Part shown: positions 1-64,000 of the stretch, piece by piece
Layout of the letters: the number at the start of each line of letters is the position of its first letter
Position numbering within the stretch: the stretch's first letter is position 1
NCBI GenBank assembly: GCA_037974965.1
Contig: JBBPFI010000005.1
Location: 806,001 to 870,000, forward strand
Direction: 5' to 3'
DNA from: Dacryopinax spathularia
Lineage: Eukaryota > Basidiomycota > Dacrymycetes > Dacrymycetales > Dacrymycetaceae
DNA: 64,000 bases
The notes under the pieces: generated by a model
The model's input: only the letters and a program-made list of their open reading frames with translations
Told to the model about the DNA's origin: nothing
Database searches by the model: none
Program-made: the position numbers and the translations under genes

Positions 1-370
1 AAGGCAATATCAAGGGTATGATCTGCGAAATGGTGTCGAGCGCCGAGGCGGAAGAGCGGGCAGGCCGTTGGACAGAGGCAGGGGATATGTACATAAATGC
101 TGCTCCGTATGTGCAGTCACCTCGCTCCGTGTCCTCTAACGCTGAAGTCGCATTGTTTCGTCATCAGCCTTCTCAGCATGCTCTCCCAAAGTCTGTATGG
201 AAGACCAACTGGAAGCTTTGGTGACGTGAACAGATTAGCCGAGGCGGATTGGATGGTTATGCAGACGGTCCGTCCCTGCGCCTTGTCTTCCGTCTTGAAC
301 CGATCACTGATGAGGCCGTTCCTAGAGCACGGGAAACGTCGTCAATCTCGCTGAGCGATACGTTGCTCTA

Positions 371-1604
371 TTGAAACGTATGCGCGTGAAGTACGAGAAA
401 GACAGATGTCCGTTGCCAACACGGGTGCTGTTGGCGCAAACTAGCGAACCGGATCGTTGTCCCTCTTGCGGCTTCAAGTTCTCCTGCGAGCACTGCGTGT
501 CTGCGAAAGCTGCCCAGAGATGGGCCTGCTCTCCCTCCCAGCTCCCGGACGGTCCGTGGTGTTTACCTGACGCGGCATCGACCAGCGGCCCATCGAGGTC
601 GAGCGTCTCAACAAGAGAACACGAAGTGCACGAGCAATATCTCGGGGCTGTCGCGCGCGCCTCCCGCTCGTCTGTATCACGGCCTTTCAGGCCGGCAAGG
701 CGTCCTACGGTGGTCTATCACTGCAGCGTATGCGACGAAGTGATCAGCAAGCCCGAACTTCCAGTAACTGATCGTTGCAATCACGCGCAGCGGGTATGTC
801 AGGAATGTATGCGCCGATACCTCGATTGTCATATGCACGACATCAGCATTCGCTGCCCGATTCCGTCTTGCGATATCTTGTTGGCCTTGAACGATGTCAA
901 GCGTTGGGCTACGCCGGAGACGTTTGAGCGGTGCGTCATTTCTCTTATCTAGAACGACGCACTTGGACTAATCGACGTTGTTAGGTTTGACCAGTCCTTG
1001 CTCCGGCGTCATCTGGCGCAAGAACCCACCTTTTCATGGTGCAAGAATCCGGCCTGCACATTTGGGCAAATCCACACTCCGGCATCTGCGGACTGTACGC
1101 TGGTCACCTGCCCCGCATGCAGTAATCGCTCGTGCTCAAAGCACGATATACCGTGGCACGAGGGCCTGACCTGCGAGCAGTACGACAAGCGCAAGGGGGG
1201 TTGGCTGAATAAGGAGGTATGGAAAGAACGAAAGGTCAGTTGGTGGGTGAGGAGGAAGACGAAACAGTGCCCTGGTTGCGGAAAACATGTACGTAGCTTT
1301 CTCTGTACCCTTCGATCGCAACTGACGATTCTGCCCAGATCGAAAGAGCCGGAGGGTGCGATCACATCACCTGTTATGCACCAGCTGGATGCGGCTACCA
1401 TTTGTATGTCGTCTTTCTTTCGCTACTACTGGGATACTTATGAACATATCTCTTAGCTGTTGGAGATGTGGCGCCGACTACTCCGTTGTATTCCAGGTCG
1501 GCAACCATGCCCATAAACGCTGGTGCAAGCACTATCGACCAGCGCGTGGATGGAGGCTCCGTTTCTGGAGAAGGAACCACGTCGATATCATCGAGGTATG
1601 GTAG
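371..1604 (+). CDS. RBR-type E3 ubiquitin ligase (RING-IBR-RING), 5' end uncertain
   Basis: Four exons are visible, with introns at 931-984, 1289-1338 and 1404-1456. The first RING reads CSVCDEVISKPELPVTDRC followed by CNHAQRVCQECMRRY. The IBR follows across the first intron (CKNPACTFGQ, CPACSNRSCSKHDIPWHEGLTC). The second RING reads CPGCGKHIERAGGCDHITC and then CGYHFCWRCG, ending at 1604. In RBR enzymes the second RING carries the catalytic cysteine that accepts ubiquitin from E2; here the Cys of GGCDHITC is the candidate. The Met at 371 is the first in this frame, but coding sequence may begin upstream in another exon. The N-terminal 120 residues are basic and low in complexity. The substrate cannot be told. 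Confidence 0.85.
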
Positions 1605-2419
1605 TCCATCCGCCTTCATGGATATATGCGCATATATGTATGATATGGACCACGTGCCAAACGGGAGTTGCAGGGAGAATTCAGATTGCTATTGCTTCAT
1701 TTTGCTCTTAATGGACTAATTGCTACACGATGATATGTAATCCGATCAACGCTCAGTACTGCGCGCCAGGAATCCGCTTGCTTTCGTTCGATGGCTGAGG
1801 CGGGGCATGGGGGTCCGTCCCAGGGATATCGACGTCGTGCGACTACACGCGGAGTTAGTGACCTGCTCTAGCTAACGGCAAAAGGGAGGGGGACGTACTG
1901 CAACGCCAGGTCGCTTGTGGTCAGGCTTCAGGTCGCTAACTCCGAGAACCCCACCCTCCTCGCTGCGATCGGGCACTGTATCCATGTCAGCTCATCTGAT
2001 CGAGGACCTCATATCAAGCAGAACGCACCAAGATGGTCGCCGCCCTTAGTATCGGCCTTCACGTTAGCCAGAGTGAAGTCCTGCGGTAAGGTGCCCTGGA
2101 TCTTTACACGGTGTCAGCGTTTCTTCCGCTTTAGAGAAACCAGGTGTGCGTACATCGGAAGCATCGTTCTGTACTCGCTCGGCAGGCCCGGAGCCAGCGA
2201 GAGAAGACGAAGTGTTGCCGGTGTCGGTCACAAACGGCTCGCTGCCCTCAGGACGCCTGAAAGATTGGATTCCGGACATGATTTCGCTGCTTGAAGATGA
2301 TAACTTGGTGGGTAGTTAGGGTGTTCTGCGGGTGTTGGACGTTGGAATGAAGAGCCACGACGGCTCGCACGACCGCATCTTATATCTGCGCGCCCGAACT
2401 GTACGTTTGCAGCTGCCTC
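1605..2419. other. Intergenic stretch between the RBR gene and the left inverted arm
   Basis: Short overlapping open frames on both strands (for example 2064-2279 minus and 1917-2294 plus) show no recognised motif and no counterpart beyond the right arm. I see no supported gene here. Confidence 0.4.
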
Positions 2420-2460
2420 TCTCGCCTAGTTACAGTACGCAACAGAGGCTCGTCATGCCC

Positions 2461-2745
2461 CCGCCGAGTGGCTCTCTGACGTCACCTGATGAGGAAAACG
2501 CGGATGTTTTCAGAAGCATCCTCGCTGTGTCGGGGGTCCAGGGTTCTTTTGTTGCTCAGTTGATGTGCTGGCAGTTTCGTTTCCTTTCGCGCTCTTTCCT
2601 CTCCTACTTCTATGTGGCTATTGCTGTTGGCTTATGGAGAATCTGGACAACACCGATGAATGGACACTACGCATTTGGAGGAAACCGGTTCCAGCGGGAC
2701 TCGTACGCTCCGGTTGCTCAGTCTCGGGCTAGGATGGTGCTTTGA
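2461..2745 (+). other. Conserved block of uncertain coding status (left outer)
   Basis: An open frame runs 2332-2745. Part of it (SPDEENADVFRSILAV) is almost identical to the right arm's minus-strand frame at 31138-31551. Downstream the best-matching frames differ between arms: MCWQFRF is open here, while the right arm reads DVLAVSFLCVLSRLLLLCGY across the same DNA. A weaker relative occurs at about 6600 and at about 27340. It may be an exon of an unmodelled gene or a conserved non-coding block. I cannot decide from one pair of copies. Confidence 0.3.
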
Positions 2746-3097
2746 CGAGAGGGACGCGTCGAGATCTCCTCGATGCTTCTGACTGCAGCTCTCCTACCGC
2801 TTTCCTACATATTTCTTCGTAACACTGGGACGATCAGCAAACTTGGCACACGGTTCTAGCGTTACTCCTGGATACTACTAGGCAACTCTGGCACTAGGCG
2901 CCAGGTTTCGGATCAGAATCATCATATTCGTGTCGACGGAAGTGTGGCTGCATAGAAGGAATGGGTTTACAGGCCAGAAGAAATACAGTCAACTGTAGAG
3001 AGTATTTGGAGGCATGTGGATGACCAGCGTCCGTGCAGCTGTAGGCTTGCCTATCAGCACGTAGCGGGTCTACGTGGATTTGACATTCGGCGCCGTA

Positions 3098-3497
3098 TTA
3101 CGCAGCGTCCGCTTGTTCAAATCCCCATAGGTTCGATGCGTGCTGAAAGATGGTTAGCCTTATGTCGCACGCTTCATTGGACATACACCTACTTGCTGAG
3201 CTCTCGCTCTCTCGTATTCGGCTAAGTTCCTCCAACGAGCTCCCATGATCGCCTGAAGGTGGTGCGCGACAGACTAACAACATCGACTCAAAGACTACTT
3301 ACAGCGTACCAACGAATGCGCCTGTTGATCTCATCTTGACCGAGCTCGCGGCCCGGTGGCTGACGACGATCCGTCCTCGTGAGTGGCGCCATTAGGGCGA
3401 GCGGAGGTGCCGTATACCTCCCGCAGGAGGGAGACTTGCGGTCTTCGCCGTCCTCGTTGGGTGGCAGCCCGGACGTGAGCGCGGAACACAGTGGCAT
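3098..3497 (-). CDS. Small HMG-box-like protein, 99 aa, left outer copy
   Basis: Three exons: 3303-3497 (195 nt), 3193-3252 (60 nt) and 3098-3142 (45 nt), all in phase 0, with GTAAGT and GTAGGT donors. The N-terminus begins MPLCSALTSGLPPNEDGEDR and contains YTAPPLALMA. The C-terminal half reads EINRRIRWYAAIMGARWRN, then LAEYERARAQQ. That stretch resembles helices 2 and 3 of an HMG box (ISxxLGxxWxxLSxxER), but the N-terminal strand and helix 1 are not recognisable, so the relation is an inference. The mirror copy at 30455-30854 has identical exon lengths and a very similar protein, which supports the model. It is divergent from the 140-aa gene at 5015, with 1517 nt between starts. Function is unknown; a nuclear DNA-binding role is only a guess. 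Confidence 0.6.
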
Positions 3498-3618
3498 GCT
3501 GCAGAGGTCCTTAAGAATAAGTGAAGTACTGCAACGATTTCTGGAAGCGACTATGGACGTGTGACCGGTTTCTACTCGTTACCGGGACGAGGTGAGTCGT
3601 CTTGCGCATGTCAGTCGT

Positions 3619-3627
3619 GCTTATATC
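3619..3627 (-). promoter_or_regulatory. Core promoter (ATATAAGCA) of the 99-aa gene
   Basis: The minus strand reads ATATAAGCA about 120 nt upstream of the start at 3497. The same string, at similar distance, precedes the mirror gene and the two inner copies. A 12-bp TTTGCGGCGAGA block lies just upstream at 3656-3667 and is also conserved. Confidence 0.5.
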
Positions 3628-3773
3628 CCTTTCGCAGGCATCGCATCTTGCTCGGTCTCGCCGCAAACACAATGCCCCAAAGTCCGAAAGAATCTTCGCC
3701 TTGCGCTCAACGTCCGCCTCGCCTTACGGCCTTCTCTGCTCATGTATGCGCACCTCCGATCAACGGAAGCTTG

Positions 3774-3806
3774 TCTGATAACTCGACGAGGCAGACGACC
3801 AATCGG
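3774..3806 (-). promoter_or_regulatory. 33-bp conserved upstream block: inverted CCAAT plus GATA-type site
   Basis: On the minus strand the block starts CCGATTGGTCGT (ATTGG is an inverted CCAAT) and ends TTATCAGA (TTATC is GATAA reversed). It lies about 147 nt upstream of the TATA box. The same 33-bp layout occurs before all four paralogues, which suggests shared regulation. Confidence 0.45.
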
Positions 3807-3827
3807 CACGCTCAGGGGCATACCCTC

Positions 3828-4900
3828 TCTGTGCATGAGGCGAGCCGTTGATCCCGCAGACTGCCTTATTTGCTGACCCGATAGTGCCGGAAGGATGTGA
3901 CGAGTGGCGGAAATGGCGCTTGGAGCCGGCCAGCCTCGAGGCTGGAGCGCAAATATGGGGCTCCAGACCGGCGATGGGGATTGACGGGTGTACTGTTGGG
4001 GAAGGGCACGCTGTTCTTGATGCGATTGATGCAAAGAAGTGAATGATTGGAGGCCGGCGGTATCTCCGTTACCCCTGTCTGTCATGGTCCTGCATGGCTT
4101 GGAAACGGGGGCGAAGAAGATGTGGCGCGGCAGACGCTGCTCTCCAAGCGGGCTAGTCGAGGAGCCATTCTCAATACGATCATGTACTTTCCAGCGCAGA
4201 ATAATAAGATTCGTTTCTAGAACCAGACACAAATTTCCCGTCCCGAGGATCGCGTTACATTGCTCGTAGCAAGGACTCAGAGGTCCGTACAACCGTGGGA
4301 TCTCCACTGGCAAGGACTGCTGAAACTGGAAACCACACGAATAAGCAGAAACTGCTTGCAAGGGGGTGAGTACGACCCTACGCCATGCGACTGAATGCCC
4401 AACCCACTATAGGATGTCAGTTCATCCCGCTCCCCATTCCAGCGGAGTCATGCACCTACTGTCGCACAGCAGTGAGGAATCACGAGCAACGAGGAGTCTA
4501 GAAAGACGTGCCGAATCGCCATCCTCCAGTCACCGTCTACGTGTTATCTCCCCTCTTCGGCCAAGTGGCCTTGATGAAGTGCGGCGACGGGAAGGGTCCC
4601 TCGTTTGGCTCAGACCGGCATGCTTGAGGAGCCCCTATTCAACCGAATAGGCGAGTCGTCCAAAAAACGCGCAACAGGTAGACGGGTTTCCTCCGTCCAT
4701 CAGAAGGTAACGAGGTCGGCAGAAGTTAGGGTGATATCCATTTTTCTTCCTATCCATACTGGGTCTCACTTCTTCCTTCCGTTTGCCTCGGCAGGGGGGT
4801 CATCACCACGCCTGGTCCGCATTGCGGAGAGCGGTTCTGAGGAGCAGCCTGCCTCCGCATTCCCGCCAGGAAGGGTAGGCGAAGCGTGTCCCGTACGGCC
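3828..4900. other. Long intergenic region between divergent small genes (left)
   Basis: The mirror region in the right arm is of equal length. Short peptide-level similarities between arms (TDRGxG, LSGQQIRQ) occur in a frame open at 3621-4361 minus, but the frame is not kept in the right arm. I read this as conserved upstream DNA rather than a gene. Confidence 0.4.
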
Positions 4901-4913
4901 TTGAAAGAACGAA

Positions 4914-4923
4914 GAGTATAAGT
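4914..4923 (+). promoter_or_regulatory. TATA-like element of the 140-aa gene
   Basis: AGTATAAGTA lies about 95 nt upstream of the start at 5015. The mirror gene has GTATAAGCA about 105 nt upstream of its start. Confidence 0.4.
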
Positions 4924-5014
4924 ACCTGAACCGCTGATGGCGCAACAGAGGTACGCCGTAACCACCTCCACTCACCCAAAGCAGTCCTACACGATCAGTT
5001 CACCAGGAGAAGGC

Positions 5015-5548
5015 ATGGCCAGGATGATTACTCGCGGCTCATTGCGAAAGAGTGAACGACTGAAACCCAAGGCCAATTCTCTGAAGCTGACGGTTACCCG
5101 CCCGAAGCCAAAGACAGCTCACCCCAAGCCCAAGGTTACTCCTCCGAAGGCGAAGGCGAAGGTTCAAAACCACCACGCAAAGCGTGCCCCGCAGAAGCTG
5201 GATAATAAGCCGAATGCGAGGGCGCGTCGCGAGCGTTGCCGCAAGATTCTGGAGAGGATCGAGGCCGTCACTGACCGGTATCAGGCCGAGACCTTCACTT
5301 ACTTCGTGCGTGCAAGCCAGGGCAAGGACTCGAGAAACGCTGACATAGAGCCGCCCTAGGTTTGGCTTGAGAAGAACTGGTCTGGCATGTCGCAGTCCAA
5401 CAAAGAGAAATCCGCGAATGTAAGTCGGCACTGCGCAGAAGCAGCCCGGGTCTTTGCTCACAACGGCTGTTACCAGCTTTTCCTACAAGTCCTTAACGAC
5501 GCGGCTGAGCTTGGGCTCAAGATGAGCACTCTGTGGCAGCTTCGTTAA
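5015..5548 (+). CDS. Lys/Pro-rich small protein, 140 aa, left copy
   Basis: Three exons: 5015-5305 (291 nt), 5360-5419 (60 nt) and 5477-5548 (72 nt), all phase 0; introns are GT..AG (5306-5359 and 5420-5476). The start MARMITRGSLRKSERL is shared with the mirror copy, which favours it over an upstream in-frame Met at 4937. Residues 20-60 are basic repeats of KPK and KAK type. Then comes a helical stretch, RCRKILERIEAVTDRYQAE, followed by the exon-2 peptide NWSGMSQSNKEKSAN and LFLQVLNDAAELG. Without the first intron the frame would stop at DIEPP, so splicing is needed. The copy at 28399-28930 gives the same 97+20+23 residue layout. The middle exon has the same size and phase as in the HMG-like genes, suggesting common descent. 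Function is unknown; the basic region would suit nucleic-acid binding. Confidence 0.6.
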
Positions 5549-5869
5549 GCACCAGCAGAAAGAGCTGGACGGCGATGCGAGGCAGAGGCGGGTGAGACGT
5601 GCAGAGCTCTCGAAGAAGGAGCTTCCACTTTGGTTGTGGTCAATAGCTGTAGTTGCTTCCAGCCGATAGTACAGTATTGTGTGGGGGAGGCTACAGCGCA
5701 ATGCAGTGTCGTACCAGTGACTGCGATGTGAGCCTTCCAGTACGACCTCATTGATTAGCAAGTTATCAAATCCAGGGATCGGATTCGCGAGGGACTTGCA
5801 TCTCAGTCACTAAGCTGGCGGCAGCCGTACCTTGGAACGCATCACGCCATAGCGAATTCTGGCGTGATA

Positions 5870-6290
5870 CTTGAGGCCCTTTGATCGTATTCGTCCATCA
5901 TTCGCAGACAAGCTGGAAGGGAAGAAGGGCGGAAAGCAAAGCGGAACGAGACGCGGAACACAGGGAAACCAGGAGACGCAATGCACATCGTATATGGCGT
6001 GTATTGGTTGCAGAATCTCGACCTATACACGAGCGTGTCCACTGTGGCGGTAGTAGCACAGCCAAGACCTCCAGAGATTCGAGTACGAATCAAGAGCCTA
6101 AGGCTAGATACGAGCAGCGGAGATACGCCCGAAGTCCGCACCGCAAAGATACAGTTCGTCGTACGACGTACCAGGGCCAAGGGAGGGGGCAGGATCCTAG
6201 GCCAATATGAGCAAAACACCAGAGCAGCCTTTATGGCAGTCACTTGGGTCGTGCCTCCAAGCATCATAACCAGATTAACGCATCAGGTAA
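5870..6290 (+). other. Block with conserved peptide, possible unmodelled gene (left)
   Basis: From the ATG at 5981 a frame reads MHIVYGVYWLQNLDLYTS and continues to NTRAAFMAV and VPPSIITRLTHQ, ending at a GTAAACC donor near 6289. The right arm (27660-27982 minus) has MHILYGQSWLQHLELYT and, in a matching frame, NTRAAFIAD and PSIIARSTR before a GTAAAGC donor, but needs at least one stop to be removed between these. A downstream exon from about 6341 (after gcgcag) may follow. I treat it as a probable decayed or unresolved paralogue pair. Confidence 0.3.
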
Positions 6291-6339
6291 ACCGAAACGG
6301 CCAGCTCATCACTCCAAGCCGTCCTTAGCTCGCATTCGC

Positions 6340-7140
6340 GCAGCCGTCCCAGCACTGCGGAGATAGTAATGTTCGCGAATATAGGCGAAAAGGTGAAGCT
6401 TCCATCAAGTCTTCCGTCAGAGGTATCATCATACCAATAGCTCGAGATGAAGGTCGGAGAAAAGCTGCAGGAACAAGAGCAAAAGCTAGGCAAGACGAGC
6501 GGAAACGGCAATGCTCGTGTAAACTCAGGGACAGGGGTCGGCCGATTGGTCTACAGGCCTGCCCTGAAGTAACGCGGGTCTTTTCCCTCCAGTGTGTTGC
6601 GTCCATGATGCGCTGGCACTTTCGCTTCTCTTCGTGCTCTTTCCTCTGCTACTTCGAAGCGGCCATCCACTGCTTGCGCCTGATGGACTTGAGGGATAAA
6701 CCTGCCGAGGATTGCGTACCGGTCCTTCTACACAGGACATGACCAATCTAATCATCGGCTTCTGGCGAACAATGGTTTCATCACAGCTACGAGCAGTGTG
6801 GACATGGGCTCTTTTCAATTCTCCTGGCCGCTTTCAACGCAAAACTCAGTCATCCTCGTATCTTGGCTCTGCTTGAAAGGGCGAGATGTGGTGGACGGCG
6901 CGCGGACGGGTTGTCGATACTGTGTGCAGCAGCCGCCCTGGGCGAAGCTATATGAAGAAGCAGAATCATCATATTCCTCTGGACGAAGGCGTCTTTGCAT
7001 AGAGGTACATATGTCCAGAGGAGAGCAAAAAAAGGGGGGACTGACGTTTCAGTAGGAGAGATGTGATCAGCGTTCGTGTGACTGTATGTGGCCCGCCAGC
7101 ACGCCGCGAAGCTGGGTGTATTTGGCAGCGGGTTCTGGTG
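6340..7140. other. Arm sequence without a supported gene
   Basis: It includes a relative of the 2461-2745 block at about 6600-6720 (MMRWHFRF frame). Long frames at 6275-6606 minus and 6525-6818 minus are not conserved in the right arm. Confidence 0.35.
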
Positions 7141-7145
7141 CTGCC

Positions 7146-7522
7146 TCAGCGCTGCGCAGGACGGTCAAATATTCCAAGATTTGCGGCATGCTGTGAGTTC
7201 GTCAGCAGGCTGTTACACGCTCCCTGGTTGTATGCTCACTTGCAATGCCCTCGCCCTCTCTTCCTCGTTCATCGTGCTCGAGCGAGCTCCCATCGTCGCC
7301 TGAAGCTAGGTTAGCAACTGAAGGACCGTCCTCAAGCATCTTCCCGCTTGCCAAGTACCACTGGATACGCCTGTTGGTTTCCTGCTGCTCTTCGGCGCTT
7401 CCTTGGTCTGGCTGCGCCATGAGCGCCAGAGGAGGAGCGGTGTATCCCCAATTATTGCACTCGCGTCGGTTCTGCTCATCTCTGTTCTCGTTCGGAGGGG
7501 TTCCGCCGCAAGCCAGGGACAT
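7146..7522 (-). CDS. Small HMG-box-like protein, 91 aa, left inner copy
   Basis: Three exons: 7352-7522 (171 nt), 7240-7299 (60 nt) and 7146-7190 (45 nt), phase 0. The protein starts MSLACGGTPPNENRDEQNRR, keeps the family core YTAPPLALMA and NRRIQWYL, and continues ATMGARSSTMNEEERARALQ and HAANLGIFDRPAQR. The tryptophan of GARW in the outer copies is replaced by Ser, weakening any HMG-type core. The first intron has a GC donor (GCAAGC); the mirror gene at 26432 has GTAAGC at the same place. If the GC site is not spliced, the frame reads on to a stop giving a 106-aa product. Its promoter has ATATAAGCA at 7645-7653 and the 33-bp block at 7824-7856. Function unknown. Confidence 0.55.
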
Positions 7523-7644
7523 GCTTCACTTGTTCCTTTGGGGTATGAGATATCTGACAACAGTTTCTGGAAGCCACGTTCGGTGTCTTTCCACTTCCTT
7601 CTGATGGTTAAGAGCTTGGTGAGTTCGACTGTCTCTCGTCTCCA

Positions 7645-7653
7645 TGCTTATAT
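7645..7653 (-). promoter_or_regulatory. Core promoter (ATATAAGCA) of the 91-aa gene
   Basis: It lies about 125 nt upstream of the start at 7522. The same string sits at the same place in the other three paralogues. Confidence 0.45.
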
Positions 7654-7823
7654 CCTTCCCAAAGGCACCTCTGCCTTGCGGCACCCACCTTCTCGCCGCA
7701 AACCCAAACTTGCAAGTGTGACTACCGCCTGCCTGTAAGCACCGGCCGTCTCGATTTGCCGCACATCCTTCTCGGTTTGTGCAGAGAGCACTACAATGGC
7801 TCTCCCCGATAACCGGAGGTCTA

Positions 7824-7856
7824 TCTGATAATCCGATGAGGCAAACGACCAATCGG
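7824..7856 (-). promoter_or_regulatory. 33-bp conserved block (inverted CCAAT plus GATA-type site)
   Basis: Minus strand begins CCGATTGGTCGT and ends TTATCAGA, about 171 nt upstream of the TATA box. This is the same arrangement as at 3774-3806, 26099-26131 and 30143-30175. Confidence 0.45.
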
Positions 7857-8336
7857 AATTGGAAACAGCCAGTCCGACAATTGTATAGGAACCCCTATCA
7901 ATCGGGCAAGCTGCCTTATTTGCAACCCAATTCTCCGTGGAGAATGCGCAGAGACTGAGCGAGGTCGACGGCGACTCATAAACTCGAGGCTGGCGCGCAA
8001 ACCTGGGGTTCGACGGAGGGGAGAAAGGCTATATCGAGCAAGATCGGGAACTGGTAGGCTACGTTGGTGTGTGATTGATGGAAGAGAGTGCCTGGAACGT
8101 CGGAGGCCGGCGGGGTCTCCCTTACCCCTGTCTGTCATGTCTATCGAAGGCTTGCAGGCGGGAGCGTGGAAGACGGGATACAGCGGGCAGTGCTGTAGGG
8201 TTGAAGTGGTGGCGTGACCAGCATGGCAGCAATAAATGGCGCGCAAACTGCGCTATAGAACTGCATGATTATTTTAGAAGCAAACACTACCAGGCTTTCT
8301 CCGTTGTTCCTTAAGCCGAGGTGGTAGGAGAGGATA

Positions 8337-8925
8337 ATGTCTCAATACATACGTGTTGATGCGTATCGTTTCTCTATTGGCAGAAAACTCGCACAAAATG
8401 AGCAGGAAAAGGAACTAATCGACGGGATGTATCGACGCGGAGCGGCGACCAGCGGCGACGAGTGGAAGCATGGAGTAATGTGGAAAACCCGGCGCTACGA
8501 CCATCCAGTCATACAATATAGTACGCGTTCTCTCCCATATTCAGCCAGTTCCCAAGGGACTACCGCACGTACTTATGTACGCATACACGCAAACAACAAG
8601 GCCAGAAGAGCCAACCGTCGTCCACCACGGAAGAACGGTTCGTCCAAGAGAAAGAGGAATTGGTCCACGCCGACGGTCGTTGGCCCAACGCTGGCGAGCC
8701 CTCCTGCAAAGCTGAAGAAGAAGCCAACTCGCAGCTCGTTCAGCTCATCGGCTCGAGATAGGGGAAAAGATCGAGCAGGTTTGTAACCAGATGAGGTTCG
8801 TAGCGGTCGACTACAAGGCGAGTCCATAGGACCTTCATATACCAGGGAAAAAGGATGATCGTGGTCACTAGCAAGTCGTCGACGAAGAATCTAACAACAT
8901 GTCCCAGTCCGAGCAAAAAGAGGTG
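8337..8925 (+). pseudogene. Degenerate relative of the 140-aa Lys-rich gene
   Basis: A basic stretch (NRRPPRKNGSSKRKRNW) is followed, in a different frame, by EKIEQVCNQMRFVAVDY, which aligns with ILERIEAVTDRYQAE of the intact copies. After a possible acceptor at about 8871 comes SNNMSQSEQKE, matching WSGMSQSNKEK of exon 2. The basic and helical parts lie in different frames, and the sequence after the last exon stops quickly. So the copy seems broken, unless an unusual intron joins the frames. It lies just inside the inner end of the left arm. Confidence 0.4.
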
Positions 8926-8929
8926 TAGA

Positions 8930-9880
8930 TTACGCCGTACGCCCGCCTGAGCAAAACCAAGCTCACCCCTTGCTCAAAACGCACTAACCAGCTGGTACCC
9001 TGAGGTTGTGAAGACGCCGTCGACATGTCCATTCCCCATCGTCATGAGCAATTTGTGACCGACGTCGTCAAGACCTCCGGACACGAGCTGGAGAGCGAGA
9101 TGAGGCAGAAGGGGAGAGTGGGATCGCGCAGGAAGGATGATGAAGAGTCCTGGATCAACGGAAGACAGTCCGGTCCGGCTGTTGACAAGAACCAGGAGCG
9201 ACTTTGTCACTTTAGTCTTTAGCCCATATTCCAGCTTCTTCGTCTGACATGGCATAATGATCTCACTAACGCGTGAGCGGTGTGCCTTGTGTTCCATATC
9301 GACAGTGGCTCATAGTCTGGACGGCATGGCCAGGTGTGTAGAAACGTGCCGCGCAAATCCGCAGAGGGGAGATACAGATCGTTGAACTCGACGGGCTCGA
9401 GCTCTCTGCGTACAGCAGGCAACGAGACCCAACAGTGCTGTGAAGCCAGTTCCCTGCCAGCACATCACCGCAGTTGAAGGCACCTTTAGCGTCGTACGCC
9501 CAGCCATGCAGAGGATACGGAGACAGTCCACCAATGTACGGAGCAAGCAAAGCCAACATGTTCCCCCATCCCAGCACCCCGAAACAGGTTCTCGCAGTTG
9601 ACCTAAGTAGGAGCAGGAAGAGTCGAAGCAAGTTGAGTGAGGGTAATAGAGTGAGACACCCTTCGAATAGAAGCTGAACAGACCCCTAAAATAATCCCCC
9701 CTGTTCCCGCTCTGAGACGCGCTCCACACTCATACGCATCATACCGTCGACCCCTACGGCGTGGCTTGTCGCACTCTCACTCATCACCAAGAGTATCGCA
9801 CCGAAGGGCACCGAACTGCGCGCGACACGCTTTGAGTTTGGTATGGGTATGAGAAGGCTGGGTTTGGATGTGGGACCGGG
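8930..9880. other. Region with an unassigned open frame (9266-9631, minus)
   Basis: The minus-strand frame contains GWGNMLALLAPYIGGLSP and NCGDVLAGNWLHS, and a neighbouring minus frame (9219-9422) reads FNDLYLPSADLRGTF. These look protein-like and may be exons of a decayed gene, but I recognise no family and cannot join them. Nothing else is supported here. Confidence 0.25.
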
Positions 9881-9884
9881 GCGG

Positions 9885-9890
9885 TATATA
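9885..9890 (+). promoter_or_regulatory. TATA box of the small secreted protein gene
   Basis: TATATA lies 110 nt upstream of the ATG at 9995, in a GC-rich setting. Confidence 0.4.
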
Positions 9891-9994
9891 GCGCTCGGCG
9901 GCGGGTTTGGGAAGGGCGTATACTGTAATTGGCGATACCACCACCAACGCCGAGTGACCACGAACTGCTAGAGCCACGAACCGTTAGAGGCGAA

Positions 9995-10336
9995 ATGCGA
10001 ACCCATACAACCTTCAGCTCCGTCTCAACGGTCCTTCTCCTCCTCGTCCCAGCCTGTCTGGCCTACCCCATCACTCCCGAAGCCCGCGCCGCAGCTCCCA
10101 ACCCGGCTCCCAACCCCAACCCAAACGCAGACCCAGCTGTGCCAGAACCCATCCTGCGCGACCTCCAACATTCCAACCTCTATTCCCGCTCACCAGAGTA
10201 CTTCGACGACGTCCCACCTCTCGCCATGCGCGAGGAGCTAGAGGTACGGGCCCCCTCTGCCGGTGTGGGAGGGGGCGGACGGGTCACCTCACGGAGCCGG
10301 GGCAGGGAGTATTGGGGCGACGTTCCGAGGGCATGA
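9995..10336 (+). CDS. Small secreted protein, 113 aa, with two EY(F/W)xDVP repeats
   Basis: It is a single exon. The start at 9995 is preferred over the upstream in-frame ATG at 9929 because it places a signal peptide at the N-terminus: MRTHTTFSSVSTVLLLLVPA, then CLAYPI. A Pro/Asn/Ala-rich spacer follows (PNPAPNPNPN). The C-terminal half holds SRSPEYFDDVPPL and, about 45 residues later, SRSRGREYWGDVPRA at the very end. The two repeats share S-R-S, E-Y-aromatic and D-V-P. There are no paired Lys-Arg sites, but single Arg residues flank the repeats. It could be an effector-like secreted protein or a repeat peptide precursor; the sequence alone does not decide. Confidence 0.6.
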   Translation: MRTHTTFSSVSTVLLLLVPACLAYPITPEARAAAPNPAPNPNPNADPAVPEPILRDLQHSNLYSRSPEYFDDVPPLAMREELEVRAPSAGVGGGGRVTSRSRGREYWGDVPRA

Positions 10337-11108
10337 GGTGTGTCTATATGTTCCCTTCTTTTTGTTGGGGATATGGGCTGATGGTACTTCAGCTCTTGAC
10401 TGGCTGATGTGCGTTGTTATGGGTTAGGTCGGACGCGACTTGTTCTCCGGGAACGAGGGTGCGCTGCGGTGCGGTCCACTGAGCGCGTGAGAGAAGGTGC
10501 GCTGTATACATATGTATATACATTAAAGACGAGCTTTGTAGCCATATACATGTACATGTACAAACATAATCTGAACAGTGACACAGTCCATCGTACAGTA
10601 CTTCTCCGCTCGTCGGAATGGTGGGCACTACTCATGACGATCATACACAATTGTTATCCAACATATGCGGCACGCCAGTCAGTCGGGCTAGAACGAAGGC
10701 ACTGTACGAAGCCTTACTTGCTGGGCTCGGCCTCGCCCAAATCTATGCGACCCGAAATTCTCCGCGGTACGGGGGGCGGATTGGTTGACCACCTATGGAA
10801 TACCGCTAATTTAGTAGTATCGGGCAGGACCGGAACTCCCAACACTGCCGGTAAGTAGGGCAAACGACCTCACATCCTCGGCATACAGTCGTTCAGGATA
10901 TAGTAGAGTGCAGGCAAGTGCATACACCTGAGTATCTCCCGCTTAGGACACGTAGAGAACTTGGAAATCAAGCATGTATTTTCCGAGACCTCACAGAAAG
11001 AGAGTGTGTTTTATCTACCCCTAACCCCACCTGCTCTACCTCCCTTGCACCTTGCACCTTCGCACCGAGATGCGATTGAAGTCGTGCTGATGGTGGATGG
11101 AGACGAGC
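10337..11108. other. Intergenic, no supported gene
   Basis: Contains AT-rich ATATACATGTACATGTAC-like palindromic stretches at about 10510-10560. Overlapping frames on both strands have no recognisable features. The 3' untranslated parts of both neighbouring genes must lie here. Confidence 0.4.
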
Positions 11109-12509
11109 TCAGGCAGAGACAAAGTCCTTGCCCTTCTTGATGTTCTTGACGAGCTCGGGGATGGCGGCGTCCAGGAGCTTTTGCTCTTCGGGCGCGAGCG
11201 GGCCGAGCTCGTGGATCTTCTCGATTCCTTCGGGCTGTGCGCATACACGTCAGTACGAGCTCCAAACATCGATGAGATGAAAGGGCGCGTAGAGGAGCAA
11301 AAGAAATGAGGAGTGGAACAACAGTGGAAGAATGGAACGCGGAATAGAAGGAAAGGCACCTACGCCGAGCTCGACGTTCGAGCTGAAGAACTCGACACCC
11401 TCGGACTCGAACAGCGGCGAGCGGACATACGAGGGGGCGATGATGCCCTTCTCGCCATTCAGCGCGCGGAGGAGCTGGTTAGTGAACTTGGCCGCAGCTG
11501 TGCGCATACATTCACATCAACAAGGGTTGTTATTGCACAGGAGGAGAAAGCGAGCGCACCGTAGGCCATTGAGAGAGTCGCGGACCCAGCACCGTCCTTC
11601 GCTTTGACGACCTCGTCCCCGCCGAACTGGATCCGATGCACCAGCTTGCTCCACTCCGCACCGCCAAACTGGAGGCTCTTGGCCTGTGGCGTCTGCGACA
11701 GCAGGGGAACAATGGTGACGCCCGAGTGACCACCAACAACAGTAACCTTAATATCCTCCGGTCTCTCGCCCGTGATCTCGCCCAAGAACCGGCTGGACCT
11801 GACCACGTCCAGTGTGGTCACGCCGAACAGCCGCTTGGGGTTGAACTTCGACCCGTACGTCTCGGCGACGATCGGGACGGTGCTGTTGACCGGGTTGGAG
11901 ATGATGAGCATGTGCGCGTCGGGGCAGACGGTGCTACAGGCTTTGGCGAGGTCGCGCACGATCGACGCGTTCGTGTTGAAGAGGTCGTCACGGGTCATCT
12001 ACCACTTAATCAACATACTGCTCTCTTATCGCGCATAGAAAACACATACACCAGGCTAGAAAGCATACAGTCAGCTGATTGAGCGAGATTGCGAAGAGGG
12101 AGTGAGCGCACCTTACGCGGCACACCAGCAGGGATGACAACGACGTTCGCACCGTCCAGAGCAGCCTCGAGCTGGTCCTGCGGGTAACCCTTCACGTCCG
12201 AAGAAGTATCGACATGCGACACGTCGGCGCCCACACCGGGCGCACCGCGGATATCGTACAGCGCGAGGGACTTGACGAGGGGCTCCATCTTCAAGAGCAG
12301 GGAAAGAGGCTGGCCGATCCCACCTGTTCCGGCATCGTATTAGCCTCCCTCTGAAAGCAGGAGCAGGAGGAGGGAGAGGAGGAGATGGGAAGGAGGGACG
12401 TACCGCCTGCACCGAGCACGGCGACCTTGGTCTGCCTCGCGCTGGACGTAGCGAACCCACGGGCAGCTGCCCGGATAGCAGAAGGGGCCATCCTAAGAGT
12501 CGAGAACAT
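11109..12509 (-). CDS. MDH1: Malate dehydrogenase, mitochondrial (NAD)
   Basis: The enzyme interconverts malate and oxaloacetate with NAD. Six exons are read on the minus strand: 12404-12509, 12112-12323, 12050-12055, 11560-11998, 11364-11497 and 11109-11234, giving 340 aa, the usual length. The N-terminus ([20 protein letters not shown]) looks like a mitochondrial transit peptide; a second Met lies at 12491. The Rossmann motif [15 protein letters not shown], substrate-binding [35 protein letters not shown] and catalytic-His region [16 protein letters not shown] are all present. The third exon is only 6 nt (CCTGGT, Pro-Gly of PRKPGMTRDD). It is flanked by introns of 56 and 51 nt and is needed for both frame and conserved sequence. 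Confidence 0.93.
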
Positions 12510-13153
12510 CTTCAACAACCAGTCAATCAACCAAGCTGATGGTGGCCGCAGAGAGCAAAGGACGAAGACGAGAAGAAGAGCGAAGGAAGAGAGGACGAGC
12601 AGTGGAGGAAATCGGGAGGGAAGGAGGGACGGGAGCTAATTCCGTATGTTGTGTGCGCTCACAGCTCAAGAGGCCGAAATGCATTTCTCGGGCCGGACGC
12701 TTTTGAGCTCACAGCAGGGCAGCGTCATCGGCGTTGTCGACCCCGCGCTCAGAAGGGCTCGCCACTCCGAACCAACACCGCAACGATCACCGCTGACTAT
12801 AACAATCAACGGCTGTATTCCCCCGCACTTCTGAGCTGTTATTGTCTGCACAGCACTGCTTTCCACTCGTCTCCGGATCCTCGTCTGCCGGGGGAAAAGG
12901 GATACTTGGCCGCATTGAGGAAACGAGGCGCGGACGAGGCGGGGTGATCCCGTGCAGTGGGAACATCACCGAATAAGCCATCCACGCACGCATACACATC
13001 ACGTCGTCTGCTGCTGTCCTCACTTGGCCCAGTCCCATCACCTTCACCAGCACCATCATCTCACTTTGCATCGAGCATCATATACCCTACCAGCATCGAC
13101 CTCAGACTTGCACCGACATCACCTGATCAACGCAAGAGCAGGAACACGAGACG
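12510..13153. other. Divergent promoter region between MDH1 and the 894-aa gene
   Basis: No supported coding frame. The two genes are transcribed away from each other, so both promoters must lie here. I see no clear TATA box. Confidence 0.4.
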
Positions 13154-15956
13154 ATGCCAGCTGAGATCCGTCCTCCTCGCAGACCAGCCTCGCTCGACCT
13201 ATGGTACCCACCTTACCCTCTTCACCCTTCCTCATCTTCCAACGCCTCTGCCTCCACCTCGCTCGGAGGCCAACAACCCCAGCCGGTGCGAGTCCGATTC
13301 CCAGCTCCTTTGCCGTACGTCACCCAGCGGATCCCGCTCCCCCCACCAGAGGAGGAAGAAGACGAGCCCGACTCCCCCGCAGGCGAGGAAGGAGCAGATG
13401 GGAGGATCGACCTCATTATCCCCGCGCGTGATCCCAACACCGACACATCCAGCGGACTCGGAGGACTCAGACTTGGATCCCTCAACCCTCTAGGAGGAAG
13501 GGACTACATCGCCCGCTCGTCCGCTAACTCCAGTACTTCACGCGGCGAGACACGAGGTCACTGGACCCCGGGCTCAGGATCGAGTCCAGGAATCTTCAGA
13601 CCTCGGTATATGCCCATGCCCGTCTCGTACCCTTCTCCGCCCCATACCCCTCCGCGTCGGGTAAGACGGGTCGGTCACGTTGAACTGGACGGCGTGAACC
13701 TCGGGCTCGACCTTGCCAGAGAGAGAGAAGAGATTGACGAGGACATCATTGATGAAGATGAGGAAGCGGAGGAGGAGGAAGAAGAGGAAGACGACATCCT
13801 CTTTCGCGCTTCACTCCGCACGGGCTCGAACGCCCGTCTCCGGCGACGCGGTGCCATCCGCCTAAGTTTACAACCCCAGGACGACCCTACCCTCCCCTCC
13901 TCCCCACCTTCGCCCATTTGCGAAAAGGGCGAACCCATCCTGTGCGGCCGAGGCTGGGCCTCTGGCCAGCGTTTACCCAACGGCGCGCGCGGGCGTCCAG
14001 AACCTGTGGGAGGGTGTGGAGGGTTGGTGCATAAGAGAGTGAGGATGGAGGAGGGTTCCTGGGTGGCAGGGGAGAATGATAAGCCGGAGGACGGGCTTGT
14101 GCAAGGGTTGAGGAGGGGGAAGAGGATGGGGTGTGGGTGCGAGGTGGCCTTATTGGGGTGTACGGTCTGGTATGTCCTTCCTTCCCTTTTCCCACCGATC
14201 ACTTTGTCTGTTTCCCTCTCCGATTCTCTCTCCCTTCTTCCTTTGAACATGGTACATGCGTGAGAAGATGCTAATGGTGGGATGTAGTGGCACACCCCTG
14301 GGGACGCACACTACGCATCTCTGCAAACTACATTCGCTCAGGAACTCTCCAGCATACAAAGCCCGCTATCGGTTCCTTCCCTCCCGGGTCTTCCCAGCCA
14401 GTGCACCCCTGCTTCCACCGCTCGCCGCCGTTCTGCCTTCACCCACCGATTTGGCATTCGGTCCAGCCGCTTCAAAGTCAGGCCCACAAACCACTCCACG
14501 CACGCTGGGGGAAGACCCAGAAGCAGAACTCCAAGGCTTCACATCCCTCCCCCCTAGCCCAAGAGGGAGCGTACTAGTGTTCGACCCGAACGGAGAGGCC
14601 GAACCCTATCCTTCTTACCCCCAGCACCCCTCCAACCCCTCCAACCCCTCCAACCCCTCCTACCCTCGCTACCCGACCCACCCACCGCACTCCCGCTACC
14701 CCACGTTCCCCACATTCCCCGGTGTGCCGCGCTTTTCCCTCCCTGGTGCTTCTGCTTCTGCGGTTGATGGGCTGAATGGGGTTCATACCCTCCCAGGGGA
14801 AAGGGAAGGGCAAGACGGGCGGGAAAGAGGAAGTATCACGGGAGGAGTGCTGAGGAGGTCTCCCTCTCCTTATCGCGCGTCAGACGAGCCCTTCCGAGAC
14901 GCCCAACAGGAGGAGCAGGAGGAACAAGACGGACAGGGACAGGGGCAGGGGCTGGGAGAGCAGGGGGAAGATGGTGGTGTGAGAGCGGCGTTTAGGCGGA
15001 TTGAGGAGGGTTGGGCTCGGCGGAGGATGGAGGAGCAGCGAGAGCGGGACAGGGCGAGGTGGAGGGAGCTAGCTCGGGAGAGGCAGAGGTTGCGGGATCG
15101 GGAGCGGGAAGCAGATCTCGAGAGAGACAGAGACAGAGAACGTGAGCGGGAAATGGAACGAGAAAGAGGATGCACTCCCGAGCCTGAGGACGACTCCCTC
15201 ACCGTGCCTGGTGCTTCCTCCCTCTCCCGACCGAACGAAGACTCCCAACTCATAAGGGAGATCTTTGCGGACATCGCCGGTTCCTCAGCTTCACAAGCCC
15301 TCCTTACGAGTGCGCAGGCAGGTTCTGCTGCACCTGCTCCTGCTCCAGGAGCGGGAGATCTGGGGAGTGCGCCTTGGCGCCGAGCCGCGAATGGGCTGCC
15401 CGCAACACAAGCGCGAACGACCCTTCCCCTCCCTCGGCGAGCAGGCACGCTCTACCCCCCCGCAACGAGCGGCTCTCCCAGCCCCAACCCTACCCCCATG
15501 ACAGTCCCAACCACGCGAGTCATCTCACCGCCCCCACCTCCTCCCCACCTGCCTATCCAAGAACCCCCAACCCCAGCGGGCTATACGCTCTGGACCCCAC
15601 CCGAGCGAGATCCAGCACGACTAACGCTCCGCCAGCTCGTGGAGAGGTTCAGGCAGACTCTGGCTGGGGAGCCGGTCTTGCTCCCCTATGCGGGGGATTT
15701 GGAGGGGGTGTTGTTCGCGGCCGATGACGAGGTGGATGAGGCGGATGAGGAGGGGGAAAGGGCAGGGGAGTTTGGACGGGGTGGGATGACGGGGTATGAG
15801 GATGTTGATTTTGGCGGACTCCGGGGAAGTGCTAGGGAGGAAGGAGTGGATGGGGACGTGGAGATGGAGGTGCTTAGGCGGGATGAGGCATATTTTGCGC
15901 AACAAGAGACAGAACGGGAGAGGGATGCGGAAATGAGGTTTGGAAGGGACGGCTGA
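13154..15956 (+). CDS. Large disordered protein with a Cys-rich, FAM72-like motif (894 aa)
   Basis: Two exons, 13154-14169 and 14288-15956; splicing restores a C-x2-C motif. The N-terminal 250 residues are Pro/Ser-rich with an acidic run at about residues 200-215. Around residues 255-345 lies a cysteine module: CEKGEPILCGRGWASGQRL, then a Gly-rich loop, then MGCGCEVALLGCTVCGTPLG. The arrangement of paired cysteines ending in CGxxLG resembles the zinc-binding FAM72/Yippee-like family, but the match is short and I rate it as a suggestion. The rest is low complexity: PSNPSNPS repeats, a long Arg/Glu charged helix (about residues 595-645) and Pro-rich segments. A more ordered element near the C-terminus reads TLRQLVERFRQTLAGEPVL. 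Function unknown. Confidence 0.7.
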
Positions 15957-17420
15957 CGATGCTTGGGGAGGGTATCAGTCGGCAGGGGGCTGATGCCTCA
16001 GTCGGGGCATAAGATGCGGGCGAGGCGCAGGGAGGGCAGAGGGGGCATGTTTGGCCACAGGGGCCGTATGTCTGAACATATCCGGAAGAGGGGGGTGATC
16101 CAGGGCTGTCAGTCCCTGGTTGCTTCGTGGCCCTGTCGATATCAGGAGGGTGGGGGATGGCACCAACTTTGCTGTAGCCGTTGCATTTGTACAATTTGTA
16201 CAATACACGATCTTAACGACCACATTTCACTCGATTTATGGGGGCCTGCCTGATCGGTTGCCCACATTGCAGGCGAGAATAATCATAAACAGGCGGCGGT
16301 ATCACGCTTTGGCCTTCCAATCCGACCCATTCCCGGACGCAATAAAGGGGTGCTTTTACGCCTTTCTTTGCCTCCAAAGACTCCCTCTCAACCGCAGAAT
16401 CAGCAGGGGGGAAAAAGAAAAAGACTCCCTCTCAACCAATTTCACCCGCTTCCGGAAGTCCCACCCTCCGCTCCAGTAGAAAGTACTAGTATTCAGAATC
16501 GGAGCCCTGCAAATGATTCTCCGTCGAACGCCCACCCAATCTTATCTCTTTATCATTATCACCACCCTGCAGCTTCGACCATAGCCTCCCGCTTCCTTTT
16601 CCCTTTCGATCTCCGTGCTTCTCCCGTTTCTGGCGAACGCTTCTCTTCGCCTCCGAATGACGCCCTCACAGCCACTACCAGGCTAGGGTATCGCCCCTCC
16701 CTTCTGCTTCTCAGGGTTCTGAGATATTCGCGCTTCTGGACTTCTCTGCTTCCGCCAAACGCGGTTCTTGTGAATCGGAGAAGCGCGTGTGAGATGTCGC
16801 GTTCCCCTGCAACTAGACTCAATCTGAGCTTCTTGACGCATTCCGGAGCTCTCGTCGAAGTGGGGGTCCGTGTTTGCATTCCAGGAGATGGGACATGGGA
16901 CAAACAAACATGAGCTGGGTGGGGCGTTCTCGGCAGGGGGATCGACGGAGGGGAGGGGTGCGTCGGTCGTCCCCGGAGCCTGTGAGGGGAGAGTCGTGCT
17001 GATCGTGGGAGAGTGATGAGCAGAGGGATGAGCAGAGTGATGAGATGAGACACGAACTGCTTTTCTCACGAGCCAGCAAAGTGCTCTGAGACGGACCGAT
17101 CGACTGTCGTCGGCGTTGGGTGCTTTGGGCTGCTTATCGCTCGCTCCCCCTCCGCCCGCCCTTCCTCCTCTTCTTCCGACCCAGGCTTCCTTCTCATCTT
17201 CCACGACGACCTTCGACATTGACAGCACATCCGCTCATTCACTCAACACAAGCAAGCATACAATACACCTGCACAGAACTACTATCATAAGCAAGCGCAC
17301 CTGTTATAAGGACGAAAACGGCCGCCACGCTCGTCCTACCTCCCACCAACTCCAGCGTCCTCGGACGCCCCCACGCTCCTGCAACCGCAGGCTCACCCTC
17401 GTTCGCCCCCACCCCCCACC
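15957..17420. other. Long intergenic region, no supported gene
   Basis: Frames such as 16350-16913 plus and 16559-17228 minus overlap each other, are rich in Ser/Pro/Arg and have no recognised motif. A short direct repeat of ATTTGTACA occurs at about 16187-16205. The 5' leader of the beta-helix gene presumably occupies the 3' part (from about 17210). Confidence 0.4.
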
Positions 17421-18932
17421 ATGCTCCGCCTCCCACTCTCCCTCCTCGCCCTCCTCGCCGTCTCAGTACCAGGACACGCCCTCCCCTGGTCGCGCCACTC
17501 CCTCACCCAGCAACTCGCCCTCCACTCGCCAGACGACAGCTCCCGGCTCTCCCACCCGGCCTACGGGGCCTACCTCCTCTCCCAGCAACCTACCACTCCG
17601 CACCCCTCACCGACCTGCGTGCCCTCATATCCAGAATGGGACGTCACCGCCCGGCTGCAATCCCACCTCCAACGTCCGGGGGACGTACTGGCTCTATGTC
17701 CCGGCCAGGTGTATCGACTCGACTGGCCATTGAACTTCACCGCCCCAGAACAGGAGATCCTCACCCTCGGCCTCCCGACAGACCATACGCGCGCCACACT
17801 GGTCGTAGCAGGTCATCTGAGTGGGGTGAACGCAAACCACAGCACGGCCATCGACGGCCGCTGTTCCTCCTGCTCACACATCAAGATCCGCCATATCCAA
17901 GTAGACGGCTCACGCGACCCCGACGCCGATATCCTCCCCGGCGGAGGGGCCAACATCGCCCTAGGCGGCTCCAACACCGGCCAGCTAGTGGAGTACACGA
18001 GAAGCTTTGATCCAAGAGCGTGGAGCTGCCTACACGTACACGAGGGCCAGCACGCATGCAATAATGCCACTATTGTGAATAACGACATTGGCCCGTGCGG
18101 GTTTAGCGAGTACGAGGAATGGGCCGATGGGATCTCGCTTTCCTGTCGCGACAGCTACGTCGCCGGGAACTTGGTGAAGGACGCGACGGACGGGGGGATC
18201 GTCGTGTTCGGCGCTCCGGGGAGCTTGATAGAGAGGAACACGATCTGGGCTGTGAACCGCACTCTACTGGGAGGGATCAATATGGTGGACTACGACCCTT
18301 GGCAGGGAAACTACACGGGGACGATCGTGCAGCATAACCTCATCGTAGGCGGCACACCGGGTCAAGATCCTGAAGATCCAAGCGAGTTGGAGGCGTTCGT
18401 TAAAGTGGGGATCGCCGTTGGACCCCGGATCTGGTTCGGGGACAAGTACAACGATACGCGGTATGCGGAGGGAGGCACGGTGCGGAATAACGTGTTCACG
18501 GGCACGTTCGGGTACGGCATCGCCATTTCCGGCGCGCGGCACTTCACCGTGCGGGGGAACATCCTCTCTCCAACAAACAACAAGCACAACCAAACCCGGT
18601 TCGTCGGCTCGCCCGGCCCGACCTGCACGTACGAGCTCCAGCCCCGACCCTGGGTGTACGACGCGCTCACCGTGAGCGCCAGTAGCGTGCAGGACGAGTT
18701 CGTGGATGAGGAGGCGGATATGGCGATATGTCTGCTCAAGCCGGGGGATGAGGCCGTTTGGGAGGAGTGGATATGGGATAACGAGGAGGGCGATGGGGGG
18801 CTGGCGGATGGGGTGGGGGTTTTGCAGCCGTTGAGGCAGAGTTCGACTGTCCCTCTCGAGCTGGGGCAGGGGGAGGAGCACTTGTATCACCCCCACCATG
18901 CGCATACGCATCCGGCGGAGGACGATCTATAG
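17421..18932 (+). CDS. Secreted right-handed parallel beta-helix protein (503 aa)
   Basis: Intronless. It starts with a signal peptide (MLRLPLSLLALLAVSVPGHA). The body has the repeating short strands and Asn-rich turns of a parallel beta-helix, as in pectate-lyase-like folds: IKIRHIQVDGS, ATIVNNDIGPCGF, DSYVAGNLVKDATDGGIVV, GTIVQHNLIVGG, GTVRNNVFTGTFGYGIAIS and FTVRGNILSPTNN. Several N-glycosylation sequons are present (NHS, NAT, NRT, NYT, NDT, NQT). The C-terminal 70 residues are acidic and end in a His-rich HPHHAHTH stretch. Catalytic residues of a known polysaccharide lyase or hydrolase cannot be assigned, so only the fold and secretion are claimed. Confidence 0.8.
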   Translation: MLRLPLSLLALLAVSVPGHALPWSRHSLTQQLALHSPDDSSRLSHPAYGAYLLSQQPTTPHPSPTCVPSYPEWDVTARLQSHLQRPGDVLALCPGQVYRLDWPLNFTAPEQEILTLGLPTDHTRATLVVAGHLSGVNANHSTAIDGRCSSCSHIKIRHIQVDGSRDPDADILPGGGANIALGGSNTGQLVEYTRSFDPRAWSCLHVHEGQHACNNATIVNNDIGPCGFSEYEEWADGISLSCRDSYVAGNLVKDATDGGIVVFGAPGSLIERNTIWAVNRTLLGGINMVDYDPWQGNYTGTIVQHNLIVGGTPGQDPEDPSELEAFVKVGIAVGPRIWFGDKYNDTRYAEGGTVRNNVFTGTFGYGIAISGARHFTVRGNILSPTNNKHNQTRFVGSPGPTCTYELQPRPWVYDALTVSASSVQDEFVDEEADMAICLLKPGDEAVWEEWIWDNEEGDGGLADGVGVLQPLRQSSTVPLELGQGEEHLYHPHHAHTHPAEDDL

Positions 18933-19151
18933 CCTCTCCGGGGCTGCGTATCGTCTTCGTTTGTTGGAGGTTTGGGATTTTGGCGCATACATTTACATTA
19001 CACTCTTGAGTACGAGTACAGTTACAGTAGACATTGTTTCATTTCATTTGCATTTCGCACACATACATACCTTACACCTTACACCTTGTATCCCTACACT
19101 AGCCTACCCTAGGCAATCATCACATACACTCCAGCAGACAGATGCACAGCT

Positions 19152-20549
19152 CTAATCAAACTTGGTCTCCTCGATCCTATACACCAACTTCTCCCCCGAG
19201 ACCTTATGCTCTCTCCCCAACTGCAAGCCCTCATTAACGCCCAACAACCCGCCCGGGACGACCTTCACAGGATTAGGCACCAGCACCCCCTTCTCAAGCA
19301 GCGCACTAAGCACGCCATAAACCCTCGCTCCGATCTCCAGATTCTCCTGCGCCCTAATTGCGCCCGTCTGGACGACCTGGACGGTAGGAGTGGACTGCTC
19401 GGGTTTTGGAGTGAGGATCACTGCTACGCGCCCGCCTTGCGGGGATGTGATGGAGCGGACGGAGGACTCGATGGAGCCGTTTTCGGAGATGCTGTCGTAT
19501 ACTTTGGAGAGGTTTGGGCCGGCGGCGGCTCGGATCTTCGGAACTACATCAGCTGGGGTGGGGGTCAGCTCTGCCCACTACCTAGATTGCGGGATGGAGC
19601 AGTGGGATGTAGGACGGTGGGAAGGCGGGAAGGCGGGAAGGAAGAGGCAGGGAGGAGGAAAGGAAGAAGGAAGGTGAACAGGAGGAAGTGAGCAAGTGAG
19701 GATGTGGAAAGGGGACGTACGATCGTGGTAGTCGAACACTTCGGACGCGCCGAGGCTCTTGACGTACCCGTGGTTCTTCTTCGACGCGGTGGAGAGGACC
19801 GTATACCCCGCGGCCTTAGCGAGCTGAATAGCTGCACTTCCATCAGCCCCGTCGTTCATAACTCACTGAGGGAGGGACGAAAAGACCGTACCAAAAGCAC
19901 CCACGCTACTCGACCCACCCCAAACCAACAACGGCTCGCCTTTACTCGCCGCTGGCAGATCCGCCGGCGGAGCAGGTAAGGTCACCCCCAAGGCCGCCTC
20001 GAGCCCCGCACCCGCGGTGACGAACGCGAGAGGGATGGTGGAGCCTTCCTCGAACGTGTATTTCGGGGGGAGCTTGACGGTCCGCTGGGCGTTGGCGATG
20101 CTGTACGTTTGGTAGGCGCTGTGCCGGGCGGTTTTGCGTTCGAGGAAGGAGATGACCTGGGCGGTACGCCAAGGGTTGGTTAGTCGCTGGGCAACAAGAG
20201 ACCAAGGAAGGGAGAGTAGAGCGTACTCGGTCACCGACTGCAAACCCCGTCACTCCAGGCCCGAGCTTATAGACGATCCCAGCGACATCGCCGCCATTAG
20301 TCCACGGCAGCTCCGGGATGCCAAAGTCGAAATCGATCTGCCCTCTGCCCATCAGCATACTCCTCCCAACCGCAAGCAGAGGGTAAGCGAGCGCACCTGT
20401 TTCCAATCGACTGGGTTCTGCGCAGCTGCGACGTTCTGGATCAGGATCTCCCCTTCGGCCAGAGTGGGCTCCTCATAGTCGAGCAGAGTGAGCGGGGTCT
20501 TCTGCTTATGCTCGGTGATAGACAGTGCTTTGAATGGGAGAGGTGCCAT
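19152..20549 (-). CDS. Zinc-type alcohol dehydrogenase/quinone reductase (MDR superfamily)
   Basis: Five exons on the minus strand: 20397-20549, 20227-20337, 19892-20156, 19719-19831 and 19152-19552. The GroES-like N-terminal domain has AAAQNPVDWKQ, PWTNGGDVAGIVYKLGPGV and FAVGDRV. The Rossmann part has GGSSSVGAFAIQLAKAAGY and STASKKNHGYVKSLGASEVF, typical of NADPH-dependent enoyl reductases and quinone oxidoreductases related to ToxD/LovC. No structural-zinc cysteine cluster is present, as usual for that branch. It probably reduces an activated C=C bond or a quinone; the substrate is unknown. No secondary-metabolite gene cluster surrounds it, although an aldo-keto reductase lies 1.6 kb downstream of its start on the same strand. 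Confidence 0.85.
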
Positions 20550-21064
20550 CTTTGACTAGTTTCGTCCTAGACCAGTACTTGGGTGATGTGAGGGACAATA
20601 GGTTGATAGACAGCATTGTGAGGGTGGCAAGGGCTATTTATGCACGCCTTCCCAGGTTCGAGACCAGCCAGGAATGAACAGTGGTTTGTCATCTGACGCG
20701 TTGTTGTCAGCATATTCAGTTGGGCGGAATGATGGCGACATACGGCGTACAGCAGCGCGATCCCTCTCGCAATCTAACTACTAGGTGCGGCAGGACGGGT
20801 CGGCATCGGCCGCATCGCTGTTTGGTGGTGGAAGAATCACGCAATCGAGATGCTGCGAGGAACGTGATTTCATTGTCAAGTCCCTATGACTCTTGGGCTG
20901 ATGGTCTGAAATGGCTTTGTCACTTGTGTTCTGGAGTCGTTAGAAGTAAGGATGGCGATATCTGATGACAGGCACTGAGCATGGAGGAAGGCTAGTAGCC
21001 CTTCAATAGCGGCTTGTACCGCTCCGCCTGACTCTGCTCATTGTCAGCCCTGCCAAGAAGATAG
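20550..21064. other. Intergenic, no supported gene
   Basis: Upstream region of the MDR gene. I see only a short frame at 20681-20965 plus, without recognisable features. Confidence 0.35.
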
Positions 21065-21070
21065 CGGAAC

Positions 21071-21527
21071 TATGAGGTTACATATGGGTCAAAACCCTGA
21101 GCTAAGCACGCGTCACTCGCTTTTCACTCGCTGTTCACTCCCAAATCACTCCGAAATCGCTCCTCACTCCAAGATCACCCCCTAATCACCCCCTAATCAC
21201 TCTTTCACTCTGTTTTTACTCCCTTTTCATTCCGTCTTCACTCCCTTCCTCACTCCGTTTTCACTCCCTATTCACTCCGAGGGAGTGAGTCTCAACAATC
21301 TCGCAGAAATACAGTGATTTTAGAGTGAAAATGCAGTGATTAGGGAATGAATTAGGAGTGAAAACGGAGTGAAAAGCGAATGAAAACAGAGTGAAGAGTG
21401 ATTCTGGAGTGATTAGAGGATGATCTCGGAGTGAGGAGTGATTTTGGAGTGATTTTGGAGTGAACAGCGAGTGAAAAGCGAGTGATGCGTCTGCAACTCA
21501 GGGTTTTGACCCATATGTAACCTCATA
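21071..21527. mobile_element. Foldback MITE, 457 bp, 6-bp target duplication CGGAAC
   Basis: The ends are perfect inverted repeats beginning TATGAGGTTACATATGGGTC. Nearly the whole element pairs with itself, with each half made of diverged copies of a TCACTCC-type unit. CGGAAC occurs directly on both sides (21065-21070 and 21528-21533). There is no coding capacity, so it is a non-autonomous DNA element. The superfamily cannot be set from the 6-bp duplication alone. Confidence 0.8.
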
Positions 21528-21560
21528 CGGAACATTCCCCGTTTTTGTGTCTACATAACA

Positions 21561-22005
21561 ATGACGAGAGGATTGGGACAAAATGCATTCCCAAATGCTT
21601 GTTTAAGAGACCAGCACCCTAAGTCCGCCATCTACAGTACGAAAGCCTGGGCAGCCCCAGTCCCCCCTATAGAGCACGACTGTGCCTTCGATTGCACTGA
21701 TCAGCCTGATCAGCCCTGATCACTCTATCACCTGTTTTTGGCGGTTGTCCTGATGAGAGAAGCCATTTGCCTCCGCTTTTTGGCCCAAGTTTTATCATTT
21801 AATATTAAACGGGCTTTTGACAGTGACACACAGGGCTGGATAGGGCTGGAAACGATAGGGCGACAATCCCGGGTGAATGCTGCACAGGAGGGCCCATCAG
21901 TGCAGAGCAGGGCACGTGCGGGCTGGTCCGGGCTGATGCGGGCAAGTCCGTGCTCAGCAATGGTGTGCTCTTTGGGAATGCATTTTGTCCCAATCGTCTC
22001 GTCAT
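21561..22005. mobile_element. Second foldback/MITE-like element, 445 bp
   Basis: The ends are inverted repeats of about 38 bp, ATGACGAGAGGATTGGGACA and onward through AAATGCATTCCCAAA, with one mismatch. Internal GCGGGC and CCTGATCAG motifs add partial self-complementarity. No clear target duplication was seen. It has no coding capacity and lies 33 bp from the first element. Confidence 0.65.
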
Positions 22006-22144
22006 ACTCTACCCTTCCGCAAGTTGATTCTCGACCACTGGAAGAGACCAAGGGCGGTAGCACAAGTTCACTCTTTGTTTATTCTCAACTACGTTGTTAC
22101 TCATTCTCGCTCCCGCTCCCATATTCTTGTACATCGCGTACGCT

Positions 22145-23586
22145 TCACAAGTTAACAGTTGCCAACCCTCTCTCATCATACCTTGCCCCCGCAACCGGGA
22201 ACTGATCCAAAATCTTCCTGATCTAATCCTCCAATCAGCCCGTCCCCCTCACCCGGCGCAGAGAGCAGGAACTCACCTCAGCCAGATCCTCCTTCGTCAG
22301 CACCACCTGCGTGCTAGCGATGTTCTCTTTCAGGCCGTCGATACGCGTCGTACCCGGTATGGCGATTATATCGTCTCCCTGCGCGTGGAGCCAGGCAAGG
22401 GCGAGTTGGGAGGGAGTCGCGTTCTTCGATTTGGCCATAGCGGTAATCTTATCCACCAGCTCCACATTCTACACCTCACATCAGCTCCGCTCCCTCCACT
22501 CAATCACGGCAGAATAGCGAGGCGAGGCGAGGCGTTTCTCTTGAAGGAGAAGGAGAAGAACCAGACGCACCTTGGGGAAATTCTCCTCACTAAACCTCGG
22601 CACCGTCAACCTCCAATCTCCCTCCGGCAAATCCCCCCTCTTCCTATATTTCCCCGCCAAGAACCCCCTCGACAGCGGGGAATAAGCGACGAACGTTATC
22701 CCGAGCTCGCGGCACGTGTCCAGGATCCCGTTCGTCTCGACAGACGTCTCGAACAGGCTGTACTCGATCTGAACTGCGGCGATCTTGGCGATCTTGGCGG
22801 CGCGCCGGAGAGTTTGGGGGGAACATTCGGACAGGCCGATGTGCCTATCCGGGTTGGGTCAGTTGAGGTCGCATGCGGGACCGGGGAGGGAGAGGAGGGC
22901 GTACCTGATCTTGCCGGCATCCTGAAGCTCCTTTAGAGCACGGACGGTCTCTTCGATCGGCGTCTTGGGGTCCACACGGTGCTGGTAGTACAGGTCGACT
23001 ATCCCTCGTCAGCAACACCCCAACTCACTAGGATATGAAGGAAGACGCACTGTAGTCCGTCTCAAGAGCCTTTAAGCTAGCCTCGCAAGCCTGGAGGACG
23101 TACTCCCTATCACCCCGGATCCCCGCAAATCCAGGAAGGGCGCCGAACTTCGTGCCTGAACCCCTCGTTAGCTGCTGCTGGATGGGTGAATGGGGAAGAG
23201 GGGACGTACAGAGGAAAATGTCCTTCCTGGGGATATTGGCCGCTTTCATCGCTTTTGCGATCAGGCGCTCGTTCTCGTGGTGTCCCTTTCGGCCGTACAC
23301 GTCTGCGTCCCCAACGGTCAGCTTTGACTGGGCAAGGAAGAGCGCGGGAGAGGGAGAGGGAGACGTACCGGCTGTATCCCACAGACGGCATCCGGCATCG
23401 TAGGCCGCTTTGAACACGGGAATGAACTCTTCTTCTGTCTTGTCGGTTGCGTACAGCGCCTGCCGGTGGGCATGTCAGGGAGTGAGAGAGGTTGCGAGGG
23501 TAGAGGGGTCGTACGGAGAACCCCATCAAGCCCCAGCCGGGGATGGGGACTTCCGTACCGCCGATCTTGCGTGTCGGGAGTGACAT
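22145..23586 (-). CDS. Aldo-keto reductase (YakC/AKR13-like), copy 1
   Basis: Probably eight exons on the minus strand. The start [20 protein letters not shown] at 23586 matches the other copies in the window. The TIM-barrel catalytic tetrad is visible: Asp and Tyr in [11 protein letters not shown] (split by an intron), Lys in FLC-TKFG and His in [13 protein letters not shown]. The NADPH-binding end reads [15 protein letters not shown] and [16 protein letters not shown]. The last exon encodes [17 protein letters not shown] and stops at 22145. Such enzymes reduce aldehydes and ketones with NADPH in the cytosol; the substrate is unknown. The stop lies 140 bp from the second foldback element, so 3' processing could be affected. 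Confidence 0.88.
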
Positions 23587-24820
23587 TGCGTTCGCAGGAG
23601 TTATATCTCGAGCAAGAGTGGTTCAAGTTAAAGTCGGATGGCTGGACTGGTTGGCTTGTTTCTTTCTCGTCCTCCTCTTGCCGACTCGAGGCGGGTTTAT
23701 ATACCTCGAAAGCTCGAGCCTAAGCACCGCCTTTTCGTCAATGTGTCGATTCGCTCCGTACGTTCTCCATCGTCCTCGCCATCCTACAGAAAGTACGGAA
23801 CACCGTGGGACCTCTCTCCATCCCAGCCAGTAGAATAGTCATACTCCCCCTCTCATCCAAGCCAAAAGTCAATACCAAGCGCGTTCAACTGAATAACGCG
23901 TCTCGCATAACACCGAAATACTTACATAACCCTCACCGCCACCAGGGTCCTTCCCCTAAAACAGCGCTAAAAGCCGACAAACGGTGCGAGAAAACCCATG
24001 AAGCGCGCCACTTTTTGGGTGGCTCATGAACCGCGCCAGGCGGGTCCATGGGGCGCGCCACTTTTCGGGTGCGGGGAAGGAGTTGGTCCGCTGCGGGTCC
24101 GGACTTGGCGCGAGTGGAGGGTCTGTGCTGAACGATCGACTCCTGCTCTGGTGGACTCTCAACCTGGTCTTGTCCCAAATTGCGCTTGCTTGGATTCTAT
24201 TCAACGCGCGTCGCATTGTGCTCAACGTCATTCCGATTTACCGGTCAATGCCAGCTATATTCCTTCGGGAAGGTGATACACCGGAACAGAGTCATTCATC
24301 TCTCGCTTTGCAACCTTGCTGGACGGACGTGCTGGTACTGATTGGCTTCACCCCGCAGCTTCTCTTGCGCTTAATGTCTGGTGACCGGGATTGCTGGTAT
24401 CTTGCTTTTGGTGCGCTTTGCTAGTGTCTGGCAAGGCTGTCGCACTTCGCTTTCCAAAGTGGGCAGATGGTCGCGCACATTGAAGTTCTGTAGCTCCGCT
24501 CTGCGGATGTACGCGGTGTCCGCACATGTCGGGCCTTACTATCCATGTTCCTAATCACTGTCGACACGATATTCAGGGTTCACCCGTTGTTCAGATTGAA
24601 ACTTAATGTCAGATGAAAAGATTGGACTTCGGTACCGGCATAACGTCGTTGTTGATTCTTCAAAATGTCTCAGACTTCCTGCGTTCGAGGAAGGAGAAAG
24701 CCAAGCGGAAGCAGCTCGTCGATGCACGGTTGGCATCTTAGCCTTCCCTTGGTTCCATTCTTTTAGAGAGAAACCATCATTCCACCCTACGTACGGACGC
24801 GGTTCACGAGTCTCCTAAAT
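23587..24820. other. Intergenic with a small tandem repeat
   Basis: Three imperfect copies of a roughly 25-bp unit, CATGAAGCGCGCCACTTTTT-like, lie at about 23997-24075. Frames here (24026-24424 plus, 24606-24818 plus) have no recognised motif. Confidence 0.4.
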
Positions 24821-24839
24821 TCCGCCTTCCTGCCAGATC

Positions 24840-25615
24840 CCTCACCCCGTGCGTCTCACTTCGTCGTCCAGCTGCTTTCCGGAGTTCTTGACGAAGCCGA
24901 TCACAAAGCGTTCAAGATAGTCGAAAGATCCACGGCATCGTTGTTTAGCGGAACGGGTGAGATATAGGGGGGCTATCTTCTAGAATGCCCTCAGGGACGG
25001 GCACCTCTTCTATAATGCCCTCCGGCAGAAAATGATCTATAATGCCCTGCCGCATCGGGCTATCTCACGTCATGCACGGTCACTTTTCACTGTGTACTGT
25101 ATCACGTGCACACTCGCAGTTTTGAAATGATATTTTATTGTGGAGCAGTGTCTTGATGTGGAGTGCTGCCCAAGAAGTAGACGTCGGCCCCTTGTGTCCC
25201 ATTTTGGAATATTCCTCAATATGGCAAAATTCATTCATTACACTCCAAGCGGTTATTAACGAGAATTGGTGCGCGTACATTGTTTACAAAATCTGTGCAC
25301 GTGATACAGTACATGGTGAAAAGGGACCATGCATGACGTGAGATAGCCCGATGCAGCAGGGCATTATAGATCATTTTCTGCCGGAGGGCATTATAGAAGA
25401 GGTGCCCGTCCCTGAGGGCATTCTAGAAGATAGCCCGATATAGGGCGTGATGTACATGATGACTGGATGATTGGGGAGACGATCTTCTCTGAGTCTTCGA
25501 AGCTCCCGTTTTCAGCCCTACCGTCTATGATCCCCCTCGCTAGTTTCCCTTCTGTCAAGGTCATTCTGTGGCCTGTGTGCGGTTTTGGCCTGTGAGAAGT
25601 AATACGTAGCGACAC
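24840..25615 (-). pseudogene. Remnant relative of the 140-aa Lys-rich gene, split by a MITE
   Basis: On the minus strand, 25615 to 25446 reads LTEGKLARGIIDGRAENG and SEKIVSPIIQSS. Beyond the inserted element, below 24970, the sequence reads PVPLNNDAVDLSTILNAL. That peptide aligns with LNDAAELGLKMSTLW in exon 3 of the intact genes. A matching tail (GFVKNSGKQLDDEVR) follows in a neighbouring frame. It is in the mirror position of the degenerate copy at 8337-8925. The 467-bp element inserted here would disrupt the gene unless it lies in an intron. Confidence 0.35.
24970..25436. mobile_element. MITE, 467 bp, 9-bp target duplication, Mutator-like
   Basis: Terminal inverted repeats of about 150 bp begin GGGCTATCTTCTAGAATGCC. 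They contain a repeated GAGGGCATT(A/C)TAGA unit. GATATAGGG flanks both ends (24961-24969 and 25437-25445). A 9-bp duplication is the hallmark of Mutator-like elements. There is no transposase frame, so it is non-autonomous. The near-perfect arms suggest a recent insertion. Confidence 0.8.
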
Positions 25616-26098
25616 CTATCTAGCGGAGCCTGGTCTTGTTCAAGTAGATCAGACCCGGGGAGTAGTAGCGCAGAAAGGCTTGTAGCTGCTTCCACGAAAA
25701 TCTTACATTTCTCAATCGGAACCCCCTGATCGATGACTACTAGTCACTCCACTACTTGCAACCCTACAACTGAGTACCCGTCGTACCCCTCCTTCGTACG
25801 CAAGCCTTAGATAGATATGACAGATAGGGGATAACGGAGACTCCGCCGGCCTCCGATATTTCACGCACTTCCCCCCATCAATCACACACCAACGTCGCCT
25901 ACCAGTTCCCGATCTTGCTCGATATAGCCTTTCTCCCCTCCGTCGAACCCCAGATTTGAGCGCTAGCCTCGAGGTTATGACTCGCCGTCCACCTCGCTCA
26001 GTTTCCGCACGTTCTCCACGGAGAATTGGGTGCAAATAAGGCAGCTTGCCCAATTGATAGGGGTTCCTACACAGTTGTCGGACTGGCTGTTTCCACTT

Positions 26099-26131
26099 CC
26101 GATTGGTCGTTTGCCTCATCGGATTATCAGA
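26099..26131 (+). promoter_or_regulatory. 33-bp conserved block (inverted CCAAT plus GATA-type site)
   Basis: Begins CCGATTGGTCGT and ends TTATCAGA, 170 nt upstream of the TATA box at 26301. Confidence 0.45.
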
Positions 26132-26300
26132 TAGACTTCGGCTTATCGGGGAGAGCCATTGTATTGCTCTCTGCACGAGCTGAGAAGGATATGCGGCAGG
26201 TCGAGACGGCCGGAGCTCACAAGGCAGGCGGTAGTCACACTTGCAAGTTTGGGTTTGCGGCGAGAAGGTGGGTGCCGCAAGGCAGATGTGCCTTTGGGAA

Positions 26301-26310
26301 GATATAAGCA
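26301..26310 (+). promoter_or_regulatory. Core promoter (GATATAAGCA) of the 91-aa gene
   Basis: Lies about 125 nt upstream of the start at 26432 and is shared with the three paralogues. Confidence 0.45.
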
Positions 26311-26431
26311 TGGAGATGAGAGACAGTCGAACTCACCAAACTCTCAACCATCAGAAGGGAGTGGAAAGACACCGAACTCGGCTTCCAAAACCTTCAATCG
26401 ACATCTCATATCCCGAAGGAACAGTTGAAGC

Positions 26432-26807
26432 ATGTCGCTGTCTTGCGGCTTTCCTCCGCCGAACGAGGGCAACGGTGATCAGAGCCGACGCGAGTGCAAT
26501 AATGGGGGATACACCGCTCCTCCTCTGGCGCTCATGGCGCAGCCAGACCAAGGGAGTGCCGAAGAGCAGCAGGAAACCAACAGGCGCATCCACTGGTACT
26601 TGGTAAGCGGGAAGATGGTCGAGACCGTCTTCACTTCCTAACCTCGCTTAAGGCGACGATGGGAGCTCGCTCGAGCACGTTGAACGAGCAAGAGAGAGCG
26701 AGGGCACTGCAAGTGAGCATATAACCAGAGAAGCGTGCGACAGTCTGCAGATGAACTCACAGCATACCGCGAATCTTGGCATATTTGACCGTACTCCGCA
26801 GCGCTGA
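26432..26807 (+). CDS. Small HMG-box-like protein, 91 aa, right inner copy
   Basis: Three exons: 26432-26602 (171 nt), 26653-26712 (60 nt) and 26763-26807 (45 nt), matching the left inner copy exactly in length and phase. The protein starts MSLSCGFPPPNEGNGDQSRR, contains YTAPPLALMAQ and NRRIHWYL, and continues ATMGARSSTLNEQERARALQ and HTANLGIFDRTPQR. The first intron uses a GTAAGC donor and an AAG-type acceptor; the left copy has GC at the donor. Function unknown. An alternative frame in exon 1 is also open (DASAIMGDTPLLLWRSWRS) and is also kept in the left arm, but only the chosen frame is shared with the outer 99-aa genes. Confidence 0.55.
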
Positions 26808-26809
26808 GA

Positions 26810-27650
26810 CAGCACCAGAACCCACTGCCAAATACACCCAGCTTCGTGATATGCTGGCAGGCCAGCATACAGTCACACGAACGCTGATCATATCTCTCTT
26901 GCTAGGACGTCAGTCCTACTTTGTCTCTTTCCCTCTGGATGTACTCCTCTATGCAGCGAGTCCTTCGTCGAGTCCTTCGTCCAGAGGAATATGATGATTC
27001 TGCTTCTTCATGTAGCTGCGCCTAGCGCTGCTGCGGCTGCGGCACACAATGTCGACGGGCCGTCAGCGCACCGTTAACCGTGTCTCGCGCTTTTAAGCAG
27101 CCCCGAAAATGAGATACGAGTATGACCGGAGTTCCGCGCTGAAGTCGACCATGAGGTTTGACCAGAGAATATGTCCGCGCTGCGCGCAATTGCGATGCAG
27201 CAGCAGATTGGTTATGTCCCGTATAGAAAGCTCGGTTCGCATCCCTCAGCAGATTGTATCCCTCAAGTCCATCACGCGCAAGCAGTGAATAGCCGCTTTA
27301 TTATAAAGTAGCAGAGGAAAGAGCAGGAAGAGAAACGAAAGTGCCAGCACATCATTGCCCGATCCAACACACCAAGAGCGAAAAGACCCGCTTTACTTCA
27401 GGGCAGGCCTGTGGACAAGCGGCCGACCCCTGTCCCTGAGGTTACACGACGATTGCCGTTTCTGCTGTGGTGTTGCCTCGGTTTCGCTATTGCTCTTGTA
27501 GCTTCTCTTCAACGTTCATCTCGAGCTGTTGGTATCGTTAGACCTCTCAAGGACGACTTGATGGAACGCTTCCCTTTCCTATATTCGCGAACATGACTGT
27601 CTCCGCACTGGCACGGCTGTGCGAAAACGAGCAAAGGACGACTTGATTGA
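26810..27650. other. Right-arm sequence without a supported gene
   Basis: Mirror of 6300-7140. A block near 27300-27480 corresponds to the MMRWHFRF block in the left arm, but its frames are interrupted here. Confidence 0.35.
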
Positions 27651-27659
27651 TGATCTGGT

Positions 27660-28070
27660 CATCTCGCTTTACCCGACGCGTTGATCTGGCTATAATACTT
27701 GGGAACGCGACGGAAGAGCTGTCTGCGATAAAGGCCGCTCTGGTGTTCCGCGAGGATTGACCTAGAATCTCGCTCTCTCCCTTGGCACTCGTACCTCGTG
27801 CGACGAACGGTATCTTCGCAGGGCGGAGTTAGGACGTGTTTCCGTAGCCCGTATCCGGCCTTAGGCTCTTGATGCGCACTCAAATCTCTTCGTGGTCTTG
27901 GTTAGGATACTATCGCCGCAGTGGACGCCCTTGTGTACAGCTCGAGATGCTGCAACCAACTCTGGCCATATAGGATGTGCATTCTATCTCCTGCTTCCCC
28001 TATGCTCCACGTCTCTGGCTTTCCGCGCTTCTTCCTTTCCAGCTTGTCTGTGAATCCTTGACGAAGGCGA
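27660..28070 (-). other. Mirror of the conserved-peptide block (right)
   Basis: The minus-strand ATG at 27982 begins MHILYGQSWLQHLELYT. A further stretch in another frame reads GESEILGQSSRNTRAAF, matching ILGQYEQNTRAAF in the left arm. Stops lie between these parts, so this copy looks decayed or has unresolved introns. Confidence 0.3.
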
Positions 28071-28398
28071 CCAAAGGGTAGATCTCAAACATCATACGAG
28101 AACCCGCTGCGGCCTGATGCATTCGAAGGTACGGCGGCCACCAGCTTCGTGATTGACCTGGATTTGGGAACCTTCCCACCAATGGGGTTGTATCGGAACG
28201 CTTACATCGCACTCACCGATGCAACACTGCATTGCGGACTCACGTTCTCCCCACATGATGCTGTACATACTACCGGCTGAAGCTACTACAAGTAGTGATC
28301 TCTACCAGAATGGGTTCCGTGGAAGCTCGGTGTCTGCAGCGCACTCCACGCCTCATCCCCCTCCGCTTCGCACCGCGTCCAGCTGTCTTTTGAGGCGC

Positions 28399-28930
28399 TT
28401 AACGAAGCCGCCATAGGGTACTCAGCATGAAGCCAAGATCGGCAGCCTCGTTAAGGGCTTTGAGAAATAGCTGGTAAAGCTGTTGTGAGCCAAGGCTAGG
28501 ATGTTTCTGTGCAGTGCGGACTTACATTCGCAGATTTCTCTTTGTTAGACTGGGACATGCCAGACCAGTTGTTCTGAAGCCACAACTACGGCGGGTCCTT
28601 GTCAGTATTGATCCGGGAAATGGCCTGGCTTGAGCGCACGAAGTACATGAACGTCTCAGCCTGATACCGCTCGGTGACGTTCTCGATCTTCTCCAGAATC
28701 TTGCGAGAACGCTCGTGACGAGCCCTCGCACTTGGCTTATTCTTCAGCTTCTTGGATGTATGTTCTGTGTTTCGACGTTGCACCTTCGCCTTCGCCTTTG
28801 GAGGGGTAACCTTTGGCTTCGGACGAGTAACGTTCGGTTTGCGGCGGGTAACCGTGAACTTCAGAGAGTCGGGCTTCGGTTCTAGTCGTTCGCTCTTTCG
28901 CAATGAGCCGCGAGTGATCATCCTCGCCAT
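28399..28930 (-). CDS. Lys/Pro-rich small protein, 140 aa, right copy
   Basis: Three exons: 28640-28930 (291 nt), 28526-28585 (60 nt) and 28399-28470 (72 nt), identical in length and phase to the left copy at 5015-5548. The protein starts MARMITRGSLRKSERLEPK, has the KPKV and KAKV basic repeats, then RSRKILEKIENVTERYQAE. Exon 2 gives LWLQNNWSGMSQSNKEKSAN and exon 3 LFLKALNEAADLGFMLSTLW. The first intron ends at CCGCCGTAG, as in the left copy (CCGCCCTAG). The gene is divergent from the 99-aa gene at 30455 with 1524 nt between starts, against 1517 in the left arm. A minus-strand GTATAAGCA near 29030-29038 is a likely TATA box. Function unknown. Confidence 0.6.
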
Positions 28931-28939
28931 ATTGCTGCA

Positions 28940-30140
28940 GCTTTGCGCGGCTGAAGGATGTTTTGGAGTGCCTTGGCTGAGTGGAAGTGGTTACGTCGTA
29001 TTTGTACGTCTGTTGTTCTCTAATGGACGGATGCTTATACTCTACTTTGGCAGTAGGAGCTCGCTCCGCCTACCTTTGGTGGCGGGAATGCAGAACCCCC
29101 CAATTACCTGCGGACCAGGCGCGGCGATAACCTCCCTGCCGAGGAAAACGGAAGGCAGACGGGACACCTGGTTTGAATATCAAGAAGAATGGTCATCACC
29201 CTAAATTCTTCGAACTTCCATACGTTTTGATGGGCGGAGGAAACCCATCCCCCTGCTGCGTGTATTTTTGGACGACTTTCTTATTTGGTGGAATAGGGGC
29301 TGATCAAGTATGCCGCTGTCCGCTATCCCTCTAAACGAGGCACCCTTCCCGTAGCCGTACGTTCCCAAGGCCAGTTGGCCGACAAGGAAAGACAATACGT
29401 ATGCCGTGACTGGAGGATGGGGATTCGGCATGTATCTTCAAACTCCTCGTTGCTCGTGATTTCTCACTGCGGTGCGACTGTAGGTGAATGACTCGGCTGA
29501 AACGGTCAGCGTCATGAGCTGACAACCTGTAGTGGGTTGGTCAATCAGTCGAATGGTGTACGGTCGTACTCACCTCCCTGGGCCCAATTCTGCTTATTCG
29601 TGTTTCTCCAGTTTCAGCAGTCGTGGTCAATCAAGATCTCGCGATTGTACGGACCACTGAGTCCTTGATACCGACTAATCCCATGATTACTGAGGTTTTG
29701 TCGGGACGGGATATTTTTGGCTGCTTTTATGAACGAATATTATGATTGTGTACTGGAAACCGACATTGTTACATTGAGAATGGCCCTGGACCAGCCCGGA
29801 TGGAGAGCAGCGGCTGCCGTGCCCCATCTTCCTCGTTTTCGTGTCCGAGCCCTGCAGGTGCACGACAGACAGGGGTAGTGGAATCATCGCCGGTCTCCAT
29901 GCTCCGTTCACTTCTTCCATCAGTCCCATCAAATGCAGCGTGCCCTTCCCCAATAGTACTCCCGCCAATTCCCATCTCCGCTCTGGAGCCCCATATTTGC
30001 ACACCAGCCTCGAGGCTCGCTCGCTCTACGCGACATTTCCGGCTCTCCTCATATCCTTCCGGCACTTGTCGGGTCAGCAAATAAGGCAGGCAGCCCAATC
30101 AAGGGCTCACCTCACACACTCATAAGGCATGCCCTTGAGG
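28940..30140. other. Long intergenic region between divergent small genes (right)
   Basis: Mirror of the left intergenic region. Frames at 29687-30098 on both strands overlap and are not retained in the left arm. No gene is supported. Confidence 0.4.
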
Positions 30141-30142
30141 CT

Positions 30143-30175
30143 GCCGATTTGTCGTCCGCCTCGTCGAGTTATCAG
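30143..30175 (+). promoter_or_regulatory. 33-bp conserved block, CCAAT part altered
   Basis: Same block as in the other three genes, ending TTATCAGA, but here ATTGG reads ATTTG. It lies about 149 nt upstream of the TATA box at 30324-30332. If the CCAAT site matters, this copy should respond differently. Confidence 0.4.
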
Positions 30176-30323
30176 ACTCCGTTGATAGGAGGTGCCCATG
30201 CATGAGCAGAGAAGGTGTGATGGGATGTCGATGCGGCTCTTGCGCGCAAGGCGAAGATTCGTTCGGACTTTGTGGGTTCGCATTTGCGGCGAGACGGGGC
30301 AAGGTGAGGTGCCTACGAAATAG

Positions 30324-30332
30324 ATATAAGCA
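30324..30332 (+). promoter_or_regulatory. Core promoter (ATATAAGCA) of the 99-aa gene
   Basis: Lies about 125 nt upstream of the start at 30455; conserved in all four paralogues. Confidence 0.45.
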
Positions 30333-30454
30333 CGGCTGGCATGCCCAGGCTGACTCACCTCGTCCCCGGCAAGGAGAGGAAACCGTGAAGACGTCCATCG
30401 TCGTTTCCGTAAACCGGCGTAACCGCTTCAGGATTCTATACAAGGATTCATAGG

Positions 30455-30854
30455 ATGCCACTCTGTTCCGCGCTCGCGTCAGGGCTGCCACCCAACGAGG
30501 ACGGTGAAGACCGCAAGTCTCCCTCTTGCGGGAGGTATACGGCGCCTCCGCTTGCCCTGATGGCGCCGCTTACGAGGTCGAATCGTCGCCAGCCGCCCGG
30601 CCGCGAGCTGGGTCAAGATGAGATCAACAGGCGCATACGTTGGTACGCCGTAAGTCCACTGTCGGTCGGTGTCGGTTGCACGTCGCTCACCACGTCTAGG
30701 CAATCGTAGGAGCTCGCTGGCGCAACCTAAGCGAATACGAGAGAGCGAGAGCTCAGCAGGTAGGCGCATGTCCAACGGAGCGTGTGACAGGGCACTAACC
30801 ATCTTTCAGCACGTCTCGAACCTATTCCGATTTGAACGAACGGATGCTGCGTAG
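30455..30854 (+). CDS. Small HMG-box-like protein, 99 aa, right outer copy
   Basis: Three exons: 30455-30649 (195 nt), 30700-30759 (60 nt) and 30810-30854 (45 nt), identical in length to the left outer copy. The protein starts MPLCSALASGLPPNEDGEDR. The core reads EINRRIRWYAAIVGARWRN and LSEYERARAQQ, then HVSNLFRFERTDAA. GARWRNLSEYER is the best resemblance to HMG-box helices 2-3 in the window. Most differences from the left copy fall in the last 15 residues and in introns. Role unknown; a small DNA-binding or partner protein is an inference only. Confidence 0.6.
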
Positions 30855-31772
30855 TGTGGCCCCGCGAGTCAAATCCAAGCAGGCTGAAGACGTGCTGATA
30901 GGCAAGCCTGGAGCCACACGGACGCTGGTTATCTACCGGTACTCGAGATATGCTCTTTCCCCTGTTCTGTGTTTCTTCAGACTTGTCAACCCTGTCCTTC
31001 CATGAGGTCCCGATCTCATCGACAGGAATACGATGGTTCTGATTCCGCGAACGATTGCGCCCAGTACTGAAGTTGTCCAGCCTCCAGCAGTAGTCCTAGG
31101 ATCGTGCAGAGTTTCCTCAATCGGGGTGCCCGCAGAACTAGCTGGGACAGCGGTAGGCTATTTCCTTCGGACAGAAACGACTGAGCGGATTTCGGCACGT
31201 TCCTGTCGGGAAACCAGCCAGCTCAGCCAGAGACTGAGCAAGCGAAGTTCTCTTATCCAGTTGAGACAGGTTTTGCTGGGACGCCCAGAATCCGTTGTTC
31301 CCTGTTGCCCGAGTTTCCATAAGCCAATACCAGTAGCCACATAGAAGTAGGAGACGAGAGAGCACGCACAGAAACGAAACTGCCAGCACATCAGAGACGC
31401 AGAGAGCGAGCAGAGAGCCCTGCACTCTGGTCACAGCGAGGATGCTTCTGAAAGCATCCGCGTTTTCCTCATCAGGTGACGTCAGAGCGACTACTTGACG
31501 GACATTACCAGCCCTACTGACTACAGACGGACATTGGAGCTGCAAAGCCACGCTTCCTGATCTGGATTCAACTGAGAGTAACGACCGGCTTTGGCATGGG
31601 GAGTCGACGCGTTAATATGGGTCATGTCAATGGGAAGAAGCACGTAGGATCTCACGGTTCGCGCAGAAGGGCTGTGATGGGCCCACAAGACGAGCGACTT
31701 GGAGACGATGCAGGTTGGGGTTCAAGGACTACATACAGGGCCATGCCCTCGCGAGTTTTACCAGCTCTCCTC

Positions 31773-33028
31773 TCAGACATTCACGAGCTTCAAGCTCTCC
31801 GCGTCATAGCGCGTGCCTGCAATCGGGAACTGATCAAGCACAGCCCTAATCTGCTTCAGCTCCTCTTCGGTGAGCGAGACATTGACGCTGCCGATGTTCT
31901 CCAGCAGTGCCTCCTCCCGCGTCGTACCGGGGATAGCGATGATGCCTTCCCACTGAGCGTGGATCCACGCCAGGGCGAGCTGGCTCGCGGTGCAGCCTTT
32001 CTTCTTTGCGAAGGCGGTCAGCTGGTCGACGAGTTGGATGTTCTGGATTACAGTCGGCACTGGAGCGCATCAACGAGACGTGGAAAGATCGCGTACTTTT
32101 GGGAAGTTCTCCTCGCTGAACCTTGGCACCGTCCGGCGGAAATCATCCTCTGGCAAATCTGAGTACTTCTTGAACTTGCCGGAAAGGAAGCCTCTTCCAA
32201 GAGGCGAGTAGGCCACGAGCGTGATGCCTAGCTCCTTGCACGCATCAAGCACGCCGTTATGCTCGATGGAGGTCTCCCAGAGGGAATACTCCCATTGGAC
32301 AGCATCGATCTTGGCTACTTTGGCGGCACGGCGCAGAGTTGCCGCGGAACACTCGGAGAGACCGATGTGCCTGCATGCGCTGTCAGTTTATGTTGGAATT
32401 GGAAATCAACCGCGCGTACCTGATCTTTCCAGCCTCTTTCAGCTCTTGCATAGCCTTCACCGTCACCTCGATGGGCGTCTTGGGATCCATACGATGCTGA
32501 TAGTAGAGGTCCACTGTTATAAGTCATCGGTACTGCCGTTTCCTTTCTTACATGGCGAGAGCAGCATACCGTAATCCATGTTGAGGTCTTTCAGTGAGCG
32601 CTCAAGGGACTCCTTGACGTATTCGGGATCACCACGGATGACCCACTCCGGAGTGATTCCAAACTTGGTGCCTATGCGTTCTTAGTCGGGCAAGCCTCCT
32701 GCAGAAAGCATCGAGCTTACAGAGGAAGACATCCTTCCGCGGGATGTTCAGAGTCTTTATGACCTTCGCTACAAGGCGCTCGTTTTCTCCCAGGCCTTTG
32801 CGGGAGTAGATCGCAGCGGTATCCCACATCCTGCAGCCAGCTTCATACCCCTTCTTGAAAACGGGTATGAAGTCGTCTTCGGTCTTGTCGGTGGCATAGA
32901 AGGCCTGATTAATGGTCAGTACTTCAGTAACTGGTGGTAGAATACGGGAACCATACGGAGAAGCCCATCAAGCCCCAGCCGGGAATGGGAACAGAGGAAT
33001 CACCGATCTTGCGAGTAGGCAGGGACAT
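31773..33028 (-). CDS. Aldo-keto reductase (YakC/AKR13-like), copy 2
   Basis: About six exons on the minus strand, starting [20 protein letters not shown] and ending LKLVNV at 31773. Catalytic residues are visible: Asp and Tyr in [11 protein letters not shown], Lys at the FLC-TKFG junction, and His in [13 protein letters not shown]. The core [20 protein letters not shown] and the C-terminal [18 protein letters not shown] match copies 1 and 3. WDTA and IYSRKG lie in one exon here, whereas copy 1 has an intron between WDTA and DVYG, so intron positions have shifted between paralogues. The gene abuts the outer end of the right inverted arm. The left arm has no equivalent, so it was outside the duplicated segment. 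Confidence 0.88.
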
Positions 33029-33842
33029 GGTTTATTGTTTGGCGATTCAGTGTTTGGCGGTTTGGAGGGCCTTCAAGTTCAGGCAAGGTGCGTGAGCGCT
33101 TGGTCAGCTCGTCTGTCGACAAGCAGTCGTTTAAGTACCTTCCCAGCATCGGCGATAGGATCATCTTCATTACGGAAAACACCTTCCGATCTTCAACGCT
33201 ATCCTTGACATCGGGCAGATTCGATGATCACCTCCTCCAATAGCGAGCCAGACAGCAGGTGCAGAAGGTTAGAATCGTACGTCATGCTCGGAGATAACCT
33301 GCCTTTCAGGGTCGTGAGCGCTCGGCACAGGGTCGGCGTTAGGTGCCGGGCGAAAGCGGGTGCGGTAGGAATGAGTTTGTAGGAACAAGATTGTAGGGTT
33401 ATTGTCGAGAGCCCTCAAGAAAGACGAGTAGCGTTCAGGTCGCACATGATCAATGCGACATTATCTTGCTAACCGTCACGTTCTTCGCCATAGTCGCGTG
33501 GGCATGGACCAATGAACCAGAAAGATCGGCTTTAGGATCAGCAGTGCTGCATCCTGCGTCGTTGAAGACAAGCCAAGTGATTAAGAGATCTAATGGGTCG
33601 GAGAGCATCGCATGAAGGTGAGCGCCTCAAGTTGTAGCCAGAGATTCAGCTTAATTTGGTTCGGTGGTCCTTTCGATCAAGGAGATGGTGGTAATAAATA
33701 ATGATCGAATTTCGGGGTAACCACAACAAACAGCGAAAGCGGAGGCAAGCTGACTACCTCAGGCTTACGGCAGCGGTCAGACCCTTGCTTCAAGTTATCG
33801 ACAGTTCGCGGTCGCCTTCCTGCCCAACGATCACACGACGCT
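33029..33842. other. Divergent intergenic region, no supported gene
   Basis: Lies between aldo-keto reductase 2 and the mL58 gene. Short frames only; presumably holds both promoters. Confidence 0.4.
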
Positions 33843-34394
33843 ATGAGCCGCCTCCCATTGATCTTCAAGCGGGGATACGTTGTGCGCCCCCTACCGCGAC
33901 AACCGGATCCTCTGAAGACCTCGAAACGAGCGACGACCTGGGAGGTTGCGCCTGGAGTGACCTTCACTCACCGACCGCCGCCCACACCGCCCACACCGTT
34001 TTCACTTACCGCTGCCCCAGCTTCGCCCCTTCTTGCCCTAGGCAAACGCGATCCCGCAGCATCGACATCTTCAACGGAGGATGTACCTCTACCGCCCGCG
34101 TTGCATGCAGACCCTGCTCCAAAATCTACGTTAACGCCAGAACAAGTTGCGGAGATTCGGAGAATTCGCGCAGAAGATCCTACTGGCACATCAGCCTCGG
34201 TCATCGCCAAGCAGTTCGGTGTTAGCGCGTGGTATGTGCGCATGCTTGCACCACTTCGGAAGGAAGAGAAGTGGAAGGTGATAGCGGAGAAAGTAGCCTC
34301 GGAGGGAAGAGAGAAGTGGGGTTATAGGAAGCGGCTTATTCGGGAGTCGAGGCAGAAGAGGAAGGATTATTGGTCAATGGCGCCGCCAAGTTAA
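33843..34394 (+). CDS. MRPL20: Mitochondrial large-subunit ribosomal protein mL58 (MRPL20 family)
   Basis: A single exon of 183 aa. The family signature is the helix-turn-helix-like segment LTPEQVAEIRRIRAEDPTG followed by SVIAKQFGVSAWYVRML, as in fungal Mrpl20/mL58. The basic C-terminus (KWGYRKRLIRESRQKRKDYW) is also typical. The N-terminal 40 residues are rich in Arg, Leu and Lys with few acids and would serve as a mitochondrial import signal. It is a structural protein of the fungal mitoribosome. A long antisense frame exists at 33968-34243 but is a shadow. Confidence 0.85.
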   Translation: MSRLPLIFKRGYVVRPLPRQPDPLKTSKRATTWEVAPGVTFTHRPPPTPPTPFSLTAAPASPLLALGKRDPAASTSSTEDVPLPPALHADPAPKSTLTPEQVAEIRRIRAEDPTGTSASVIAKQFGVSAWYVRMLAPLRKEEKWKVIAEKVASEGREKWGYRKRLIRESRQKRKDYWSMAPPS

Positions 34395-35325
34395 GCTTTG
34401 ATGCTTCCCCAGGTACGCCCTGCGTGCCCCCAGCAATCTTTCCATGTTCATGTTGTTCTCAGATGCTGGACTACGGCGATACTTGGCCTCATATGTGATC
34501 GCGACAGTGCGTGATGGTGGTTTGACAGACCGGAACCCTTCGGTATACGAAGTCGGAGGGGACTCCTTGTCTGTACCTACTGCAATCGAAACTTCCATCA
34601 CATGATACATATATCTCGCGGCAATCAGCGAGTGGTCAAACTGATCCGTGAAAGGCTCGCTGGTCCAGCGCGCCTGAACCTTCGCAGGAAATGTTCAGCA
34701 TGGGGCGATCTGACGACCTTTCAAATTGAGCACTTGAACCTCTCCTCGTCTGTTAGCGCGTGGTCTCACGTACAAGAAAGTCGAACTGCACTTCGTATGA
34801 CTAGTAACTACGTAGTTAGGCTTGCATTTTCTCCGTCTACAAATATGTGGCCGGAAGCAATTACTGCAGGCGTCGAAGGAGCCAGGGACGTAAGGCGCCC
34901 ATAGTCGGCCCAAATACGGCCAGTCCAACTAGCACAACGCTCCTTCTGCATGCATCCTGCTTATATACCACACTCGCGTCGCTGCCAATATCTCTCATAG
35001 CTGTCCTTACTCAAGAATCAGAAACTGATCTTCGAACCCAACGCTCCATAAGAAGAAACCAACGCATAGGGGTCGACGAAGGATTGCGAGTCATAGGAAG
35101 ACGGAGCAAGGGGGCGACTGCGGCTCGTGTGCATGTACAACCACCCGCGTCTGCCTAAGAAGGACCGTCAGGATATATCTGCTATTCACGGATAGTGCGC
35201 TCTGCTACCGCGCCTAACAGTTCCGACCGCTAACCGTTCTATAGCCCTACTGGCTCGCAGAGCCTCGCGAGGGTCCCTCATCGGAAACCGCCGTCGCCGG
35301 CCAAGCCTGGACGTGACTGGAAGGT
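34395..35325. other. Intergenic, no supported gene
   Basis: Frames at 34602-34904 and 34847-35158 plus lack recognisable features. An upstream exon of the SUMO protease gene could lie near its 3' end. Confidence 0.35.
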
Positions 35326-38300
35326 ATGCACCGTAATGACTGGAAGGGACGACTCCTGACGTACCTAAAGGGCGATGCCGACCTTACCCGCTTCATGAGG
35401 CAGCCACCCTATATGTCATCGGCGTCGCTGGCGACCAGCAAGCTGCGCAATACCCCCCAACAATCCAAGAAACGCGCAGCGGACATCACTGCTAGCTCTG
35501 ATCGAGGAGGAGCATTTCGTTCTGTTGACACGAGAGAGACGAAGAAGGCGAGACTAGAGATGGGCTCTCCATTCGGTTGGACCACGAATGTTACCGGTAG
35601 CGACCGCATCGCCGCACGTGTTGATGGGCGGGTGCCCGGCAGCAACGCCCGCAATGCGATTGCTATCGACGATGAAGATGTTGGGGAAGTTGTTCAAAGG
35701 GCAGGGCCTTCCACAGCACCTATATCGGGCGGCGCCCGGGGAAACGAGGCGCATACATTTGGGTCTAGCCGCGGATATGGTATGAATCCTGGAAACGTGA
35801 ACATGCGAACATCGGAGCTCTCGGACGATGAACTCGATCTGTTCTCAAAGCAACCATCTCGTGGTAGGGCATCCGAGGAGCCAGTCTATGGCGATGCTGG
35901 TGCCCACTTCGATCGGATATTACCCAACCGAACCCCGGACGCGCCTGATCCTTCTTCTCAAGGAGACTTCTTCCACGATTCTCTCTCGCAATCTCTTCCA
36001 CAGGATGAACCTCCCACGGACCCACTGGATCTGACTGCACAGAAACCGTCACCTGTCGGCCCGACATCCCCGCAGAATGGTGGTCGCTCGCCTTCGTATG
36101 ACGGCAGCGACCACGACTCTATCGAATCCTTTTCCGCAACGGAGCAAGTACCGTTGCGCAGGAACAACCGGGCTGGCCCGTCCCGTACTCGACCTTCACC
36201 ATCCCTCAAGTCCATTCCCTCAGGGAACACCAGGTCGAAGGTTGGACAGTACGATTCTGCACCGAGCGTATCCGGACTCTGGGGTTCCAGCAAGAAAATA
36301 AATGACTTCGCATCCGCCGCCAGAGATCAACAAAGCCACCCAGATGCTCCCCGCCTCAAAGTGAGGGAGAAAATGCGTGGCAAAGATGTGAGCATCTGGT
36401 TCCTGGATGGTATGGCTGCGATGTGCTGATTGCTATCGTTAGCCTCCTCAAATGCGACCCAAGTCACCAGTACTTCTCACCTCTAGCTCAGCAAACCCAT
36501 CCAACGGTGCTGGTGTTGTCCCATCTGAATCAACGACCTCGTCTACACTTCCATCTCCGTCAGACTCAGGCAAAGCTCCCTTGCATTCCCGCTTCGCGGC
36601 GCCGCCGGATGATCAAGCAATGCAAAAGCCGCTGGGAGCTACGGAAGGAGACCCCCGCGACCAAGTCTTTGTTGAATATTTCTACTTCGGCGGGCATCGG
36701 TTTGAACCGCCTTCGGTCGACAAGTGGTATCGCTTATCGTGGACACCGCACGTTCTAGAGCTACATAGTGTAGGTGGGCGCAAGATAGCATTCGGTCTGT
36801 TCAGCGAACTTGGCCGTATCACGGTAGAGTCTTCTGAAGGTCCGTGCTGACAACAATCTGATTCTTGCTCTAGTTGACCGAACACGCGGACAACCCGGCG
36901 ATCTGCAGCATCAAGGGTCCAAGTTCCTTCATGGAGAAGGCACGCGGCTTCATGGAGAAGGCCAAGGAAATTTTTGGGGATTCAGCTGGTATCAGTGCGT
37001 CGTCCACGACCAAGTGCTATTTGGCATATCTACTGACGGTCATCTCAGGAGAGGAGGATTCAGAAGAGATGTGCATGAAGCTGGTGGGAACGGACAAGCG
37101 ATTTCCTACCGCCTGGACCCGCCTCAGCGGCGTCCTCAAAAGGACCAGCAAGTCCGCCCAGCTTCAAGTGGAATACATCAGGTGAATTGGTACAAGTCCA
37201 GCATGGACTTCATTAATTTTTTTTCGTCCAGGCCATCTGCGGCTGGGGGATTTTTGAGCGACTTCAAACATAGGGCCAGGGCCACCCGACTAGACCCGGA
37301 CTCACCACGTGCACCGGCCAATGTTGAGACAGTGTGGCGGATGGGGCCAGAGGAGCCGCGCCCCGCTTTCTCACTGTACGTACTCCCTACAACTTGCAAA
37401 CTATGTACAATCTGAATCCTTTGGCCGATCAGTGGGAAGCCAAGCAGACCTCCCGGAACTCCAATATCGGTGCCGACGAATCCGCCAAGGGCTCAGTTAC
37501 CGGAGTCGACCTCGAGCCTCCTGCGAAATAACACGCCTCCCTCCAGCCATGTAGGCCCTCGACAGTATGGGTATTCTGCGCTTCCTGCCCGTGAAACTCG
37601 ATCATCAGCTAGGAACAAGCAGTCCGCGCCACAGATGTTTCCTGTACGTGAGCTTATGCGTTCCGGTTTCACATGCTGACTTCTACAGGTATTTGACCGG
37701 CAGAAGTCCCCTAGCCCGGATCCAAACGATCTGTCGGTACGCTTGTTGACCAGAATGATCACATTGCTCATTTGTTATAGTATGCTTGTCTGGCCTCCGG
37801 AAGCCAAGACGGGCGCTGTTCAGATCACCTACGGGGACTACAAACGCTTGGAACCCCAGGAGTTCCTCAACGACACCCTCATCGAATTTGGTCTGAAGTA
37901 TGTTGTGAATATTGATGGCTTACATCCATTGACCGCTTTCAGACTCTGGTTCAAGAATTTCAGCGATCAGCATCCTGAAGTGGCAAAAGATGTGCACATG
38001 TTCAACACATTCTTTTACAAGAAGATAAGCAATAAGGAGTAAGGTTGTTTTCCGCGGTCTGAAACACAGGCTAAGGCTTCACAAGCTTTGCGGCCGGGTA
38101 CGAAAGTGTCCGCAAATGGACGAGCAAGGTTGATATCTTCGAAAAGAAGTACATTATTGTTCCTATCAACGAACAGTACGCACCCCGTAAAGTCTCAATA
38201 TTGCATTCTGATTATTCTATAGCCTGCACTGGTATCTGGCCATAATATGCAATCCTAAAGGAATTTTACGCCCGCCTCCTCCGGTTGTCGCCTCTGCACC

Positions 38301-39557
38301 TCGAAAGTCAGCTCGACTGAGTGGAGCAGATCCGCATGCACGCAATATTGAACTCCCTATCTCAGACAGCTCGAGCGCTATACGGGAGGAGGTCGAGGTG
38401 GAAGATATCGCCGCACCCCGCGACGGCGATCTGACCATGGAAGACGCCCCTGCTTCAGGGCCTGCCTCCCGTGAAGGCACCGCCTCACATCGAGTGCTGC
38501 ACGATGAGATGGATGTCGACGTGGCCGAAAGCGTGTCGAAATTTGACGCTGGCGGACCAGAATCGCTGGAGTTGGGAGTTTCCTCCCAACCACAGGAGGA
38601 TGAGGTCTCGGCCGCCGATACCTCGATTTTATCTCCAATGACTGCACCTTCGAGTTCCGATCAGTGGGTCTCTGATCTTGCCCCTGATTGCAATCTAACA
38701 TTCCGCAGAACCTTTATATTCACCTTCGACTCTCTCGGCGGTCCTCACAAGGCCGCTGTCAGATCCCTTTCGAGGTATTTGCAGGCCGAAGCAAGGGATA
38801 AGAGAAATGTGTCAAACACGACCGAAGGTGTAGGGCGAACGGCTAAGGTACGTTCTCGTGGTTTTCGTAGGCGTATGTCTGATACCAACCTGTCCAGGTC
38901 CCAACACAGCAAAACTTCTGCGACTGTGGTCTATTTGTTCTACATTTCGTGGAGAAGTTCATGGCAAATCCCGAGCAGTTCATGAAAGATCTTTTGGTAT
39001 GAGTCCCCGCTGCATTGCCGGACAGCGTCTGACTGCCCGGGCAGGACAAGGAAAACCCTCGGCCGAAGGAGTACTGGGACCGCGTATGGGAGCGGGACGC
39101 TGTTGACGATAAGAGGGCAGTCTTGAAGGCGAAGATAGAGTCTCTCGCCGGCGATTGGAGGGAAAAGCGAAAAGTTCAGCTGGAAGAAGATGAGAGACGA
39201 AACAAGGAGAAGCAAGGCTCAGTGGCACTATCGGGCGAAGACACGGCGCAAGGCAGCAAGTCGGACGACGATGATGACGTGGAAATCGTCGGAGAGACGA
39301 AGCGTGTTTCGCCCCGGAAAAGCGGGAGACAAGCCCGGCCAGACAATGCGGTTCGGAGACCTGTAACCACATACAGCCGAGCGACTGGCCAGCAACGCGG
39401 ACGGCTCGACGGACCTCCCATGAGGGTTACAAGGCGAAGCTCCCTGGCTCACACAGCATCTGCCGAGTCAAGCCAGGAGATAGTCGTGCTGGAAGGTCCC
39501 GGCTCGATCGCCGAGCGGACAAAGCGGGATCGCAGACAAACTTCCCGACCGTTCTGA
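35326..39557 (+). CDS. ULP2: SUMO-specific cysteine protease, Ulp2/SENP6-7 type
   Basis: A multi-exon gene. The long N-terminal part (from about 35326) is disordered, with nuclear-type basic clusters. A folded PH-like segment around 36660-36830 (FVEYFYFGGHRFEPPSVDKW) precedes the protease. The protease core begins GAVQITYGDYKRLEPQEFLN, then DTLIEFGLK, NTFFYKK, and SVRKWTSKVDIFEKKYIIVP. The catalytic triad is complete: His in LHWYLAIICNP (about 38230), Asp in IFTFDSLGGPHK (about 38725) and Cys in NFCDCGLFVLHF (about 38920), with the oxyanion Gln in PTQQNF. About 150 residues are inserted between His and Asp, as in Ulp2/SENP6-7. The tail is charged (DDDDDVEIV) and may hold SUMO-interacting motifs. 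Exon limits between 36840 and 37800 are uncertain, and the start may lie further upstream. Confidence 0.85.
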
Positions 39558-39706
39558 ACAGAGGCGTGGATTGACGACAGCAATGATTCGATTTGTTGAT
39601 GATTTTCTTTCTTTTCTGGGCGCGCTCCGGGATACCTGTGCTCACTGTATAATATGCAAGCACGTAGACCTGTATAATACATATAATGCGGGGTATAATG
39701 CCCGTC

Positions 39707-40996
39707 TCATGCAGCGCCTCGCATTCCCATTCGACATACCGTTCCACCGCCCATCATACCATCGAATGTAAAGAAATTTGCCATGGGTGCCTCGCGGCCA
39801 CCAATGGCTTTTAGCATGTCTTGGGCCAAGAACCCTCCTAGTACTGCGCAAATGGGCGATAGTTCGTAAGGCGCAGTGGCTGCAAGTCGTCTATATGCTC
39901 TTGTGAGATGAAGAGCAGGGGTAAATGCACCATGAAACGCACTCTATATGTTCAGTTGGCACTGTCTTCAGTGCAAGCTTGTTCACCTGTGCAGCCTTGA
40001 CCAGCTGATTCGCGATTCCCAGCAGTTCAGGTACGGCCTCGGTCCCCGCAGGTAGAGCTCCATGCCGCGCCTCATACTCCCACACGGCTACAATGCACGT
40101 TCAGGGGTTGACATTGCACGGCGTTGAGGCGTTACATACCAAGAATGGAAAAGACGACAGCTGGATTAACCTCCTTCGTATCTCGCATGGTCATGTGGCT
40201 CCAGCTGGCCTTCAGGGCAGAGGAGAGCGGTGTATACGTGAAGGTCTTCTTTACTTGCGGAGCGTTTGGTTTTGTCCTGTCCCTTGTGTCAAAGCATGTC
40301 AGCAGGTGTTGTTCCGAATCAAGGGACCACACCTACTGGCTAACATAGCTGTGCTCTCCCAAGTCGCAGAACGCATAACCATACCAACCCATCGTCCCGC
40401 CACAATAGAACTGCTTGCCCTGCTTCCGGCAAGCGTCATTCAGTTTCTCGCACGTTGTTCGGTCGTAGTCTGTTGCGCAGACCATGTCGACGTTGAGGAA
40501 GAGAGCATGTAGGGCTTCTTCGGAGAGGTCGAGGGGTGCGGAGAGGGAGACGATGTTGACGAGCGGATTTAGCGCCGCTATTCGTGGTACGGCCGTATCG
40601 ACGCGCTACGATACGAATTGGTCTTCAGCCCGCCTTTCGGGTGCGATAATGGAGTAAAACGTACCTTCTTTCCGACATCATCCTCTCGATAGAAGAAGCC
40701 TGCACCGAGGTCCTCTTCGCTCACCAAGTCATCATCCATAACCTTCAGCGTCCCAATGCCAGCAAGGACGATATTCTTGATCACCTCCGCAGCGGTGCCA
40801 CGCAATCGAAGGACTAATACAGTCGCATTCCGCATACGTGTCTGTGCGTCGAAGCCCCATAATCGGATTTGGCGATCATACAGGGCAGCCTCGTCTAAGT
40901 GGCCATCAACGAGGATCCAGGGCAGCGCGTATACGCGGCGCACGCACCTTCCGTTATCGCCGCTCCCTTCACTTCATTCGTCAGCGGACTAGCCAT
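39707..40996 (-). CDS. AOS1: SUMO-activating enzyme subunit 1 (Aos1/SAE1)
   Basis: The minus-strand gene starts MASPLTNEVKGAAITE at 40996. A first intron (acceptor near 40899) joins this to DEAALYDRQIRLWGFDAQTR, the signature of Aos1/SAE1. The nucleotide-binding region reads VLVLRLRGTAAEVIKNIVLA and LKVMDDDLVSEEDLGAGFFY. Later exons give NVDMVCATDYDRTTCEKLND, FYCGGTMGWYGYAFCDLGEH and TFTYTPLSSALKASW. The last exon has SPICAVLGGFLAQDMLKAIG and ends FFTFDGMMGGGTVCRMGM. Aos1 pairs with Uba2 to adenylate SUMO; it lacks the catalytic Cys itself. At least five exons are present. It converges with the SUMO protease gene, 150 bp between stops. Confidence 0.88.
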
Positions 40997-41700
40997 CTTT
41001 CTAAACCCCCTTCTGCTAATATGGGACAGAATACAAGGCCGGCCGTGCAATGAGTTGTACGCGACGGGTTACGAGAAGTGACTTCGCCATCAGGGACGCG
41101 CTCAGGACTTTCAGATCGGGAAGGTAGTGGCAGTGCTGGCTGACTGGAATTTTGGCGCCCATCAAAAGCGCTGATCTGGTACGTTTCCAGCTTCGAGTTC
41201 TGCAATGTTTGCTCCAAGGAGCTAACTAGATAAGCACCATGCGTTTATGTACTGATTGGGCATGAACCTGTTCTCTTAAATTGCTTATCGCGACCTCCTT
41301 CAAGCTTCGGTCATCTTCTGTACACTTGGTATTCACCCTTACACCATAGTCCTCCTCGAGCAAGAGAGTCGCGAATAGACGCTTATGCTCAGAACCGGCC
41401 CAAGAAACCGCTCGGCCAACGCAAACAGTGTTGGCGACTGGGAAAGCGTAGAGTCGTAGCTTTGTGCGTAATGCAAAGCACGTCTTGCGAGGACACACGA
41501 TTTGGGGCACACGATTTGGATTCTTTCTGCCAGTTACTCCTCAAAAGTGCAATTCGGCGTGACCAGAACAGAATAGGGAACTTAAGTGAGGAAGGGATGC
41601 AACCGTTCTATACCCATCTTTCATGATCACCGGCTGGCCCAATTCTGGACATAGGGGCTCCTCAACCGCTGCCGATTGCAACCGGGATGCGGCATGCCAA
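40997..41700. other. Intergenic with an unassigned minus-strand frame
   Basis: A frame at 41226-41510 minus (LRLYAFPVANTVCVGRAVSW, LFATLLLEEDYGVRVN) looks protein-like and ends near a GTNCAT-type junction, but no family is recognised and no partner exon was found. Confidence 0.25.
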
Positions 41701-41970
41701 ACTAAGCGGAGGTCTCAACATCGTGCGTCTACCTCGGATCCGTCTTGTCCAAGCAGTCGGAGACGAATCGGCGTCCGAGCAGTTATCATGGCATTCGCGC
41801 ATGCACTCTGTCTTCTCTCCAGCCGGACTTGTGTATACCTTCGTATAGCCGACTGGCCTGACCGGACAAGCCCGCTTCTCCGGCCTAGCAGAGTATACGT
41901 GTTCTCTGGTCGCAGGTATAGCGGGCTTGCGCGGCCCCGGGTTAGGAATGACTCTCCCTTCCCCAACACG

Positions 41971-41980
41971 TATATAAGCA
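41971..41980 (+). promoter_or_regulatory. TATA box (TATATAAGCA) of the first tandem gene
   Basis: Fifty nucleotides upstream of the ATG at 42030, followed by GCGCAT. The second gene has the same string at 43499. Confidence 0.5.
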
Positions 41981-42029
41981 GCGCATTTCGGTACAACGAC
42001 TGGCAAACGCAACTTACCTCTGTGCATCA

Positions 42030-42708
42030 ATGTCGGACTCCCCCTCCAATTCGATGTCGAACTGCGACAACGACGAATACTTGAAGGACCCCAACATGTC
42101 TCAGCTCATGTGGACGTGGGGCTCCGAGCTCGACAAAGGGAACACTCCAGAGATCTGCTGGGGGGACCCACCCCCTTCCACTCCCTCTCCGGCCCGTACT
42201 GAGCATGCGGCGGACGCGACCGTTAACGATACAACCTGGCAGGCCATCGACAGAGACGGCGTCACGAACAAGCATGACGATCAGCCGCTCCAGTCGTGGG
42301 ACTCCTTGCCTGTCCCCGGCTTCCCCCCGACGCTGGCTGACGACGACCCTTACTGGAACTATCACTGGAATCCTGACTGCACGAATAGACAAATTTACAA
42401 TCTGGTAAGCGCTTCGCTTTCGATTGGAAACTTGTCTGCTCGCACCTTTCCGGACTCCAAGCTGATGAGCTCTCCAGCTGGAGTGTTACGACATGTGGCT
42501 TGTAGGCAGGGACCGCAGCCGGCGGTGGAATGCGGTGGGCGCGGTTTCGCGACATGTTCGTAGTCCGTTACTGACAACTTCTCAGCGCAAGAGGCTTGCC
42601 CTTGCCCTGCAGGTCGACCGCCTTGCGGACATCCACGACGAGGATTGCCCGCTCGAAGCCATTGCAGATCTCTTCGGGGATGACCAGATCGCACAGGCCT
42701 CGAGCTAA
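42030..42708 (+). CDS. Uncharacterised three-exon protein, 184 aa, tandem copy 1
   Basis: Exons 42030-42404 (375 nt), 42478-42534 (57 nt) and 42586-42708 (123 nt), all phase 0. The acidic, Pro/Ser-rich N-terminus leads to a conserved motif SWDSLPVPGFPPTLADDDPY, then HWNPDCTNRQIYNL. Exon 2 encodes LECYDMWLVGRDRSRRWNA. Exon 3 begins RKRLALALQVDRLADIHDED and continues CPLEAIADLF. The second copy shares all these elements and the exact lengths of exons 2 and 3. Exon plan, promoter and the NRQI/NRRI motif before exon 2 hint at distant kinship with the small genes of the inverted arms, but sequence identity is too low to prove it. I recognise no named family. Confidence 0.6.
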
Positions 42709-43490
42709 TGGCCAAGCAGCTCGTTTTCCGTGTTCCTAGTGTCCTGTCCTTCCTTCATGTCTCGCTCCACGCCTTTATCGGGCATACCACTGTCGTTACT
42801 CATAACGCCATGGCTCCACCTATGCAACGAGTTCAGAACACTCTAGGATAGTTCTGAAATCATCACCTTATGCAGTTATCCAGTTCCTGATCAGGGCGTT
42901 CCACGTTCCCGGCCGCTTAGGCTGCTGGCTCCAGTTTCCTTTCGGCATCGACCTTCCTTGTCAAGCAGTAAACCCATGCCATGTTCTCTTCACATTGGCG
43001 CTAAGCGTTCTCGACCTATTGAAAGTGGTCAGAGGCGCTTCCCATGTGAGCTTCAATCATACCGATGTTCTGAACCCAACGTGAACCTCCGCAAGCCTGG
43101 CGACGGAAACTGCTCTATCTTCCCGCATTCGGATGGATCGCCATGATTCTTCCCAAACAGGAATTCCGCGTATATGGGGCATCCATCACCGGTTACGGAT
43201 CACAACGCCGCGGAGAATATGCAGGACGTAGTATGTCAGACTCGCCGCTAGACCCACTCTGCCTCGAGGACAAGTCGTCCAGAAGCCCGGAGACGAATCG
43301 GAAGACGCCCACTTATCGGCGTTCGAAATTCAGACTCCCATTTCTGGCCGGACTCGCGTATACGTTCGTATACCCGGCTTGGCCTTAACTTGGAACACGG
43401 CTCAAGGGGTTGATTTGGAGCGTACGTGTCCCCCTTCTCGCAGATAGAGCGGGCTTGCACGGCCCCAAGTTGGGTATGACTCGCCTTACC
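42709..43490. other. Spacer between the tandem genes, no supported gene
   Basis: From about 43265 on it holds the duplicated promoter segment. Frames at 42958-43388 have no recognisable features. Confidence 0.4.
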
Positions 43491-43498
43491 TGGAAAGG

Positions 43499-43508
43499 TA
43501 TATAAGCA
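43499..43508 (+). promoter_or_regulatory. TATA box (TATATAAGCA) of the second tandem gene
   Basis: About 100 nt upstream of the ATG at 43605, followed by ACGCATCTCAGC, close to the sequence after the first gene's TATA box. Confidence 0.5.
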
Positions 43509-43604
43509 ACGCATCTCAGCCCGAGTACAGACCAACACGACTTGCCTCTGCACCAGTCTTGTCCTCTCCCTACTACCAAACGCACTATACACCCACAGCA
43601 GAAC

Positions 43605-44190
43605 ATGGGCTCCACACCAGCTAAGGTTGACGCCGTCGAACCGACATGGGAGAATTCCTTCTCGCCTGGCGGGTGGGACGAACCAACCAGTCCTGCCTTC
43701 GTCGTCGAGCACGAACCATGGTACAAGACCATCAACGACGCTTCGAACGGCGCTGCAGGGTCCGACGTTTCGTGGGACTCGTTGCCCGTCCCTGGGTTTC
43801 CTCCTACTTTGGCTGACGAGCATCCGAATTGGATTTGGCATTGGAATCCGCCCTGTACCAGTAATCACATTTCAAAGGAGGTGAGTTTATTTCTTCCTTG
43901 GAAACATGACTGCTCGTACCTTGCATCCGGTCTGAGACTGACTGGCGGTGATAGATTGAACGGTATGAGGTTTGGCGCGTTTGTCGGGATCGGAACTGGA
44001 GGTGGAACGCCGTGAGTCCCGTTTTCCTTCCCAATGACTCTGAAGCTGACATCCTTGGTTATGGCAGAGGAAGAGGCTCGCCCTCGCTCTGCAGCAGGAC
44101 CCCCTCGCAGACCTGAAAGACGACGACTGCCCGCTCGAGGACATCAGCCGTCTGTTCGAGCAGGCCGAGCCCGCCGACGCATCGAGCTGA
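43605..44190 (+). CDS. Uncharacterised three-exon protein, 151 aa, tandem copy 2
   Basis: Exons 43605-43880 (276 nt), 43955-44011 (57 nt) and 44068-44190 (123 nt), phase 0. The start at 43605 (MGSTPAKVDAVEPTW) is chosen over an in-frame ATG at 43542 because the latter lies only some 35 nt after the TATA box. It shares SWDSLPVPGFPPTLADEHPN and HWNPPCTSNHISKE with copy 1. Exon 2 encodes IERYEVWRVCRDRNWRWNA, and exon 3 RKRLALALQQDPLADLKDDD and CPLEDISRLF. Conserved Trp, Arg and the RKRLALALQ helix suggest a small helical, possibly nucleic-acid-binding domain; this is inference. Both copies appear intact. Confidence 0.6.
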
Positions 44191-44866
44191 CGAGCCACGA
44201 GCCCATCTCTACGATCCTCGGACCCCTCTTGTTTCCTCTGTTTCTTGCATGTATCGGCCTTGCCTGTCATGGACGCACACAACTGTCGTTACACTAGTAT
44301 AATCGGTTTCTCACCCTTTGTATGTGGCTCAGATCCGTTTCACTTACAGATCTGAATTCATACCTTTGCATAACACTCCGTATCGCTGTTTCTTATCCGT
44401 AGCGAATTGCCGCAGTGACATTCGAGAGCAATGGACAGGCCACAGCGGTATTATGCTTCTTATCGGTTTGATCCCCAGTCAGCTTTGCCCAATCTCGTCG
44501 TTGGACGACCTCACTCCTTGTCGTTCAGCCTCTGGAAGACGCGAGTCAGTCCATTCAGTAGTTGTGGTCGAGAAGAACAGCGAAAGCTGAGGAATGATGC
44601 TGGACGATGTTCAAGTCGCCGCTGCCAGCGCATCACTCCGAGACCGGACGGAAACAGGAGCCGCCATGCTTCTAACGCCGATACTGGTCGGATATAAGCT
44701 AGGAACTGAGTGGCGTTTCGCGCCGCCTTTCTTCTCTCAACCGGCCACCAAACACGTCCCCTACGACGACCACGCGCTGATGTCGACGCGCCTCACCAGT
44801 CTCCTCATCCTATAAATTTCTACAGTTCTAAGTGGTAAAGCGATTGTAAGAAGAGCGAGAAGGAAG
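44191..44866. other. Intergenic, no supported gene
   Basis: Upstream region of the Ssr4 gene. A GGATATAAGC string at about 44690 and TATAAATT near 44813 are possible TATA elements. Confidence 0.35.
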
Positions 44867-47207
44867 ATGATGCAACCTGGGATGCCACAGTCCCATCCAG
44901 GAATGGGAGGGATGCAACAACAAATGGGAGGGATGAACCCGTCGATGATGCAGAACATGCAGGCTCTTCAGCAACAGCAGCAGCAGCAACAGCAAGCTCA
45001 GATACCCATGCAGCCCGACCCGGTATGCTTCCCTTCCCCACTCAATATAACACTGCATGGCTGATCATTTGTGGGCATAGACGAATCACTACCTTCGGGC
45101 TGCCCAGGTGCTGCCTCTCCACCAACCACTGACGTACGACCTCGCCGTCCAATACCTGCTCAAAGCCGTGTCCATCGCCCAAACCACACCCTTCCAATGG
45201 CTTCCTATCGACAAACCATCCGACAACGACCTCTACCTGATCTATCACACCAACGCGCCCTCCGTCCCCTGGGCGAACGACGGGCTCAGGTACCTCGACA
45301 GTACAGAGAGCAGCTTTAGGGCGAACATACAGGGTCATGAGCTCGAGGTGAAGGAGACCAAGTATGGGTTCATACCGGGCGTGGGGGAGAATCAGGCGAG
45401 TAGGGTGAGGAGGAAGTTTAGGCTGCTGAAGGGAGGGAGTCCGCATTTGTGGTTGATTCATTATACGAGGGGGCAGGGACAACGTGAGTCCTGTCCTATT
45501 TCCACTTCTCTGTATTCATCTCTTGTCACTCCCTCTCCCCCGTCTCTCCCTTCTTCTTCTTCGTCTTCATTCTCCGTGCCCTACCCTCCTATCTCCCTCT
45601 CTCACGTCGTCTCCCCGCCCCTCGCTCCTTTGTCGAGTATATACTAACGCATACCCACAGCCGTCCCCCCAATATTCCAAAACCCCCAGCGAAAATACCC
45701 AATCCCTCCCGCCCCACCCGGCACAGTCTGGGTCCTAAACCCTCCCCGGCCCGGTCAGCCCATCCCGCACTCCCCAGCCCAACAAATCCCCGGCCGAACG
45801 CCCCAAAAAGACATGCAGCGCGCCATGCTCCTCGCGCACCAACAACAACAGTCTCTCCAGCAGCAGCATCACACCCAAACGCAACAACAACAGTCGCTCC
45901 AACAACAGCAGCAGCAGCAACAGCAAGCTCATGCCCAGCAGCAGCAACAGCAGCAGCAGCAAAGAGCGCAGATGCAGCACCAGAAACTGGAGGAAGACTC
46001 GGATGACGAGCCGGAGTGGTTGACACGACGGGATCTGGCGAGGGCGAGGTTTGTGAGGAATTCCGAGTTTATGCAGGACGTTTTTGCGTTTCCGGGGAAA
46101 TGTACGTCTTACCTCTTCTCCTCTCACTTTTCTCTGCTTCTATCGCGTCACCTACTTCCCCGCCGTCCCCTCTTCTGCTCGACTGGCTTGCTCTTTAGCC
46201 TGCTAGCGCAGCTTATGTTGTCGCCGAGACTAACCCTTTCGCCCTTAGTACCAGACCCCGCCGCCGACCCCTGGTCCAACGCCACCCCCGAATCCCTCAC
46301 CGCCCATCTGCAGAAACTCGAGTCCGAGATCCAAGCAGCCCAACAAACGCTCGAACAGCGCACAAACATGCTCAAGAGCAGGAGGAGGGACGCGGAGATG
46401 GAGGCTGAAGGGGAGAGGGAGATGGAGCGGGAGGGGGTGAGGGGGGAAGGGGAGGGCGAGGTGGGGGATGTGTCTGTTGCTGCTTCTTTGTCTGTCTCTG
46501 CTCCAGGGGGTGGTGCAGCCGCTGGTGGGTTGGGGGTGCCGTCGGTTCTGGCCGCCCCTCCGTCCGCAGCCGGAACACCGGCCCCGCAAGCGACGATAGC
46601 AGCCGCCGAACATCCTCGTGCCGAACCGACAGGCCAAACGCCCACGATCCAAACTCCGGAAGCGCAAGCCGCGCATCAAGCAGCTGAAGAAGCGGCTGCG
46701 CCTCATCCCTCCGAAGGGGAGGAAGTGGATATGGACGACGCGGATGGGGATGCTGACGGGGACGCGGAGGACGCTGAGGGGGACGCTGATGCTGACGAGG
46801 CTGGAGGGGAAGAAGGTGAGGGCGAGGATCAAGATATGGAAGAGCCAACCCAGGACGGTCAGAAAAGCTCGGCAACTCCCACTGCTCACCAACAGCAGCC
46901 AGCCGAAGCCGGCAGCACATCCGAAGCTCGCCCCCGCTCCGCCAACTCCGCCCGGTCATCCAGCAACAACACCCCCGCCGCCGGGGGAGCAAACAACGCT
47001 CCCAAATCCCCCGCTCCACCCGTAACCGGTGACATAACCGTACCTGAACCCACGGCTGGCCCTGCGGCTGCTGGAGGGGAGAAAGAGGCAGTCCAGGGCG
47101 TCGTTCCGGAAAGGGCGGAGGAAGATCCGCATGAGGTTCGGGATGGGCCCGTTATGCCCGATGAGGAGATGGGGGCTGCTGGGCAGGATGGGGACGGGGA
47201 GGAGTGA
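44867..47207 (+). CDS. SSR4: SWI/SNF and RSC complex subunit Ssr4-like
   Basis: Four exons, 44867-45022, 45081-45483, 45661-46101 and 46249-47207, give 652 aa in frame. A Met/Gln-rich N-terminus is followed by the fungal Ssr4 N-terminal domain: NHYLRAAQVLPLHQPLTYD, FQWLPIDKPSDNDLYLIYH, GLRYLDSTESSFRANIQGHE, KYGFIPGV and HLWLIHYTRGQGQ. Two polyglutamine tracts come next (about residues 235-290), then EWLTRRDLARARFVRNSEFM and a coiled coil LQKLESEIQAAQQTLEQR. The last 250 residues are acidic and low in complexity (DGDADGDAEDAEGDADADE). The protein is a fungal-specific component of nuclear chromatin remodellers. The Gln tracts are encoded by mixed CAG/CAA codons, so they are unlikely to be very unstable. 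Confidence 0.85.
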
Positions 47208-47392
47208 TGAGATGAGCTGAGAAGATTTTGGGATTCTCAGGTGAGAGAGGCAAGTGATAGGGCATGTATCCGTTATTGTATCGAGAAACACTGCGTAATT
47301 TGATTGTTGTTCTTGTTCTTATGACCTTTTCACATACCCCAGCGACATCTCGGAGCCTCGAATGTGTCGCCGTACGCAGCGCAAGCTGCCCG

Positions 47393-48687
47393 CTACGCGT
47401 TAACCAACGCCATATAAGCCTCCGGATACCTCGTCCCAGCAACCTCAAAGCTATCCAGAATCTTCCTAATCTCCGCAAGCTCCTCCTTCGTCAGCTGGAC
47501 ATTAACGCTCTCCACGTTCTCCTTCAGTCCTTCCAGGCGGGTCGTACCCGGGATGGCGATTATGCCTTCCCATTGGGCGTGGACCCAGGCGAGAGCGAGT
47601 TGAGCGGCCGTGCAGCCTTTCTTTTTGGCGAAGGCGGTGAGTTGGTCGACTAGCTCGATGTTCTGCGTGAACAGGCGGAGTCAGCCGAATGATGCAGCCC
47701 AGGAAAGGGGGGAGTAAGGGGCAAGGAGAAGCAGGAGAAGAGCGCGGACAGGACGGAGGATGGAGGAGCGCACCTTCGGGAAATTCTCCTCACTAAACCT
47801 CGGCGCATGATACCTAAAATCTCCCGGGCTCAGATCCTTCCTACTCCTAATCTTCCCCGACAAGAACCCCCTCCCCAACGGCGAGTAAGCGACAAGCGTC
47901 ACTCCAAGCTCCTTACATGCGTCCAGCACGCCGTTCGTCTCGACCGATGTCTCCCAGAGGGAGTACTCCCATTGCACGGCGTCTATTTTGGCGACTTTGC
48001 AGGCGCGACGGAGCGTGTCGGCGGAACATTCGGACAGGCCGAGGTAGCGCACTTTGCCCGCTTTGCGCAGTTCTTCCATTGCGGCGACGGTCACTTCGAT
48101 GGGGGTGTTCTTGTCCACTCTGTGCTGCACGTCTGCCTCAGCTCTTAACTCGTTACCCGACTGAGGGAGGAGGCACACCTGGTAGTACAAGTCCACGAAC
48201 GGGACCTGCAGATCCTTGAGGGACTTCTCGATCGCCGAATACACGTACTCCGGTGTGCCGATGACGACCCGCTTCCCATCAGCGCCACGATAGTTTCCGA
48301 ACTTGGTCGCTATCGCCATCACCCATGTCAGAGGGATGGCCGAGTCAGGAGGAGGAAAGTGGGACGAACCGAGGAAGATGTCTTCCCGCTTAACGCCGCC
48401 CTCCTTGAACGACTTCGCGAGCAGCTGCTCGTTTTCGCCCATGAAGTTGTTCCCATAGATATCGGCCTGTATTCCAACCCCATCCATTCAGCTACAGTCC
48501 TGCCAGGTAGAAGGGAAGGACGACGCACGGTATCCCAGAACCGACAACCCAAGTCGTACGCCAGCTTAAGCACCTTGAGGTTGTTCTCCGTGTTGCCCGC
48601 ACCGTCGTAGAATGCGCTCATGCCCATCGTCCCCAGACCGGGGTAGGGCACGTCGTCCTTACCGATCTTGCGCGTAGGGAGGGGCAT
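47393..48687 (-). CDS. Aldo-keto reductase (YakC/AKR13-like), copy 3
   Basis: About five exons on the minus strand, starting [20 protein letters not shown] at 48687 and ending [11 protein letters not shown] at 47393. The active-site Asp and Tyr are in [17 protein letters not shown], Lys in [11 protein letters not shown] and His at the [13 protein letters not shown] junction. It is closer to copy 2 than to copy 1 ([20 protein letters not shown] against [20 protein letters not shown]). Cytosolic NADPH-dependent carbonyl reduction is the family role; the substrate is unknown. Its stop is only 186 bp from the convergent Ssr4 stop. Confidence 0.88.
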
Positions 48688-49161
48688 AGCTGCAGTGATC
48701 CTAGTAGCGAGTTGTCGAGTGAGAGCACGAGCAGGGAGGTTGAGAGCGCGAAGAGCAGTTGCCAGTCTGGAAGCTGCTCAAGTGCTATGGGGGTGGGTCA
48801 GCCGAGTTTATAACCCGCCCAACGTTCTCCCGGATTTGTGGCTCCTGCCAGCGATTGGACGGGTCTACAGCTGCCGAATGTGCCATGGTCAGTCGATTGG
48901 ACGTCATTGTCAGGGTTTAAAAATGGGACAACGTGGGCCGCCTCTCAACCCGCTGTTCCTACTTGTCGGCGTTAAGAGGGTGTAGGAACGGATCGCTTCT
49001 CTGATCGCTGAGGTCCTTCCCGTCAGTACGTAAAAGTGTACGTTCGAGCCCGAGAAAGAGAATGGAATTCTATTACTGTCGATCATGCCGCCGACTGACT
49101 AAGACAGCTGCGAAGGTGCATATCGCCGACGACCCATTCGTTCGAGCCCTGCAACTTGCGA
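48688..49161. other. Intergenic, no supported gene
   Basis: Upstream of aldo-keto reductase 3 and downstream of the monooxygenase gene. Nothing recognised. Confidence 0.4.
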
Positions 49162-50827
49162 CTATGCGACGGGCCCAACAACGGGCGGCATCACACTGAT
49201 CTCCCTGCCCGTATACGACGGCGGATAGTTCCTTACCATCTCCTCGACAACCCTATCGATCGCCTCCTTCTCCGCCAGCGAGATCTGGGGAATATCGTAC
49301 CTATCGTCTCCCAGCAGATCCCCGGGTAGCGAGACCTTGCCCGCCTCAATCTCCTTCTGGATCTGGGCCGAGACTTCGGGCCACCGCTCGCGCGCGTCTT
49401 TTTCCGCGTCGTGTGGATAGATCCACGCGTTGCGCATCTTGATGCTGTCAGGGTCGATCTTTTCGCCCTTTTGGACCTTCTTCATGGCGTTGTGCCACCG
49501 GATCCGGAGGTCTTCGCCCGTCTTTTGGGTCTTGAGGACGCGCGCGTAGCGCATGCGTTCGTAGGTGAGCGTGGCGAGGCGGACGTTGCCCTTGCCCGCG
49601 AGGGTGAGACAGACCGCCAAGCAAGCAGCGTCTTCCACCGCTTGGGAAGCGCCTTGTGCCGATGTCGGCAAATGCGGGCTATCAACACCCATCAGCCCCA
49701 CGCTCCTCCTACCCACGCAAGAAGCAGGAAGAAAGGACTCACTGCGCCGCATCCCCCAACAAACACACCTTCCCGCTCCGACTCACCCAAGTAGGCAACG
49801 GCTCGCGATAAATGATCTTCCAATCCAAGCACGTCTCCGTCAGCTTCATGGCATTAACGATCGTCGGGTCCCAGTCATGCACCAGCTTCACTGCCTCCTT
49901 GGGGTCGCCGGGCTGGGACCAGGACTCGAGGATGTCCGCCTCGTCCTTGTGCGTTATTATCCAGTTGAACTCTTCGCCGTCTTTGCAGGTGTTTTGGACG
50001 ATGTGCAGGTCGGGGCCGATCCTGGGTCGCGGAATCAGCCGCTGCTCCACATAGTCCGCAAGGAGGTACGGAGGAGAGAGGAGGAAGACGCACCAAACGT
50101 TCATGCAGTCCTTCTCGACCAGCCTCTTCGCATACGGATCATTCTTCAACTTGCTCCCGGGCATATAAGCCCTATAACACGCATACCCCGAGCTCTTCGG
50201 CTTATCCGTAAACCCGAGCACCAACTCCCTGCACAGACTCTTGATCCCATCCGCACCAATGACGATATCCGCATGCACCGTCTCCCCGTTATCGAGCGTC
50301 ACACTCGGGTCGTCCTCGTTGTACCGAGCGACGTTGGTGCCCATGTGGATGGGGATGCCGAGCTCGAGCACGCGGTCGATGAACGCTTGGTGATAGTCCC
50401 CCCGGTGGCCGATGTACCCGGCCATGTCGAGGAGGCGTTGGGTGGCGAGGATCTCGCCGGTGTCGTAGCGCCGCATGTGGAACACGGGGGATTTGTTCCC
50501 GATGGCGACGATCTTGTCTAGGCAGCCCCAGCGCTCGAGCAGGCGGAGGGCGTTCTCGCCTAGGCCGAGGGAGTCGCCCAGTCGTAGGAACCTACAGAAG
50601 TATCGTCAGTACCTGACCTGCAATGGATTATGGATGGAAGGATGCGGATGGTCGATGGGAATGGAGACGCACTTCTTGATCTTCTCGTAGACGACGACCT
50701 CGAACCCGGCGTAGTGCATCGCCATCGCTGCCGCACATCCTCCCAGCCCGGCACCGACGATGATGACCTTGAACTTGTCCGTCCCCGTACGGGGGTCGAC
50801 CTCAGGCATGTTGTCGTTGTCGTCCAA
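49162..50827 (-). CDS. FAD-dependent monooxygenase, salicylate-hydroxylase-like
   Basis: About four exons on the minus strand. The start is at 50827 (MDDNDNMPEVDPRTG) or at Met7. Class A flavoprotein monooxygenase motifs are in order: FAD dinucleotide site KVIIVGAGLGGCAAAMAMHY, then FLRLGDSLGLGENALRLLER, the DG motif ADIVIGADGIKSLCRELVLG, and the GD motif VSRSGKVCLLGDAAQ, whose final His-Pro sits across the last intron. The C-terminal exon encodes SAQGASQAVEDAACLAVCL and a helical tail. It likely hydroxylates an aromatic ring with NAD(P)H and oxygen; a salicylate-type substrate is inferred from family resemblance only. No aromatic-degradation neighbours are present. Confidence 0.85.
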
Positions 50828-51729
50828 TTCAGATCCAAAGGTCGTTACAGTCGTTCAGATGAGTGCAGCAGGTAAGCAGTCAAGCGCGTAGGTTCGGATC
50901 CCGGTGGTCCGGCGTTCCCCTCCCCATACAGAGAGAACGAAGATATATACGGTGGCCATGTTCGGATTGTCAAAAAGCAGCAGCTGACGGGACGTGACCA
51001 CATCGGCAAAACGTTGGCCTCGAGCGCCTCCGACCGTTCATCCTCTCCGCCCGCATATCCTTGCCGGCTGGCTCGGTGGTCAGGGACGCTGGGCAAAGAA
51101 GGAAAGTGCGGGGGAATGTTGACGCGCGAAGTTCGGGTGAACTGATCCCGCTCATTTGCGGGGAGGAACGAGTGGCGGTGAGGGGAAAAGAGGGGAAGGC
51201 CACGGAAGACCGAGGAGGTGACACGTGCGGCGGGTAAAGCGTTCCTCCTGTCTTTCTTGCGTGCTGGCGCGCCGGCTTGGTCGTCGTCGCCGTCAGGAAC
51301 AACCTCGACGACCACTACTGTTCTCCAGCGCTCATACCCCCCTTGGATCTTGCGTGCTCTCGAGCTATGCTACTACGTTCTCGTTCCCTCGGTCTTGGCC
51401 TGATACTGTCTTGAGCAATCGCGGTCCTGTTGGGGGAAAAACCGGGCGCTTTCCCGTCGTCGTGGCTCCGTCTTATCGCCGCTTCCATGCACTTGCTGCT
51501 CTCTGCGTTCCAGGGGCGACACGACGATGGCTATTGAACTGCCTGATTCGGTCGTAGCTGAGGCACAAAAACAAGATACGTGTATACAAGCAAAGAAATG
51601 AGTAACGGCCAGCCGCTACTTCGCGATTGCAAAGTCCTCATCCTCACGCCTCACCCTGCAGGGTCGACCCTATCTCCGCTCTCGCTGCGGAACTAGCAAT
51701 GCATCCCCTTGCCTCTCCTCTGATTCCTC
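50828..51729. other. Intergenic, no supported gene
   Basis: Arg/Ser-rich frames on both strands (50845-51315 minus, 51225-51557 plus) overlap and have no motif. Confidence 0.4.
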
Positions 51730-53583
51730 TTATGCCTGTTCAGCAGCGATACGACGTATATGCTCAAACTCCTTGCCGGTCTCGCGGTAGAACCGCCTCA
51801 GTCGGGCCCGCAGTCCCTTCTCCGAGAGTCTACCAGCTCTTCCACGAGCGCGATCAACGCTCCATGTTGAGCTAGTTTGGAATCTTTTGGTGAGGCGACT
51901 GCCACTTCCGGATTGAGGTGCTTCGTCGCTGGATAGTTGGCTTGCCATCGTCCCCGTCGACGATTGCGTAGATGCCGCTCCACCATCATCTTCGCTCATT
52001 TGCCCGCCACCCTCCCCCGCATCCTCCGCCTCTCCTCCGAACAACGCCTGAACGATCTTCACAAACCTATCCAAAGCCCGTCCAATCAACTTCTCCGCCT
52101 CCCGTCCCGCTGCGACATCGTCCTTGCTCTCCGCTGCCGCTGTGTCTTCGCGGGAGGACATGCCCACGAGCGTGTCGCTTCCTTGGTTATCCGGTGAAGG
52201 GATGTAGTCACCAAACGACCTGTTCTGGCTGTCCTCATAAGTTTGTGCCAGCTCCTCGAACTCCTCGAACTCCAGCTCTGGCATCGGATCCGACTCTCCA
52301 TGGCTCTCGTTGATGGAAGACGTCCCCGCCTCCGTCGCCTCCTCTGTCTGCTGTTCTTCATGCCCTTGCTCCTCGGACGGCTCTATAGACGATATGGCAG
52401 GGACCGTCACTGCTGCAGCTTGAATTTGTGCAAGACGAGCCGCTCGCTGGCGTTGGATGATGGCTCGCACTGTCTCTCGCGCTGTGGCGTTGACCGTACC
52501 CTGGGGAGGAGGAGGAGGAGCTGCCAATGTCGGCTGCGTTTCGCTACAATGGTCGACATTTGCAACATCTGTGGGCTTGCCTTTGTCCCTCTCGCACATC
52601 CGCAGCGTCTTCTCTTGCGTCTCAACGAAATCTCGGATGACGTCGAGCACCGACAGGTGAAGGAAAGGATCAAAGTGCTTGTTGAGCAAGTCGATCACCT
52701 GCTGGATGAAGGCACCGGGAGGGACATGTGGTGCGTAACGCCATTCGAGCTCCTCCGTAGCATGCTCGACAATTTGGTGGAGGAAGACTTTGCTCGGGAG
52801 GTCGCTGTAGGTCTTCAGCTCGATAGGCCGATGGGCTGGGGCGCCGGAGTGCTCGTTCTGGTTGGAAGGTACGAGCGTTTCCTTCGCACGCTGCTCTCCG
52901 TTGACGGCATTGTATTCGGGAGCGGATCCATTGGACGCCCACCGTGCGACATTTGTTGCCTGTTCATGCGTCTTCGTGGGCTTGGGGAGGTTGACACGTG
53001 CTTGGACGTCGTAACGCTCGTCCGGCAGGACCATGCTTTGGGCGAACACCTCACCAATAGGCGCGGAAGTCGGTGGGGCGCAGTTGGTCGGCAGTGATGG
53101 GTTGGTCGAACGGCAATTGCCTGGGAGCCAGACAGCAGTATGTGGAATTGGGACCGGCGGAGCCGGCGTCGCGCCTTCGAAATCTGTCGACCTGTGAGCG
53201 ACCGCTGGTCCGGAAGGCATCTGGGGGGCAGGAGTGACTCCGCGCCACCAAACAAGCGTGTTGCTTGGGTGTTGCTGAAGACGAAGCTGCACAGGTAGGC
53301 AGCTGGGCGTACCTCGTGCTGGCGGCTTCAGCTGCGACCTCTGCCCCGTGGACGGACGAGCGATGGGCGCAATCGGATGACGTCCTTGTGTCGGCGTGAA
53401 CACCTCGTCCCCAGCTACCATCGGGAGGCCTCCTCTGATAGGTCTAGGCGGCTTGTCGGCCACCAACGGTGTCACTGGAAGACGGATGGCTGGGGCCCCT
53501 TGAGGCGGGGGAGGTGTGGACCATGGACCGCCGTAATGGTTGTTCTGTTGCACCGAAGGAAGGGGTCCGCTGAAGGTCGTCAT
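51730..53583 (-). CDS. Uncharacterised disordered protein, 617 aa
   Basis: Single open exon. The start at 53583 (MTTFSGPLPSVQQNNHYGG) is preferred over the upstream in-frame ATG at 53946, because a minus-strand TATAAGAG lies at about 53675-53682. The first 230 residues are Pro-rich. A helical segment at about residues 290-350 reads KVFLHQIVEHATEELEWRY and FIQQVIDLLNKHFDPFLHLS. Residues about 390-415 (ATARETVRAIIQRQRAARLA) match RSIITDQRAARLLEQRA in the neighbour at 55728-57362. A long acidic region follows, and a basic C-terminus (RARLRRFYRETGKEFEHIRR). No family is recognised. It may belong to a fast-evolving local gene family. Confidence 0.55.
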   Translation of the reverse strand: MTTFSGPLPSVQQNNHYGGPWSTPPPPQGAPAIRLPVTPLVADKPPRPIRGGLPMVAGDEVFTPTQGRHPIAPIARPSTGQRSQLKPPARGTPSCLPVQLRLQQHPSNTLVWWRGVTPAPQMPSGPAVAHRSTDFEGATPAPPVPIPHTAVWLPGNCRSTNPSLPTNCAPPTSAPIGEVFAQSMVLPDERYDVQARVNLPKPTKTHEQATNVARWASNGSAPEYNAVNGEQRAKETLVPSNQNEHSGAPAHRPIELKTYSDLPSKVFLHQIVEHATEELEWRYAPHVPPGAFIQQVIDLLNKHFDPFLHLSVLDVIRDFVETQEKTLRMCERDKGKPTDVANVDHCSETQPTLAAPPPPPQGTVNATARETVRAIIQRQRAARLAQIQAAAVTVPAISSIEPSEEQGHEEQQTEEATEAGTSSINESHGESDPMPELEFEEFEELAQTYEDSQNRSFGDYIPSPDNQGSDTLVGMSSREDTAAAESKDDVAAGREAEKLIGRALDRFVKIVQALFGGEAEDAGEGGGQMSEDDGGAASTQSSTGTMASQLSSDEAPQSGSGSRLTKRFQTSSTWSVDRARGRAGRLSEKGLRARLRRFYRETGKEFEHIRRIAAEQA

Positions 53584-53674
53584 GTTCCACGGCGACGCAG
53601 CGCACCCTAGGAGGAGGCGAACCTGGAAGATCAGGAAAGACCCAGGAAGGCGAGTATGGGGAGTTTGCGGGGCT

Positions 53675-53682
53675 CTTATACC
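53675..53682 (-). promoter_or_regulatory. TATA-like element of the 617-aa gene
   Basis: The minus strand reads TATAAGAG about 95 nt upstream of the chosen ATG at 53583. Confidence 0.35.
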
Positions 53683-53689
53683 CTCAGCA

Positions 53690-55040
53690 GTGGGAAGGGA
53701 TGAGGTGTCGGTCTGTCCCTGCGGCCTCATTGGGCAGACGTGTGATGAGTTGCCATCCTGCCGTCCGGTTACAGGTATTTCTGCCGAGGCTTCTTTCCGT
53801 ACAGCAGCTGAAATTGTACGCAGGTCGTATTCCAAGAACGGAGGGCGGCACCGCAGAAGTTCTTCTCGCCTGTCACTGGCATCGTCCCAAGGAGGAAGAG
53901 GGCCGCGCAAGCTGTGGTGGCGAAGGGTCCAGAGGGAGGAGGACATGCACTAAACGTGCTGCGAGCGTCGGAGATCGGGATTTAGCCATTGCCGAGTGCG
54001 TCCCATCACCCCTATTTCCCGTATTTGTGTCACCAGTCAAGGCCAGGTCCGCATAACCAGCGCAGTGTACACGTATGCCGTGCTGATTCCGCTATCTTAT
54101 CTCAAGCCGAAGACCCGGTGGATGCGGGAACGTGGTGTCAGCCCCTGTCGATACTCTAAGGGAAGACAACTCGATGGGCCTTCTGAGCAGGACGCGCATT
54201 GGTGAGTTCAATTGAAAACTTGCCAGCTTCGCCGTACGAAAGCAAGTACTACGGTATGCTGAAGAAACGATCTTATGAGTGCGCCTCCCGTCCATCTTAT
54301 TCTCAATGAATCTATTGGAGAATGCTATCACTTCCGTTGGTAACATGAAACTCAGGCAGCCAAGGATGTAACCCATATGCCCTACGAGCGAAATCTCATA
54401 ACAACCTGAGAAACGCGGTTACACGTACGAGCATCGGGACGGCAATGCAGCCTGTGCCTGAGCGTCGCACTCAGACACAATGTCCCGTGCGAGTGTGTCA
54501 CTGAGGAGCATTGCACATCTCTCAGACCATGATAGCGGCGGTACGGGGATTAGGTGCCACGAGGAAGTCACGAGGAAGTGACGAGGACCAAGTCTTTTGA
54601 AAAAAGCATCGCGGATTAGATTTTCTCATGATAGATATTGCTCCTGCACATGGTGTGCATTGGTATGTAGGCTTGTGGTTGGGGGGGGAGAACAACACCA
54701 AACCCAGTCTAGAGCGAGGGCAGACGCACTTGCTCAGCCTTGCGAGCCAAGGTGTTCAGCGGACTGTCGGAAGTACGGCGAGCCAGCCGGCGCGGCCAGA
54801 GACGGACCGGTAGAAGGGTTTCCTACCAATATTGATATCCGGGAATGGAGTAATGCGTCAAGGACCGTCATTCAACCCGGCGATACATCGTAGCGAGGAG
54901 TTTCAACCCTCATGCAGTCCTGCTGACCTGCTCAGCCCGGCGTGCTTTGGCCATACCGGTCCACTGTCAAGCGAGACCATGCCATCAAGCCTGTGGTTTT
55001 CCAGAGATCAAGAATGAGTGACTTACGGAGGATGGTGCAT
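53690..55040. other. Intergenic, no supported gene
   Basis: Short frames only. The segment at 54932-55030 belongs to a unit partly repeated near 58980-59060 (see findings). Confidence 0.35.
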
Positions 55041-55268
55041 TTATGTATGCAACGTGCAGGGACGACCAACAAAGAGGCCGGTTTGGATTCGGGAACCGTT
55101 CTCACGTAGGGTGAAGGTATAGCTGATACAATCCTTGAGGCCCTCGTTAGAGGTAACCTGCTTGCCATAGCACAGACTCTTGAGAGCGGAGTTTGCAGGT
55201 GCGGCCACAAGACCGCAGAGGAAGGGAAGAAGCTCAAGGGAAGAAGCTTCGAGGGAAGAAGGCCGTTG
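55041..55268 (-). CDS. Possible 3' exon of a small Cys-containing protein
   Basis: After an acceptor-like TTTTAG at about 55269, a 76-codon phase-0 frame reads LELLPFLCGLVAAPANSALK, SLCYGKQVTSNEGLKDCISY and TFTLRENGSRIQTGLFVGRP, then CTLHT and a stop at 55041. The hydrophobic stretch followed by Cys-containing polar sequence resembles a small secreted protein. No upstream exon with a start was identified. A longer frame (54932-55459) overlaps in another phase and is equally unproven. Confidence 0.25.
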   Translation of the reverse strand, partial: QRPSSLEASSLELLPFLCGLVAAPANSALKSLCYGKQVTSNEGLKDCISYTFTLRENGSRIQTGLFVGRPCTLHT

Positions 55269-55727
55269 CTAAAACCGCATTTCGTCATTTGATGAATGCT
55301 GTGCAGAATCATCAACCGCTTGCACATTGCAGCTTCTTTAAAGACCCCTCGGAAGACCGAGGAGCTGAGAAGTGGCGAAACTAGGATGTGCTGACCGGGT
55401 CCATCCCCATCATGATTGTTGATCTCGACGACCGCTTCCTCTGGGTTAACTTGATGCACTCTCTCGATTGCTTGGTCTGGAAGTGCACAATACCTGGAGC
55501 ATGCTTCCTGGACTTTCAGCCCGGACGTATGGCCAGTGCGTAATACTCGTGAGTCGAGATGGCCTCAGGGTGTGCTGTGCTGGCAATGGTCGCTTTGCGG
55601 ATTTCCTGCGTTAGAGCCGCACGCTGCTGCTGCAACACCACGATCATTTCGGCAAATGGTGACGAACATTCAGTCCATGATAGACGAGAGCTCAAAGGCA
55701 AGAATCGAGAGATCTCAATCGTGGATG

Positions 55728-57362
55728 CTAGGAACGAGGTGGATGGACCAGCCACTCCTCTGCAACTCGCCTCTGGCCTCCTTGACCAACGCTCGTCGAA
55801 ACTCTCTGCACGAGCCTACTAGCATTCTTCTGTCTCCCTAGGGATCGTGTTTGAAGAGGAAGGCTCTTCGCCACCACAACCGATTGTCCGATGTCTTGGT
55901 CATACCTCCACCCCTCATTCGACCTCTCCCTGTCCGTCCACAGCTGGGTAACCGACTCTTTACCACCTCCCGCCTGGGTAGTCATACCCCACCTTGGGGA
56001 GGTGGTATAGAGAGTTTGTTTTGCGCAGCTGTCTGATTCGGCCTGGAGGCGGCCAGGTCGGGTGGACTGTATGGCTCCGTGGCTTTCTTGCTGCCTGTTC
56101 CGCGTCGACCCTCTCGGCGTTGGAGTCGTCGAGCCGCTGCTCTCACGATCGTTCTTCGGAATCCCGTCGTCAACATATCCGCCAATGATGTCAGAAGCCT
56201 CATCTTCGGGCAACTCTGAGGGCACGGTCCCCAAGAATCGGTGGACTGCGTGCCTCACGTCACGTGTAAAGACGTCGCGATCCGTACTCTCAACTGGCTG
56301 GAAGCGTTCCACCGCCGACATCAATCTTCGCACAAGACGCTGGTACTCCTCCCTCCATTCGTCTGCGAACGCGCTGTCCTGCCGCAAAGGCACAGGAATC
56401 TCGGATTCAGAAGAGGATGTATGCCCCATTTGCCCCACGTTCCGCTCAATCGTGCGATGAGCTGGTCGCTCGAGGTTACTCTCCTGGACACGAGCTTCCT
56501 CTCTTTCGTCCAGAGTGGTAATGATGGAAGCAGTGTCCAAATTGCCTCCTTGGTCTTCCACCCCCTGTGAACAGGCCCGCTGCTCCAGGAGCCGAGCAGC
56601 ACGCTGGTCGGTAATGATCGATCGGTCGTCTGTGGCGTCGTGGGTACGGCTGGGAGCCGCAGGACCTCCGTTGTTCCTCTCGGCGGGGATTACTGGGTGA
56701 AGATAACCGCGAAAGAGGATAATATCGGGTTCTTCATCGACCTCGTCGCCGCTGGCCTCGTCCAGGTGCGGTGCTCCATCCAGCCCGCCGGTATGCTCGA
56801 CAATAGAAGTTTCGTCGGAGGACAGCGCGACCGCTGGGCTGCAACTGGATAACTGCTGCATCTTGTCGACGTACTTCGGTGCCGCGAGGGGGAAGGATGG
56901 CTTCATCCGGCATTCGGGCCTCCCGATGTCCGGCCCATGCGATGCCAAAAGAGCCGCCAATCCCTGCTTCGTTACCTGGGACTGCGGTGTATCCTCACTC
57001 GGTAAGAACGTCTCGACTTTGCGCAGGTCCAGGTTCTGATCTGGGGGAACCGCCAATGCCTGGGAGGAACAAGCAGCGCTCTGCGCTTCGACCTCGTGAT
57101 CTCGCAATGGTTTCGTTGGGAGGCGTGCTGCGGGAGACGAAGAACGGTTGGTGACAGGATGCCTTGTCTCTTGAGAAGACCAAGCGGGGTCCTGGTCGAA
57201 TAGCTGTCCTTCCATGCATAGGGCGCGTGCCTGGTTCTCCAGTTCCTGGAGCTTAGCGATGACTGCACCATGTGCTCTTTCCTGGGCAGCGTGCCTTGTA
57301 TCCTGCTCGTCACTTTGGTTGCTGGCATCGGGGAGAGAAATGGGTTTGCTGATAATCGCCAT
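55728..57362 (-). CDS. Uncharacterised disordered protein, 544 aa, relative of the 617-aa protein
   Basis: Single open exon from MAIISKPISLPDASNQSDEQ (57362) to the stop at 55728. It is hydrophilic, with Gln/Glu-rich helices at the N-terminus (AHGAVIAKLQELENQARALC). At about residues 250-275 it has DDRSIITDQRAARLLEQRAC, resembling RETVRAIIQRQRAARLAQIQ of the gene at 51730-53583. A helical part near residue 345 reads EWREEYQRLVRRLMSAVERF and FTRDVRHAVHRFLGTVPSEL. Both genes lie on the same strand 2.1 kb apart, start with M-(T/A)-(T/I)-(F/I)-S, and are probably ancient tandem duplicates. Function unknown. Confidence 0.5.
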   Translation of the reverse strand: MAIISKPISLPDASNQSDEQDTRHAAQERAHGAVIAKLQELENQARALCMEGQLFDQDPAWSSQETRHPVTNRSSSPAARLPTKPLRDHEVEAQSAACSSQALAVPPDQNLDLRKVETFLPSEDTPQSQVTKQGLAALLASHGPDIGRPECRMKPSFPLAAPKYVDKMQQLSSCSPAVALSSDETSIVEHTGGLDGAPHLDEASGDEVDEEPDIILFRGYLHPVIPAERNNGGPAAPSRTHDATDDRSIITDQRAARLLEQRACSQGVEDQGGNLDTASIITTLDEREEARVQESNLERPAHRTIERNVGQMGHTSSSESEIPVPLRQDSAFADEWREEYQRLVRRLMSAVERFQPVESTDRDVFTRDVRHAVHRFLGTVPSELPEDEASDIIGGYVDDGIPKNDRESSGSTTPTPRGSTRNRQQESHGAIQSTRPGRLQAESDSCAKQTLYTTSPRWGMTTQAGGGKESVTQLWTDRERSNEGWRYDQDIGQSVVVAKSLPLQTRSLGRQKNASRLVQRVSTSVGQGGQRRVAEEWLVHPPRS

Positions 57363-58410
57363 GTTCCGTGCGACTAAGCTCTATGGGTGCAGACAGCTGG
57401 AGGTGGTTGGAGTGTGAAGGCTTGGCGGTAGGTAGGGGGGATTTGAACAGCCGTCTTATGCGGCTGGACGAGGACCAGCACGCGGTGGCCACCCAGCTTC
57501 CAGCCTTTGCAGATGAAGGGCATGTCCGGGCGTGCCACCATTCTGAGAGGACAGTGCCAGTGATCATACGATGCATGCTGACATGTCACCGAGAATGCCA
57601 ACTCCGAAGTGCAAGGCAGCGAATACTTCTGATTTGGACCCTTCGGCAGCATCCGGAGTAAGGAGGTTATTGAGGCTTCGGCCACGATGAAGGGTCAAGC
57701 GGGAGCCGGCGCTGCAGCATAGTCGCTGGTGAAATGGCGGATGGGAGTCTGCCGTGCGTTATCCTTGCGTTGACCGTGTGATGATCTCCGATAGTTGTGC
57801 ACAGTGTGCTACGGGTCGAGGTAGGCTCGGAACAAAATGGCAGTCATGCGTACGCGTATGCACTGTGCCACCTTCCTATCTGACATGCTAGCCAACCTAA
57901 CCCGGAGCAACCGGAAGAAATACCGGACGATGCGATACAGTAATTGAGTCCTCCGAAAGCTTTCGCCGATAACGCACAAGACTGGGTACAAGAAATCGGT
58001 TTCTTACCCATTCCGGTAAAGAGTTCAGCGGTGCGGAAGTCCGTTGTCAGAACCGACGTGCTCCCACAGCAGGTTACCAATCCGGCCCGAGTTCTCAAGA
58101 CTCTCTACACCCAGTCCCAATAGTGCAGCAGCGTCACTCGAGTCTGTTCATCGAGGAACAGTGGAGCGACAGACAGAAGCGCATACGCAGGGAACTGCCA
58201 AGCACCAAGCGGTCCCGTACAAGCTCCTTCGATACAAGATTTGTATTGAAATATGGTTATACTCTGGTCAGCGACCTGGGCGGGCTTGCAACAATATTCA
58301 TTCATCCGGTATGACGTGTTGGGGTATCAACATAGAGACATCTATGAGCTCAGACCAGTAAACCATGTCCCCACAGTTACTAAACATGAAAATCAGCCAC
58401 AACACGTAGC
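57363..58410. other. Intergenic, no supported gene
   Basis: Short frames on both strands without motif or repeat counterpart. Confidence 0.35.
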
Positions 58411-58418
58411 TTTATCGA

Positions 58419-58965
58419 GATCATCACTTACAAGCCAGGGCATTCACAGTAGACCACCGCACCACCTTCATCGGCACTCGGCATTCGTCTCGTATACCAA
58501 CGTCGGAGACGGTCATGTACCGCAGAACGACCGCCGCTCGTTCAGGCCAGGAGAGAGCCACGAGATGGGCGAGCTGCTGCGAAAGAGGTACTGGCACAAA
58601 AGGCTTCGGGAAGCATTGGGGCTCTGTGAACTTGGTGATGCACATCGTTACTGTTATGCTGGTCAACGACGCCACAGGAGCAATGGACGAATGATAGATA
58701 CGTACTCCACCACGCAGAGCTGAGGAGGGAGAATGTCGCCGCTTGGAGGAGCGAAACGCGCCAGGATGCATCCTTGCGAGCAGGAAAATCCAGCTGACTG
58801 TCGCGACAACGGTGAGCGTCCGTCAGCACACACCACACTCCCACGAGGGCAGGCGCCTACCTGTTCCGATAGCGATACACCAAGCAGTACGCGAGTCCAA
58901 GAACATTACTTGCCGCGGCGAAGCAAGCTACACATAAGCACGACATTTCAGCACCTTCCGTGACC
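58419..58965 (-). other. Possible decayed or unresolved membrane-protein gene
   Basis: A minus-strand start near 58950 reads MSCLCVACFAAASNVLGLAY, a hydrophobic segment, ending in RYRNR at a possible donor. After about 70 nt, frames LLQAATFSLLSSAWW and ITVTMCITKFTEP follow in different phases. This could be a gene with short introns, but I could not find a consistent splice solution. Confidence 0.2.
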
Positions 58966-58969
58966 ATTC

Positions 58970-59774
58970 GGAAACGGCATACCAGCGAAGCCGAACCAGG
59001 TCCTCAGCCCCGCATTGTTCCAGAGATCACGAACGAGTAGTGAGGCCAGCGTGCATGTCAAAGCGGAAAATATGACGGCTATGCACCCTGTAATAATGCC
59101 GCGTTAAAAGCCGCTTGACAACGCGGAGAACTGCGGAGATTTGCGAACGTACATGCAGCCTGACTCTTGAACCCCGCACCGGGGTGGGGTGCGCCTTGAG
59201 TGGTAATAATAGGAGATGGCAGTCCTTTTGCGTTGTCGCCCATAGCTGATGATGCAAAGAGCCCGGATGGTAGTCGATTTTGAGGGAGGTGGAGGAGCGA
59301 GAGAGGAAGCCGGCGGAAGGAAGGAAGCCCGGGGCTGCGGTTGTCAGGGTGTCGAAGTTCATTGATGAAGGCTGTGCATTTCATCAATACAATTGACGCT
59401 TTTGGCGCGACCGGGCGCTCCACTCCTTAGACTTGACGATTTCTACTGAACGACCACCCGCGATCAGACTGGAGACGATCGCATTTTGGCAAGGTGGCTG
59501 CGTTTGGAGAGCGCATGTAGGCGAAAACTATATTCATTGAAAAAGCACAGCTCATAAAGGTCGTGAGGGGTGTCGTGAGCTACAACAGAACATCACAGAG
59601 AATTACAAACTGCGATCAAGCGGGGAAAATCAGCAACAAAGGCACCAGTTCCGGTATCGCATTAACGAAGCATTACAAAGGGCTGAGAAAAGCAATAGAC
59701 AGGAAGAAGAAGAACAGAGCCGCATGAAATTGTTCGTCATGCTGTGTAGGGTAAAAAAGGGGCGGGATGCAACT
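58970..59774. other. Region partly repeated from 55 kb, no supported gene
   Basis: Minus-strand LLVRDLWNNAGL near 59000-59035 resembles LILDLWKTTGL near 54975-55010. Overlapping frames at 59027-59423 have no recognised motif. The 3' part is presumably the 3' UTR of the HAM1-like gene. Confidence 0.3.
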
Positions 59775-62403
59775 TTACATCTTGTGCGTCTTGAGGGTCG
59801 CGTTCGGGTCGACGATCGAGAATGCGGGCGAGTGCCAGCCCTCGCCGGCCTTGGCGGCGTCTTGCCTATCGCCGAGCTTGTTGATCCAGCCCTTCTCGTG
59901 GCCGACGTTGGGGAGGAGCATCGACTGCCTGTTGGTGTCGATCTTGAACTCGCCCGTCTTCTCCTTCGCGCTCTCCTTTGCGCTGGCGGCCTCGTCCTTC
60001 TTCCGCTGGAAGATCTGCTTGAGCACGTCCGTGCGAGAAACGTCATCTCGGGCTTTGGCCTCGTTCATCCTGTCGCGTACGGTGACGAGCTGGCCGTCGA
60101 CGTACTCCAGGCCCGTGCGAATAGCATCCTGCACGGCCTTCTGGATCTGCTTCTTGATGAGACCAGTAGCGAGCGGGCGCAGGATCTTGTACAGCGTGTC
60201 GTGTTTCGAGTCGCGGATAGCGAACTTGAGCGTGTCGATCTTAACGTTGACGTTCTTGACGTGGAACACGGAGGACGAGTCCTTGCCAGCAGAGGCGATG
60301 TGGATCGTCGCGGTGAGGCCGGAGCCACCGAGCATCACGTCGGCCAGACCATGGTCGGACAGCTTGGGGAAGCCAGACTTCTTCTTGAAGTAGAAGGCGA
60401 CGTCTTTCATGTCGGCCTGGATCTGGTGGAGCGTCATCGTGAACTCGTGATGATGAACATCGGGGATCGTCGCGTAGGGCGAGAATTTCACGTAGTTGTG
60501 AGCTTCCAGCTCAGCAACGTTGGGAAGGAGGTTGCGACCTTGCAACGTGAGGTTTTCGATCACGAGATCAATAGTGTTGTCGGTGTACTCGATGCGAGGG
60601 ATGGGAACGTAACCAACCTGGTCGACCAGCGTTGGGAGGATGACACGGCGAATGTCATCCCACAGGTGCGGCTTGAACTGTAGGTTACCCTCGTCGTCAA
60701 AGAGCACATCTTTCGTGAGACGAGACCAGTCCTCGCCAAAGCGCTTGTTGAGCGGATCATCGCCGAAGGCAAGGAACCACGTCTGGATCTGGTCGAACAA
60801 GTTGTCCTTGTGCGCCTTGTACTTGTTGTCGAAGAAGCTCTTGCCCTCGTCGAGCAGCGCGCGGCCTTCATCGTTATAAGACGGCTGGAGGACGTACCCT
60901 GGCTGGAGAAGGGTACGCCTGACGAACCCGTCGAGCTTCTCGAACCACGCCCTGAGGGCCTGGTCGTTCTGCGCGTCGGTGTACAAGTCCTGGACGGCGG
61001 AGATGACGCCGTTGAGTGAGGTGTTGTTGGCGAACCGCTCGAGGAGGGTACGGAGTTCAGCGACGGCTTGCTGCAGATGAGGGTCTTCAGCTACGTTCCC
61101 CGCGGCTTGAGCGCCAGTGCCGGCGACGTTCTTCCCGTGCGCTTGGTACGTCTCGAGGAAGTTGAGGAACCAGTTCATGGCTGCCTGGTAGTCGTCGTGT
61201 TTCTGGCACTCCACGACGACCTTCTTCATGCGCCAGACGAACTGGTCGCGCCTCTCCTCGGGGAAGTTCTCGTCCAGGAACTCTTGCACCTTCTCCTTGT
61301 GGGCATTGACGGTATCCTGGACCTTGTCCTTATGCTCCTGGGGGACGCGGCCGAGGATCTTGTCCTTCAGGCTGCGCTTGGCAGTGTCGGCCTGAGCACC
61401 GGTATCGTCGTCAGGGGCGTTCTGGACGTCATTCTGCACGTCGTTGGCCGCAGCCTGGGCCTCGCGCTGGCCCTGCTCAGCAAGCTCGTCCTTCTTCTGC
61501 TGTGCCTTAGCCTGGGCTTCGGCGCCGCTCATCTCGTTCCCGTCGGCATCGCGCACAGTAGCGCCGGTGCCGAGCTCCTCCTTAGGGTGCTGGACGACCG
61601 ACCGGCCACCAGGCAGGTTGACCTGAAGTGCGGGTGTCTCGTTAGGACCGTGGACCTTGCCGTCAGCGCCGATCCACTGGTCGGATGGGGCAGCATCGTC
61701 GACGTGTTGCATACGCTCTGGGTCGGGGCGAGCCTTCTCGGCGACCTTGGCGGCGCCGGTGGCGAACATATCGCGACCGATGAGGCCGATGTCGCTCATA
61801 AGCTTACGGAACTCGGCATTGGTGAGGAAGAGAGTCAACAAAGTGCGGAGGTGCACGAGAGCTAAAGGAAGACCAGTCAGCACAATGTCACGCGGGAGCA
61901 AGAGCGGGAGAGGACGTACCTTGCTGCCCATCAGCCTTCGCGGTCTCCTTGTCGATCGGCAGCCCATCAGCGCCAACCTTCCCCCTGCTCGGGTCCACAT
62001 AGGTAGTATGGTAGACAAAGTTTTGGAACAGCTCGTCCGCGTTCTTCTCCTTGACGATCAGCCTAGCAGTCTCGATGATATCGCGCGTGTCTGCGATGAG
62101 CTTCCTGCCCTCGGCCGAGAGCTTGGATTCGTCGATGGGGGACTTGGACTCGATGTACCGGAGCGTCTCGTCGATCTGCTGGTTGTCGGGCATCTTGCCA
62201 TTTCGGAAGGCTTCGATCACGCCGAAGAAGCGCATCTGCAATAAGGCGAGTGAGTATATGCGAGCCTGTGAGGGGGTGGAGAGGGGGAGACGCACCTTAC
62301 GGTCCACATCCTTGTGCATCACATCCCTTACCAAGGGGTCAGTGACCGCGTTCTTGGTCGGGTGGTCGCTGATGTCCTTCGTAGCAGTAGGTAAGGACGA
62401 CAT
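59775..62403 (-). CDS. HAM1-like protein (HAM1_N/HAM1_C; lipid-binding-like)
   Basis: Three exons on the minus strand: 62296-62403, 61921-62235 (plus one base, to 61920) and 59775-61861. The start is MSSLPTATKDISDHPTKNAV. The N-terminal helical domain reads MRFFGVIEAFRNGKMPDNQQ, LRTLLTLFLTNAEFRKLMSD and continues to IGLIGRDMFATGAAKVAEKA. A charged, Gln-rich linker (QQKKDELAEQGQREAQAAAN) follows, then a long alpha-helical part and a C-terminal beta-rich domain (IEYTDNTIDLVIENLTLQGR, KLSDHGLADVMLGGSGLTAT). This order fits the fungal HAM1-like family, whose C-terminal domain resembles BPI/SMP-type lipid-binding folds. It carries no signal peptide, so a cytosolic or membrane-contact role is inferred. 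The biochemical function is not established. Confidence 0.75.
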
Positions 62404-63617
62404 CGTTGTTCAGCGTATATGCGTTCGTATGAAGTGAGTAGGGTAGTTCGTATCAGTAGGGGATGATCAAGTTTCAAGTTTGAGTTTGTGTTCGGTTGCA
62501 GGTCAACTGCAGAGGTATGCGGGACAATCGGAAGTGCGAGAGGAAGAGAGACAGGCTGCTCCACCGCCTCAGGCTTATATTCCTCCCATCAACTCGGGGG
62601 CATGAGGAGGGGCAGACGGAGGCATAGCATGCTCTGCCCAATTCCGCTCTTCACGCCGTGCAAACATACCCCGCCCAGCAGCTTCATACGCGCAAGTTGG
62701 GCGAGCGGTGAGCCAGGAAAGGGCGATCCAGAGTGGTCGATGATGGCTTGCCTGCGCCCGGGGAAGGGGAGGTTGATGTCAGATGACGTCTGACGCGTGA
62801 GGGATCGACGACTGGAGTTCAGCCACCCCCGTCATAGTTGAACCCTGGAAGTTTAGGGCATTCTGCTCTCTCCCGCTTGGGTGGGCCCTTATTCGGAGCT
62901 GAATGACTTGGACTCGTTTTTCTTATTGAATGCCTTTGGTCCGAAAAGAGACAAATTTAGAATGTCTGTGGATGGGAGGTTATCTATGACGTGCATATCT
63001 CGCTCCAGTCTAATTTGCGCAGTTCGCGCTCCCCCACCGAGGAAGTGAGGAAAGGGTACCATCAGGCGCCCAAACAAAAGATAGCTACCGAAACGAAACG
63101 AGTTGCACATTCTGTGGCGATGCCCAGCCTCGGCCTTCCAGAAGTTCGCTTCGATTTCAGAGCTTCTGTGAGCGGGGCAAGCGCGTGAATCGGCGGTTCT
63201 TTGCGGCAAGATGCACGTGCACGCTTCTTCGTAGGGGACCAGGGAAATCACCCGAAATTCATCTGCGTTCTTCTTCGTGGCTCTGTATTCTTTCATGAAT
63301 TTCTGTGTGTCACGAGGTTCTTTGGTTCTCGGAAAGGCTTGATCTCCGAATTACGCAGAAGCTGCTGAACAACACGCAACTCAATCTGGCGAAATTCCGT
63401 ACAGCAACATGGCCCAGCCAGCCAGCGGAATATTCTAGCACGCCCTAGCATTCCCCATCTAAGCTTCTCCGATCCGAAGGTAAGGGATCGCCCAAGCTCT
63501 AAACAAAACAAAACAAGTACAGTAACCTACACTCTCAATCTACGAACGCCAAGTCCACAAAGTCCGATCATCTCCGGCGACCGCCGATCGCCCTCCGATC
63601 CATGGCAGTGGGCCGTT
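62404..63617. other. Intergenic, no supported gene
   Basis: A minus-strand frame at 62889-63296 (135 aa) has no recognised motif and no intron support. The promoter of the HAM1-like gene must lie near 62404-62700. Confidence 0.4.
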
Positions 63618-64000
63618 CTAGGATAGGTACGTCTCCCAGAAGCCCTGCGTGCCGTTATTCGCCGCCCCCTCAATCCCCAACAAGCGACAAACGAGGTTGT
63701 ATATCTCCAAGCTCGCAAACCCGTCTATGACAGTCGGTTCGTGCATCTCCTCTTCTTCTTCTTCCTCCTCCTCCTCCTCTTCATCGTGTCCGTGTCCGCC
63801 GTGTCGCTTGCTCAGGGTGCGTTTGACAGAAGTAGCGAACGGCCCGTCCGCTACGAAGATAGCGTGCATGTCCGGCTCGTCGTTGTCGTACCCATGGTTC
63901 CCTTTCGGCACGTAATCACCCGCCATGAGCACTTCATGCTCATGATGGTTCGTTATCGCCCACCCTAGCGCGGGTGCAATGAAGATCGGTGCGATACGTT
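63618..64000 (-). CDS. Ectonucleotide pyrophosphatase/phosphodiesterase (NPP-like), 3' part
   Basis: The gene enters from beyond the window edge. The visible C-terminal part reads RIAPIFIAPALGWAITNHHE, then GDYVPKGNHGYDNDEPDMHA and IFVADGPF, ending VIDGFASLEIYNLVCRLLGI and NNGTQGFW. The GNHGYDN-P-MHAIF-A-GP string is the conserved metal-ligand region of type I phosphodiesterase/nucleotide pyrophosphatases, and VEIYNL-C-LLGI is their usual C-terminal signature. Such proteins are secreted or type II membrane enzymes that hydrolyse nucleotide diesters. Between the two motifs is an acidic run of about 12 Glu preceded by HGGHGHD, an insertion not typical of the family core. Confidence 0.8.
   Translation of the reverse strand, partial: RIAPIFIAPALGWAITNHHEHEVLMAGDYVPKGNHGYDNDEPDMHAIFVADGPFATSVKRTLSKRHGGHGHDEEEEEEEEEEEEMHEPTVIDGFASLEIYNLVCRLLGIEGAANNGTQGFWETYLS

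Follow-up and report, generated by a model that had tools for sequence, protein, structure and literature searches.

The 64,000 nucleotides of the Dacryopinax spathularia genome analysed here (the window) contain four related genes for small proteins, and raise the question of what these proteins are and how they came to be present in four copies. A sequence-only reading of the same DNA had described them as a new family with an HMG-box-like core. The four three-exon genes are present where that reading had placed them. Gene A (3098..3497, minus strand; exons 3497-3303, 3252-3193 and 3142-3098) and gene D (30455..30854, plus strand; exons of 195, 60 and 45 nt, introns of 50 and 50 nt) are predicted to encode 99 aa, and gene B (7146..7522, minus strand; exons 7522-7352, 7299-7240 and 7190-7146) and gene C (26432..26807, plus strand; exons of 171, 60 and 45 nt, introns of 50 and 50 nt) to encode 91 aa. 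The middle exon, flanked by phase-0 introns, is 60 nt and the last exon 45 nt in all four, and the shared residues listed earlier are all present in the alignment of A-D. That none of the copies is interrupted holds for A, C and D, which are open with GT-AG introns, but B needs a GC donor in intron 1. Enumeration of models with GT-AG introns and exon lengths fixed at 60 and 45 nt yields a single open model each for A, B and C and four for D, of which one is in the family register while the others use different splice sites; the B model encodes 102 aa and lacks the middle exon of the family, and B matches the family at 91 aa only with a GC...AG intron 1 of 52 nt. The eight introns are 49-52 nt long, none is a multiple of three (0/8), and five carry a CTRAY branch-point-like motif. 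A-type proteins are not strongly basic, with net charges of +1.6 (A), +4.6 (D), -2.4 (B) and -1.3 (C).

The sequence-only reading overlooked an inverted repeat and a partner gene, here called E, as well as the GC donor of B. The left arm (2474..8221, plus strand) contains A, E1 and B, and the right arm (25740..31487, minus strand) contains C, E2 and D; the arms are 77.3% identical over 5890 alignment columns (2474-8221 against 31487-25740) and lie either side of a 17.5 kb spacer. Because they differ by 23%, there has been no recent homogenisation along their length. The locus is flanked in the window by genes for an IBR protein and for mitochondrial L20. Searches of the 29.2-Mb genome found no third copy of the arm at E<=0.001 and no further A-type or E-type genes elsewhere. 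One own-genome match, L009, overlaps D in the frame of exon 3, and two others were taken as chance: L010 (E 0.03), with three internal stops in the 3000 of 3195 bases read, and L026 (E 0.06), with two. E1 (5015..5548, plus strand; exons 5015-5305, 5360-5419 and 5477-5548, of 291, 60 and 72 nt; pI 10.9) and E2 (28399..28930, minus strand; exons 28930-28640, 28585-28526 and 28470-28399; pI 11.2) are each predicted to encode 140 aa, and are arranged head to head with A and D, E1 starting 1517 bp from A and E2 1524 bp from D. Their introns are 54, 57, 54 and 55 nt (3/4 multiples of three), two of the four with a CTRAY motif, and residues 1-60 of E form a lysine-rich tail with a net charge of about +17.

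The modules have a tandem period of ~4.05 kb. Both genes are kept in the outer modules (A/E1 and D/E2), and the inner modules have an A-type gene and an E-like remnant only. The remnant facing B (8709..9118, plus strand; stretches 8709-8780 and 8898-9118) has nucleotide matches to E1 (62% over 228 columns, E 3e-8) and E2 (69% over 74 columns, E 1e-5); E1 is not matched at the protein level at E<=10. Beside this remnant is a 152-aa open frame (8328-8786), so a diverged gene that still works might be present there. The remnant facing C (24841..24942, minus strand) is 67% identical to E1 over 104 columns (E 2e-7), and next to it, just inside the right arm, is an inverted-repeat element (24970-25436) with relatives on contigs C1 and C3. 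Among the alignment columns informative about the order of events, 403 join A with D against B with C, compared with eight for AB against CD and 11 for AC against BD. As the inner E remnants and the head-to-head outer pairs show, a divergent two-gene module was duplicated in tandem and then inverted.

The promoters of the four A-type genes share an invariant 13-mer footprint, GCAAATAAGGCAG, located at 3861..3873 upstream of A and 7911..7923 upstream of B (both minus strand), and at 26032..26044 upstream of C and 30077..30089 upstream of D (both plus strand); four of its six exact sites genome-wide are at these promoters. A TATA-like GATATAAGCA (3618..3627, minus strand, ~130 nt upstream of A's ATG) is likewise invariant in all four. 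An exon-like stretch of 50-60 bp downstream of all four genes was considered as a third gene of the module and rejected, its frame differing by eye between the A and D sides. Bacterial promoter and terminator scans and Rfam, tRNA and plasmid searches gave nothing useful.

Divergence between the arms shows which of these reading frames are constrained. No indel events are present in 999 coding columns (A/D, B/C and E1/E2) compared with 63 in 4311 other columns; 14.6 would be expected in the coding columns (Poisson P ~5e-7), for pairs that had been chosen as intact. In 5000 neutral simulations with the count of nucleotide changes held equal, none had as few amino-acid changes as A/D (10, against 24.7 expected) or E1/E2 (37, against 53.3), and 119 had as few as B/C (15, against 20.0). 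The proposed check by dN/dS gives values well below 1 for A/D (NG86 0.063/0.396; YN00 0.077/0.266) and a ratio of 0.24 for E1/E2 (NG86 0.145/0.609; YN00 0.149/0.521); for B/C the NG86 values are 0.093/0.197, YN00 not being computable. Arm-to-arm identity is 87.7% in the coding sequence of A, 89.5% in B and 80.4% in E, compared with 77.3% in introns and 78.9% in other sequence, and the coding identity of B/C (247/276) is no better than that of the 200 nt upstream (180/198). A conserved-frame scan found 37 frames; the top one is antisense of A, the exon-1 frames of A and E come second and third, and the B exon-1 frame (0.59) ranks behind some non-gene frames. Among the best 25 of the 37, the other conserved frames outside A and E have dN/dS of at least 0.4. 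By these patterns of change A/D and E are protein-coding and under purifying selection, and B/C appear only weakly so; the earlier argument that all four copies are selected thus stands clearly for A/D and weakly for B/C.

The description of the family as new and without recognisable relatives is borne out. Word-based searches of 5.8 billion proteins found no homologue at E<=1 of A-D (189 candidates) or of E (103 candidates). The set searched has some proteins of Calocera and of Dacryopinax at the least, covers proteins rather than fungal genome assemblies, and would miss small genes left unannotated. E has no Pfam match above the cut-off. Matches under the cut-off are DOR to protein C (E 0.016), DUF7157 to E1 (0.14), and Bromo_TP_like, DUF4551 and GemA to E2 (0.03-0.05); in PDB the matches are a DarA chain (E 1.4) and two designed proteins (0.04 and 0.11), and all of these are at chance level. 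Among the matches listed from open-licence papers we found no literature on the locus or either family. The two families are real and new, and A-type and E genes appear to be orphan families with no detectable relatives.

We give a probability of about 0.4 to the reading that the locus derives from a divergent A/E module, duplicated and then inverted, whose products are co-expressed small nuclear proteins acting together on DNA or chromatin. The sequence shows that an A-type gene (91-99 aa) and an E-type gene (140 aa) form a head-to-head module that was first duplicated in tandem, the tandem pair later being copied in inverted orientation; the inner modules retain E as a remnant only, while the outer modules kept both genes. 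Splicing of A-D and E and co-expression of A and E, the latter from the shared intergenic region of ~1.5 kb, are predictions from the gene models and layout. E could hold nucleic acid through its lysine-rich tail, and the tryptophan-bearing stretch from the 60-nt middle exon may provide a contact between A and E or with DNA. In both families the 60-nt middle exon is flanked by introns in phase 0, and its seventh codon is W in A, D, E1 and E2. When middle exons are compared without gaps to those of E1/E2, 22-61 of 5000 shuffles score as high for A and D, and 150-468 of 5000 for B and C. Over whole profiles, A-D match E no better than shuffled versions do (93/200 reach the score), and the common middle exon may therefore be coincidence. 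The inner copies B and C, with no clear partner and no tryptophan, show weaker constraint. The conserved promoter footprints favour this reading; against it count the modest charge of A-type proteins, the three E introns with lengths divisible by three, the patchy presence of the CTRAY motif and the coding identity of B/C, which does not exceed that of the upstream flank.

It is possible, if unlikely, that A-type proteins instead descend from an HMG-box transcription factor (MATA_HMG or HMGB), having lost helix 1 and retained DNA binding by helices 2-3. As a family label, "HMG-box-like core" claimed too much, since the resemblance is a short motif of 25 residues, and the profile search suggested as a check did not detect an HMG box in A, B, C or D (Pfam, E<=10, with HMMER filters dropping most matches above ~0.1). 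The narrower observation, that the proteins recall helices 2-3 with the rest of the domain unrecognisable, survives as a 25-column match from helix 2 to helix 3 that is weak in B and C. Using a profile of 12 HMG boxes, including seven of nine genomic HMG places (the short or weak L017 and L018 were not used), hhalign aligned A-D with a score of 24.1, above all of 200 column shuffles (maximum 17.5). D alone scored 23.1, whereas the window's other long open frames, taken as 212 pieces, reached no more than 20.7, and GARWRNLSEYERA of D agrees by eye with G-x-x-W-x-x-L-S. The hhalign E-value of 5e-4 applies to one comparison and becomes ~12 over 24,736 Pfam families, and since HMG was singled out among ~25,000 families it is not significant. 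The local alignments span 25-27 columns, not the full three-helix domain of ~70 residues. A forced global alignment scores above all 200 full-length shuffles, but when the part before NRRI alone was shuffled the score was as good in 116/200 cases globally and 85/200 locally, so that this part adds nothing and helix 1 is undetected. The core tryptophan of helix 2 is W in A and D and S in B and C; B/C alone are marginal, their scores being reached by 1/200 shuffles locally and 46/200 globally, and E is within reach of shuffles (17/200 locally, 75/200 globally). None of the nine PF00505 places listed in the genome is on contig C5.

A more ambitious proposal, and a doubtful one, is that A and E are ancient paralogues, both HMG-like remnants, with the 60-nt exon as a conserved helix. 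They would form an obligatory pair, and loss of E would have released the inner A-type genes, so that the four modules would document how a partner-dependent DNA-binding pair, new to fungi, evolved.

Equally doubtful in our view is a selfish toxin-antidote module (a meiotic driver or killer) that spread by duplication, with a partner lost in some copies. The close head-to-head pairing, the duplications, the absence of detected relatives and the apparent loss of one partner from both inner copies would suit such a pair, but the copies are at a single locus, A/D and E are under purifying selection rather than changing fast, and Pfam gives no known family. Slightly less probable again is an origin of A and E as accessory genes of a mobile element, later taken over by the fungus: these are small genes of no known family in an inverted repeat, and the element at 24970-25436 adjoins the right arm, but the arm has no other genome match at E<=0.001, no transposase or viral domain is above the cut-off in ten scanned proteins and frames of the locus, and dispersed copies were not found either.

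It is very improbable that these are not genes at all but open frames that arose by chance, or dead copies, within a duplicated segment. The lack of homologues, the splice site of B, the weak selection on B/C and the rank of B's exon-1 frame, and the top-ranked antisense frame would all be expected of such copies; the lack of coding indels, the shortage of amino-acid changes in A/D and E, and the high rank of their exon-1 frames would not. A sex-determining or mating-type-switching cassette, which the inverted repeat with its spacer and the HMG-like motif might recall, is the least credible reading, as the arms have not been recently homogenised and a genome profile search (pheromone genes being outside its scope) found no STE3 or homeodomain genes on C5, with two STE3 receptor genes ~10 kb apart on C9 and homeodomain matches above the cut-off on C2 and C12 and below it on C17.

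Among known systems, A and D resemble HMG-box proteins (PF00505; MATA_HMG, HMGB) in the G-x-x-W stretch of 25 residues and an intron just before it, but A-type proteins differ in that helix 1 is not detectable, Pfam gives no match, the tryptophan is absent from B and C, and the length is only 91-99 aa. The MAT alpha1 domain (MATalpha_HMG) is a diverged HMG relative that is hard to recognise by sequence, and the alpha1 domains tested in PMC2999568 keep three helices at the Sox2 positions; it is a precedent for an obscure HMG descendant, whereas in A-D only a single stretch of the domain can be detected.

If the pairing is real, the locus provides a natural experiment in which a duplicated gene is present with its partner (outer copies) and apparently without it (inner copies) on one chromosome. 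Two small spliced families with conserved promoters and no relatives found could be young, or could reflect small intron-bearing genes missed by annotation. The HD1/HD2 mating-type pairs of basidiomycetes are divergently transcribed homeodomain genes, and A/E are similar as a divergent pair but have no homeodomain. Orphan gene families are common, and lineage-specific ones are known to be amplified by segmental duplication. A and E are like these in their few copies, local duplication, purifying selection and lack of relatives found, and differ from them in that two genes are kept head to head as a module whose promoter footprints are conserved.

Four small spliced genes of one type, A, B, C and D, are present as proposed in the sequence-only reading, at 3098-3497 (A) and 7146-7522 (B) on the minus strand and at 26432-26807 (C) and 30455-30854 (D) on the plus strand. 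Enumeration of splice sites together with translation bears out the models of A, C and D with GT-AG introns, and for D gives three extra open models using alternative splice sites. The further claim that no copy is interrupted needs correcting for B, in which the family-type structure requires a GC donor at intron 1, the sole GT-AG model encoding 102 aa without the middle exon of the family. The predicted proteins are 99 aa (A and D) and 91 aa (B and C), with 89/99 residues identical between A and D, 76/91 between B and C, and 46/88 between A and B. Their intron lengths run from 49 to 52 nt and none is divisible by three. A protein search of the genome (29.2 Mb in 24 contigs; the window is 806001-870000 of C5, a contig of 2.13 Mb) returned eight matches in all, comprising pieces of A-D, an additional one that overlaps D, and L010, a weak match elsewhere (E 0.03) that was set aside.

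A partner gene, E, sits between A and B (E1, 5015-5548, plus strand) and between C and D (E2, 28399-28930, minus strand), transcribed in the opposite direction, with 1517 bp between the starts of A and E1 and 1524 bp between those of D and E2. Both copies encode 140 aa from exons of 291, 60 and 72 nt, with introns of 54, 57, 54 and 55 nt (three of the four multiples of three), and the proteins are strongly basic (pI 10.9 and 11.2), with 103/140 residues identical. E-like remnants are found at matching places opposite B and C by DNA comparison with E1 (E 3e-8 and 2e-7), with no protein-level match at E<=10. The left remnant adjoins a 152-aa open frame (8328-8786), such that a diverged gene at that place is conceivable, and the right one adjoins a MITE-like inverted-repeat element (24970-25436; arms of 143 nt, 97%) that has related copies on contigs C1 and C3. 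We read the unit as a divergent gene pair present four times, with both genes in two of the copies and the A-type gene alone in the others.

The genes lie in the arms of an inverted repeat (2474-8221 versus 31487-25740; 77.3% identity over 5890 columns), and a genome search at E<=0.001 gave no third copy of the arm. The A-type unit is present twice per arm, at spacings of 4050 and 4045 bp measured by promoter footprint. A four-way alignment groups A with D and B with C in 403 columns, A with B in 8 and A with C in 11, indicating that tandem duplication came first and inverted duplication later, with little exchange since. An 80 bp block lying 5' of B (7655-7734) and of C (26222-26301) matches at 99%, against an overall divergence of 23% between the arms, perhaps owing to conversion at this spot or to strong constraint on an element there. 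Upstream of the ATG, 296 of 704 alignment columns (101-804) are invariant across the four promoters, the longest runs being GCAAATAAGGCAG (13), TTTGCGGCGAGA (12) and the TATA-like GATATAAGCA (10). Column shuffles gave a run of 13 in 49/10000, and the 13-mer GCAAATAAGGCAG has six exact genomic sites, four of them at this locus. Some 50-60 bp are also conserved 3' of all four A-type genes (2561-2621, 6606-6666, 27306-27354 and 31345-31393), with frame not kept by eye.

Between the arms, 850/999 coding columns are identical with no indels, a count conditional on the choice of intact pairs, compared with 238/308 intron columns (4 indels) and 3400/4311 other columns (63 indels). Coding identity is 263/300 for A, 247/276 for B and 340/423 for E. 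Neutral simulations reached the observed amino-acid changes in 0/5000 for A/D, 0/5000 for E and 119/5000 for B/C, and dN/dS for E1/E2 is 0.145/0.609 (NG86) or 0.149/0.521 (YN00). Selection had been proposed for all four A-type copies; it is borne out for A/D, whereas for B/C the evidence is weak, the 200 nt 5' of the coding sequence being at least as well conserved as that sequence itself (180/198 identical) and the exon-1 frame unremarkable in a 37-frame scan (0.59).

Pfam finds no HMG box in the A-D proteins, and the suggestion of an HMG-box-like core as a family trait is not sustained. Against a profile of 12 boxes (seven of nine places in this genome plus five from PDB), the A-D profile matches over 25 columns (probability 32%, E 5e-4 for a single comparison), and the scores were reached by shuffles in 0/200 for A-D, 0/200 for A/D, 1/200 for B/C and 17/200 for E. 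In global mode with the domain-sized part the counts were 0/200 for all-column shuffles, 46/200 for B/C and 75/200 for E; shuffling only the part before NRRI reached the score in 116/200 (global) and 85/200 (local), that part contributing nothing. D alone scores 23.1, and the best of 212 control pieces from long open frames of the window score 20.7 and 20.3. The likeness thus appears to be a short motif, real or coincidental, rather than membership. A kinship of A-type and E genes through the middle exon is suggestive only: both have a 60-nt phase 0 middle exon, with W at codon 7 in A, D, E1 and E2, and in ungapped scoring of that exon against E, between 22 and 61 of 5000 shuffles did as well as A/D and between 150 and 468 of 5000 as well as B/C, while the whole-profile comparison is at shuffle level (93/200).

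A mobile element is disfavored, as ten proteins or frames scanned at the locus include no element or transposase and the arm is not dispersed. A mating-type locus is very unlikely, since the receptor and homeodomain genes are located elsewhere in the genome.

Nearby genes are of ordinary kinds (IBR protein, malate dehydrogenase, beta-helix protein, alcohol dehydrogenase, aldo-keto reductases, mitochondrial L20 and Ssr4). Three aldo-keto reductase genes or parts, all on the minus strand (22277-23586, 31773-33028 and 47426-48687), share 67-78% DNA identity in matching pieces, the latter two with Pfam support; the first two border the right arm (25740-31487) on either side, 31773-33028 ending ~290 bp outside it. 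A tandem duplication (41758-42706 and 43288-44188) is 65-68% identical, with no Pfam match in two open frames scanned from it, and 21071-21527 is an inverted repeat (134-nt arms, 89%) with many short TCACTC-like repeats. For a HAM1-like gene (59775-62057), identity is 82% with both Calocera cornea and C. viscosa, 78% with Dacryopinax primogenitus and at most 64% with the remaining proteins among the best 120 of 508 matches, which makes the organism a relative of the Dacrymycetes (jelly fungi).

No relatives of A-type or E proteins were found among 5.8 billion proteins, a set that covers Calocera and Dacryopinax at least in part and in which small intron-bearing genes may be unannotated; the sole fungal assembly searched was this genome. 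The two-gene module is real and lineage-restricted, and clearly selected in A/D and E; its products are putative paired small nuclear proteins. Among genes of known families in this genome, two divergent HMG-box genes (L015 and L016, C17:457892-460553) have domains ~2.2 kb apart, and two divergent STE3-like receptor genes (L027 and L028, C9:379541-391317) lie ~10 kb apart.
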